Shown one piece after another: positions 1-64,000 of a stretch of DNA of 64,000 bases. Both the position numbers and the translations under genes were made by a program. Under the pieces are notes generated by a model. That model worked only from the letters and a program-made list of their open reading frames with translations, did not search any database and had not been told where the DNA came from. Location: assembly GCA_029891385.1 (NCBI GenBank), contig CM057230.1, forward strand, positions 31,885,402 through 31,949,401. Reading direction: 5' to 3'. Every line of letters begins with the position of its first letter. The stretch's first letter is position 1. Origin of the DNA: Erythroxylum novogranatense. Lineage: Eukaryota > Streptophyta > Magnoliopsida > Malpighiales > Erythroxylaceae.

Positions 1-2477
1 TGACTTGTCTCAGTCCTTAATCTCTTCGCTCTGAACCTACACGGGCCAAATCCACCGTGCTAAGCATATAGCTTAGTGAGTAATAACTAATCTATATTAA
101 TTGATTTCAGTAAACAGAAAGAATGCATTTCAGAACAGATTTTTATACTAAACAGAACGATAGAACACAGTAGATCTTTCAGAATCAGAATATAATTTAG
201 ATTATGTTAGAATCAAACAGATATCATAATACAAAACAAATCAAACTATAAATCCATGAACAGAAGTGGGTAACGGGACTTATACAGGAGATACCATAAT
301 TAGTATCAGCAGGAGAGACATATGTCTCGATATTAGGAGACACCAAAGTGTCAAATAACAGGAGCAGTTGCAGACCCTTCTAGGCATGCCTATTTACCCA
401 CAACTAGGACTTAACAGTTTTAAAACAGAACAAGGTCATTTAAGACATTCCATGTGCAGGCAAATAGCACTTCCAATAAATCAATCCTAGAGATCATCTA
501 GGTTGACTCACAAAATTTATCATAAAAAAATTACTTACCTAAAGTACTTACTGAAATTTTCTACCTATATTACGTACTGAAATTACTGACCTGTATTACT
601 TACCAAAACCGCCCTTACTGTTTATTGCCTCGAAGTCCCGGCAATATCCGGCAGTGGTCGTTCCTCTATAATAGGGAACATAGATACAAATCACTATTGT
701 GCATGATTAAAAATTCACTAATGTATGATGAATATGTAGGATGCATGTTCATGACAAATTTCGGGACCAAACCCTAAATTCTTAACTTTATTCCATAATT
801 CACAACTTAAATTATTAAATCCTTGATTGTTAATTAAATCTGAAAATTTACAAATTTCACATAGAGAGGTAGAAAATTTTCTTACGAATCCAACGCTTCG
901 AGAATCAGGTTATTCGGAGGTCGGATGACAAAGATATGGTCAAAAGAGTGAAGATTGCGGATTGGGATTTCAAAGATTGAAGTTTATCACACACAAGTCG
1001 ACTTATACTTACACAAGTCGACTTATCCATTAAAGCACACACAAGTCTACTTATAATTACACAAGTTGACTTACATAACACCACAAGTCGACTTACACTT
1101 GCATAACTCGACTTATTGAAGAGCGGAGATGACATTTTCATGCAAACGTTGATCTAAGTCGACTTATACACCACAACAAGTCGACTTATAACATTGTTCA
1201 TCGTCTTCTTCACCAAACCATACGAAACAGCAGACTTTTCTTCCATTTTTCTTTAACTTCTTCACTTCAAAACTCATCTATCTATCATTTCTATACTATT
1301 AGAATCATCTATACACTCCAAAGATCACAACACTAACATTCCAACTTTTTCTCTCTCTCTACAGTACACTTTCAAAATCCTTATTATTACACTTTCTTTC
1401 ATTTTCTTTATCTATTCTTACACTTCATGTACCTCATCCCAATATCAAACCTCACCAACCAATTCAGAAATAATTTTCAACTTCAAACATCATTTAAAAA
1501 CAAATATTCACTTTCTCACACTACTGCGTTTCTTTCAAACATAACTTTTCCAGAATTTTCATACTCTTTCTCTCTTGTTATTCCCAACTTAAACACTTCT
1601 TACACTCATTACTATCACACCACCGAACCACTCCTTACACAGATCATGCCTATGTATATATATTTATAGCAAGAACATAGTGTGATTTTATAACGTAGGA
1701 AAACAGAGCATATCCCAAACCATATATCCATATATTTATATAATCTTTAAACCAAGCATGCAAAACAATTTAACAACATAACTATAGACAGTTTTTCTCT
1801 AACATAAAACAGAACCCATATATACAACAGAAAAGAGCATCACCATACAAACCCATGTATATCGATATACACCATAAACATAGCATCGTGACTTACCTGT
1901 TTTAGATGGTCTTTCCAGTAGACTTGCTACTCGGTGAAGGCGATGAAGTATGAAGAATATAAATTACAGAAGCTATTTTTAATGAAGAACATCTGACCAC
2001 GTGTGTCTCATGCACGTCTTATGTTCAATCCAGATGTTACTATGCATGTAAACCTCTTGCCATAATACCATTCGTCCATTCATTTAATTATTATTATTTT
2101 ATTAATAAATTATTCTTTTTAAACAACCAAATACATTGTTATAATTCGTAAAACAAACAATTACCCAAAATTTCCAGAAAACTTCCGAAAATTTACCAAA
2201 ATTCCATTATAAAATAATGACTCTCAAAATAAATTTTCAACTAAAAAATAATTCACCAACAATTTCTAAAAATATTTGAAGTATACAAAAATTACTAAAA
2301 TTATATTAATATTGTCCGAACAATTCAAAAATCTCATTAAACCAATTTATCCAGAAAATGTCATGAATGCATGCCAAAATATTTATGCACAATTAAGCAA
2401 ATATTCCATATGCAAATAACAAGCATAATTCGTACTAAATTTCATTAATATTCTAACCCCTAATTTGGGGCGTTACA
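1..2477 (-). repeat. 3' LTR of the Ty3/gypsy element (left end outside window)
   Basis: On the minus strand the LTR begins TGTAACGCCCC at 2477, immediately after a purine-rich tract. Its first 76 bases recur with one mismatch at 5470-5545, which confirms an LTR end. The other end is not visible, so the LTR is at least 2.47 kb. It contains a cluster of palindromes (995-1187) and a block (about 880-950) shared with the giant LTRs further right. Open frames inside it are short and not gene-like. Confidence 0.75.
995..1187. repeat. Cluster of eight AAGTCGACTT palindromes in the Ty3 LTR
   Basis: The 10-bp perfect palindrome AAGTCGACTT starts at 995, 1015, 1085, 1156 and 1178. One-mismatch versions start at 1043, 1063 and 1105. 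Most are flanked by ACAC on the left and AT or AC on the right, with spacings of about 20-50 bp. An open minus-strand frame (905-1141) through it is a low-complexity by-product of the repeat, not a protein gene. Confidence 0.9.
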
Positions 2478-2492
2478 ACTCTTCCCTTCTTA
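2478..2492 (-). other. Polypurine tract of the Ty3/gypsy element
   Basis: On the minus strand a purine-rich run (AGAAGGGAAGAG then T) lies directly against the LTR start TGTAACG. This is where the plus-strand primer of an LTR retrotransposon is expected. Confidence 0.6.
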
Positions 2493-2529
2493 AGAAATTT
2501 CGTCCTCGAAATTCATACCTGATCCGAAT

Positions 2530-2939
2530 AATTGCAGATACTGGGCCTTCATGATTTTCTCTGGTTCCCAGGTTGCTTCCTCAAGTCCATGGTGTTGCTA
2601 GAGGACTTTTACCAATGGTACTGTCTTGTTCCGCAATTGTTTCACTTCTTTGGCTAATATGGAAATTGGCCCTTCTTCATATGACAAATCCTGTTGTACC
2701 TGAATCTCTTGCATCGGAATCTTATGTGTGACATCAGACTGATATCTCCTCAACATAGAAATATGGAACACATCATGCAATCTGGCCAATTCTCTAGGAA
2801 GAGCTAATTGATAAGCTACGGGTCCAACCCTCTTTAGAATTTCATAAGGCCCAATGAATCGCAGACTGAGCTTACCCTTCTTCCCAAACCGAAGTATGTG
2901 TTTCCAAGGTGACACTTTTAGAAACACCTTATCACCCAC
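2530..2939 (-). pseudogene. Ty3 integrase C-terminus and chromodomain remnant
   Basis: An open minus-strand stretch from 2939 to 2598 carries the GPY/F-type integrase C-terminal module (RFIGPYEILKRVGPVAYQLA, then the HDVFHISMLRRY motif). It is followed by YEEGPISILAKEVKQLRN and VPLVKV, the start of the divergent chromodomain typical of Tekay-like chromoviruses. A stop near 2598 interrupts it. The expected aromatic/acidic end of the chromodomain (a TWEPE-like stretch) can be traced in another frame down to about 2540. The chromodomain is known in this lineage to guide integration to heterochromatin. Confidence 0.8.
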
Positions 2940-3086
2940 TTGAAACTCAATATCCTTCCTTTTTAGATCAGCATAAGATTTCTACCTATCAATGGCAGCT
3001 TTCAATCTTTGTTGAATAATCAGAATCTTTTCTTCAGTATCTTTCACAATGTCTGGCCAGATCATCTTGTTTTCAATCATCTCCGT

Positions 3087-3557
3087 CTAACATACCGGAG
3101 TTCTACACTTCCTACCATACAACACTTCATAAGGTGCTATGCCAATGCTCGTCTGATAACTGTTGTTATAAGCAAACTCCATCAAAGTCAGATAATTATC
3201 CCAACTCCTGGGAAACTCTAACACACAACCCCTCAACATATCTTCCAAAATCTGTATAACTCGTTCTGACTGTCCATCTGTCTGGGGATGAAAAGCAGTA
3301 CTAAACTTAAGTTGAGTACCCAATGCTTCCTGTAAACTTTTCCAGAATCTCGAAGTAAATCGAGGATCACGATCAGAAATAATTGATAATGGTACTCCAT
3401 GCAGTCTTACAATCTCATTCATATACAAATCTGCAAGCCTATCCAATGAATAGTCAGGATGAGCAGGTAGAAAATGGCGATTTGGTGAACTTATCCTGAT
3501 AACCCATACCGCATCATGTTTCCTTTGAGTAAGAGGAAGTCCAGTAACAAAGTCCAT
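3087..3557 (-). pseudogene. Ty3 integrase catalytic core remnant
   Basis: A 156-codon open minus-strand stretch beginning MDFVTGLP. It includes the RLHGVP, SDRDPRFTSRFW and HPQTDGQSERV motifs of the DDE integrase core, then EFAYNNSYQTSIGIAPYEV and LYGRKCRTP. Acidic catalytic positions are visible (D of MDF, D of SDRD), and the third acidic residue is expected in the SERV stretch. It is separated from RNase H upstream (3558-3800) and from the C-terminal module downstream by frame changes and stops. Confidence 0.85.
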
Positions 3558-3797
3558 GGTAATATTATCCCATTTCTATTGAGGAATAGGAATAGGATTT
3601 AACAAACCAGATGGAACCTGGTGTTCAGCCTTAACCTACTGGCATGTCAGACATTTTGTTACATAATCCACAACGTCCCGTTTCATACCTGCCCACCAAT
3701 AATATCGCTTTAGATCCGATACATCTTGTTTCCACTGGATGCATAGTAAAATCTTGTATTATGAGCCTCAAACAATAACTTCTTTTCAATTCATCAT

Positions 3798-4323
3798 TCA
3801 CGGCACACACAATCGATCCTTATAATACAATTCACCACCACCGCATGAAAAATCGGTATGTTTACCTTCACGAGTAGCCATGATAAGTTGTTGTAACTTA
3901 TCATCGACTCTTCGAGCGTCACAAATCTCTGTCTTAACGTAGGCTTTGCTCTCAATTGAGCCATTAAAGCTCCATCGGATCCCAATTTCCATCCGATGCC
4001 TTCGGTGACAATCTTTGAGATGGTCTTTCGACTCGAGGCATCGCCACAACATTAGCCTTACTCGATGGTAGTCCACAATACAATCATAGTCTTTAAATAA
4101 TTCCAACCAACGTCGTTGTCTCAAATTGAGTTCATACGTAAGCAGATACTTGACTCTTATGATGCGTGAAAATTCTACACCTTTCACCATACGAGATAGT
4201 GTCGCCAAATTTTAAGGCAAACACTACATTTGCAAGTTCCAGATCATGTAGGTAATTACATTCATAAGTCTTTAGTTGCCTAGAAGCATAAGCAACTACC
4301 TTTCCTTCTGCATCAATACACAA
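3798..4323 (-). pseudogene. Ty3 RNase H remnant with zinc-binding integrase N-terminus
   Basis: Two overlapping minus-strand frames carry pieces of RNase H. One (4323-4132) reads [20 protein letters not shown] and a [12 protein letters not shown] stretch, in which the usual catalytic Asp before HKS is His. The other (4208-3798) reads KYLLT, LRQRRWLELFKDYD and a degraded linker. The frame jumps and the lost Asp show decay. Bases 4324-4734 hold only scattered fragments of the RT-RNase H connection. Confidence 0.7.
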
Positions 4324-4734
4324 CCTAAACCAATTCCAGATGCATCAAGATACATAACATACTCCTTACCGGTTTGTAGGTTGAACTAATACAGAGCTTC
4401 AAGAAGCATATTTTCAATCGATCAAAACTACTCGACATCTATCGGACCATTCATACTTCACTCCCTTCCGTAAAAGTTTAGTTAAAGGGATGCTATCCTT
4501 GAAAATCCCTTAACAAATCGACGGTAATAACCAAATGCACCCGAAAACTTCTTACTTAGTCACATTCCGTGGTGGCTTCCAATTAACAATTGCCTCTATC
4601 TTACTAGGATCAACTCTAATTCCTTCAAAAGAGACCACTGACCTAAAATGATATCTCCTTAAGGCGTAAATCACATTTACTCAACTTAGCATACAAGCTG
4701 TCTTTCCCGCAGGTCTGTAATACAATTCGAGATG

Positions 4735-5469
4735 CTAACTATGATTACATTCGGTTAGAATAGACCAGATATCATCAATAAACACCACAACAAACTGGTC
4801 CAAATAAGGCCTGAACACTCGATTCATTAGATCCATAAATGCTGCCGGAGCATTAGTTAACCCGAATGGCATTACCAGAAATTCATAATGCCCATAACGG
4901 GTTCGAAATGCTGTCTTCGGTACATCCACATCCTTTTCCCGAAGCTGATAATACCCCGAACGCAGATCTATCTTTGAAAACACGCCTGCATCTCTCAACT
5001 GATCAAATAGATCGTCAATCCGTGGCAATGGATACCTATTCTTCATTGTGACTATATTTAACTGCCTATAATCGATACACATTCTCAGTGTACCATCCTT
5101 CTTCTTAACAAACAACACCGGTGCACCCCATGGTGATACACTGGGTCTAATAAACCCTTTATCCAGAAGTTCTTGTAACTGCAACTTTAACTTCTTTAAC
5201 TCAGTAGGAGCCATTCTATACGGTGATCTGGATATAGGAGCAGTACCAGGCATGACTTCAATAAATAACTCCACTTCTCTTTCTGGAGGAAGCCCAGGCA
5301 GTTTCTCAGGAAAAACATCTGGAAACTCATTCACTACAGGAATATCAAGCAGTTTATCCTTACCACCATCCTTCTGGGAATCAAGTACAAACGCTAGATA
5401 AGCTTCACACCCCTTTCTTAGAAGCTTTTGAGCTTGTATAGCAGATACTACATTAGATAAAGCACTTGT
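4735..5469 (-). pseudogene. Ty3 reverse transcriptase remnant
   Basis: The open minus-strand stretch enters from the deleted side with [16 protein letters not shown] (end of the protease-RT linker). It continues through [115 protein letters not shown] and VVVFIDDIW. The FIDD active-site motif is present, but the frame breaks straight after it. There is no ATG at the junction with the LTR stub, so this is not an expressed start. Confidence 0.88.
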
Positions 5470-5545
5470 TATTCCATATGCAAATAACAAGCATAATTCG
5501 TACTAAATTTCGTTAATATTCTAACCCCTAATTTGGGGCGTTACA
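5470..5545 (-). repeat. 76-bp stub of the Ty3 5' LTR
   Basis: Matches 2402-2477 with one mismatch (CGTTAAT here, CATTAAT there). It gives the minus-strand LTR start TGTAACGCCCC at 5545. It is fused directly to RT coding sequence at 5469/5470, so the rest of the LTR, the primer-binding site, gag and protease are deleted. Confidence 0.85.
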
Positions 5546-6026
5546 GTAACTGTGAGCAACAACTACCTGCGGCTATGTATTCAACCTCAGCAGTAGAAAG
5601 GGAGATGGAATTCTGTTTCTTACTGTAATATGAGATCAAATTGTTTCCCAACAAGAAACAGCCTCCTGAAGTACTTTTGCGATCATCTAAGTTTCTAGCC
5701 CAATCTGCATCGCTATATCCGGCTAGATAAGATGTAGAGTCCGAAGTATACCAAATCCCAAAATCTGACATTCCACTCACATATCTGAGAATTCTTTTAA
5801 CAGCTATTATATGTGTTTCCTTCGGATTGGATTGATATCGAGCACATACTCCAACACTGTAACAGACATCTGGCCTACTTGCAGTCAGATACAACAAGCT
5901 ACCAATCATGCTTCTATATAAGCTTTCATCGACACTTTTCCCATTCTTATCTTTATTCAATATCATTGAGCTACTCATTGGTGTTCGTGCATGTCTAGCG
6001 TTCTCAAGAACAAACTTTTTAATCAT
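5546..6026 (-). pseudogene. copia-1 RT C-terminus and RNase H fragment
   Basis: An open minus-strand frame carries MIGSLLYLTASRPDVCYSV, RILRYVSGMSDFGIWY, LAGYSDADWARNLDDRKSTS, GGCFLLGNNLISYYSKKQNS, ISLSTAEVEYIAAGSCCSQL. These are the standard Ty1/copia RT tail and RNase H blocks (DADWA and the TAEVEY acidic positions). It stops where the Ty3 LTR begins, so the last part of RNase H and the 3' LTR are displaced to the left of the window. Confidence 0.88.
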
Positions 6027-6099
6027 GTTGCGAACATATTTAGTTTGCTATATGAAGATACCATCCTTCATCTATTTTACTTGCAAACCTAAAAAGAAG

Positions 6100-6900
6100 C
6101 TTAACTCACCAACTATACTCATTTCAAATTCTGACGTCATCAGTTTAACAAATTCTTCGACCATTTTTGAACGTGTAGCACCAAACACAATATCATCGAC
6201 ATAACTCTGTGCTATCATTAAATCTGATTTGCATCTTTTAATAAACAAGGTTTTGTCAACATTACCTCGTTTATACCCCTGCTTGACACACCAAACACAA
6301 TATCATCGACATAACTCTGTGCTATCATTAAATCTGATTTGCATCTTTTAATAAACAAGGTTTTGTCAACATTACCTCGTTTATACCCCTGCTTGACAAG
6401 ATACTGAGTGAGTCTGTCATACCATGCCCTCGGTGCTTGTTTGAGACCATAGAGTGCTTTCTTTAGCTTATAAACATATTCGGAATGAGCTGAATCAATA
6501 AAGCCTTTTGGTTGCTCCACAAAGACTTCTTCTTGTATGAATCCGTTCAAAAAAGTGCTCTTAACATCCATCTGATAAAGTTTAAAGCCTTTGATACATG
6601 CTATGCCCAATAATAATCTGATCGATTCAAGTCGTGCCACAGGTGCGAATGTTTCATCAAAGTCTATTCCTTCCACCTGAGAGTATCTTTGAGCTACTAG
6701 TCGTGCTTTGTTCCTGGTGACATTCCCTTTTTCGTCTGTTTTATTCCGAAACACCCATTTTGTACCAATCACATTAGTAGCTGGTGGCTAGGCACAAGTT
6801 CCTATACATTATTCTGAACAAATTGCATTAACTCTTCTTGCATAGTTGCTGTCCAGTACTCATCTTGTAATGCTTCTTTTACATTTCTTGGTTCAAATGA
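6100..6900 (-). pseudogene. copia-1 reverse transcriptase core, frameshifted
   Basis: A minus-strand frame from 6772 reads [100 protein letters not shown] and YVDDIVFG, the RT core with its active-site YVDD. A perfect 110-bp tandem duplication (6179-6398) repeats the segment containing YVDD. As 110 is not a multiple of three, the frame is shifted. Sequence from 6773 to 7189 is the poorly conserved integrase-RT linker. Confidence 0.88.
6179..6398. repeat. Perfect 110-bp tandem duplication inside copia-1 RT
   Basis: 6179-6288 and 6289-6398 are identical direct copies, starting CACCAAACACAATATCATCG and ending CTGCTTGACA. The duplication repeats the RT active-site region and changes the reading frame. 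Confidence 0.95.
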
Positions 6901-7189
6901 GGAAGTATAGCATAACACCCTGCAAGCTATCTGTAGTTTACCCTTTTTCTCTCTCTTGTACTTCTTCTTTCGCCCAAATCACCTACAACATTTTCTTCTG
7001 ATTGGTTTCTTCAGGTTTGAGATGAAGAGCCTCGGTTTAGATTGTCTTCCAGTGATTTGGCTGCATCATCATCTGAAGTAACTGAAATTTCTCCTGGTTC
7101 TGTAGTTACTTCCTTAACAGTAACTAACTGGAAGTCACTTTTTGTAGCTGTCTCTTTTGCAGCAACTTCCTGCACCTCATTTTTTGCTG

Positions 7190-7676
7190 TCATATTTTCT
7201 GCATCAAGGATTCATCAGCCACATGATCACTCATCAAGGATTCATCATCTATCACAACATTGATGGATTCTTGCACTTTTTTTGTTCTTTGGTTGTACAC
7301 TCTATAAGCTTTACTATGAGTTGAGTATCCAATAAACACTCCTTCATCACTTTTGCTTTCAAACTTCCCAAGTTGCTCACGGTCTCGAAGAATATAACAC
7401 TTACTTCCAAAGATGTGAAAGTAGCTAACATCTGGTCTCTTTCCTCTCCAAAGCTCATATGATGTTTTGTTTAGAAAATTTCGAAGATACACTCTATTGC
7501 ATATGTAGCAAGCTGTGTTTACCGCTTCAGCCCAAAATCTCATAGGCATTTTGCTCCCATTCAACATAGATCTAGCCATTTCTTGAAGTGTTCTATTTTT
7601 CCTCTCCGCAACTCCATTTTGTTGTGGAGTTTTGGGTGCTGAAAATTCTTGTGATATGCCAAATTCATTGCAAAAC
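7190..7676 (-). pseudogene. copia-1 integrase C-terminal half
   Basis: Open on the minus strand from the insertion edge. It reads FCNEFGISQEFSAPKTPQQN, GVAERKNRTLQEMARSML, FWAEAVNTACYICNRV, TSYELWRGKRPDVSYFHIFG, SKCYI and GVFIGYSTHSKAYRVYN, the second half of the copia integrase with its third catalytic acidic residue (E of VAERKNR). The first half continues at 12408 on the other side of the 4.7-kb insertion. Confidence 0.88.
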
Positions 7677-7723
7677 TGTTGAGTCCGAAACCCAACTACT
7701 TAAACTTAACACTTTCACTCTAT

Positions 7724-7735
7724 GCTCTGATACCA
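7724..7735 (-). other. Primer-binding site for initiator tRNA-Met inside the solo-LTR-like element
   Basis: On the minus strand this reads TGGTATCAGAGC, the sequence complementary to the 3' end of plant initiator methionine tRNA. It follows the LTR terminus ...CCCAACA by the four bases TTTA. This fixes the direction of the element (minus) and the inner edge of the LTR (7740). Confidence 0.85.
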
Positions 7736-7739
7736 TAAA

Positions 7740-10700
7740 TGTTGGGACCCGATCCGAGAACCGGATCCCAACCGGAAAAGCAGAACGAAGGAAACGAACA
7801 GAATTCGGAATCGTATTGAAAAGCAGAACAGAAAACGGAATCGAATGGCAACGGGAATCGGAAACAAAATGCGGAAGCGCATAGTAAAAGCGAACTCGAA
7901 TCACAAAGCAAGCGGAAGCAAAGCAAATGCGAATCGAATCAAATACAAAGCGAACGAATTAATCAACCTGAACAAACATCGACATCCGTTGCAAACATGA
8001 AGCATAGGAAACTAATTGCGTTGGAAACCCTAAGACAAACCATTCCAAAATCCGGTATAATTTTTTTTCCTCTTATTCATTCCTTTTCTCTTTAATCAAT
8101 CTCATTCAAATCATAATCAATCCATACAATTTCCTCTTTGGAAATTTATCCTCATATAACACTCAATTCATATAATTTGTCTTAATCACGCAGATTTCAT
8201 CTTTACCAAACCAATTTCTTAAGTCTTATTCTTATCTTAACCCGATTTTTACCGAAAATCGGGCAGCATAACGGCTGTATTTAGACAGCCCGAAAATTTC
8301 TGCAAGAAAAGAAATACACTTCTAATACATATCCCAATCAACACAAGGCAACATCGGACCTCCCGTCCGGCATCCAAACACCCGCAGAAACACAATTTTA
8401 GTTCTAAAACACTTCATCATTCCAATCCATAATACATCTCAAGTCAAATATTCACACATTCCAATCACAAGCCATTCATATGCATTTCAATTGCCATTTA
8501 TATCCATCTCAATTCAGATTTACGTACAAAATCTATTCCACAATCATACATAACTCATAACTGAAATACATCATGAATTTACATAATGACTTTTCAAGCC
8601 ATAAACAAAAGCAATACATAATCCATAAACCTTTTTCACAACTTCAAAACTAAACTCCAACATTACACATAAAACAAAGCATACAAAAACTATCGAGTTG
8701 ACATCATACTCGTCTTCCATCCGATCTCCTGCGTGAAAACCTGGAGATGGGGATGAAAGGGGGGGGTGAGCTCGGAAGCTCGTGGATAATATATTTATAA
8801 ATTGAAACATAAGCGAAAATTGTCCTTTAAAACTTTTCAAACATTTCGCATTCGGAAATTTATCCAAACATTCATTTTAAAACCTTTCAAAACATTCATA
8901 AACCTTCATCAACATTTTCTAAAATTTTCAAATCTTCATTTGTTTCAAAATATTCATAAACATTTACTTTCTCATTTCTCATGTACAATTTCAAATATGA
9001 ATGCATCACGTCATAATACATCACAACATAAACAAAGCAAAATCACATAACACTTCAAGTGGTTTAGTGTTGGACCCACACCCCACCGTAGGTGTTTGCG
9101 AGTTATCTTTGCGGCGTGTGTTTCATGGGTTATACCGCTGCATCCAACACAAATCACATAACACATCAAATAGTTTGGTTTGGTTCGGTCTAAAATAGGA
9201 CGTACTGCACATTCCCGCATAGTGGTTCTGTGCAGCCGTGAACAGAGGGGAGTCCGAGATCGGAACTCCTATGCCACTAGCGGGCAGTCGGGAGAAGGCT
9301 ATAACAAGTAGAGGCAATGACGACTCACAAAGGACCTTACCAAACCCATATAGCACATAAGCAAAACATAATTTCAGATGGCGAAGGCACTTTTCAAACA
9401 TCTTGCTTTTCACATTTTCATCTCATAACATCAAATTGTGTCATAAATGACACAAGCATATATTACATGAATTCACATAATCAATGTAATGCAATGCACA
9501 TCACCAAATTAATCACATAATAATCACATTCATGACCAAACATGCACTAATTTCTTTAAATCATTTAAATCATAAATCAAATAATTTGAAACTCATGAAT
9601 TTCATAAATCTTGTATTTTCTCAAAATCATTTTCATAAAATCATTTATCAAAACTTTGCTTCTTAATTTTTTTCAAATTCGCATTCTTAGCTTACAATTC
9701 AATAAATAAATATACTACCCACCTCATATCCATGCTAGCATCTTGTCCAATGCTTCAATTTGACCTTTTCTCCTTTCTTCCTTCTAATTGAAAATTTCCT
9801 AAATCAATTTCATCAAAATTTAATCTCATAAATAACTTAATCCTTCAATTTGATGCATAAGTCATCAATTCTTACTAATTCCAAGATAGTTACATCATTA
9901 ATTTCAAAAACTCCCAAATTACAAATTGAACCTAAACCAATCCAATCAAATTCAATATCATAATTAACTTAATTTCTCAAATTGAGCTTAGAAAACATCA
10001 ATTCCTCTCATATTCAAGCTATTTAAATCTCCAATTTTGAAAATCCTCAATTTTCAAAATTGGCCTAAACCAATTTATCCAAATTCAATACCATAAAATA
10101 CAATTTCTTCAAAATTAACTTCATATTCCACAAACCCATATCATTATCTATAATTATACACCAAAATTTCACAAAATCCCCAAATTTCAAATTGAGCCTA
10201 AACCTTAATCAAATTTCCATCCAAAATTAAACACAACCTAAAGCATATATATCAAAATCAACTTCATAAATCACAAACCCAAGTCTTTATCCATGTTTCT
10301 AAACCAAAAATTCATCAAAATCTCAAAGTAGAAAAATTTCTCTTACCTCTTTCTCCTTCTATTTTTGAATTCCTTGGTTCCCAAAGCTAGCTTTCTTCAT
10401 TCTCCATCCTTTCCTCTTGAAATAATAACGAAAATCATCTTGGAAGCTCAAGAGTTTCGAAATCTCCAACACCGAAATCATCTTTCTCCATTTTCTCTTC
10501 TTTTCTTTCCCTCTTCGTTATTTCTCTTCTCTTTTTATTTCACTCTTTCCAATTTTCCAGACTCTTCCACGATACTCATCTGATTTTTAAAGGCCATGTC
10601 ATTTAAAATGTGATAAAAGACCAAAATGCCCCTCACATGTTACTTTATGTCATGATTTATTTCGGATCTGATTCGCACTATCAATTTGAAGGAATTTGTT

Positions 10701-12402
10701 CAAACTTTCTTCTAGAGAAATGTTCCTCTCAATCATACGAATCCAACGGCACCAACCGCGCTCAATTCGGATCACTACACCAAAAGTTATGGCAAAACAG
10801 TTCGGGTATATCCATATTCTAACACATTTTTCATGTACGATTATTTCCGTCCAACAATTCACATTCTTAATCCCAGAATTGAAACTTGATGTCTTCATAA
10901 CAATTGTAGCCTTATGTCTCTAGTTTAATTCAAATCAAGAATCGCCTCATTTCGATTCCCAGATCAAAAGTTATGCTCAAAATACTCTCAGGTGTTCCTA
11001 ATCCAAAAATTACACTCTAATCTGAATTTACATTCAGAAATTAAAAGTCTTAGGGGCAAAATTGACATTTCATTTCTTCATATGACTTGTAGCCCCTTGT
11101 CTTATCTTTATTTCGCCTTAAGAATCGCTTCAATCGGATCTCTACAGATCTCGAATTTTACAAAATACTGAACTATGCTCGGAAAATTTCCCGACTCACT
11201 TTGATTAAATTAATCTCTAATAATTTAATCTCAAAAATTCACAAATTTCTATAAGGATGTAGATAATTGTCTTAGGAATCCAACGCCGCAAGAATCGACT
11301 CAATCGGATGTCGGACAGAAAAGATATAAGCAAAATAGTGAACAAAGGTCGAATTGGAGGAAATAACAAGCAAGAAAAATCAAAAGCAGCGTCAGATGGA
11401 GAAACAAAAGCGGCGCCAGTATGGAGCAAACAGGGGCTGGGCGAGGCGAAGGCTCGCTCGCCCAGGCGAGGCGATCGTCGCCCTAGCGACGCGAGTCGAC
11501 GCTTCGCCATCGCTATGGCGATCGTCGCCTAGCGATCTTGTTGGCTGAAAGTCACATCATTAGGCGATGAGTCGCTCTATGATTTGAAACTTCATTTCAT
11601 TTTTTCACATAAAAATCCAAAACTTTCAAAATTCATAACTCTTAATCCCGAACTTCAATTTTGACAAACTTAGTCTCTATAGAAAGCTTGAAGGAAGCTC
11701 TACATCTTCCATGAAGGACATAAAAATCAATTTGACTCATATGGGAGTCCATTTTCCGGTCAAAGATACTATCCTCTAATAATCATGGTAAAACCACAAT
11801 ATAAACTTGGAAAAATCATAACTTATTATTCCGAGATCGAAAAATTGCATACTTTATATCGAAATAAAGATCAAAACAAATCCTTAAATTTTCATGAAGA
11901 ACATCAAAGCTCAATTAACCTCTAACTAAGTTAATTTCTCAGTCAAAGTTTCAATCATAATTAAAGACAAAAGTCAACCATATCACACATAAACTTTGAC
12001 TGATCATAACTTTCACTCCCGATATCGAAAAATTACAAATTTTTTGGCTACAGAAAGCTCTTAACATAACCTACAAGTTTCCAAAAGACCATTTTATCAA
12101 ATTTTGCCTAAATCAAAAGTCAACTTTCAAAGGCCAAAAAGTCAACTATTTCACAATTTTTCATATTTTCACTCTTTCTCTTTTTAGTCATGATTTTCAA
12201 CTTAATTTCAATCAACTCATTCACTTAATTTCATAAACCATACCAATCCACTCAAAACCCCAAAGATATCAAAATCAGATCATTTCTTTTCTTCTCAATA
12301 TTCTTTAAATTTTAAGTCATCTCTTATACAAGATATACACAAAGCACTCCTTAAATTTCATTTTCATAATTCAAATTTTCACTCAAAGATCGGGGTCCAA
12401 CA
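7740..12402 (-). repeat. Giant LTR, copy 1 (4,663 bp)
   Basis: Inverted termini TGTTGGACCCCGATC (12402 inward, minus strand) and TGTTGGGACCCGATC (7740 inward, plus strand). It shares ordered blocks with 17221-21847: the starting region rich in CGGAA, a hairpin block (8718-8781), the CACTAGCGGGCAG block (about 9270), AT-rich stretches, and several reiterated modules at about 170-195 bp spacing (10.7-12.1 kb). It differs by a GC-rich insert at about 11411-11540. No protein-coding frame of note. Confidence 0.75.
11411..11540. repeat. GC-rich, palindrome-dense insert in giant LTR copy 1
   Basis: A sharply GC-rich patch in AT-rich surroundings. GGCGATCGTCGCC (5-bp arms, 3-base centre) occurs twice, at 11470-11482 and 11517-11529. 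GGGCGAG and CTCGCCC face each other nearby (about 11440-11463). TAGCGA words recur. The corresponding place in LTR copy 2 (about 21010-21060) lacks this patch. Open frames here on both strands are repetitive and not gene-like. Confidence 0.8.
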
Positions 12403-12407
12403 AAAAC

Positions 12408-13767
12408 TCATTGAAGCTTGCATTTTCAAATTCTCTTCCGTGATCCGATCGAACTCTCAATATGGTCAGATTTTTCAGATTCATAACCTGCACACATAAA
12501 CTTCGAAAGGCTATAAAAAGACGTCTGATTTTTCTTTAAAAAATGCCACCCATGTGTATCTTGAATAGTCATCCACACAAGTCAAGAAGTATTTCATTCC
12601 ACCAATGCTCTCATGTTGTGTTGGACCAACAAGATCTAAGTGAAGCAACTCAAGTATACGAGATGAAGTAACATATCTGACCTTTTTATGTGACGTTCGC
12701 TGTTGTTTTCCCATTTGACATGCACTGCACACTGTTGTCCCTTCTTTGTTCATTTTGGTTAAACCTCTCACATCCTCCATTTTTGTCAATTTACTTATGA
12801 GATCAAAGTTCACATGTCCAAGTCGTTGATGCCACAACTCAATATTATTTTCATGAGCAGCCGATTTGCATGTACTTATGACTTGCAACATGTAACAATT
12901 TTCAACTGATCGCTTGCCGCTCACAACGCATTCACCTTGTTCAGTGAGTACCCTGCATTCATCACTTGTGAATTTAACTAGCAACCCATCATCACATAAT
13001 TGGCTTATACTTACCAGATTTGCTTTCAACCCATCAACATGAAGCACATTCTTGAGAGGAGGCAAACCGTCAACGCACAAAGTTCCTTTACCTATTACGA
13101 AAGCTCTCTTTCCATCTCCGAAAGTCACATGACCATTCATACAGGATTGATAATCAGTCAAGTATGTATTTTCCCCCGTCATATGACGTGAACACCCACT
13201 ATCAAAATACCAGCCATGTTGTAATGATGCCTTCATCGATGTACATGCTACTAAGGCTTGCAATTCACTTATTTTTACCCATGAATATCTGGACGCTGAA
13301 GGTTTATGTTGAAATGATTGTGAGTTATGCATACCTTTTCCTCCTTGCTTTCTTTTAAACAACATTTGTAACAGCTGATAACATCTTGGCCTTATGTGTC
13401 CAACCATCCCACAAAAATGACATGTGGGTATGAATCTTCTACCCTTTTTCGGTCCTTCCATCTCTTGAGTTGATCTGAACATGGCAACGTTTTCTTGGTT
13501 AACTTTCGAAGACTCTCCTTTGTATCCAATACCTTCGAAGTCCCCTTTAGCCTTACCAGTTTCAATCAGCTTGTTTAGTTTCTCCGTGCCTCCATTCAAC
13601 ATCCTCAATCCCTTCTCAGTACTAACTAATTTCATTCTCGTGTCGCCAAGCTCATCTGAGGTCATTGCTAGCTTCTTTTCCAATTCTCGTATAGTATTCT
13701 TCAAACTAAGATTCTCTTCTTTCAAACACTCATTCTTTTTCTGCATTTTCAACCATTTCTCATACAA
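12408..13767 (-). pseudogene. copia-1 gag zinc knuckle, protease, pre-integrase and first half of integrase
   Basis: A 418-codon open minus-strand frame (13767-12511). Order: coiled coil (about residues 1-70), CCHC zinc knuckle CHFCGMVGHIRPRCYQ (about 119-134), protease with WYFDSGCSRHMTG (about 187-199), pre-integrase HHCC zinc site (LWHQRLGHVNF then CSACQMGKQQR, about 313-355), and integrase core start LELLHLDLVGPTQ and FLTCVDDYSRYTWVAFFKEK. After a stop near 12511 the frame can be followed in pieces to the insertion edge (SDHGREFENASF). The remainder is at 7190-7676. Confidence 0.88.
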
Positions 13768-13898
13768 GGCTTTGTAGTTCTCATGGGTATTCCCAACTTC
13801 ATCATCATAGCTACTTCTGTCACTGTCATAGTCTGAAATTGAATTTCGGACTGAACTGATTCTGAAATTTTCAAGTCTTCTCCCTGTTTTACTGTCAA

Positions 13899-14219
13899 TT
13901 ACTTCCTTCTCGATTCGCTAGACAAGTAATCGGACTTTTTTTTGTAATGCAACCAAGTCTTTGCATTATTTGTCATTTCTTCCTCATTACCAAAATCACT
14001 TTCAGAATCATTTTCACTCCAGGTTGTGGTGAAAGACTTTCCTCTTTGTTTCTTCAATGTGTTGGCACACTCGGATTGAATGTGACCAAACCCCTGACAC
14101 TCATGACACTGAATCCTTCTTGCTTTTCGTTCACCTTTTTGTGCTCTGACTTGTTGTCTTGGATTGTTATTATATGAACTCCCACCAAATTGTCTAGAAT
14201 CAGATCTGTCTTTCTTCAT
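13899..14219 (-). pseudogene. copia-1 gag nucleocapsid with CCHC zinc knuckle
   Basis: A minus-strand frame rich in basic residues with RIQCHECQGFGHIQSECAN, a CX2CX4HX4C zinc knuckle of the nucleocapsid type that binds RNA. Together with the second knuckle in the next segment this gives two CCHC motifs separated by a coiled coil, a layout found in some copia gags. Stops separate it from both neighbouring segments. Confidence 0.82.
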
Positions 14220-14228
14220 TCTTTTCAG

Positions 14229-14995
14229 TCATTTATCGAAATTTCGAGTAAGCAAGATCATATCTTCATTCTCATCTGACTCATCTTCAACATTACTCAC
14301 ATTCTTTCCGGCTTCCACCTGTAATGCCAATCCTTTGCTTCTTTCTTGTTTTCCCCTCAAAAGATTCATCTCAAAATTTGTGAGAATCCCGATAACTTTC
14401 TCCAATGACAAATTATCAATATCATGAGCCTCCTCTATTGCTGCAATTTTTGGAATGAATCTCGGTGGCAATGATCTCAGTGTCTTCTTCACCAGTTTCA
14501 CATTTGAGTACTTCTTTCCCAATTAATGAGCTTGATTCATAATATCTCTCAATTTTTCATGAAATTCTCCAATTGCTCATGCTCTTCCATCTTCAATTCT
14601 TCGAACCGCACAGCTAGCATTTGTAGTTTTGAAGATATCACAGATTTTGATCCTTCATGAATGGTTTGCAAAACATCCCATGCTTCTTTTGCTGTTTCAC
14701 ACGCCGAAATCATGGAGAAGCGCCCTTCATCAACGACACTGAATATAGCATGCATCGCTTGTGAATTCCCCAGTGCACTTTCTTCTTCCACTCTAGTCCA
14801 TTCAGACGGATCTTTATGAACTTCCTCTCCTTTATCATCAATGAACATAGGATGCGTCCAACCATTCACTACTGAATGCCAGGCTCTCATACTCTGAGCT
14901 TGAATAAAGAATTTCATCTGGGATTTCCATGATGGATAATTTGATCCATCCAATAACGGAGGTTTGGTGATTGATGCACCCTCTCTTGTAGCCAT
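14229..14995 (-). pseudogene. copia-1 gag N-terminal region
   Basis: The most likely gag start is the ATG at 14995 (MATREGASITKPPLLDGSNY). The frame open upstream of it simply runs through the primer-binding site from a TTG. Recognisable copia gag blocks follow: YPSWKSQMKFFIQAQSMRAW, CETAKEAWDVLQTIHEGS, then after a frameshift near 14549 KKTLRSLPPRFIPKIAAIEE and EAHDIDNLSLEKVIGILTNF. The protein would form the particle core. It is interrupted by one frameshift and stops near 14526 and 14225. Confidence 0.82.
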
Positions 14996-15052
14996 ATCTG
15001 CGAATCTCGGATCTTCACCAAACTTGCTACCAAGTTCTGAACTGGTGACCCT

Positions 15053-15063
15053 CTCTGATACCA
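15053..15063 (-). other. copia-1 primer-binding site
   Basis: Minus strand TGGTATCAGAG, complementary to initiator tRNA-Met, two bases inside the LTR terminus ...TTATTTCA. It marks the junction of 5' LTR and internal region. Confidence 0.85.
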
Positions 15064-15065
15064 AT

Positions 15066-16451
15066 TGAAATAACTAAGTTATCAATAAATTCGCAGACTA
15101 CCCAAAATAAACTTTTCCGCATAAATTAACAATCGCAAGAGCAAAGCACCAAAAAATAAAACACCAACGTTTGCTAACGCAGTTTGGCAAACTTGCCTAC
15201 GTCTGCGGGGCCCTCACCCAGATTAATTTCTTCCACTGAAGTTCACAAAAAATTACAAAGATTGATCAATCTCGTACGACTCAATCTATGTAACTAACCC
15301 ACAACCTAACTACCCCTGAAAGACTTTTACGCCCAATAACACGACCGACTCGTGTTAACCTCGTCAGAGGATTTTTCAAACTATTTCTACTTGAAAAACA
15401 AAGACAAATAAAAACAAGAATAAGACAATTCCAATTCTGAAATTTGTCGCCAAGAATCCAAGTATCCGCATGAACAGTATATAAATCGGTCTATGACAAA
15501 GTCTTCTTTAAGCTGAAAAACATCAGTCATGTAAATCATCCAGTAGCGTCATCAACATCACCATAAAACTGCTTGCTGAAAGTAAAACTGATGGTCGTAT
15601 ACTGCTGCACACGAAACACCTCACAAAAGACAACTCAATCAAAAGATGAAGTGTAGAAAACGCAGCAGCCAGTTAAGCACTATGCACACACGCCGTTTCT
15701 CACACACAAAACCATAGCAACAAATTACACTGATCAAAAGATGCCTTACTCCTTTTTTCCCCATCAACCAAGAAGCAATCTTCTCAAATCCACATTAATC
15801 ATGCAACTTCACTTAAATTGCCTTATACAAATCCTTTTCAAATAGGTATATTCTAGGATAAGCAACCAACATCCGAAAGTTATGCTGATTAAGAATTTAC
15901 TTCCAATTCAAATCCACTTTTCACTTTCAACAGAAAACCCAATTACAAATTTAGGCATATCAACAAAAGTAATTAGGAAAAATCTCATATCCAATTAAAA
16001 TGTCAAAAATAAAAATAGGATATATTAAAAAATAAATCCTAACAAACTTCAAGTAATCATTTTGCAGATGGACGCTCCGGTCATATACTCCACTCAGTGA
16101 AGCTTTAAGTTTCAGAATTCTTATCACAAGCCAATTCTATGGAATAAGTGACGTACGTTAACCATTACACATTTTGAGAAAGTGATTGACGGTAATTCTT
16201 CTGACGCGATTCGCCAACTCCATCCCATTAAACAGAATCACGAAGTCATGCCAATTTGAAATCGTTAATATCATCGCATTCGCAACGCTTGTTTCAGATT
16301 CCACTTGACCACTGCACGATATTTAAACCGAATTGAAGTTGCCATTTATTTCTGTCATAACCGGCGGAGAATATCCGTCAGTTCAATTTCAAAAGCTTAT
16401 AAATTCTCCACATTGTCATGTGTCGTTTCAAACTCTTTTTCAGATTTGACA
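15066..16451 (-). repeat. copia-1 5' LTR (upper boundary tentative)
   Basis: The inner end at 15066 is set by the primer-binding site and terminal CA on the minus strand. The outer end is placed at a minus-strand TGTCAAATC near 16451, but there is no second LTR in the window to confirm this. No coding frames. The AT-rich stretch 16452-16815 beyond it probably holds the 3' end or LTR of copia-2. Confidence 0.5.
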
Positions 16452-16815
16452 ATTTAATTAACTTTTGAAGGTGGAAGAGTGAATTAGAGAGTAGAATGTA
16501 TAACTTAAAAAATTTTAGCTTGCATAAAATACTTAGTATAAGAGATATTTTTAAGGAGTCTAAGATTACTATAGAACTACTATTTCAATGTCCAGTAACT
16601 TTATATTCTTCTAACTTATTAAATGCTCTTAAAAAATCTAGTGCTCTAAGCATTTTCTATTCATAAGACTATTAGAGAAATAAGTAATAGCTATACATTG
16701 TAAATCTAGAATAAAATATATTTTTCAAGAAAACTCTAAAAACTCTAAAGTTCAAATTATATTTTTAATTCTCTTTCTTAATTTGAATTTTTCTTCTTTA
16801 TCTTAGGTCTTGATC

Positions 16816-17220
16816 TTAATTTTTGAAAGTCTTCGAACTTGAATACTGTTGTAAAAAATTCGCAACTTGGTCTTGTGTCTTCAAGTATTTGACCTCCACT
16901 CCCTTTCTTGCAATGCATTCCCTGATGAAATGATATCTGGTGTATATATGCTTACTTCGATCATGACACACTAAATTCTTGTTAACTGCTTGGGTGGAAT
17001 TGTTGTCAATGTAAATTTCGGTTGTTTCTTCTTGAATTAAGTGAAGTTCCTTTAACAATTGCCTTAGTCAAATCACATTACAAGTATAAGAAGTTGCCAC
17101 CACATACTCTGATTCGCATGTAGAGAGCGTAACGTGTGGTTGCTTCTTTGAGCTCAATGAAATTGTACAATTACCTATGTAAAATGTAAATCTCGTAGTA
17201 CTTGGTCTATCATCAATATC
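16816..17220 (-). pseudogene. copia-2 RNase H fragment
   Basis: On the minus strand from 17220: DIDDRPSTTRFTFYIGNC, SSKKQPHVTLSTCESEYV, then (17058-16816) LLKELHLIQEETTEIYIDNN, HDRSKHIYTRYHFIRECIAR and VEVKYLKTQDQVANFL. These are the copia RNase H blocks. One stop near 17065 and an aberrant C-terminus show decay. Confidence 0.85.
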
Positions 17221-20200
17221 TGTTAGGACCCGATTTCGGAATCGGATCCCAACCGGAAAACGGAAACAGATACGAAGAACGAGGCGAATTCAAATTAGAT
17301 AACTTGAATTTGATAACGACAAACAAAGCGAAAGCGGAAGCAAAGCGAATGCAAATTGAATACAGAATCAAAAGAAGCAAATCGAATCGAATTTAATCTG
17401 GCGAAACTAATAAGCTTAAACGAAATCAAATTAAACCAAAAGTAGCGAAGCGGATCGAATACAAATCGAAAGCGGAAGCAAACACTTATGCAAAGCGGAA
17501 CCGACATCCGAGAACAATAACCGAAGAAAAATGATCGCGCTGGAAACCCTAGAAAACAAAATCGGAAAGAACGGAGTTCTTAATGAATTCGAAGCGGAAC
17601 GAAACGGAAGCAAATAAATCGGCACGCGAAAACCAACTATCGGACACGGAATTCAAGTTCCGAAACAAAAACATAAAGCAACAACGGATCCGACATCCGA
17701 ACACAATTATGAAACAACTATACGAGACGCGTTGGAAATATAGACTAAGACATTCCAAAACCGGTATATTTTTTTTTCTTTTCATTCCTTTTTTTGTTAC
17801 TCAATCACATACAAATCATAATCAATCCATACAATTTCCTTCCTGAAAATTTATCCTCATGCAAATCTCTAAATCTGTTCATATTCTTATTTCTCCATAC
17901 AAATCGTAAATTACAATTTTATTCTAATTTTTTATCGAAATTTTGGCAGCATAACGGCTGCATTTATCCTAACCCAAACCTGCAAAGTATTCAAAAATAC
18001 ACTTCTAAAAGCTCAATCAATCACACAATCATCAAAAATCAACCGGACCCTCCGTCTGGGATCTCAGCAGAATAGACCCACTCCTATATCTAAGTACAAC
18101 TCAATCTATCTCAATCCACAACCAACAGAAATTATGCTTCAATACAATATATAAATCCGTAACGTAATCCGAATACAACTCAAACGCAATTATAACCAAT
18201 TCCCTAACTCATCCCCCCAATTATATACAAACTTCATAACTCAGATACATATATGACAATTTAAGCCATATCCAATCTTAATTTACACAAAAGCCAAATG
18301 ATACAAAATCGAATCGAATGTCTTGATACTCTTTCATCCGATCTCCTGCACGAAACCTGGAGATGGGGATGAAAGGGGGGTGAGCTACATAAGCTCGTGG
18401 ATGACACATTTATAAATTGACCAATAAGCATAAATCATTTTTCATAAGCTTTTTGCCAATAGGGCTAATTTTTTTCAAACTTTGAAACTTTTCAAACCAT
18501 TTCCACCAGCTTTTCAATTTTTCGAACTTTTCATATAAATCTCACCTTTTTATTTCTCAATTTTGAACATGAATGCAGCACACAAAAACAAATCAAAAAT
18601 ACATAACATATCAAAATGGTTTGGTTTGGTCCAAGCGAGCGTCTTGCCATAATCGCATAGCGGTCCATGCAAAAGTGAATGTAACGTACTACACTTTCCC
18701 GCAAAGCAGTCCAATGTAGCCGTGAAGGGAGTCCGAAATCGGAGCTCTGTGCCACTAGCGGGCAGCCGGGAGAAGGCTATACGAATAGAGACAGTGCACT
18801 GACTCACAGAAGGACCTAACCGAACCCACATAACACGTAAGCCAAAACGGAGATTCGAATTGCCCGAAGGCACTTTTCAAAATCTTGTCTTTCTAACTTT
18901 ATTTCATTGAACTTAAACAAACTCGCAATTCACACATATCATACAAGTCAAGAAATTTAATCAATCAATAATTTCAACAATTTGCACAATTTATCAATGC
19001 ATACACAACCAATGCAGTTTCAGAAATTCTAGAGATTTAGCAAATCATTTGGAACAATGCATTTAAGCTTGCAATAATTTTTCAGAAATCATTCGGAAAT
19101 CATAATTTCAAACTTTTAGTCAATTCTTATTTTCAAACATTTACAAAACAATAATTTATCACAAATCCAAACCTTTGCTTTCTTTCATTTTTGAAAATTT
19201 GAATATTGCCTATAAATCAAAATATAAATATGCTACCCACCTCGAAATGATGCTAGGAACTCGTCCCGATCATCAATTTGATCCTTGCTTCTTTCATTCT
19301 TTCAATTAAAATTGACCTAAGCCACAATCATTCAAATTCCACATCATAATTTGCATAATTCTCAAAATTAACAATCGGAAATTCATAATCATCATATTTT
19401 CAAGCTTTCTAAAACCAGAATTTCTAAAATCCCCAATTTCAAAATTTGACCTAAACCAATACACTCAAATTCAATCTCATAAATAACTTAATTTTCAAAA
19501 TTAATGTCACAATTCATCAATTCACACTAATTCCAAAATATCTAAAACCTCAATTTCAAAAATCTCCAAATCTTAAAATTGGCCTAAACCAATTTATCCA
19601 AATTCAATACCATAAAATACAATTTCTTCAAAATTAACTTCATATTCCACAAACCCATATCATTATCTATAATTCTACACCAAAATTTCACAAAATTCTT
19701 AATCACAAAATTAAGCCTAAACCAATCCAATCAAATTCGATATCACCTTACCTATACCTTAACTAAACCATTAACATCAAAACTCATCCACATAACCCAT
19801 AAAATTCGAAAATCTCCCCCACATCTATGAAACCCACGAAAACAAAATTTTCACTTAGCTTCCAAAGCTCTTCTTTTCCTTGTTCTTTCATAAATACCTC
19901 TTCAAATCACCATGTTTAAGCAAGAAAGGGAAAACCCCAATAAGAAAACCAAGAAAATTCCGAAATCCCTAACCCACGAAAATCAGATTTTCTTCTCTTC
20001 CATGAAAACTCAACCCTTTTCTTTTCTTATTCAATCTCAACTCAAGAACTCTTCTAGTCACCCTTAGTAAGCATGAAAGACAAGAATCTACCCATAAATC
20101 CAAGAAATTTCGAAACCCTTACCTTGAAGAATGAGACCCACGAAATCTTCTTCTTCCCCTTTGTTCTTCTTCCTCTTCTTTGCTCTTGGAACCAACGAAA

Positions 20201-21847
20201 ATCACTCTGAAATCCATAGAAAAACCGACCTTCATGCTTGATCCATCTCCTCCACCATGGCCGACCACCTTCCTCTCCCTCCCTTCTTTTCATTTTCGTA
20301 TCCTTTCTTCTCTTTTCTTTCTATTTCCTCTCCTATTATTCTGCTAATAGTCGACAGCTCCAGCCTCCAAAACGACCATCCCTCTTGAGTTTAAGCCATG
20401 TTACTTAAGTTAGGGTAAAAAGACCAAAATGCCCCTCACTTGTTTGCTTATTTCCAAAATTGCCCCTGCAGGAACTTGAAAAACTGATACCTTGTGATCT
20501 GATTTCAAGCATCTAAACGAAATAATTTGGACAAACTTTCTTCTTAAAAATTGTTCCTATAGATCATACGAATCCAACGCCACTGACCGCGCTCAATTCG
20601 GATCTAAAACGAAGAAGTTATAGCTAAAATACTATCGAACCTTCACAAAATCCGAGACTGAACATTACGCGAATTAAATTCCAGAAATTAACAATCTTAG
20701 GGATGAATTCAAATTTCGATCCCTACATAAGAGTTGTATCCCTATATCTTAACTTTATTTTCCCTCAAGAATCAACTCAATCGGAGTTGTATAGCTCCCG
20801 AATTTCGCAAAATACCGAACCATGATCAGAAAATTTTCCAACTTATAACCTATAACCAAATCTCTTACTTTGGTTCAATCAATCTCTTTTCATTTAATCT
20901 CCTAAAAATCATAATTCTTCATAAAAAATGAACGTAATTGTCTTAGAAATCCAACGCTTCGAGAATCAAATCAATCGGATGTCGGACGAAGGAATTATAA
21001 GCAAAAGATTACGAAAGGATCGGATAAAGAAACAAAGTAACGAACGTCAAACTGAACTTTTCCAAAATCATATCTCTCGATCCCAAACTCGGAATTTGAC
21101 AAATTTAGTGTCAATAAAAAGATCAAAGGAATCTCTACATCTTCCCTGAAGAACTCAAAATCGAAAAAGGTCTCAAAAGAGGTCAAAACCTCAATCAAAG
21201 ATTCTGTCCCAAAACAGCTTTTCCTAAACAACTTCTAATTTTTAATCGCTCATAACTCCTAGCCCCGATATCGAAAAATTGCAAACTTCATATCAATGGA
21301 AAGATAAAAATATCATCTAAAACTTTCATGAAGACCACTTACTCTAATTCAAACTAGATCCATACGACGAGTGGCCTCAAAGCATAGAATACACAAATCT
21401 ATACTTAATAGCATAGCATTTTCAAAACAAAGCATATCTTCAGAAATTCATATCTCTCAATCCCGACGTCGAAAAATAGCAAACTTTATGTCCACAAAAA
21501 TCTCTCGACAGAGGCTACAAGTTTCATGTTGATCATTTTCTCGAATTTGACCTAAATCAAAAAGTCAACTTTTATCTCCAAAAGTCAAACTTTCTAAATT
21601 CTTCAAATTTTCACACTTTTTCTTTTTAATTCTTGCTATTTAACTTCATTTCAGTCAACTCATCCACTTTCTTCTCATAATCCATACCAGTCCACTCAAA
21701 ACCCCAAAGATATCAAAATCAAATCATTTCTTTTCTTCTCAATATTCTTTCAATTTTAAGTCATATATTATAAAATATATACACAAAGCACTCCTTAAAT
21801 TTCATTTTTCATAATTCAAATTTTCACTCAAAGATCGGGGTCCAACA
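17221..21847 (-). mobile_element. Giant solo LTR, copy 2 (4,627 bp), inserted in copia-2 RNase H
   Basis: Plus-strand ends TGTTAGGACCCGAT... and ...ATCGGGGTCCAACA, with 5-bp target duplication ATATC (17216-17220) on the left. On the right unit A has ATATT (21848-21852), but the duplicated copy B still has ATATC (45334-45338), which supports the duplication. Same family as 7740-12402. Orientation (minus) is inferred by analogy with copy 1, which has a primer-binding site. No internal region remains, so this is a solo LTR. Its 3' plus-strand half is repeated at 43190-45333 because the segmental duplication begins inside it at 19707. Confidence 0.82.
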
Positions 21848-22740
21848 ATATTTCTATCAAAGTTGCTATCACAATATCTTATAAGCTTGAAATTATTGGA
21901 GGAAGCATAAAATAATTCGCACTCCATATTAACTTTCAAGTATCAAAGTATTCTTTTTGTCATTTTCATGTGAGTTGTTATAGGAACTTCCATAAAATGA
22001 CTCAGTACTCCATCAACATCAAGAATATCAGATGTCATGCATGTCAAGCACCTCAAACTTCCCACAAGGCTTTTGAATAAAGTGGGATCTTCAATTTTGC
22101 CTTCTTTGAACTTTGATAATTTAATTCCACACTCTATGGGCATGTTCACGAGGTTACAATCAAACATGATAAACTTCTTCAATACTTTTTTCGCATATCC
22201 TTATTAAGAGATAAAAATTCCTTCCTCTATTTGCTTTACTTCTAAGCCGAAATAGTAGGATATTAGTCTTATGTCGATCATCTCAAACTTATGAGACATG
22301 TCCTATTTGAACTCTTCAAACAATCTCAATTTGTTATCGGTAAAGATGAGATCGTCCACATAAAGGAAAACTAGCAATATGTCTCCATTATCATAGGCTT
22401 TCACATAGAGAACATACTCATTAAGGCAATGAACAAATCTATGTTCTTGAAAGTTCTTGCCAACGCGATTATTCCATGCCCTTGGTGCTTGCTTTAATAC
22501 ATATAATGTCTTCTTCAACTTCAAGACTTAGTCTTCATGCCCTTTGACCACATATCTACATGATTGTTTAATGTACACTTCTTCTTTAAGATAACCATTT
22601 AGAAATGTCAACTTTACATCTAGTTGATAGATTCTTCATTTCATTTGAGCCGCCATTGAGATAAGCAGTCGAATAGTCTCCATGCTAGCAAATAGGGTAA
22701 ACACCTCATCATAGTCAATGCCAAACCTTTTCTTGTAGTG
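21848..22740 (-). pseudogene. copia-2 reverse transcriptase fragment (unit A)
   Basis: Minus strand: FGIDYDEVF near the truncation, [55 protein letters not shown] (22524 on), ILLVFLYVDDLIF with the YVDD active site, then (22182-21943) VLKKFIMFDCNLVNMP-like, LFKSLVGSLRCLTCMTSDIL, and RYCDSNFDRNI at the LTR edge. Several stops (for example near 22302 and 22535). It is non-functional. Confidence 0.87.
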
Positions 22741-22862
22741 TTGGGCCCCGAACTTTTTATATATATATTATTTATCTATTCTTTATTTTGCTTTATTTTT
22801 TTTTATTATTTTTAGTTGAGTCTTTAGCATAAAATGAAAAGATTCAAGCTTAAAATGAGAAG

Positions 22863-23185
22863 ATTCAAGCTCAGGATGCAACTATTGAGAAGCAAACCTT
22901 AGAAATGAAACAAATTTCAGTTGTTTTTGCACATTTGGCAAATACTGGAGTAATTCCTACTTTGTTACTCAATTCTTCTGCCTTAATTGAAGATCCATCA
23001 AGTGCCACAACATCAAATACCCCAACTACTCATGTAAGTTTATAAATTTATAAAATCTATAATAGTTAGTATCATTTCTTATCATTATCATTATATTATT
23101 ATAAATGTTAGTACTAAATTTATAGCTTAATATTTTATAAACCGATCAACTAATTTTTTTTTTGTAGGAAACAAATCAACAGTGA
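22863..23185 (+). pseudogene. CACTA transposase C-terminal exons (remnant)
   Basis: An open frame of 57 codons (22863-23033; AQDATIEKQTLEMKQISVVF then ANTGVIPTLLLNSSALIED) ends at a GTAAGT donor. An acceptor TTTGTAG at 23167 leads to a short last exon ending in TGA at 23185. The amphipathic Q/E-rich helix and position just before the 3' terminus fit the end of a plant En/Spm-type transposase, but the match is short and this is inference. The catalytic part is absent. Confidence 0.45.
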
Positions 23186-23869
23186 ACTTTATCCTGAAGA
23201 ATAGCTAAGAAATTTTACCTTAGAGAGTTTTAGCTTAATGTACATAGTAGTTTGAGACAATTGTAATAAATAATTTTCTTGGATATTAAAATGTCCAATT
23301 TAATATATTGAAATTGGAATTTTATACATTCGGTAATTTTATATATTTTATATATACTAATAATTTTATTTGCTTGTCGATAATATCTTGGCACTAAAAT
23401 CCGTATCATTTGTGACAAGTTCTATTTTATGGCCACCAATGCAAAAATTTGTATCGATTAAATAATTAAATTTAATAATATTATTTATGACAAACACGAA
23501 CACATTAGTGATAAATTTATTGTAACATATATTATGTATTTAGTGACAACATTATTGTAATATATAACTTTCATACTGTGACGAAAACTTTTACACAATA
23601 TAGACATTGATGCAAATTTCTTTTACAACTAATGTAATTAGATGATGAATTGATAGTTTCATTTGTGATAATAATAAACATAGTTAGTAACAATACTTTT
23701 GTACAAACCAATTTTCATTTTGTGACGAAATAATATTGACACTATTTTATTAAAATATTAGTGACCAAGAAGCAATGGACACCGATAAAAAATATTTAGT
23801 GACAAATACTTTGTCAAGATTTATAATTATTTTAGTGGTGATAATGTTGTAATAATAAAATAAAATAAT

Positions 23870-24320
23870 GTTACGACTTTATTCTTCACTACTTTATATT
23901 ATTTGTGTCAACAAACTTATCATAAATATATGAAATTGCTGTGATCATATAGTGTTGTCACATATTCCATATGTTTTAGTTTCGAAACTTTTGTCATAAT
24001 ATAATAAAGAATTGTTACAACTTTATTTTTCACTATTTTACATTAATTGTGTCCAAAACCTTGTCATAAATAAATACAGTTGTTGTGATCATATAGTGTT
24101 ATCACACATTTAATAGGTTTTGGTGTCGACAATTTTATCACAATAAAATGAAGTATTGTTATGACTTAACTCGTCACTATTTTATATTATTTGTGACGAT
24201 AAACTTACCATAAATATTTAAAGTTATTGTGACCATATAGCTTTGTCACGCATTTAACAAGTCTTAGTGTTAGTATTAGTGTCACAAAAGTTTTGCATAA
24301 TTGTGACCATTGTTTAAATT
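23870..24320. repeat. About 144-bp subterminal repeats of the CACTA element (three units), unit A
   Basis: A diverged unit of about 144 bp recurs three times. The marker TTATATTATTTGTG or its variant is at 23894, 24037 and 24182, each followed by an AGTTGTTGTGATCATATAGT-like word and GTTGTCACA or variant. The flanking 23500-23870 has further GTGACAA/GTCAC words. The region is noncoding. Confidence 0.75.
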
Positions 24321-24446
24321 AGTCACAATTTTAGTAGTGACGAAGGTATTTGTGACGGAGGTGATTTAATTCAAATATTAAACACTATTAATAATAGTGG
24401 CAAATATTCGCTTATAGTGACAACTTTCACTTTCACTAAAATACAA

Positions 24447-24458
24447 TTTCTTATAGTG
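24447..24458 (-). repeat. CACTA terminal inverted repeat, right end (unit A)
   Basis: Minus strand CACTATAAGAAA at the outer edge. The same terminus ends at 47945 in unit B. Confidence 0.75.
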
Positions 24459-26680
24459 AGTTATCTCTCAATTTTCAATGAAATTTGTTATTAAATCTCA
24501 ATGTCATTTATAAAATTTTCATTATCATTTGATGATTAATTCTACTATCATTTATCATTTGTCTTGTCACTTGGTATTTTTCTAGTCCAAAATTACCCAA
24601 ATTTTCATAAATTTCTTAAATTTCACCAAAATTCAAAATCAATGCATATACTTTCCAAATCAATTTTCAACACATAAAATCACAATTCTCAATATAATCA
24701 CATTTATAACTTAATTATACTCGAAAATGTCCATGAATCCATGTGCAATCATTTTAATGTGCAACAATTTAATATTCAAGTGTATGTGTAAATTATAATA
24801 TCCATGAACATGAAATGCGTTTTCTAATTTCTCAATAACTCTCATAGTTACTATTTTAGCCTTAAAATGGATAACGGGATGTTATATTAACATTCAAAGA
24901 AATGATAAACATCAGGAAGGGAGAGAAGTTTTATAGCTCTTAACCCTATTATCCTATTAGACTTTCTTATAATAGCAACTTTGAATTCGCTACCTATATT
25001 GCAATCTTCTTCTTGCTCAATAAGAACATACATTAACATTAGGGCTTGACTGACAACAGAGTTTGATGAATTCTCATCCTTATTTATCACAGCCTGCTCT
25101 TCATTAGTAGAATGAGATTATCCTTCTATTTTTGATTCTATCATTTTAGTACAAATATCATCTTTGTTGTTAAAGCAATAGTTTCTGGGCCTTGTATTTG
25201 ATGGGCTTGATTATGAGTAAGCATGTGGCCTGAGGTTTCTGCTTCTCTAAACAATTCCATATTTAATAATTCATGATTGTCACTTCTTTGAAACTTTTTA
25301 CTTTTTGATAGCCATTTTTAACTTGAATTATGTAACTAAAGCCTCTATTGACAAGTCATTATAACTAGTCCTCAACTAAATTGACATCTTTTTTTAGCCT
25401 TATAAAATGGATGATATCTGGTAGCTCAAGTAATGTGCTTCTACTTCAAGCACTCCAATTAATTATCTGACTTCTATTTTTAAAGAAAAAGGTTTGATAT
25501 TGTAGTACTAAGAAGCTACTTCTAAAATATTCTAAGCACTTAGATTAAGATTCGAATTTAGAGAAGAAGGGATTATCTTTATTAATCAAAACTTCTCTTA
25601 GCCCCTGTTCTTCCGATGATAATGAGCTCATTTGCTCAGTAACAAAAATGTAGATCGTTTATCGATAAAGAAATTTACTAATGTCAATTGCCATTGTCAA
25701 GCTCCTTCCCTTATTTTAGATTAAGCTAATAAACTCATAAAATTATGTAAACTCTTTGATCTTTATTTCTTTTTTGTTTAAGTCAATAAACTAAAATTAA
25801 TATTTTGAATATAATTGTTTTAAGTCTAAATGTTCAAATATTCTATAAATTGAATTTCAACAAGTTTTTAAATTTAAGAATATTATTGAGAAATCAAAAC
25901 GTTGTCCACAATAACATCTTAAAATCAAAGTAATTAAACACATTTTCTTTCTATTACGACTAATTAATTAAAATTAATTAAAAATAATTTCAATATTATG
26001 TACCATCTCTAATAATATGTGTATATATATTGATATATGAAAATATTTGAGTCGTGTGTACTATTTGTAATAACTATTTTAAATTATTTATATTATATGT
26101 TTGATAAGAATTATTGCAAAACTAAATTTAAAATACAGTATTGATTTTATTCTAAATATAATTATTTTAATATTAAAATTTTAATTGAATATAACAAAAT
26201 ATTATAAAATATCAAATAAAGCTAATAAAATTAAAATATGAACTTATATATATATATATATAGACACACACTAGCATATGATGAATGGGGTCTATTTATA
26301 TGACGAATAGGATCTAAAAGTATATAAATCTTCGAGAAGATTCACAACTAGAAAAACAAAGATGTCTTAAAAATAGGTTCAAATTTGAAGGCTATATCAA
26401 AAAGGTTCAAACGATACTGTTTCATGAAATAGGTAACCTAATTCGATATAAATAATAATTTTCGAGTATGAAAATATACAACACACTCACACAAAAAAGT
26501 AATAATACATCATATTTTATAATTTATTTTAAATGTTAAGAGCTTTAATTATTTAACTAAAATAGAAAATCATGATAAATATTGGATTCAAATTTAACAA
26601 TTCCCTAAAATAATAAGAATTAAAGTATGTTAGCTTCGTAAAGTTCATTCATTTCAAATATCTTGGTAGTAAATAAAACA
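24459..26680. other. AT-rich intergenic DNA with unrecognised degenerate coding-like stretch
   Basis: No gene recognised. A minus-strand open stretch at 24887-25090 and neighbouring frames to about 25700 have a codon-like look but match no family I know. Unit B has a deletion of about 24 bases inside it, so it is not conserved as a gene. 25900-26280 is very AT-rich, with a TA run just before ACACACAC at about 26250-26270. Confidence 0.6.
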
Positions 26681-29640
26681 CCACCTAATCTTTGATTTCA
26701 CAAACAAAAGGCGAGAGTCATGTAATGCGGTATTGATGACCATGCTAACATGGCGTACTTAATGAGGTGTGGTGTGGGTTTCTTGGGAAATGCCTAATTG
26801 CGTTACCATCACGCTTCTGGGTGCGTTGAATATGCCTCCACTGTCCACTCCAAAGCACAACGTGTCTTCCTCTTTTCTATTGGCACGTTAAATTGACCTT
26901 AAGCCTAATGTCTTCTAGTTGATGCATGCCTTTCCCAGATTTTAGTTACCCAAATTCTGGTCAATAATGGCTCATAAATATATTTGTTTATTACATATGG
27001 GTTCCATTGTTTCTCAATCTAGCTGTTCACACGCTTTACTGAATTGTTTTATGAGGCATATAAACAAAGCAATTATGATGTTTTCAATTTAAGTATATAA
27101 TATTGAATTATTCTTAATAGATTTATGTTGTTTTATACTGGCAAAGCTTGGCTTGTGTCTTCCCAATTAACTAGCAAGTTGTTTAATGTTTAGTCAATTG
27201 TGTTGTGCTCAGGTTAAAAAGAAAGTTTCTTCTAATTTCACTTCACTCCAAAATCGGGAATCCTTACCAGTCTTCTTTCCACGTAGCTGTTAGAATTTGG
27301 TTTCCTTATATCTTAGACAATATTGTAGTTTTAATTAGAATGAAATTAATATATATTTTCATTAAGAAAATAATAATTCCTAAGGTGGCTAAACAACTTT
27401 ATGATATCTTATCAACAGTTATCATTATTGGTTGAATCTATTGTCAGCCAGTCATAATACTTCTCCTATTATGCTTTTAGGAATATGTACAAGTAATTAA
27501 AAAAAAAGAAAAGAGCAAAGTCTAAATCACTTATCCCAATTATTGGAACCCAAAGAGAAGACATGGAATTATGGACACACGAAATTAATGTGAAAACAAC
27601 TCTAATAAATGTCAAGAATTGAAAAATCAAAACGGCCACCCTCCGCCAATTTCCTTCACATAAGTTTGTAAAATTAATCTGAACCAATCTTCAATCTAGA
27701 TGGCATTGACTCTAAGCAGCGGGATCCCCATCATTTGATAGCTCTTGTATACTATTCCTCCTCCTCACTTAATCACCTAGTATTGGCACTTGATTACATA
27801 GTATTGGCCTGGGTTGTATGTCTTTATAATAAATCCGGACACCGTGGACCTTCGCGACTCGTCGTTTTGCTTACCCGCCAAACACTGATGGACCCGACGT
27901 CGGTACGCAGCCACCCCTTCTCATTGCATATTATCTGCTCGTAGTAAATACTAATACAATTTTGATAAGTTATATTTCTTGACATTTTGGCAACAAACTC
28001 TCTTCTTTCCTTATGTTACCATGATTCTGGTGGCGTATATGAAATCAATGAATCGTGGGATGATTATTTAATACACAAACAATAATAGAAGGAAAAGAAG
28101 AGGGTTGGTTCAATAATATATAAATATAAAGGAATCTTGAATAGGACCTATCTATAATTGAAACGTCTAAGCAAAACTTAATTTGGATTTAGACAATTGA
28201 TATGGAGACAATGTAATTAATTTAACTTATGAAAATGAAATAGGAAATAAAAAGATAATGTTCAAGGAAATAACGTGCAAGAAGTTGTAAAAGCGGCAAA
28301 AGCATCTTAGGGACCAAACAAAAACCACCGTTGAACACGTTGTTAATTTTGTATTTATCAATTATTAGTAAATGGCCCATAAGGGAAAATCAAATCCAAA
28401 AGACAACATGAGGCGTAGATGGTGACTTTAACTTTGGAATATTAGCTTGAAGGAATTTTATTTAAAATAAATAGTTAATATTCTTAAAATTTTATTAATA
28501 TATTTAAAATACTAATCACAGTATCTATTCTTTGTACCATCTGTCTATTTTGTAAAATTTGGGACTACAATGTTAAACTTTATTAGTAAACATAAAGTTT
28601 CAGCCTTTTAATTATCCATTAAGGCTATAGAGACAAATACAATGTTCACAGTTTTGTAAATTAATATTGATATTAAGTTAATTCTATATAAAATATTTTT
28701 ATCCTTAAATAACAAGTAAATGAGATGGAGTTATTAGACTTTGTTGAATATACAGTAATAGTGAATGTTGAAAGTTAATATCTCTCTGTAGCCTTAGTAT
28801 GAAAATGTTTAAAATACTCCTATCTACTTGTACTAAGACTATATAAGTATATTTTAAAATTTTTATTTTGTGTTTTCTCGATGGCTTTAATGAACTTGAG
28901 AGAGGAATATCATGTTACTCGTTCTAATTATTGATAAAGTTGGCGTTTTGTGTTTTAAGAGTTTTTAAAAGTTGTCAAAATTTCATTACTATTTATGTAA
29001 ATTTAAACCTTGTAAAGAGATTTATTTTTAAGAATATTGATATTATTATTAGAATTTAAATTTATTCTATTTTCCAAAATTTTGAATTAATTTCGTGATA
29101 ATTAAATAATAAATTGAAATTTTATTGATTTAATTAAATAAGAAATTCACTATATCAATGAAAATTTGTCTGTCTTTAAGTTTAAGTGGCAGATACTAGA
29201 AATTTAAAATAAAACATGAAATTGAAAGCGGCTCTCATCGCCACTTTTCTCAGCCACCATCCTCTCCTCGATGTCTCCACCGTTTTAAATAATCTAATTA
29301 ACAGTGTCATTATTCATTAATTTTAATTTGATTTTTTTCCATGGAAAAAGCAAAACCCACGAAAAAGTATTTGAAGTTTAAGAGGTTTCATTATATAATG
29401 ATATATTTAAATAAGATTTAAAACATCGAAGAGCATTGGAGGATGAAATAAATAGAAATCGGTTTGCGTAACCACTAGCAGTGGGCAGTCTAAGACTACT
29501 ACGCTCCTTAACCTCCGCCACCCACCATCACCACCACCACCACTGCCAATCGCCACCACTACCCTAATCATTTTGTCTGTTTGTTAGTTTGTTTATTTTG
29601 TGTATAATAATTTTGATTCGCGTTTTATTCCAATCAAAAT
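26681..29640. other. Intergenic region upstream of the SBP1-like gene, no gene seen
   Basis: Composition is mixed, less repetitive than the flanks. Short frames on both strands (for example 27205-27435 plus, 27469-27687 minus) are equal in both units only because of the duplication and resemble no known protein. A moderately GC-rich island at 26700-26900 and another at 27820-27910 could be regulatory or old exon remnants. The proximal promoter of the SBP1-like gene is expected at the right end of this stretch. Confidence 0.5.
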
Positions 29641-30625
29641 TCAATTATTTCTTAGTTTTTTTTCTTTCTTTCTCCAACCTCTCTCTCTCTCCCCTTATCT
29701 AAGCCATCAGACTATGTCCCCATTCTTCTTCTTCCTTCACTGTTCTTGAATTATCCTTCTTTCTCTTTATTGGGTTTTCATTTTCCTTTTCTGGGTATTT
29801 CTTGTTACTGGGTTTTGGGGGGTTGGGTTCCAGATCGTGGATGATCATTTTGTTCTCCATGTTGAGAAAGATGCGATCTTTGAGGTATTTGTTTTGAGGT
29901 TTGGTGATATTATGATCGGGTTTGATTCCAGGCATTTTTCGGTTTTGTTTTGTTTTTTTTTTCCTTCTGATTTTTGAGGTTGATGTTGCGATTGCAGGAT
30001 CTAAGGGCACTGTCTTTGCTTGAAGAGGAATCTGATACTGAAGTAATTTTCTCACCTGTAGTCCGTGCAAGATAATCTTTTTTTTGTTTGATTTTTTCGG
30101 ATTTTCCGTTTCTGGGCGTGAACGTGCGCTTTGTGTGCTAATTTGTTTTTATTTGAACTTTCAGCTTGTGTGTTCATATGGTTCTTGATGAGGATCTAAA
30201 CCTTGAGATATGCTGTTGGATTTTCCTTTGCATTGTTGTTTAGGCTTCAACTTTAAAAATAAAAATTAAAAATCCCCCTTTTCAAGTTTTTGTTTAACTG
30301 CTTTTCTTGTTCTCCTGTTAGCATTCACCCATATTATTTTCTTTTTAGCACCCATCTATGTTATATTTCCATCCTTTTATTTCGGTTAAGGAAATAATAC
30401 TACCATCTTCTTTAATAGGTTTTGCTTACTAGGTCTGCTGTTGTTTTGATGATTGCATTAAACAAATTTGGAAGCCTGTACTATGATCATATCATTATCA
30501 TGTTCCCTGGATTTTGCAGTTTTTGAATCTGTATGTAGATCGATCAATTCAGTAGTCTGCTCTTTATGCTATTGATTGATCTGTTTGCTTTTTAGTTTGG
30601 ACTTTTTGATGGAGTATAGTCTTAG

Positions 30626-30731
30626 CTTCTTTGTTGCACATGACTTTTCAATGAGTTGTTATGATCTTGATAGACCTTCTTCTTTGCTGCACATGACTTT
30701 TCAATGAGTTGTTATGATCTTGATAGACCTT
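30626..30731. repeat. 53-bp tandem duplication in SBP1-like leader intron (unit A)
   Basis: 30626-30678 and 30679-30731 are direct copies (one difference, TTGTTGC versus TTGCTGC). Also present in unit B at about 54105-54210, so it predates the large duplication. Confidence 0.92.
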
Positions 30732-30823
30732 TGGCTTGATGATTGTAGTCATTTTAACTAGTTAACATTGTTCTTTGAAGTAGGTCCGAAGTAGTGGATG
30801 GTTGCGTCTTTGTGAAGCTGCAT

Positions 30824-30848
30824 ACACACACACACACATATATATATA
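30824..30848. repeat. CA/TA microsatellite (unit A)
   Basis: A run of CA followed by TA dinucleotides. The counterpart in unit B is at about 54303-54327. Confidence 0.9.
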
Positions 30849-30874
30849 GAACCTCATACAATGCAGTGCAAGGT

Positions 30875-30982
30875 CATGCATATTTTAGATACTAACCATG
30901 GAACTTCTGAGATAGTCAGTAAAACTATCATGCATATTATAGATACTAACCATGGAATTTTTGAGATCATCAGTAAAACTAT
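30875..30982. repeat. 54-bp tandem duplication in SBP1-like leader intron (unit A)
   Basis: 30875-30928 and 30929-30982 are direct copies with a few mismatches, starting CATGCATATT and ending AAAACTAT. Unit B counterpart at about 54354-54461. Confidence 0.9.
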
Positions 30983-31536
30983 GTGTAAAGAAGGGTTTAA
31001 AGTAATCTCTCTGAAAGATTTAATCGACTGATCTTATACTGTTGCTTGAATTTCTTATAAAACGTCTGGAAAACAGTTGACCTGTTAATTTTGTTTTAGT
31101 AATGACGTGTTTTCATGCTTGGTTGCAAGCTTGATATAAGCTTTATTTACAATGTCCTTTTATAATATTCCTTTAATGACTTCATCATTAAGTTAAAATT
31201 TGTTACTTAGTGCGTTTGACGATTACACCCAAAAAAAGTTGGAAGTTCTATATTTGCTGTTGTACGTGGACATTGCTACGTGCGTCAGGTATAGGCATTT
31301 TCTTGAAGACATTATGACTATTTCAAGTGTTCTGATTGTTCCTTTTTAGGTTAATCTTCAGTTATGTTCTAGGACATGTGGATTGCATTTTCTAATGCAT
31401 CAAATGTAACCATTGCTTTTGTAGGAACTTATTTGTCCATTTTGTGATTGTTTTCCTTCTTTTGCAGGTAGGAAAGTACTGTACTGTACCTTTTTGTGAA
31501 CCGGTATAGTTTATCATAGATTAAGAATCTAGGAGA

Positions 31537-34500
31537 ATGTTGGGAGGTAACAACAATAATCCTCTGCTTCCTGCTTTCGTGGATGAGAATCGTATTCCTT
31601 ATCAGGCTAATACTTCAAATCAACTCCAGTTATTTGGGAATTGTGAGTTCTCAAGTCATTTAGAATCTATTTGGATTTTGGATTTAAAATGGAGTTTCAA
31701 TTCTAGTGTATAAAAATACTGTAAATTGTAGTGAAAATTGAGTTATTTGGACTTTTAGTTATCCATGTTAAATTTGGATTTCTAACAAAAGCTACAACAT
31801 TTGAATTCCTTTTAATTAGATGAGGAACTGGAATTACCGTTTGCTGTGACAAAGAAACAACAAAATAGAAATTAGGGCCTGGAATTAATGTGGCCAATCC
31901 CAATTCCAAGCATCCTAAGGGAAACATTAATGGACAATGTAAAACTTAATCACCATGCTTGGCTCCTGGTATATTGTTTCTACAATGTTGCATAGTTTTC
32001 ATACTTGTATGATGTTATAGCTGATTTTCCTTTATGGACATTTATCTGTGGTATCTTTGTAGCTGCTGGTGGGACTGTTTTCTCCTTGTGATACGATGTA
32101 GAGATTTGCCAATGAACACTGAAATGTTGGCGATAGCGTGATAATATGACACCTGTAATCATTCATAATTAATGAATATCTATGGCTGAAAATCTGAAAA
32201 CTTCTAAACCAGGTACGGAAATAGACCTTTTTGGCAGCCACTGTATGTCCGAAATCTCAGCATCCAAGTCATGTAAATGTTGAAATAAAAAAAGTGAGTT
32301 GATGAATATTCTTTTGGTTGAAGAAGAACAAATACTAGAATTTCCGAACAAGATTAGGAATATAGCCAAGCTTGGTAGTGGAACCTTGTGGCCATAATGG
32401 GGGCATTAGGAGTTGAAATATAGCAAGTAAACTTGGACCATTAGCAGAAAAGTATTTAAGGACTTTACATTATCCAAACAATGGAAAAGGAAAATATAGG
32501 AGAAGTTGTGAGGGATGAGAGATACAGTGAGATTTCTATTAACATCCAATGGAAAAGGAAAATATAGGAGAAGTTGTGAGGGATGAGAGATACAGTGAGA
32601 TTTCTATTAACATCCATTCCTACTCTTTGTGACAAAAAGTGAAATTTACTGGGAAGTGTTGTGGTGTTTCTGAAGTTGCCATTGGGTCTTTTACTAATAG
32701 ATAAACGGATATGTTCATTGGCCAACCAGCATGACCTAAACTATGAATACTTTTCATTGTGGCATATCATGAGAAACTCTATATGAATGTCCTTGCAGGC
32801 TTTTATCTTGGTTGTCCTTTTCTTCTGAGTGAAAGGAAATGTATGTCAACATCTGAAAAGAAACTTCAATGATTGATTCGAGGATGATCCCGAATCATAT
32901 CATTGGTTACAATAGTAAGAAGGTCGTCAGGAGTTGTAAAAAACTTGACATGCCCATGGGACAGCTAGGATTATAATAAAGAAAAATCCTTATCTATTAA
33001 TTTTTGCTAGTTCTTATTTTTCTGTATACAATAGTTTCCTATTTCAATTTTCAATTAGTGTGGAAACTGTCCTCTGTCCGTCCTAAATCACTACATTTCA
33101 TTATGTTGGTTATCCTTTGCTTAGACCTTTCTGGGGGGACTGGAATCAGTCATATGATATCTAGATTATAAATGAGAAGAGGCAAGGTTGATAAGTGTGT
33201 CTTTCTTGTTTGTTGAAATGATGAATCTGATCTATTTTTCCTGTGCATTAATTGGTATCCATGCTAGTGCATTATTCCTAGTATTCCCATGTTGCAATTG
33301 GATTTTATAATAGTTGTCTTCAGGGAACAAGCATAGAGTAGTTAACAAATTATGAAACAAGTTCAAAGAAAGCCGATCGTATCAATTGTATGATGAAGGA
33401 AATCACCGAGGGTAGTTTGACTGATCTTTGTTTTACTTGTTTGTACCAGTGCCAGCTGGATGTAGCATTAACCCAGTGAATTATTTTGGAAATGAAAGTG
33501 TTAATCCCATGCTTCGACCAAACAAACGAGGCAGGGAATCAGAAGAATTTGGTAGACAACAAAAGCTGCAGATGTCCTTAAATTTTGAAGTTTGTCAAGA
33601 TGATGCAGACCGTTCAGTGAGCATCCCAAATCCGAACCCTGTCTCAACTGGTTTAAGACTATCATATGATGAGCGCAATTCGTCTGTAACATCTGCTAGT
33701 GGAAGTATGTCAACAACACCGTCATTTGTCTTGTCCCTTGGTGACAATATAAGGACCAAGCTTGATCGGCAGAAAGAAGAATTTGATCAGTATATCAAGA
33801 TCCAGGTTCTTATTTAACTTGTTTACCTCATTTTATGATTTAGGGTGAACAACTAAAACGGTTTATGCATGCTTTTACATTTTTCACTACATATGAAAAC
33901 CTGAACTATTCAACTATCATGAAAGTGCATGAATTTCCAAACAAAAGTTAGAGATTGTGATAATACTCTGGATGAGTGTAATTTATCTGCAATATAAAAG
34001 TGGTCTAGCATTACAACCTATCCTCATGCTCTGACGGATGTTTGCTACACATTCAGGAAGAGCACTTGGCCAAGGGGCTAAGGGAAATGAAGCAGAGGCA
34101 TGTTACTTCCTTTCTTGCTGCCATTGAGAAGAGTGTCAACAAGAAGTTGCAGGAAAAAGACGTTGAGATAGAGAGCATGAACCGTAGAAACAAAGAATTG
34201 GCAGAGAAAATAAAGCAGGTGGCTGCAGAGGCTCAGAACTGGCACTACAGAGCAAAGTACAATGAGTCTGTGGTTAATGCGTTGAGGACCAATCTCCAGC
34301 AGGCAATTTCACAGGTCGCTGACCATGGGAAGGAAGGGTTTGGTGACAGTGAAGTTGATGATGCCGCCTCATACATGGATCCTAACCATTACTTGAACTA
34401 TCCTGGAGGGCCTGCAAAGCCTCTCTCGAGGAATTACCAAGGCTTGAAGGAACATATGAGCTGCAGGGCATGCAAAGCAAGGGAAGTATCCATGCTGTTA

Positions 34501-34608
34501 ATGCCCTGTAGACATCTCTGTTTATGTAAAGAGTGTGACATACTAATCCACATTTGTCCTGTCTGTCAGATGGTCAAAACAACCAGCGTCGAAGTGTACT
34601 TGTCATAA
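31537..34608 (+). CDS. SBP1: SBP1/BOI-type RING-finger E3 ubiquitin ligase, unit A
   Basis: Three coding exons: 31537-31642, 33450-33805 and 34057-34608, with GT-AG introns, giving 337 residues. The start MLGGNNNN is the conserved N-terminus of the S-RNase-binding protein 1 family. Residues about 36-154 carry PAGCSINPVNYFGNES, the KRGRESEEF stretch and a Ser-rich region. Residues 155-240 form a predicted coiled coil with the family's WHYRAKYNE block. The end is a C3HC4 RING: C290, C293, C305, H307, C311, C314, C321, C324. The family's Petunia and Solanum members bind S-RNases, and relatives (BOI) regulate stress and cell-death responses as E3 ligases. Length and motifs look intact. Identical to unit B apart from one synonymous base near the stop. 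The S-RNase link is family knowledge and is not shown here. Confidence 0.9.
32479..32614. repeat. Perfect 68-bp tandem duplication in SBP1-like intron 1 (unit A)
   Basis: 32479-32546 and 32547-32614 are identical, starting CAATGGAAAAGGAAAATATA. Unit B counterpart at about 55961-56096. Confidence 0.95.
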
Positions 34609-35835
34609 GTTATGAAGTAAATCTCTGAAAGATGCATACAATTCTCCATGTAAGGTAAAATACTTCAAAAACAGTTCTTTTTCAAGAACTTGAGCTGTAT
34701 GAGGCGTAATACTTGAACTTCGTCAAATGAAGTTTGTCTGCTTCTGTGTAATTATATTTTCAATATGTTCTTGATTGATTTTCCCCCTTAGGTATCTCGC
34801 AAGGGATGATATCGGCTATATCCCCTGACCTCCTCTTTGGGATAAAAATAAATCCAATAGAATAGATTATTATTATTATAAAATTATTTTGGTTATATTT
34901 TATTATTATCTTAAAATGACTGTAATATTATGATAATTATATGGTATATAAAATTATGATTTTGGAAAATTTGTAAGAGAATTTACTTAATTGATCCTGA
35001 AGAGAGTTTGAGTGTCATAAAACTTTGAATCTTGATGCGGTTCAGCTTAATCGCCGGTACAATGCTAAGTGTAATACTAATTCTAGCACAATTAGAAAAT
35101 AACTCGAGACACGAATGAAGCCTGCTATTTACAAATTCCATTCTTCAGTTCCTAAAGATTAAACGGTTCAAGTATGCTCAAGGGAAAAAACAAGGAGAAA
35201 AGTGAGAACATTTCCCTCTCTTCATTCTCTTCGGTTTGCAGAACAGAAGGGCCACAACTCTCTTTTCTTCATGTTCCTCTTTTTGCTTATTGATGAAGAA
35301 ACCCAGATGAGATTCGTGGCCTCTCTTTTGGAGGGCATTGCAGCAACATGTTAATAAAATTGGTCTCCGAGCTCCTATATATTTTTGTTGCTGTTTTGTA
35401 TCCATATTGCTGGCGCATCTAAACCAAACTTTCTCAACTCTATAACACAAAAGCCAACCCTTTTCACCTTGAGGGCTTCCGTGCCATACGCTTGTCATTG
35501 AAGCAAGCTCTTCTCCTGTATATATGGAAAGCACTCAGCACACTCACGTGCTGGACTGGTAATCTTTGCTGATATCAAAATTTTCTTCATGTTCTGGGAT
35601 TGCTTAGCAATAATTGCCACTGTTCTTTTGCGTTGTTCTTAATAGTTTGTCCAGCTATTTCTCGTCATTGTAGATATTGTTCAGGAGAGCTTTGAACAAT
35701 ATCTAAGGTAGAAATATGGTTTCTTGCATGCTATGGAGGCTTAACCGGAAAGAAACAATAACTACCTTTCCTGAGTCCTTGCTTGTTCGGTGACAAGTTC
35801 GCATCTTTAACAAATTCGGTGGATTTGCTTGAGTA
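34609..35835. other. Spacer between SBP1-like gene and PPR gene, unit A
   Basis: The left part is the SBP1-like 3' UTR. No clear poly(A) signal was singled out. At about 34802-34826 a GGGAT...ATATCCCC imperfect inverted repeat may fold. The rest is AT-rich and then leads into the PPR 5' leader. A 118-codon minus-strand frame (35178-35534) resembles no known family and is broken by indels in unit B, so it is not called as a gene. Confidence 0.55.
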
Positions 35836-37821
35836 ATGCTAAGCTCAAAATTAGTGCCTTGTGTACGTACCATAACAAATTTAACACCCAGGCTAGTGCC
35901 TTTATCATCGTCAGCTTCCTCTCTTTTGTTGGATTCTTACTGTGAAACCAATATTCAAGATTTGGTTTATTCAAAGAATAGAGAACTAGACATCTTAATA
36001 AAATGTGGACGCATAAATACGGCTTACGAGCTGTTCGACAAAATGCCTCTTCGTGATGTTGTATCTTTTAACTTGTTGATTTCTGGTTATAGGAAGCAGG
36101 GAGCTTCTGAAAAGGGTCTTTTCGTTTATTGGGAATTGGTTTCGCAAGGTTTCAGAGAAAACCCGTCAACGTTTTCTTCTGTTTTGGGTATTTGTAGTGA
36201 CGCTGGTCTTTTGGTAGAAGGGATTCAAGCGCAATGCAGGGTTTTGAAACTGGGGTTGAGTTCTAATTTATTTATTGGGAGTGCGCTCGTAGGATTTTAC
36301 ATGCGACTCGGACAGTATGATTTGGCTATATGTCTGTTTGATGAATTGCCTCGGAGAAATCTAGGGGTGTGGAATCTTGTTTTAAGTGGGCATTCTAGAT
36401 TAGGTGAGTTTGATGAGTTGTCAGGATTCTATCGACAAATGAAATTGGACGGAGTGGAGGCAAATGGGTTAACTTTTAGCTATTTGATGCGCGGATGTTG
36501 TAATGAGAAGTTTTTAAGTGAAGGGAAGCAGCTACACTGTCATGTGATTAAGGTTGGATTAGTAGAATCGAATGTTTTTGTTGCTAATGTTTTGGTGGAC
36601 TTTTACTCTGCTTGTTCGTGCTTAAGCGATGCACGGAAATCATTTGAAGCCATTCAAATGGGAGATGTAATATCATGGAATTCGATCGTGTCAATATATG
36701 CAGACAACGACTTATTAGTCGAGTCTCTGGAATTATTTCAGTTGATGCAGATATTTGGAAAAGGGCCATCCATCCGTTCTTTTGTAGGGGTCTTGAATTT
36801 GTCAAGTAGGCTCGGGGATGTTCTACTTGGACGTCAAATTCATTGTTGTGTTCTGAAAGTAGGTTTTGACTGTCGAAGTGTTCACGTACAGTCAGCACTA
36901 GTTGACATGTATGGTAAGTGCAAGGATATTGAGAGTTCAGTATCTGTGTACAAAAGTATTCCGGAGAGAAATTTGGAATGTTGTAATTCTCTAATGACCT
37001 CTTTGCTGCATGCTGGCATTGTGGAGGATGTGGTTGAGATGTTTGGCTTGATGGTTGATGAAGGTATTGGGCTTGACGAGGTTACACTTTCCACGACATT
37101 GGAAGCGTTATCAGAGTCAAGTTTAGCAAGCTTGGCCAGCTGCAGCCTGGTGCACTCTTGTGCAATAAAATCAGGCTTCGAAACTGACATCGCAGTGTCA
37201 TGTTCTTTGATTGATTCTTATTTGAGGTCTGGTGATGTGAAGCTTTCACAACAGGTTTTTGATCAAATTCCTTCACCGAATGTAATCTGTTTCACATCAA
37301 TGATCAAAGGATTTGCTCGAAATGGAATGGGAAATGAATGTCTTAAGATGTTTGATACAATGATCCAGAATGGACTGAGTCCTGACAGAGTGACGTTCAT
37401 GTGTGTTCTGACTGGATGCAGCCATTCGGGATTGGTTGAAGAAGGAAGATTGATTTTTAATTCAATGGAAGCCACGTTTGGGATTTCCCCAGACAGAGAG
37501 CACTTTTCCTGTATGGTGGATCTCTTAGGTCGTGCAGGTTTGCTGAACGAAGCTGAAGAGTTATTGCAGAAGGCGCTGAGAGGGGGTGATTGTGTGATGT
37601 GGGGCTCATTGCTGCGAAGCTGTAGAATCCACAGAAATGAAATCATAGGAAGAAGAGCTGCTGAAGCATTATTGGAGATTAATCCAAAACATTCTGCTGT
37701 GTATTTACAAATATCAAACTTTTTTGCTGAAATTGGGCAGTTTGAAGCCTCAATGCAGATTAGGGAGGTTGCCATGGCAAAGAAGATAACAGCAGAGATT
37801 GGTTGCAGTTTGTTGAGGTGA
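35836..37821 (+). CDS. Pentatricopeptide repeat protein, PLS class E-subgroup, unit A (661 aa)
   Basis: A single intronless exon, as usual for plant PPR genes, with ATG at 35836 and TGA at 37821. The first about 40 residues (MLSSKLVPCVRTITNLTPRL...) are Arg/Ser/Leu-rich and poor in acidic residues, compatible with a mitochondrial or plastid targeting peptide. About 15 degenerate PPR motifs follow from residue about 48 (for example AYELFDKMPLRDVVSFNLLI, ALVDMYGKCKDIESSVSVYK, HFSCMVDLLGRAGLLNEAEE). The C-terminus (about 565-661: WGSLLRSCRIHRNE... to ...IGCSLLR) resembles an E domain, and there is no DYW domain. Such proteins bind organellar RNA and often take part in C-to-U editing. The target cannot be deduced here. 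The 229-codon antisense frame is a shadow. Confidence 0.92.
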   Translation: MLSSKLVPCVRTITNLTPRLVPLSSSASSLLLDSYCETNIQDLVYSKNRELDILIKCGRINTAYELFDKMPLRDVVSFNLLISGYRKQGASEKGLFVYWELVSQGFRENPSTFSSVLGICSDAGLLVEGIQAQCRVLKLGLSSNLFIGSALVGFYMRLGQYDLAICLFDELPRRNLGVWNLVLSGHSRLGEFDELSGFYRQMKLDGVEANGLTFSYLMRGCCNEKFLSEGKQLHCHVIKVGLVESNVFVANVLVDFYSACSCLSDARKSFEAIQMGDVISWNSIVSIYADNDLLVESLELFQLMQIFGKGPSIRSFVGVLNLSSRLGDVLLGRQIHCCVLKVGFDCRSVHVQSALVDMYGKCKDIESSVSVYKSIPERNLECCNSLMTSLLHAGIVEDVVEMFGLMVDEGIGLDEVTLSTTLEALSESSLASLASCSLVHSCAIKSGFETDIAVSCSLIDSYLRSGDVKLSQQVFDQIPSPNVICFTSMIKGFARNGMGNECLKMFDTMIQNGLSPDRVTFMCVLTGCSHSGLVEEGRLIFNSMEATFGISPDREHFSCMVDLLGRAGLLNEAEELLQKALRGGDCVMWGSLLRSCRIHRNEIIGRRAAEALLEINPKHSAVYLQISNFFAEIGQFEASMQIREVAMAKKITAEIGCSLLR

Positions 37822-39526
37822 AGCACTGACAATGAGATACGAATTATGTTGAAAGTTGAGTTCCAATTACCCGCAAGAGTGAAACCTGTAATGGCCAACA
37901 AAATTTTCAATTTGATCGGATGAAGATTTTGAAATTCTTGCGAGGTCTTCAATAGCCAGAGATTTCTTTTGCTGGAAGAATTCAGTGTGTGTGACAGACA
38001 ACTGGGGCCTTAATTTTGTTGCTCCGTTGGGTTGAACAATGCAATTTGTATCATTCTTTGCAGGATTTTGCATTGCAGCTGCTGTTAAATACTGTGTATA
38101 TTAGAGGGTGAGTCTTCAAATAATTCGTAAGATTATTCTTTTATGATCTGAAGGTGAAGAGTTTGAGTCAAGAAAATAGTCTTTTCTTTAACATGCAAAA
38201 GAAAAGTTACGTATAATTAATGACCTTCTTCCGACCTTTGTAAAGTGAGGAGTTTTGTGCACTGAAGTTTGCCTCCTTTTTGCCATTTTCAACTGTATGG
38301 TAATTTCTTTCGTTTCACTTGGACTGATGACAGTAGGCAGATGCAGAATTCATGAACTCTTATGGTGGGGAACTTCTTTCAATTGGTCCAAGAGTAAAGC
38401 AAAGAACTTGAGGTGAAGAATCCCTTTTCACTTTAAGCCTGGGCATGTATAAAATGGTGTTTATTCTTTTTTCTGTCCTGATAAGCCAAGCTGAATAATC
38501 AACAAAACTCTTCATTTCCATCTTTAATCTGCAGATACAAATAATGAACTCTTGTTTGCAGGAGTTTCACGAGGTTGAAAAGTTCTGCTAGAGACAAAAC
38601 AGACAAATCATGAGCAGTTTGTTCACCATTTCCTTTCTTAGTATGTTGGAAATGGCCAATGCAGTTGTAGGAAATATTGCGCACTATGATATCAACATGT
38701 TTGAGGAGCTTGAGAGATTCGACATAGAAGATGAAAGGCAGTTGGAAGTTCGAAAATTGCAGTGTTGAAAAAGTGAACGTAGCACCAAAGCTCTCTGTAT
38801 TCTGACATATTCTGGTTCATATTTGATCTCTAAAGCTGATTCGGAGTCTTCGGTATCAAAACAGTTAAATGATTGAGCTTCATAGAGCGATAACTCTGGG
38901 ACCATGCAATACTTGTTTTGTGAGTTGATTCACTGATGCATATTTTTCTTTGCAGGCACTGACTCTTGATTCAAGTTAGCTGTAAAGGGGAACGACTTCC
39001 CATCCAAAACAGTCACAATGCACTGTATGATTTCCAAGTGCGATTCAGTGGGAATAACTCAAATGCTAGTTTCGGCTTTGGAGGATTGTCTAATACTGAT
39101 GTAATCCATGTCACTTAATCAACTAATGCTGCTCTACATGACTACAAAATAGGAAGGGACTCTCTGTGTCAGTTCTCTTCCTGGTTCTCTAGCCCAAATG
39201 ATAGGAACTACAATGGAACATAGCCAGTAAACTACATTCTTAAGCATTTCTTCTTCCAATTCACTTAAAATTAGACCTAGGATGGGGGAAATGTTAAAGA
39301 GAAACATGAGAACGCTAATTCTAGAAACTAATAGTAAACCACAAGCATCCCAGGTTAACCTTGTTTCATGATAATTCCACGATTTTATAATAATCTGCTA
39401 ACGGACCAACGGATTCCTAGGATGATACTTGGGAATTCAGGTGATGATTGCACCTCCATTGTTTAAGTACCTAGAGTATTAAGACGAGAGAATATTCTGC
39501 AGACCATGCCATGGAATCGGGTATAC
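37822..39526. other. Downstream region of the PPR gene, unit A; possible spliced 3' UTR
   Basis: Includes several TTTGCAG-type acceptor-like sites (about 38067, 38559, 38955) with GC-neutral pieces between, which could be noncoding 3' exons or a degraded gene. A 53-codon plus frame (38610-38768, MSSLFTISFLSMLEMANAVV...) has no recognised family. Both units carry the region with little change. Confidence 0.45.
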
Positions 39527-39768
39527 CAATATTTTAAAAATCAAATCGGTTAAAGGAAATGTTTAAGATTTAGAGGTTTAGCGATAGTGAATCATTATAA
39601 AATTGGTATATAATAAATAAAAAGTAAAACTTATAAGAAAAGTAAAAATAAAATATTTTTTGAAATAAAATACATCAATGTCTATTATTATATAATGAAT
39701 TAATAACAAATAAATATGAGTATAATATAAATATTAAAATAATAATAATAAAATTAAAATTGTATTTA

Positions 39769-40406
39769 CGAAGGAGGTTGCTTCTCATCATCGTCAAAAA
39801 TTTCAAAATCTCCAATGCTATTTAAAGATTTGTAAACTATGCTTTCATTTAAAGTAATTGTATCAACTTCTTCAACTGCATTAAAATAAATTATAAATTA
39901 GTAATGTATGAAATTATTCTCAATTGTAAATTTGCAATATAACATAATTTTAACTTAAATATGATCAAAATAAGATATGAACTAAACATCGTAGATGTTC
40001 TTAATTTATTCATTGTGACAAATACATTTTATTCATAAAGCGTCTTTTAAGTTCATTATAATCAAGATCAGGCGATGGTTCTTCTTCTTCGATTCAAAAA
40101 TCGGTATGTTCAATACAATCAATATCAACTGGATCATATGTTCTCTTCTTACTAAACAATCGAATATATAATAAAAATTATAAAATCAATAATAAAATAA
40201 AATTATTGAAATAAAACAAACTATAAAATAGTAAAATATCTATTCTTCATTCTTAGATTATAAGTAACGTAAACAAGGTCATTAAGTCTTTGATGCTCTA
40301 AACGATTTCGTTTCTTTGTATGAATATGTTCAAAACCACTCCAATTATGTTCACAACCTGATGCAGAAATCGTTTGATTGAGTAACCTAATAGCGAGTTT
40401 TCTCAA
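39769..40406 (-). pseudogene. hAT transposase C-terminus with dimerisation domain (unit A)
   Basis: Minus strand 40406-40221: LAIRLLNQTISASGCEHNWS, FEHIHTKKRNRLEHQRLNDL, VYVTYNLRMKNR, the hAT family C-terminal dimerisation region. Downstream an acidic tail (EEEEPSPDLDYNELKRRFMN, about 40110-40030) and a last exon-like piece (VDTITLNESIVYKSLNSIGD, 39880-39768) are separated by AT-rich introns. Confidence 0.82.
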
Positions 40407-40484
40407 TATTGGACCGCTGTCACCGAATAATCTCCATTACTCATTTGTATTTTAAATTAATAGTTATGATAATAATATATATTA

Positions 40485-40858
40485 TTAATAAGTAAATAAT
40501 GAATTAAAAGTATAAAAACTTATATGACTAATTTTTTTCAACATAAGTTCTCTCTTTGGTAATAATCTAGCAAAACTCTCTAAACCTTCACGATACAATT
40601 TAATTTCATTTATCACTTGTGATTGTTCTTCAATAGAGAAAATATCTTTACATTCAATCACATTAAACAAACTACCCATCATATTAATTGTACGCTCTTC
40701 TCTACTATATAAGCAATAAGGGTTGAGAAAATAAGTTGTTAAGTGGATCCTTTGAGTAAGATGCTTATCCCATCGTCGATCAATAATATCTATTTAAGGC
40801 TTGTACAATTTCTCATTCCTTTAAAATATTTATAATTATTTTGTGAGCTTTATATATA

Positions 40859-40906
<48 letters not shown>

Positions 40907-41700
40907 CGGAGCCACAATCTTCACAATGATCAAGCAAGCATCCCAAATTTTGTTATTAAGAATAATAGCATAAACTTCTTTTTCTTTTTCACTCTTTGAT
41001 AATTTATGACTTGAAAAGTGTTTATTTGTCACTAAATTTTGAAGTAGTTGCTTATGTTCATAAATATTTTTCAAAGTAATAAAAGTAGTTTCAAACCTGA
41101 TAGCAGCGAGACGAACGATCTCAATCCAATCTTCCTGTTTTCTTAATCAAGACAAAAATGTGACATGATTATACATAAAAATTGTGATCTTAGATGCGCG
41201 TGAAGCAAGACTAGAAATATGACCCATACCACCAATATCTTTTAAAATAAGATTTATACAATGAGCAGCGCATGAAGACTAATAAATATGCCCATACTTT
41301 AATTGTAATAAGTACCCAGTTGATACATAATTAGTTACATTATTTGTAACAAAATGCACAACATTCTTTGGTCCAACACACTCGATAATTTCATAGAATA
41401 ATTTAGATAAAGAATTAGCATTTTTTACCATGTTAGAAGCATCAACAGACTTGATAAAAGTTGTTCTAATATTACAATAAACTAAAAAATTAATCAAGGT
41501 TCTTTGTCTTTGATCAGTCCACCCATTTGCCATAATAGTGCTTCCTGTTAATTCTCAACTAAATTTATATGTATCCACAATTAACTAACATTCCCTTTTA
41601 AAATCTTGAAGCAAAGGCACACGCAACTCATAATAAGATGATACCTTAAATCTTGGACCTATTGTTGTTGTAACATCAATTACTTCTTGAAAAATGGTGA
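40485..41700 (-). pseudogene. hAT transposase central part with DUF659 (unit A)
   Basis: Minus strand: GPRFKVSSYYELRVPLLQDF (about 41660-41600), MANGWTDQRQRTLINFLVYC and FIKSVDASNMVKNANSLSKL (41533-41400), VHFVTNNVTNY (D replaced by N in the usual VTDNA stretch). These are DUF659 and the RNase H-like start of hAT transposase. A later piece (40682-40485) reads FNVIECKDIFSIEEQSQVIN, FARLLPKREL. Interrupted by stops and by a TA microsatellite. Confidence 0.78.
40865..40904. repeat. TA microsatellite inside the hAT element
   Basis: About 20 TA dinucleotides in a row, interrupting the transposase remnant. Confidence 0.92.
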
Positions 41701-41984
41701 ATTTAAAGAATTTAAAGGAATACATGAATGATAGAACCATTTAGCTCGTGCTTTTTTACATCGTAAAACAACATCCTTATCAACCATAAAACTTTTTAGA
41801 CTAGGATGAGAACCAGGAGTAGTTTTTGGAGAAAAATAAGAATCTATGTTAATAGTAGCTTTTCTTTTTTCCTTTATCTAATACTTATGGTGTTTCATTA
41901 TCTCCAAAAGATATATCACGAGCCTCTTTATTTTCCTTCTTATTTTTTACTTGTTGCTGTAAATATTTTCCAATCATATCACGT

Positions 41985-42140
41985 ACATTAAGTGATACCC
42001 TTTTGCAAGAAGTAATATTACCTTTAATACTAGCAAGATTTCTTTTATTCTAAAAATTCCTCCCCCTTTAAATATTCTACTGCAAAACATACAATTATAC
42101 GGGATATTCCCATCAGATGCTTGAGAAGATGAAAATAATT
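41985..42140 (-). pseudogene. hAT transposase N-terminal BED-type zinc finger remnant (unit A)
   Basis: Minus strand: CMFCSRIFKGG gives the CX2C half, then after a frameshift NLASIKGNITSCKRVSLNVR carries the following conserved stretch. DNA-binding BED fingers sit at the N-terminus of hAT transposases. The expected His of the finger is not clear. Confidence 0.6.
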
Positions 42141-42792
42141 CCATGCTAGATCGGACTTACCACAAGTTGAGGATGGTTGTATATTCTCCATTATGATTTA
42201 ACCTAAAAAGTATTAAAAAATGAGTGTATCTTGCGGGACTGTCACTGGAGTCTCCTTCCTCCAAGGGTTTACAACACAGTAGCGCTAAACGACTCGTGCA
42301 AGATAGTTAGCCTAACTTTCAATTGCTTTTTCGTGCAACACTGTGACCTTGATCATCTCCTATAGGTCTTTAGGTTGGATTAGGATTAAAAGAGGAAGCA
42401 AGAGGAAGCGGTGGAGAATAAACATTTAAGATTTTATTGTATTTTCATTTTAATAAATTATTAATGCGTGCAGTTTTAATAATATAAATATTTATTTGAT
42501 AATTATCTTATAAACTCAATATCGTAATTAAAAAGATTAAACATTAATTTTATAGTATAATTTTAATATCTTAAATAGATATTATAAAATCAAATAAAAT
42601 TTATTCAAAATTTAATATAAGAAAAATATTAAAGTTTTAAAACCAAACCAAATGGACCGTCCGATCCAATGAAAAGTTTAAACGGCCAATTTTTATACAT
42701 AGAGGTTATTAGGTGAAATCGAACTGGACTACTAACCAATCTAAACTTTTTTCGATCAGATTGGATGGTCCGGTTTGATTTTTAAAATCTTG

Positions 42793-43189
42793 GTTAATTA
42801 TGTCGGTTGGTCTAATAGTACTCCCAATAGTTATGTTGCTTGAAACAAACTCCATAAGAACTAGTTTGGAGAGCTTATGAATGAACGGTCGTGTTGGTTG
42901 ATGTAGAAACTGTTTGTAATTTTGATTAATTATTGTACATGTTATCTTATATTAAACCTAAGTATGCTAAGATAATTCCTCTCATTGATTATATTCTGAA
43001 TCTACATTAATAAAAGAACTTTTTCTATTATAAGTGGCCTTACTTATCTTCTTGTTCATAAAAATTCTAAGTTACAAAATGCACTTCAAATGTTTGACAA
43101 AAAATCTAAGTGTTTGATAAAACATTGCAGACATATAAGTTATAGACTTTGTTACAATTATAGTGAAAATTTACGACATGACTTAGCCT
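42793..43189. other. AT-rich tail of unit A up to the duplication junction
   Basis: No gene or element recognised. Ends ...GACTTAGCCT at 43189, and LTR-derived sequence resumes at 43190. Confidence 0.6.
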
Positions 43190-45333
43190 AAAATTAAGCC
43201 TAAACCAATCCAATCAAATTCGATATCACCTTACCTATACCTTAACTAAACCATTAACATCAAAACTCATCCACATAACCCATAAAATTCGAAAATCTCC
43301 CCCACCTCTATGAAACCCACGAAAACAAAATTTTCACTTAGCTTCCAAAGCTCTTCTTTTCCTTGTTCTTTCATAAATACCTCTTCAAATCACCATGTTT
43401 AAGCAAGAAAGGGAAAACCCCAATAAGAAAACCAAGAAAATTCCGAAATCCCTAACCCACGAAAATCAGATTTTCTTCTCTTCCATGAAAACTCAACCCT
43501 TTTCTTTTCTTATTCAATCTCAACTCAAGAACTCTTCTAGTCACCCTTAGTAAGCATGAAAGACAAGAATCTACCCATAAATCCAAGAAATTTCGAAACC
43601 CTTACCTTGAAGAATGAGACCCACGAAATCTTCTTCTTCCCCTTTGTTCTTCTTCCTCTTCTTTGCTCTTGGAACCAACGAAAATCACTCTGAAATCCAT
43701 AGAAAAACCGACCTTCATGCTTGATCCATCTCCTCCACCATGGCCGACCACCTTCCTCTCCCTCCCTTCTTTTCATTTTCGTATCCTTTCTTCTCTTTTC
43801 TTTCTATTTCCTCTCCTATTATTCTGCTAATAGTCGACAGCTCCAGCCTCCAAAACGACCATCCCTCTTGAGTTTAAGCCATGTTACTTAAGTTAGGGTA
43901 AAAAGACCAAAATGCCCCTCACTTGTTTGCTTATTTCCAAAATTGCCCCTGCAGGAACTTGAAAAACTGATACCTTGCGATCTGATTTCAAGCATCTAAA
44001 CGAAATAATTCGGACAAACTTTCTTCTTAAAAATTGTTCCTCTAGATCATACGAATCCAACGCCACTGACCGCGCTCAATTCGGATCTAAAACGAAGAAG
44101 TTATAGCTAAAATACTATCGAACCTTCACAAAATCCGAGACTGAACATTACGCGAATTAAATTCCAGAAATTAACAATCTTAGGGATGAATTCAAATTTC
44201 GATCCCTACATAAGAGTTGTATCCCTATATCTTAACTTTATTTTCCCTCAAGAATCAACTCAATCGGAGTTGTACAGCTCCCGAATTTCGCAAAATACCG
44301 AACCATGATCAGAAAATTTTCCAACTTATAACCTATAACCAAATCTCTTACTTTGGTTCAATCAATCTCTTTTCATTTAATCTCCTAAAAATCATAATTC
44401 TTCATAAAAAATGAACGTAATTTTCTTAGAAATCCAACGCTTCGAGAATCAAATCAATCGGATGTCGGACGAAGGAATTATAAGCAAAAGATTACGAAAG
44501 GGATCGGATAAAGAAACAAAGTAACGGAACGTCAAAACTGAACTTTTCCAAAATCATATCTCTCGATCCCGAACTCGAAATTTGACAAATTTAGTGTCAA
44601 TAAAAAGATCAAAGGAAGCTCTACATCTTCCCTGAAGAACTCAAAATCGAAAAAGGTCTCAAAAGAGGTCAAAACCTCAATCAAAGATTCTGTCCCAAAA
44701 CAGCTTTTCCTAAACAACTTCTAATTTTTAATCGCTCATAACTCCTAGCCCCGATATCGAAAAATTGCAAACTTCATATCAATGGAAAGATAAAAATATC
44801 ATCTAAAACTTTCATGAAGACCACTTACTCTAATTCAAACTAGATCCATACGATGAGTGGCCTCAAAGCATAGAATACACAAATCTATACTTAATAGCAT
44901 AGCATTTTCAAAACAAAGCATATCTTCATAAATTCATATCTCTCAATCCCGACGTCGAAAAATAGCAAACTTTATGTCCACAAAAAGCTCTCGACAGAGG
45001 CTACAAGTTTCATGTTGATCATTTTCTCGAATTTGACCTAAATCAAAAAGTCAACTTTTATCTCCAAAAGTCAAACTTTCTAAATTCTTCAAATTTTCAC
45101 ACCTTTTCTTTTTAATTCTTGCTATTTAATTTTATTTCAATCAACTCATCCACTTTCTTCTCATAATCCATACCAGTCCACTCAAAACCTCAAAGATATC
45201 AAAATCAAATCATTTCTTTTCTTCTCAATATTCTTTCAATTTTAAGTCATATATTATAAAATATATACACAAAGCACTCCTTAAATTTCATTTTTCATAA
45301 TTCAAATTTTCACTCAAAGATCGGGGTCCAACA
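43190..45333 (-). repeat. 3' plus-strand portion of giant solo LTR copy 2, unit B
   Basis: Corresponds to 19707-21847. It ends ...GGGGTCCAACA at 45333, followed by the undamaged target duplication ATATC (45334-45338). Truncated at the left by the duplication breakpoint. Confidence 0.9.
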
Positions 45334-46226
45334 ATATCTCTATCAAAGTTGCTATCACAATATCTTATAAGCTTGAAATTATTGGAGGAAGCATAAAATA
45401 ATTCGCACTCCATATTAACTTTCAAGTATCAAAGTATTCTTTTTGTCATTTTCATGTGAGTTGTTATAGGAACTTCCATAAAATGACTCAGTACTCCATC
45501 AGCATCAAGAATATCAGATGTCATGCATGTCAAGCACCTCAAACTTCCCACAAGGCTTTTGAATAAAGTGGGATCTTCAATTTTGCCTTCTTTGAACTTT
45601 GATAATTTAATTCCACACTCTATGGGCATGTTCACGAGGTTACAATCAAGCATGATAAACTTCTTCAATACTTTTTTCGCATATCCTTCTTAAGAGATAA
45701 AAATTCCTTCCTCTATTTGCTTTACTTCTAAGCCGAAATAGTAGGATATTAGTCTTATGTCGATCATCTCAAACTTATGAGACATGTCCTATTTGAACTC
45801 TTCAAACAATCTCAATTTGTTATCGGTAAAGATGAGATCGTCCACATAAAGGAAAACTAGCAATATGTCTCCATTATCATAGGCTTTCACATAGAGAACA
45901 TACTCATTAAGGCAATGAACAAATCTATGTTCTTGAAAGTTCTTGCCAACGCGATTATTCCATGCCCTTGGTGCTTGCTTTAATACATATAATGTCTTCT
46001 TCAACTTCAAGACTTAGTCTTCATGCCCTTTGACCACATATCTACATGATTGTTTAATGTACACTTCTTCTTTAAGATAACCATTTAGAAATGTCAACTT
46101 TACATCTAGTTGATAGATTCTTCATTTCATTTGAGTCGCCATTGAGATAAGAAGTCGAATAGTCTCCATGCTAGCAAATAGGGTAAACACCTCATCATAG
46201 TCAATGCCAAACCTTTTCTTGTAGTG
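45334..46226 (-). pseudogene. copia-2 reverse transcriptase fragment (unit B)
   Basis: Same fragment as 21848-22740 with the same stops. Pieces at 46010-45789 ([27 protein letters not shown]) and 45668-45429. A few substitutions, such as MLDCN for MFDCN and ILDADG for ILDVDG. Its RNase H partner is not in unit B, because the duplication starts to the right of it. Confidence 0.87.
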
Positions 46227-47945
46227 TTGGGCCCCGAACTTTTTATATATATATTATTTATCTATTCTTTATTTTGCTTTAATTTTTTTTTTTTTTTTAG
46301 TTGAGTCTTTAGCATAAAATGAAAAGATTCAAGCTTAAAATGAGAAGATTCAAGCTCAGGATGCAACTATTGAGAAGCAAACCTCAGAAATGAAACAAAT
46401 TTCAGTTGTTTTTGCACATTTGGCAAATACTGGAGTAATTCCTACTTTGTTACTCAATTCTTCTGCCTTAATTGAAGATCCATCAAGTGCCACAACATCA
46501 AATACCCCAACTACTCATGTAAGTTTATAAATTTATAAAATCTATAATAGTTAGTATCATTTCTTATCATTATCATTATATTATTATAAATGTTAGTACT
46601 AAATTTATAGCTTAATATTTTATAAACCGATCAACTAATTTTTTTTTAGGAAACAAATCAACAGTGAACTTTATCCCGAAGAATAGCTAAGAAATTTTAC
46701 CTTAGAGTTTTAGCTTAATGTACATAGTAGTTTGAGACAATTGTAATAAACAATTTTCTTGGATATTAAAATGTCCAATTTAATATATTGAAATTGGAAT
46801 TTTATACATTCGGTAATTTTATATATTTTATATATACTAATAATTTTATTTGCTTGTCGATAATATCTTGGCACTAAAATCCGTATCATTTGTGACAACT
46901 TCTATTTTATGGCCACCAATGCAAAAATTTGTATCGATTAAATAATTAAATAATTAAATTTAATAATATTATTTACGACAAACACGAACACATTAGTGAT
47001 AAATTTATTGTAACATATATTATGTATTTAGTGACAACATTATTGTAATATATAACTTTCATACTTGTGTGAAAACTTTTACACAATATAGACATTGATG
47101 CAAATTTCTTTTACAACTAATGTAATTAGATGATGAATTGATAGTTTCATTTGTGATAATAATAAACATAGTTAGTAACAATACTTTTATGCGAACCAAT
47201 TTTCATTTTGTGACGAAATAATATTGACACTATTTTATTAAAATATTAGTGACCAAGAAGCAATGGACACGATAAAAAATATTTAGTGACAAATACTTTG
47301 TCGTATTTATAATTATTTTAGTGGTGATAATGTTGTAATAATAAAATAAAATAATGTTACGACTTTATTCTTCACTACTTTATATTATTTGTGTCAACAA
47401 ACTTATCATAAATATATGAAATTGATGTGATCATATAGTGTTGTCACATATTCCATATGTTTTAGTTTGAAACTTTTGTCATAATATAATAAAGAATTGT
47501 TACAACTTTATTTTCACTATTTTACATTAATTGTGTCCAAAACCTTGTCATAAATAAATACAGTTGTTGTGATCATATAGTGTTATCACACATTTGATAG
47601 GTTTTGGTGTCGACAATTTTATCACAATAAAATGAAGTATTGTTATGACTTAACTCGTCACTATTTTATATTATTTGTGACGATAAACTTACCATAAATA
47701 TTTAAAGTTATTGTGACCATATAGCTTTGTCACGCATTTAACAAGTCTTAGTGTTAGTATTAGTGTCACAAAAGTTTTGCATAATTGTGACCATTGTTTA
47801 AATTAGTCACAATTTTAGTAGTGACGAAGGTATTTGTGACGGGAGGTGACGAATTCAAATATTAAACACTATTAATAATAGTGGCAAATATTACTGCTTA
47901 TAGTGACAACTTTCACTTTCACTAAAAATACAATTTCTTATAGTG
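46227..47945 (+). mobile_element. 3' end of CACTA transposon, unit B
   Basis: Copy of 22741-24458, ending at the same TTTCTTATAGTG terminus (47945). The transposase-like exons correspond to 46348-46518 and 46650-46667. Subterminal repeats lie at about 47340-47800. Several small indels against unit A. Confidence 0.75.
46348..46667 (+). pseudogene. CACTA transposase C-terminal exons (remnant), unit B
   Basis: Same 57-codon exon, donor GTAAGT and short terminal exon as in unit A. One difference replaces L with S (CCTTAG to CCTCAG). The intron's T-run before the acceptor is shorter. Identity to a CACTA transposase is inferred. Confidence 0.42.
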
Positions 47946-50900
47946 AGTTATCTCTCAATTTTCAATGACATTTGTTATTAAATCTCAATGTCATTTATAA
48001 AAATTTTCATTATCATTTGACAGTTAATTCTACTATCATTTATCATTTGTCTTGTCACTTGGTATTTTTTCTAGTCCAAAATTACCCAAATTTTCATAAA
48101 TTTCTTAAATTTTACCAAAAATTCAAAATCAATGCATATACTTTCCAAATCAATTTTCAACACATAAAAATCACAATTCTCAATATAATCACATTTATAA
48201 CTTAATTATACTCGAAAAATGTCCATGAATCCATGTGCAATCATTTTAATGTGCAACAATTTAATATTCAAGTGTATGTGTAAACTATAATATCCATGAG
48301 CATGAAATGCGCTTTCTAATTTCTCAATAACTCTCATAGTTACTATTTTAGCCTTAAAATGGATAACGAGATGTTATATTAACATTCAAAGAAATGATAA
48401 ACATCAGGAAGGGAGAGAAGTTTTATAGCTCTTAACCCTATTATCCTATTAGACTTTCTTATAATAGCAACTTTGAATTCGCTACCTATATTGCAATCAT
48501 CTTCTTGCTCAATAAGAACATACATTAACATTAGGGATGAATTCTCATCCTTATTTATCACAGCCTGCTCTTCATTAGTAGAATGAGATTATCCTTCTAT
48601 TTTTGATTCTATCATTTTAGTACAAATATCATCTTTGTTGTTAAAGCAATAGTTTCTGGGCCTTGTATTTGATGGGCTTGATTATGAGTAAGCATGTGGC
48701 CTGAGGTTTCTGCTTCTCTAAACAATTCCATATTTAATAATTCATGATTGTCACTTCTTTGAAACTTTTTACTTTTTGATAGCCATTTTTAACTTGAATG
48801 ATGTAACTAAAGCCTCTATTGACAAGTCATTATAACTAGTCCTCAACTAAATTGACATCTTTTTTTAGCCTTATAAAATGGATGATATCTGGTAGCTCAA
48901 GTAATGTGCTTCTACTTCAAGCACTCCAATTAATTATCTGACTTCTATTTTTAAAGAAAAAGGTTTGATATTGTAGTACTAAGAAGCTACTTCTAAAATA
49001 TTCTAAGCACTTAGATTAAGATTCGAATTTAGAGAAGAAGGATTATCTTTATTAATCAAAACTTCTCTTAGCCCTGTTTTCCAATGATAATGAGCTCATT
49101 TGCTCAGTAACAAAAATGTAGATCGTTTATCGATAAAGAAATTTACTAATGTCAATTCCCATTGTCAAGCTCCTTCCTTATTTTAGATTAAGCTAATAAA
49201 CTCATAAAATTATGTAAACTCTTTGATCTTTATTTCTTTTTGTTTAAGTCAATAAACTAAAATTAATATTTTGAATATAATTGTTTTAAGTCTAAATGTT
49301 CAAATATTCTATAAATTGAATTTCAACAAGTTTTAAATTTAAGAATATTATTGAGAAATCAAAACGTTGTCCACAATAACATCTTAAAATCAAAGTAATT
49401 AAACACATTTTCTTTCTATTACACGACTAATTAATTAAAATTAATTAAAAATAATTTCAATATTATGTACCATCTCTAATAATATGTGTATATATATTGA
49501 TATATGAAAATATTTGAGTCGTGTGTACTATTTGTAATAACTATTTTAAATTATTTATATTATATGTTTGATAAGAATTATTGCAAAACTAAATTTAAAA
49601 TACAGTATTGATTTTATTCTAAATATAATTATTTTAATATTAAAATTTTAATTGAATATAACAAAATATTATAAAATATCAAATAAAGCTAATAAAATTA
49701 AAAATATGAACTTTATATATATATATATATAGACACACACTAGCATATGATGAATGGGGTCTATTTATATGACGAATAGGATCTAAAAGTATATAAATCT
49801 TCGAGAAGATTCACAACTAGAAAAACAAAGATGTCTTAAAAATAGGTTCAAATTTGAAGGCTATATCAAAAAGGTTCAAACGATACTGTTTCATGAAATA
49901 GGTAACCTAATTCGATATAAATAATAATTTTCGAGTATGAAAATATACAACACACTCACACAAAAAAGTAATAATACATCATATTTTATAATTTATTTTA
50001 AATGTTAAGAGCTTTAATTATTTAACTAAAATAGAAAATCATGATAAATATTGGATTCAAATTTAACAATTCCTAAAATAATAAGAATTAAAGTATGTTA
50101 GCTTCGTAAAGTTCATTCATTTCAAATATCTTGGTAGTAAATAAAACACCACCTAATCTTTGATTTCACAAACAAAAGGCGAGAGTCATGTAATGCGGTA
50201 TTGATGACCATGCTAACATGGCGTACTTAATGAGGTGTGGTGTGGGTTTCTTGGAAATGCCTAATTGCGTTACCATCACGCTTCTGGGTGCGTTGAATAT
50301 GCCTCCACTGTCCACTCCAAAGCACAACGTGTCTTCCTCTTTTCTATTGGCACGTTAAATTGACCTTAAGCCTAATGTCTTCTAGTTGATGCATGCCTTT
50401 CCCAGATTTTAGTTACCCAAATTCTGGTCAATAATGGCTCATAAATATATTTGTTTATTACATATGGGTTCCATTGTTTCTCAATCTAGCTGTTCACACG
50501 CTTTACTGAATTGTTTTATGAGGCATATAAACAAAGCAATTATGATGTTTTCAATTTAAGTATATAATATTGAATTATTCTTAATAGATTTATGTTGTTT
50601 TATACTGGCAAAGCTTGGCTTGTGTCTTCCCAATTAACTAGCAAGTTGTTTAATGTTTAGTCAATTGTGTTGTGCTCAGGTTAAAAAGAAAGTTTCTTCT
50701 AATTTCACTTCACTCCAAAATCGGGAATCCTTACCAGTCTTCTTTCCACGTAGCTGTTAGAATTTGGTTTCCTTATATCTTAGACAATATTGTAGTTTTA
50801 ATTAGAATGAAATTAATATATATTTTCATTAAGAAAATAATAATTCCTAAGGTGGCTAAACAACTTTATGATATCTTATCAACAGTTATCATTATTGGTT

Positions 50901-53118
50901 GAATCTATTGTCAGCCAGTCATAATACTTCTCCTATTATGCTTTTAGGAATATGTACAAGTAATTAAAAAAAAAGAAAAGAGCAAAGTCTAAATCACTTA
51001 TCCCAATTATTGGAACCCAAAGAGAAGACATGGAATTATGGACACACGAAATTAATGTGAAAACAACTCTAATAAATGTCAAGAATTGAAAAATCAAAAC
51101 GGCCACCCTCCGCCAATTTCCTTCACATAAGTTTGTAAAATTAATCTGAACCAATCTTCAATCTAGATGGCATTGACTCTAAGCAGCGGGATCCCCATCA
51201 TTTGATAGCTCTTGTATACTATTCCTCCTCCTCACTTAATCACCTAGTATTGGCACTTGATTACATAGTATTGGCCTGGGTTGTATGTCTTTATAATAAA
51301 TCCGGACACCGTGGACCTTCGCGACTCGTCGTTTTGCTTACCCGCCAAACACTGATGGACCCGACGTCGGTACGCAGCCACCCTTCTCATTGCATATTAT
51401 CTGCTCGTAGTAAATACTAATACAATTTTGATAAGTTATATTTCTTGACATTTTGGCAACAAACTCTCTTCTTTCCTTATGTTACCATGATTCTGGTGGC
51501 GTATATGAAATCAATGAATCGTGGGATGATTATTTAATACACAAACAATAATAGAAGGAAAAGAAGAGGTTGGTTCAATAATATATAAATATAAAGGAAT
51601 CTTGAATAGGACCTATCTATAATTGAAACGTCTAAGCAAAACTTAATTTGGATTTAGACAATTGATATGGAGACAATGTAATTAATTTAACTTATGAAAA
51701 TGAAATAGGAAATAAAAAGATAATGTTCAAGGAAATAACGTGCAAGAAGTTGTAAAAGCGGCAAAAGCATCTTAGGGACCAAACAAAAACCACCGTTGAA
51801 CACGTTGTTAATTTTGTATTTATCAATTATTAGTAAATGGCCCATAAGGGAAAATCAAATCCAAAAAGACAACATGAGGCGTAGATGGTGACTTTAACTT
51901 TGGAATATTAGCTTGAAGGGAATTTTATTTAAAATAAATAGTTAATATTCTTAAAATTTTATTAATATATTTAAAAATACTAATCACAGTATCTATTCTT
52001 TGTACCATCTGTCTATTTTGTAAAATTTGGGACTACAATGTTAAACTTTATTAGTAAACATAAAGTTTCAGCCTTTTAATTATCCATTAAGGCTATAGAG
52101 ACAAATACAATGTTCACAGTTTTGTAAATTAATATTGATATTAAGTTAATTCTATATAAAATATTTTTATCCTTAAATAACAAGTAAATGAGATGGAGTT
52201 ATTAGACTTTGTTGAATATACAGTAATAGTGAATGTTGAAAGTTAATATCTCTCTGTAGCCTTAGTATGAAAATGTTTAAAATACTCCTATCTACTTGTA
52301 CTAAGACTATATAAGTATATTTTAAAATTTTTATTTTGTGTTTTCTCGATGGCTTTAATGAACTTGAGAGAGGAATATCATGTTACTCGTTCTAATTATT
52401 GATAAAGTTGGCGTTTTGTGTTTTAAGAGTTTTTAAAAGTTGTCAAAATTTCATTACTATTTATGTAAATTTAAACCTTGTAAAGAGATTTATTTTTAAG
52501 AATATTGATATTATTATTAGAATTTAAATTTATTCTATTTTCCAAAATTTTGAATTAATTTCGTGATAATTAAATAATAAATTGAAATTTTTATTGATTT
52601 AATTAAATAAGAAATTCACTATATCAATGAAAATTTGTCTGTCTTTAAGTTTAAGTGGCAGATACTAGAAATTTAAAAATAAAACATGAAATTGAAAGCG
52701 GCTCTCATCGCCACTTTTCTCAGCCACCATCCTCTCCCTCGATGTCTCCACCGTTTTAAATAATCTAATTAACAGTGTCATTATTCATTAATTTTAATTT
52801 GATTTTTTTTTCCATGGAAAAAAGCAAAACCCACGAAAAAAGTATTTGAAGTTTAAGAGGTTTCATTATATAATGATATATTTAAATAAGATTTAAAAAC
52901 ATCGAAGAGCATTGGAGGGGATGAAATAAATAGAAATCGGTTTGCGTAACCACTAGCAGTGGGCAGTCTAAGACTACTACGCTCCTTAACCTCCGCCACC
53001 CACCATCACCACCACCACCACTGCCAATCGCCACCACTACCCTAATCATTTTGTCTGTTTGTTAGTTTGTTTATTTTTGTGTATAATAATTTTGATTCGC
53101 GTTTTATTCCAATCAAAA
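47946..53118. other. Intergenic region, unit B (copy of 24459-29640)
   Basis: No gene recognised. A TA run occurs at about 49714-49731. Unit B lacks about 24 bases near 48535 that are present in unit A around 25045, and differs elsewhere mostly by single-base indels. Confidence 0.6.
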
Positions 53119-54104
53119 TTCAATTATTTCTTAGTTTTTTTTCTTTCTTTCTCCAACCTCTCTCTCTCTCCCCTTATCTAAGCCATCAGACTATGTCCCC
53201 ATTCTTCTTCTTCCTTCACTGTTCTTGAATTATCCTTCTTTCTCTTTATTGGGTTTTCATTTTCCTTTTCTGGGTATTTCTTGTTACTGGGTTTTGGGGG
53301 GTTGGGTTCCAGATCGTGGATGATCATTTTGTTCTCCATGTTGAGAAAGATGCGATCTTTGAGGTATTTGTTTTGAGGTTTGGTGATATTATGATCGGGT
53401 TTGATTCCAGGCATTTTTCGGTTTTGTTTTGTTTTTTTTTTCCTTCTGATTTTTGAGGTTGACGTTGCGATTGCAGGATCTAAGGGCACTGTCTTTGCTT
53501 GAAGAGGAATCTGATACTGAAGTAATTTTCTCACCTGTAGTCCGTGCAAGATAATCTTTTTTTTGTTTGATTTTTTCGGATTTTCCGTTTCTGGGCGTGA
53601 ACGTGCGCTTTGTGTGCTAATTTGTTTTTATTTGAACTTTCAGCTTGTGTGTTCATATGGTTCTTGATGAGGATCTAAACCTTGAGATATGCTGTTGGAT
53701 TTTCCTTTGCATTGTTGTTTAGGCTTCAACTTTAAAAATAAAAATTAAAAATCCCCCTTTTCAAGTTTTTGTTTAACTGCTTTTCTTATTCTCCTGTTAG
53801 CATTCACCCATATTATTTTCTTTTTAGCACCCATCTATGTTATATTTCCATCCTTTTATTTCGGTTAAGGAAATAATACTACCATCTTCTTTAATAGGTT
53901 TTGCTTACTAGGTCTGCTGTTGTTTTGATGATTGCATTAAACAAATTTGGAAGCCTGTACTATGATCATATCATTATCATGTTCCCTGGATTTTGCAGTT
54001 TTTGAATCTGTATGTAGATCGATCAATTCAGTAGTCTGCTCTTTATGCTATTGATTGATCTGTTTGCTTTTTAGTTTGGACTTTTTGATGGAGTATAGTC
54101 TTAG

Positions 54105-54210
54105 CTTCTTTGTTGCACATGACTTTTCAATGAGTTGTTATGATCTTGATAGACCTTCTTCTTTGCTGCACATGACTTTTCAATGAGTTGTTATGATCTT
54201 GATAGACCTT
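54105..54210. repeat. 53-bp tandem duplication, unit B
   Basis: Counterpart of 30626-30731. Confidence 0.9.
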
Positions 54211-54353
54211 TGGCTTGATGATTGTAGTCATTTTAACTAGTTAACATTGTTCTTTGAAGTAGGTCCGAAGTAGTGGATGGTTGCGTCTTTGTGAAGCTGC
54301 ATACACACACACACACATATATATATAGAACCTCATACAATGCAGTGCAAGGT

Positions 54354-54461
54354 CATGCATATTTTAGATACTAACCATGGAACTTCTGAGATAGTCAGTA
54401 AAACTATCATGCATATTATAGATACTAACCATGGAATTTTTGAGATCATCAGTAAAACTAT
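54354..54461. repeat. 54-bp tandem duplication, unit B
   Basis: Counterpart of 30875-30982. Confidence 0.9.
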
Positions 54462-55017
54462 GTGTAAAGAAGGGTTTAAAGTAATCTCTCTGAAAGATTT
54501 AATCGACTGATCTTATACTGTTGCTTGAATTTCTTATAAAACGTCTGGAAAACAGTTGACCTGTTAATTTTGTTTTAGTAATGACGTGTTTTCATGCTTG
54601 GTTGCAAGCTTGATATAAGCTTTATTTACAATGTCCTTTTATAATATTCCTTTAATGACTTCATCATTAAGTTAAAATTTGTTACTTAGTGCGTTTGACG
54701 ATTACACCCAAAAAAAGTTGGAAGTTCTATATTTGCTGTTGTACGTGGACATTGCTACGTGCGTCAGGTATAGGCATTTTCTTGAAGACATTATGACTAT
54801 TTCAAGTGTTCTGATTGTTCCTTTTTAGGTTAATCTTCAGTTATGTTCTAGGACATGTGGATTGCATTTTCTAATGCATCAAATGTAACCATTGCTTTTG
54901 TAGGAACTTATTTGTCCATTTTTGTGATTGTTTTTCCTTCTTTTGCAGGTAGGAAAGTACTGTACTGTACCTTTTTGTGAACCGGTATAGTTTATCATAG
55001 ATTAAGAATCTAGGAGA

Positions 55018-58000
55018 ATGTTGGGAGGTAACAACAATAATCCTCTGCTTCCTGCTTTCGTGGATGAGAATCGTATTCCTTATCAGGCTAATACTTCAAA
55101 TCAACTCCAGTTATTTGGGAATTGTGAGTTCTCAAGTCATTTAGAATCTATTTGGATTTTGGATTTAAAATGGAGTTTCAATTCTAGTGTATAAAAATAC
55201 TGTAAATTGTAGTGAAAATTGAGTTATTTGGACTTTTAGTTATCCATGTTAAATTTGGATTTCTAACAAAAGCTACAACATTTGAATTCCTTTTAATTAG
55301 ATGAGGAACTGGAATTACCGTTTGCTGTGACAAAGAAACAACAAAATAGAAATTAGGGCCTGGAATTAATGTGGCCAATCCCAATTCCAAGCATCCTAAG
55401 GGAAACATTAATGGACAATGTAAAACTTAATCACCATGCTTGGCTCCTGGTATATTGTTTCTACAATGTTGCATAGTTTTCATACTTGTATGATGTTATA
55501 GCTGATTTTCCTTTATGGACATTTATCTGTGGTATCTTTGTAGCTGCTGGTGGGACTGTTTTCTCCTTGTGATACGATGTAGAGATTTGCCAATGAACAC
55601 TGAAATGTTGGCGATAGCGTGATAATATGACACCTGTAATCATTCATAATTAATGAATATCTATGGCTGAAAATCTGAAAACTTCTAAACCAGGTACGGA
55701 AATAGACCTTTTTGGCAGCCACTGTATGTCCGGAAATCTCAGCATCCAAGTCATGTAAATGTTGAAATAAAAAAAGTGAGTTGATGAATATTCTTTTGGT
55801 TGAAGAAGAACAAATACTAGAATTTCCGAACAAGATTAGGAATATAGCCAAGCTTGGTAGTGGAACCTTGTGGCCATAATGGGGGCATTAGGAGTTGAAA
55901 TATAGCAAGTAAACTTGGACCATTAGCAGAAAAGTATTTAAGGACTTTACATTATCCAAACAATGGAAAAGGAAAATATAGGAGAAGTTGTGAGGGATGA
56001 GAGATACAGTGAGATTTCTATTAACATCCAATGGAAAAGGAAAATATAGGAGAAGTTGTGAGGGATGAGAGATACAGTGAGATTTCTATTAACATCCATT
56101 CCTACTCTTTGTGACAAAAAGTGAAATTTACTGGGAAGTGTTGTGGTGTTTCTGAAGTTGCCATTGGGTCTTTTACTAATAGATAAACGGATATGTTCAT
56201 TGGCCAACCAGCATGACCTAAACTATGAATACTTTTCATTGTGGCATATCATGAGAAACTCTATATGAATGTCCTTGCAGGCTTTTATCTTGGTTGTCCT
56301 TTTCTTCTGAGTGAAAGGAAATGTATGTCAACATCTGAAAGAAACTTCAATGATTGATTCGAGGATGATCCCGAATCATATCATTGGTTACAATAATAAG
56401 AAGGTCGTCAGGAGTTGTAAAAACTTGACATGCCCATGGGACAGCTAGGATTATAATAAAGAAAATCCTTATCTATTAATTTTGCTAGTTCTTATTTTCT
56501 GTATACAATAGTTTCCTATTTCAATTTTCAATTAGTGTGGAAACTGTCCTCTGTCCGTCCTAAATCACTACATTTCATTATGTTGGTTATCCTTTGCTTA
56601 GACCTTTCTGGGGGGACTGGAATCAGTCATATGATATCTAGATTATAAATGAGAAGAGGCAAGGTTGATAAGTGTGTCTTTCTTGTTTGTTGAAATGATG
56701 AATCTGATCTATTTTTCCTGTGCATTAATTGGTATCCATGCTAGTGCATTATTCCTAGTATTCCCATGTTGCAATTGGATTTTATAATAGTTGTCTTCAG
56801 GGAACAAGCATAGAGTAGTTAACAAATTATGAAACAAGTTCAAAGAAAGCCGATCGTATCAATTGTATGATGAAGGAAATCACCGAGGTAGTTTGACTGA
56901 TCTTTGTTTTACTTGTTTGTACCAGTGCCAGCTGGATGTAGCATTAACCCAGTGAATTATTTTGGAAATGAAAGTGTTAATCCCATGCTTCGACCAAACA
57001 AACGAGGCAGGGAATCAGAAGAATTTGGTAGACAACAAAAGCTGCAGATGTCCTTAAATTTTGAAGTTTGTCAAGATGATGCAGACCGTTCAGTGAGCAT
57101 CCCAAATCCGAACCCTGTCTCAACTGGTTTAAGACTATCATATGATGAGCGCAATTCGTCTGTAACATCTGCTAGTGGAAGTATGTCAACAACACCGTCA
57201 TTTGTCTTGTCCCTTGGTGACAATATAAGGACCAAGCTTGATCGGCAGAAAGAAGAATTTGATCAGTATATCAAGATCCAGGTTCTTATTTAACTTGTTT
57301 ACCTCATTTTTATGATTTAGGGTGAACAACTAAAACGGTTTATGCATGCTTTTACATTTTTCACTACATATGAAAACCTGAACTATTCAACTATCATGAA
57401 AGTGCATGAATTTCCAAACAAAAGTTAGAGATTGTGATAATACTCTGGATGAGTGTAATTTATCTGCAATATAAAAGTGGTCTAGCATTACAACCTATCC
57501 TCATGCTCTGACGGATGTTTGCTACACATTCAGGAAGAGCACTTGGCCAAGGGGCTAAGGGAAATGAAGCAGAGGCATGTTACTTCCTTTCTTGCTGCCA
57601 TTGAGAAGAGTGTCAACAAGAAGTTGCAGGAAAAAGACGTTGAGATAGAGAGCATGAACCGTAGAAACAAAGAATTGGCAGAGAAAATAAAGCAGGTGGC
57701 TGCAGAGGCTCAGAACTGGCACTACAGAGCAAAGTACAATGAGTCTGTGGTTAATGCGTTGAGGACCAATCTCCAGCAGGCAATTTCACAGGTCGCTGAC
57801 CATGGGAAGGAAGGGTTTGGTGACAGTGAAGTTGATGATGCCGCCTCATACATGGATCCTAACCATTACTTGAACTATCCTGGAGGGCCTGCAAAGCCTC
57901 TCTCGAGGAATTACCAAGGCTTGAAGGAACATATGAGCTGCAGGGCATGCAAAGCAAGGGAAGTATCCATGCTGTTAATGCCCTGTAGACATCTCTGTTT

Positions 58001-58085
58001 ATGTAAAGAGTGTGACATACTAATCCACATTTGTCCTGTCTGTCAGATGGTCAAAACAACCAGCGTCGAAGTGTACTTATCATAA
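55018..58085 (+). CDS. SBP1: SBP1/BOI-type RING-finger E3 ubiquitin ligase, unit B
   Basis: Coding exons 55018-55123, 56926-57281 and 57534-58085, with the same exon lengths (106, 356, 552) and splice sites as unit A. The 337-residue protein is identical by eye. The only coding difference noticed is TTG to TTA in the third-last codon including the stop (Leu, synonymous). The C3HC4 RING (C290 to C324) and coiled coil are intact. Intron 1 differs by several 1-base homopolymer changes (for example around 56330-56510). If the duplication is real, both copies could be expressed and double the dose of the ligase. If it is an assembly artefact, this is the other allele. Confidence 0.88.
55961..56096. 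repeat. 68-bp tandem duplication in SBP1-like intron 1, unit B
   Basis: Counterpart of 32479-32614, again perfect. Confidence 0.93.
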
Positions 58086-59316
58086 GTTATGAAGTAAATC
58101 TCTGAAAGATGCATACAATTCTCCATGTAAGGTAAAATACTTCAAAACAGTTCTTTTCAAGAACTTGAGCTGTATGAGGCGTAATACTTGAACTTCGTCA
58201 AATGAAGTTTGTCTGCTTCTGTGTAATTATATTTTCAATATGTTCTTGATTGATTTTCCCCCTTAGGTATCTCGCAAGGGATGATATCGGCTATATCCCC
58301 TGACCTCCTCTTTGGGATAAAATAAATCCAATAGAATAGATTATTATTATTATAAAATTATTTTGGTTATATTTTATTATTATCTTAAAATGACTGTAAT
58401 ATTATGATAATTATATGGTATATAAAATTATGATTTTGGAAAATTTGTAAGAGAATTTACTTAATTGATCCTGAAGAGAGTTTGAGTGTCATAAAACTTT
58501 GAATCTTGATGCGGTTCAGCTTAATCGCCGGTACAATGCTAAGTGTAATACTAATTCTAGCACAATTAGAAAATAACTCGAGACACGAATGAAGCCTGCT
58601 ATTTACAAATTCCATTCTTCAGTTCCTAAAGATTAAACGGTTCAAGTATGCTCAAGGGGAAAAAAACAAGGAGAAAAAGTGAGAACATTTCCCTCTCTTC
58701 ATTCTCTTCGGTTTGCAGAACAGAAGGGCCACAACTCTCTTTTTCTTCATGTTCCTCTTTTTTTGCTTATTGATGAAGAAACCCAGATGAGATTCGTGGC
58801 CTCTCTTTTGGAGGGCATTGCAGCAACATGTTAATAAAAATTGGTCTCCGAGCTCCTATATATTTTTGTTGCTGTTTTGTATCCATATTGCTGGCGCATC
58901 TAAACCAAACTTTCTCAACTCTATAACACAAAAGCCAACCCTTTTCACCTTGAGGGCTTCCGTGCCATACGCTTGTCATTGAAGCAAGCTCTTCTCCTGT
59001 ATATATGGAAAGCACTCGGCACACTCACGTGCTGGACTGGTAATCTTTGCTGATATCAAAATTTTCTTCATGTTCTGGGATTGCTTAGCAATAATTGCCA
59101 CTGTTCTTTTGCGTTGTTCTTAATAGTTTGTCCAGCTATTTCTCGTCATTGTAGATATTGTTCAGGAGAGCTTTGAACAATATCTAAGGTAGAAATATGG
59201 TTTCTTGCATGCTATGGAGGCTTAACCGGAAAGAAACAATAACTACCTTTCCTGAGTCCTTGCTTGTTCGGTGACAAGTTCGCATCTTTAACAAATTCGG
59301 TGGATTTGCTTGAGTA
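58086..59316. other. Spacer between SBP1-like gene and PPR gene, unit B
   Basis: Copy of 34609-35835. Homopolymers at 58657-58680 and 58740-58765 are each one or two bases longer than in unit A, and these changes break the meaningless minus-strand frame that is open in A. No gene. Confidence 0.55.
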
Positions 59317-61299
59317 ATGCTAAGCTCAAAATTAGTGCCTTGTGTACGTACCATAACAAATTTAACACCCAGGCTAGTGCCTTTATCATCGTCAGCTTCC
59401 TCTCTTTTGTTGGATTCTTACTGTGAAACCAATATTCAAGATTTGGTTTATTCAAAGAATAGAGAACTAGACATCTTAATAAAATGTGGACGCATAAATA
59501 CGGCTTACGAGCTGTTCGACAAAATGCCTCTTCGTGATGTTGTATCTTTTAACTTGTTGATTTCTGGTTATAGGAAGCAGGGAGCTTCTGAAAAGGGTCT
59601 TTTCGTTTATTGGGAATTGGTTTCGCAAGGTTTCAGAGAAAACCCGTCAACGTTTTCTTCTGTTTTGGGTATTTGTAGTGACGCTGGTCTTTTGGTAGAA
59701 GGGATTCAAGCGCAATGCAGGGTTTTGAAACTGGGGTTGAGTTCTAATTTATTTATTGGGAGTGCGCTCGTAGGATTTTACATGCGACTCGGACAGTATG
59801 ATTTGGCTATATGTCTGTTTGATGAATTGCCTCGGAGAAATCTAGGGGTGTGGAATCTTGTTTTAAGTGGGCATTCTAGATTAGGTGAGTTTGATGAGTT
59901 GTCAGGATTCTATCGACAAATGAAATTGGACGGAGTGGAGGCAAATGGGTTAACTTTTAGCTATTTGATGCGCGGATGTTGTAATGAGAAGTTTTTAAGT
60001 GAAGGGAAGCAGCTACACTGTCATGTGATTAAGGTTGGATTAGTAGAATCGAATGTTTTTGTTGCTAATGTTTTGGTGGACTTTTACTCTGCTTGTTCGT
60101 GCTTAAGCGATGCACGGAAATCATTTGAAGCCATTCAAATGGGAGATGTAATATCATGGAATTGATCGTGTCAATATATGCAGACAACGACTTATTAGTC
60201 GAGTCTCTGGAATTATTTCAGTTGATGCAGATATTTGGAAAAGGGCCATCCATCCGTTCTTTTGTAGGGTCTTGAATTTGTCAAGTAGGCTCGGGATGTT
60301 CTACTTGGACGTCAAATTCATTGTTGTGTTCTGAAAGTAGGTTTTGACTGTAGAAGTGTTCACGTACAGTCAGCACTAGTTGACATGTATGGTAAGTGCA
60401 AGGATATTGAGAGTTCAGTATCTGTGTACAAAAGTATTCCGGAGAGAAATTTGGAATGTTGTAATTCTCTAATGACCTCTTTGCTGCATGCTGGCATTGT
60501 GGAGGATGTGGTTGAGATGTTTGGCTTGATGGTTGATGAAGGTATTGGGCTTGACGAGGTTACACTTTCCACGACATTGGAAGCGTTATCAGAGTCAAGT
60601 TTAGCAAGCTTGGCCAGCTGCAGCCTGGTGCACTCTTGTGCAATAAAATCAGGCTTCGAAACTGACATCGCAGTGTCATGTTCTTTGATTGATTCTTATT
60701 TGAGGTCTGGTGATGTGAAGCTTTCACAACAGGTTTTTGATCAAATTCCTTCACCGAATGTAATCTGTTTCACATCAATGATCAAAGGATTTGCTCGAAA
60801 TGGAATGGGAAATGAATGTCTTAAGATGTTTGATACAATGATCCAGAATGGACTGAGTCCTGACAGAGTGACGTTCATGTGTGTTCTGACTGGATGCAGC
60901 CATTCGGGATTGGTTGAAGAAGGAAGATTGATTTTTAATTCAATGGAAGCCACGTTTGGGATTTCCCCAGACAGAGAGCACTTTTCCTGTATGGTGGATC
61001 TCTTAGGTCGTGCAGGTTTGCTGAACGAAGCTGAAGAGTTATTGCAGAAGGCGCTGAGAGGGGGTGATTGTGTGATGTGGGGCTCATTGCTGCGAAGCTG
61101 TAGAATCCACAGAAATGAAATCATAGGAAGAAGAGCTGCTGAAGCATTATTGGAGATTAATCCAAAACATTCTGCTGTGTATTTACAAATATCAAACTTT
61201 TTTGCTGAAATTGGGCAGTTTGAAGCCTCAATGCAGATTAGGGAGGTTGCCATGGCAAAGAAGATAACAGCAGAGATTGGTTGCAGTTTGTTGAGGTGA
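59317..61299 (+). pseudogene. PPR protein gene, unit B, interrupted by three 1-base deletions
   Basis: Copy of the 661-aa PPR gene. Open for 282 codons (59317-60165), ending in TGA where unit A reads GAATTCGATC and unit B GAATTGATC. Two more single-base losses follow: GGGG to GGG at about 60267-60269 and CGGGGATG to CGGGATG at about 60293-60295. The three losses sum to three bases, so the original frame resumes and stays open to 61299 (304 codons from the ATG at 60385). CGA to AGA near 60350 is synonymous. As written it encodes only a truncated protein with no E domain. The clustering and the net of three suggest sequencing error as an alternative to true decay. Confidence 0.85.
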
Positions 61300-63006
61300 A
61301 GCACTGACAATGAGATACGAATTATGTTGAAAGTTGAGTTCCAATTACCCGCAAGAGTGAAACCTGTAATGGCCAACAAAATTTTCAATTTGATCGGATG
61401 AAGATTTTGAAATTCTTGCGAGGTCTTCAATAGCCAGAGATTTCTTTTGCTGGAAGAATTCAGTGTGTGTGACAGACAACTGGGGCCTTAATTTTGTTGC
61501 TCCGTTGGGTTGAACAATGCAATTTGTATCATTCTTTGCAGGATTTTGCATTGCAGCTGCTGTTAAATACTGTGTATATTAGAGGGTGAGTCTTCAAATA
61601 ATTCGTAAGATTATTCTTTTATGATCTGAAGGTGAAGAGTTTGAGTCAAGAAAATAGTCTTTTTTTTAACATGCAAAAGAAAAGTTACGTATAATTAATG
61701 ACCTTCTTCCGACCTTTGTAAAGTGAGGAGTTTTGTGCACTGAAGTTTGCCTCCTTTTTGCCATTTTCAACTGTATGGTAATTTCTTTCGTTTCACTTGG
61801 ACTGATGACAGTAGGCAGATGCAGAATTCATGAACTCTTATGGTGGGGAACTTCTTTCAATTGGTCCAAGAGTAAAGCAAAGAACTTGAGGTGAAGAATC
61901 CCTTTTCACTTTAAGCCTGGGCATGTATAAAATGGTGTTTATTCTTTTTTCTGTCCTGATAAGCCAAGCTGAATAATCAACAAAACTCTTCATTTCCATC
62001 TTTAATCTGCAGATACAAATAATGAACTCTTGTTTGCAGGAGTTTCACGAGGTTGAAAAGTTCTGCTAGAGAGACAAAACAGACAAATCATGAGCAGTTT
62101 GTTCACCATTTCCTTTCTTAGTATGTTGGAAATGGCCAATGCAGTTGTAGGAAATATTGCGCACTATGATATCAACATGTTTGAGGAGCTTGAGAGATTC
62201 GACATAGAAGATGAAAGGCAGTTGGAAGTTCGAAAATTGCAGTGTTGAAAAAGTGAACGTAGCACCAAAGCTCTCTGTATTCTGACATATTCTGGTTCAT
62301 ATTTGATCTCTAAAGCTGATTCGGAGTCTTCGGTATCAAAACAGTTAAATGATTGAGCTTCATAGAGCGATAACTCTGGGACCATGCAATACTTGTTTTG
62401 TGAGTTGATTCACTGATGCATATTTTTCTTTGCAGGCACTGACTCTTGATTCAAGTTAGCTGTAAAGGGGAACGACTTCCCATCCAAAACAGTCACAATG
62501 CACTGTATGATTTCCAAGTGCGATTCAGTGGGAATAACTCAAATGCTAGTTTCGGCTTTGGAGGATTGTCTAATACTGATGTAATCCATGTCACTTAATC
62601 AACTAATGCTGCTCTACATGACTACAAAATAGGAAGGGACTCTCTGTGTCAGTTCTCTTCCTGGTTCTCTAGCCCAAATGATAGGAACTACAATGGAACA
62701 TAGCCAGTAAACTACATTCTTAAGCATTTCTTCTTCCAATTCACTTAAAATTAGACCTAGGATGGGGGAAATGTTAAAGAGAAACATGAGAACGCTAATT
62801 CTAGAAACTAATAGTAAACCACAAGCATCCCAGGTTAACCTTGTTTCATGATAATTCCACGATTTTATAATAATCTGCTAACGGACCAACGGATTCCTAG
62901 GATGATACTTGGGAATTCAGGTGATGATTGCACCTCCATTGTTTAAGTACCTAGAGTATTAAGACGAGAGAATATTCTGCAGACCATGCCATGGAATCGG
63001 GTATAC
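61300..63006. other. Downstream region of PPR copy, unit B
   Basis: Copy of 37822-39526, with the same acceptor-like sites and no recognised gene. Confidence 0.5.
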
Positions 63007-64000
63007 CAATATTTTAAAAATCAAATCGGTTAAAGGAAATGTTTAAGATTTAGAGGTTTAACTGATAGTGAATCATTATAAAATTGGTATATAATAAATA
63101 AAAAGTAAAACTTATAAGAAAAAGTAAAAATAAAATATTTTTTTGAAATAAAAATACATCAATGTCTATTATTATATAATGAATTAATAACAAATAAATA
63201 TGAGTATAATATAAATATTAAAATAATAATAAAAAAAATTAAAATTGTATTTCTGAAGGAGGTTGCTTCTCATCATCGTCAAAAATTTCAAAATCTCCAA
63301 TGCTATTTAAAGATTTGTAAACTATGCTTTCATTTAAAGTAATTGTATCAATTTCTTCAACTGCATTAAAATAAATTATAAATTAGTAATGTATGAAATT
63401 ATTCTCAATTGTAAATTTGCAATATAACATAATTTTAACTTAAATATGATCAAAATAAGATATGAACTAAACATCAGTAGATGTTCTTAATTTATTCATT
63501 GTGACAAATACATTTTATTCATAAAGCGTCTTTTTAAGTTCATTATAATCAAGATCAGGCGATGGTTCTTCTTCTTCGATTCAAAAATCAGTATGTTCAA
63601 TACAATCAATATCAACTGGATCATATGTTCTCTTCTTACTAAACAATCTGAATATATAATAAAAAATTATAAAATCAATAATAAAAATAAAATTATTGAA
63701 ATAAAAACAAACTATAAAATAGTAAAATATCTATTCTTCATTCTTAGATTATAAGTAACGTAAACAAGGTCATTAAGTCTTTGATGCTCTAAACGATTTC
63801 GTTTCTTTGTATGAATATGTTCAAAACCACTCCAATTATGTTCACAACCTGATGCAGAAATCGTTTGATTGAGTAACCTAATAGTGAGTTTTCTCAATAT
63901 TGGACCGCTGTCACCGAATAATCTCCATTACTCATTTGTATTTTAAATTAATAGTTATGATAATAATATATATTATTAATAAGTAAATAATGAATTAAAA
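63007..64000 (-). mobile_element. hAT transposon, unit B, cut by the window end
   Basis: Left terminus CAATATTTTAAAAATCAAA at 63007, then the transposase C-terminal exon-like piece (about 63260-63370) and the dimerisation domain (63897-63712). The remainder is outside the window. More small indels against unit A here than in the genes. Confidence 0.78.
63712..63897 (-). pseudogene. hAT transposase dimerisation domain (unit B)
   Basis: Minus strand LTIRLLNQTISASGCEHNWS, FEHIHTKKRNRLEHQRLNDL, one residue different from unit A (T for A at the third position). Part of a broken transposase. Confidence 0.82.

What the first reader, a model, noticed from the sequence alone, without database searches (positions are those of the whole stretch)
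19707..64000. A 23.5-kb head-to-tail duplication carries an SBP1-like E3 ligase and a PPR gene
Two adjacent units share order, orientation and near-identity over at least 20.8 kb. The left breakpoint lies inside a solo LTR and the right one in unassigned AT-rich DNA. Close tandem copies of a ligase family linked in Solanaceae to S-RNase binding, plus an organellar RNA factor, would be a recent copy-number change with possible dosage effect.
Basis: partly seen in the sequence, partly recalled or inferred. Interest (0 to 1): 0.75.

Follow-up and report, generated by a model that had tools for sequence, protein, structure and literature searches.

The report
23.5-kb tandem duplication in coca
A chromosome of the coca plant carries two back-to-back copies of a 23.5-kb stretch holding one ubiquitin-ligase gene and one organelle-RNA gene; it looks like an ordinary plant duplication, though a double-counted pair of parental chromosome copies is not excluded.

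Summary
The duplication is in the sequence and runs past the window. Unit A is 19707-43189; unit B is 43190 to about 66701; they are 98.95% identical over 23.58 kb. The plant is Erythroxylum novogranatense (coca), not a Solanaceae. The junction lies inside at least 324 kb without an N and has 4 bp of microhomology. The unit end was found at two places in the assembly (best 40 of 891 candidates scored). The copies do not differ evenly: edges by 10.8 and 12.6 SNPs per kb, a 13.9-kb core holding both genes by 0.51. One-base homopolymer indels are spread evenly and fall in one-sided blocks; I read them as consensus errors. Two of the three deletions that break the PPR gene in copy B are of this kind and the third is a similar one-base loss, so its 'pseudogene' state is probably technical. 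The RING protein is identical in both copies and belongs to the BOI-related family; an S-RNase role is unsupported. Best reading: a real tandem duplication whose copies carry allele-like differences, or whose core was later homogenised. Main rival: two alleles assembled in a row. Reads, not available here, would decide. Ordinary in kind.

The parts
19707..43189 (+). unit A of the tandem duplication (23,483 bp)
   Evidence: self-alignment
43190..64000 (+). unit B, the part inside the window; it ends at about window coordinate 66701 on the chromosome
43183..43200 (+). junction A-end/B-start; AAAA (43190-43193) is shared by the unit start and by the right flank after unit B (4-bp microhomology)
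   Evidence: chance of 4 bp or more about 2.3%
17221..21847 (-). LTR, probably solo, that holds the left breakpoint; five relatives elsewhere in the genome are 94.8-96.5% alike over 1.6 kb
25691..39580 (+). near-identical core of unit A against unit B: 7 SNPs in 13.65-13.9 kb, flanked by edges with 10.8 and 12.6 SNPs per kb
31537..34608 (+). BOI-related/SBP1-like RING gene, copy A; exons 31537-31642, 33450-33805, 34057-34608; 337 aa
55018..58085 (+). same RING gene, copy B; exons 55018-55123, 56926-57281, 57534-58085; protein identical to A, one synonymous SNP
35836..37821 (+). PPR gene with E motif, copy A, intact, 661 aa
59317..61299 (+). PPR gene, copy B; three one-base deletions (opposite A 36683, 36787, 36814) break the frame; the public model K2173_003273 bridges this with a 141-bp 'intron' 60148-60288
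40254..41638 (-). hAT transposase remnants (Dimer_Tnp_hAT 40254-40439 and DUF659 41186-41638) near the right end of unit A
22132..22785 (-). copia reverse-transcriptase remnant (RVT_2) just right of the LTR

Best explanation
A 23,483-bp stretch was duplicated once, head to tail, on one coca chromosome. The break inside an LTR (19707) was joined to the far end of the stretch with 4 bp of microhomology, as in end joining or template switching, not by recombination between long repeats. Shown: two copies, the junction, the microhomology, no gap, no BLAST homology between the DNA left of the two unit starts. Inferred: the copies differ in mosaic because the join happened between two different parental haplotypes and so captured allelic differences (edges 1.1-1.3%, core nearly identical), or because a longer-standing pair had its gene core homogenised later. 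Both RING copies encode the same protein. The PPR gene is intact in A; its three frame breaks in B are most likely consensus errors. Two functional copies of each gene would be the expected product; expression is untested.
For: No N in 324 kb around the junction. The 201-bp junction probe matches in full only at its own place; the unit-end part is found at 2 places, both on this chromosome, among 40 scored of 891 candidates. Microhomology 4 bp, chance about 2.3%. At 9 single-base SNPs of the left edge, five related LTRs make 5 derived in A, 3 in B, 1 undecided (8 further columns in an indel block, 7 of them scored derived in A and 1 in B, were left out because the aligner shifted bases there). 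With the more distant LTR 6 of 20 differences agree with A, 8 with B, 6 with neither. So neither copy is just an error-laden version of the other. Coding SNPs: 2 of 2 synonymous.
Against: The mosaic is also what two alleles of a heterozygous plant would show. Typical conversion tracts are hundreds of bp (PMC3924818, passages), so a 13.9-kb core needs an unusual event if conversion made it. No read depth, spanning reads or second accession was available. The direct search for further copies of the gene core never ran (tool busy, 13 tries).
Confidence: 0.62

Rival explanations
1. False heterotype duplication: the two haplotypes of one locus were assembled in a row; the plant has one unit per chromosome.
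For: Edge divergence of 1.1-1.3% beside a nearly identical 13.9-kb core is ordinary for two haplotypes. Such errors are the main class of false duplication in the assemblies studied in PMC9516828, which shows a gene duplicated next to itself in an older zebra finch assembly (outline and passages). Homopolymer errors of about 1.4 per kb per copy would fit split read depth, but similar rates occur at some other places of the same contig, so this is weak.
Against: That paper lists gaps between the copies as a hallmark; none here in 324 kb. A 4-bp microhomology at the join is expected by chance in only 2.3%.
Confidence: 0.33
2. Homotype false duplication: one sequence assembled twice, all differences being errors.
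For: Homopolymer indels behave as errors; the core has only 7 SNPs.
Against: Left-edge SNPs are derived in both copies against related LTRs, and there are 8-, 15- and 21-bp indels and multi-base changes.
Confidence: 0.04
3. The PPR copy in B is a real pseudogene made by three one-base deletions, leaving one working PPR gene. (This can hold with or without the duplication readings above.)
For: The frame is broken in the sequence, and one member of a duplicate pair often decays (general knowledge). One of the three deletions is not in a homopolymer.
Against: Two of the three are homopolymer length changes; all three are B-short and fall within 132 bp, like the one-sided blocks seen along the pair. 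The homopolymer indel rate does not follow the SNP rate. The gene's one SNP is synonymous.
Confidence: 0.15

Closest known systems
False heterotype duplication in genome assemblies (Ko et al. 2022, PMC9516828; outline, abstract and passages)
   Same: adjacent copies on one sequence, allele-like divergence, false gene gain possible
   Different: no gap at the junction, microhomology at the join; depth and k-mers not testable here
Arabidopsis halleri HMA4 tandem copies with ectopic gene conversion (PMC3749932; abstract and passages)
   Same: tandem plant gene copies whose gene parts are more alike than expected from the rest
   Different: three copies with population data and known selection there; here one assembly, and one long uniform core
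Kochia EPSPS tandem duplication (PMC6808082; listing and start of abstract only)
   Same: tandem gene copies in a plant
   Different: three to eight copies with a selected resistance trait there; two copies and no known trait here
BOI-related RING E3 ligases (BOI, BRG1-3; PMC11432932, passages)
   Same: C-terminal C3HC4 RING; relatives with BOI names are 65-78% alike over the RING-bearing exon
   Different: no function tested in Erythroxylum

Membership tests
tandem segmental duplication | two copies, same orientation, directly adjacent, highly alike | tested here: met
tandem segmental duplication | each copy at full read depth, junction spanned by reads | not testable with these tools
   no reads held
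false heterotype duplication | gap between the copies on the scaffold | tested here: not met
   no N in 324 kb
false heterotype duplication | half depth, haploid-specific k-mers | not testable with these tools
   no reads held
LTR-LTR unequal recombination | long homology at both ends of the unit | tested here: not met
   homology stops at 19707/43190 apart from 4 bp
BOI-related / SBP1-like RING ligase | C-terminal C3HC4 RING and full-length relatives so named | tested here: met
   PF13920 at 287-327 of 337 aa; names
S-RNase-binding function (SBP1 of gametophytic self-incompatibility) | binds S-RNase in a plant with S-RNase self-incompatibility | not testable with these tools
   host genus is mostly distylous; no S-RNase gene was searched for
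PLS-class PPR, E subgroup | PPR repeats and an E motif | tested here: met
   PF13041/PF01535, and PF20431 at 27.3 bits, equal to its cut-off; the P/L/S repeat pattern itself was not analysed
solo LTR | TG...CA ends, target-site duplication, no internal region | tested here: inconclusive
   ends met; flanks agree in 4 of 5 bases; no primer-binding motif beside it

The most novel reading that the evidence does not exclude
A real, older tandem pair whose transposon-rich edges have diverged by 1.1-1.3% while one long ectopic exchange, or a pair of unequal crossovers, reset a 13.9-kb core carrying both genes to near identity.
Probability: 0.2. Interest if true: 0.35.

Novelty: new member of a known kind. 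Interest (0 to 1): 0.18.

Why it matters
If real, coca has a two-copy block of a BOI-type ligase and an organelle RNA factor, with a clear junction usable as a PCR marker. If an artefact, K2173_003260/003273 and any gene-count claim built on them need care. Setting homopolymer indels against SNPs along a duplicate pair, and looking for one-sided blocks, helps to tell consensus error from true divergence without reads.

Tried and rejected
Recombination between two LTR copies as the cause: rejected, no BLAST homology left of 43190 to the DNA left of 19707. Homotype error-only duplication: rejected for the left edge by polarised SNPs. A templated repeat at the junction (an 8-mer repeated 12 bp apart): direct repeats of 8 bases or more occur in 4.0% of 20,000 random 40-bp places, so not counted as evidence. 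Other genes in unit A: six-frame Pfam of 21849-31530 and 37822-43189 gave only RVT_2, DUF659 and hAT dimer hits. Right of unit B up to window coordinate 74,000: only RT_RNaseH_2. RNase H remnant left of the LTR: suspected by eye, not found by Pfam. Tying the homopolymer errors to the duplication itself: not shown, since 5 of 13 control repeat pairs also exceed 2 per kb. The source genome paper is not held; its sequencing method is therefore unknown to me. Paper searches did not list it. find_trnas gave none, with bacterial settings.

Full report
What and where. The window is C7:31885402-31949401 of the held genome G000, 1.30 Gb in 267 sequences, on a sequence of 98,791,962 bases. The protein search found a public protein on a contig of that length, K2173_003273 of Erythroxylum novogranatense, matching copy B, and K2173_003260 matching the RING gene. 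So the plant is coca. A paper ties the species to assembly GCA_029891385.1 and Wang et al. 2023 (PMC13313602, passages). That K2173 is that assembly is my inference. The source paper was not readable.

The duplication. Window against itself: 19707-40509 with 43190-64000, 99.1%. With 60 kb of flank the match runs 19707-43193 with 43190-66705. Unit A is 23,483 bp. No N occurs from 20 kb left of the window to 240 kb right of it, 324 kb in all. Of the 22 self-matches of 1.5 kb or more listed there, it is the only one above 98%.

Junction. Left flank ...AATCAC|AAAATTAAGCC, unit end and right flank ...TTAGCCT|AAAAAGGACTC, junction ...TTAGCCT|AAAATTAAGCC: 4 bp shared. Of 200,000 random joins in the local 124 kb, 2.4% share 4 or more; the composition formula gives 2.3%. 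A 201-bp probe over the junction matches in full only at its own place; its unit-end part is found once more, at the end of unit B; its LTR part is found at many places; 40 of 891 candidates were scored. Long homology at both ends, as for LTR-LTR recombination, is absent.

Two kinds of difference. Over the full pair there are 120 SNPs and 91 indels, 67 of them homopolymer length changes. SNPs: 67 in 19707-25900 (10.8 per kb), 7 in 25901-39550 (0.51), 46 in 39551-43189 (12.6). Merged within 12 bp there are 75 SNP events, and a two-rate scan puts the core at 25691-39580, log-likelihood gain 41.3 against at most 9.1 in 200 simulations. Homopolymer indels: 2.58, 2.71 and 3.85 per kb in the same three parts, so they do not follow the SNPs (Fisher p 4e-14; share in the core not different from its length share, p 0.62). 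Their side, A short or B short, comes in blocks: 17 runs against 31.8 expected, p 6e-5 for all 67; 13 against 28.6, p 3e-5 for the 59 inside the window. In the one block where related LTRs can judge (A 21016-21048, three indels), all five relatives carry a base at each of the three gap columns, as B does, with mixed letters at one of them.

Controls for the indels. I compared 13 other repeat pairs on the same contig: seven and six more. These are all direct-orientation self-matches of at least 93% in the lists, apart from the duplication itself. Together they have 1,026 SNPs and 75 homopolymer indels; the highest single ratio is 12 to 63. The core of the duplication has 37 to 7. Per kb the pairs range from 0 to 4.8 homopolymer indels; 5 of 13 exceed 2 per kb. 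So the rate per kb at the duplication is not unusual for this contig; what is unusual is that it stays the same where SNPs nearly vanish. I read the homopolymer indels as consensus errors that occur in patches over the contig. A paper on bacterial assemblies says homopolymer-length errors are the commonest residual errors and tend to survive short-read polishing in repeats (PMC8812927, abstract). That the duplication caused them here is not shown.

Are the SNPs real? Five related LTRs make 5 single-base sites derived in A, 3 in B and 1 undecided, of 9, at the left edge. The raw tally of that call, with 8 columns of the indel block where the aligner shifted bases, was 12, 4 and 1 of 17. The more distant LTR gave 6 like A, 8 like B, 6 like neither, of 20. 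Both copies carry their own changes, as two alleles or two paralogues would.

Age. With a recalled rate of 7e-9 per site and generation (from no call), edges of about 1.15% mean some 0.8 million generations of separation and a core of 0.05% about 37,000. One single copying event of one sequence cannot give both. Either two haplotypes were joined, or the core was reset, or these are two alleles laid in a row by the assembler.

Genes. The RING gene has three exons and 337 aa; both copies give exactly K2173_003260, with one synonymous SNP. A second, 86% alike protein lies on a 78.9-Mb sequence. Of 120 listed relatives 41 carry a BOI name and 2 an S-ribonuclease-binding name (counted by hand, where names are cut short). 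The PPR gene of A is an intact 661-aa protein with an E motif; an organelle RNA-editing role is general knowledge of that class. Copy B lacks one base at three places within 132 bp. The public model hides this with a 141-bp intron. Two of the three are homopolymer shortenings and the third is a lone C. The gene's only SNP is synonymous.

Old neighbours. By equal contig length in the two lists of 120, the RING and PPR relatives share a sequence in 15 species besides coca, from Hevea and Turnera to Cucurbita and Macleaya; in six of these (Turnera, Ulmus, Craigia, Diplodiscus, Reevesia, Ancistrocladus) and in cacao the gene numbers are 2 to 4 steps apart (read by eye; the contig column is per cluster, and other listed species do not show it). 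So the pair is an old neighbourhood that was copied together.

Function claims. Most Erythroxylum species are distylous, and self-incompatibility is stronger in E. coca than in E. novogranatense (PMC6833119, passages). In apple SBP1 did not mediate S-RNase ubiquitination (PMC4071834, title, summary and outline). BOI acts on defence-related and other targets in Arabidopsis (PMC11432932, passages). A dosage effect remains a guess.

Verdict. A real two-copy tandem duplication joined by microhomology is favoured (0.62) over alleles assembled in a row (0.33). The kind is well known. Interest is low.

Noticed in passing
60148-60288: The public gene model K2173_003273 appears to use a false 141-bp intron to bridge frameshifts in copy B of the PPR gene.
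   Followed up: yes
7723-12402: A second LTR (7740-12402) of the same broad family, followed on the minus strand by a perfect 13-base tRNA-Met primer-binding motif at 7723 and then closely by integrase sequence: it looks like a copia element with a large internal deletion beside a truncated copia.
   Followed up: partly
6179-6398: Exact 110-bp tandem repeat inside decayed copia reverse-transcriptase sequence.
   Followed up: no
23830-24270 and 47316-47738: Three-copy array of a 142-144-bp unit in both duplication copies.
   Followed up: no
L003, L006, L008 and other places: Pieces identical or nearly so to the LTR at the breakpoint lie 2.6 to 5.7 kb apart in short rows on C4, C5 and C8, as if that LTR family forms arrays.
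   Followed up: no
window coordinates 220551-244242 (on L026-L029): Other patches with 3.4 to 4.8 homopolymer indels per kb on the same contig, seen in three repeat comparisons that share this stretch.
   Followed up: partly
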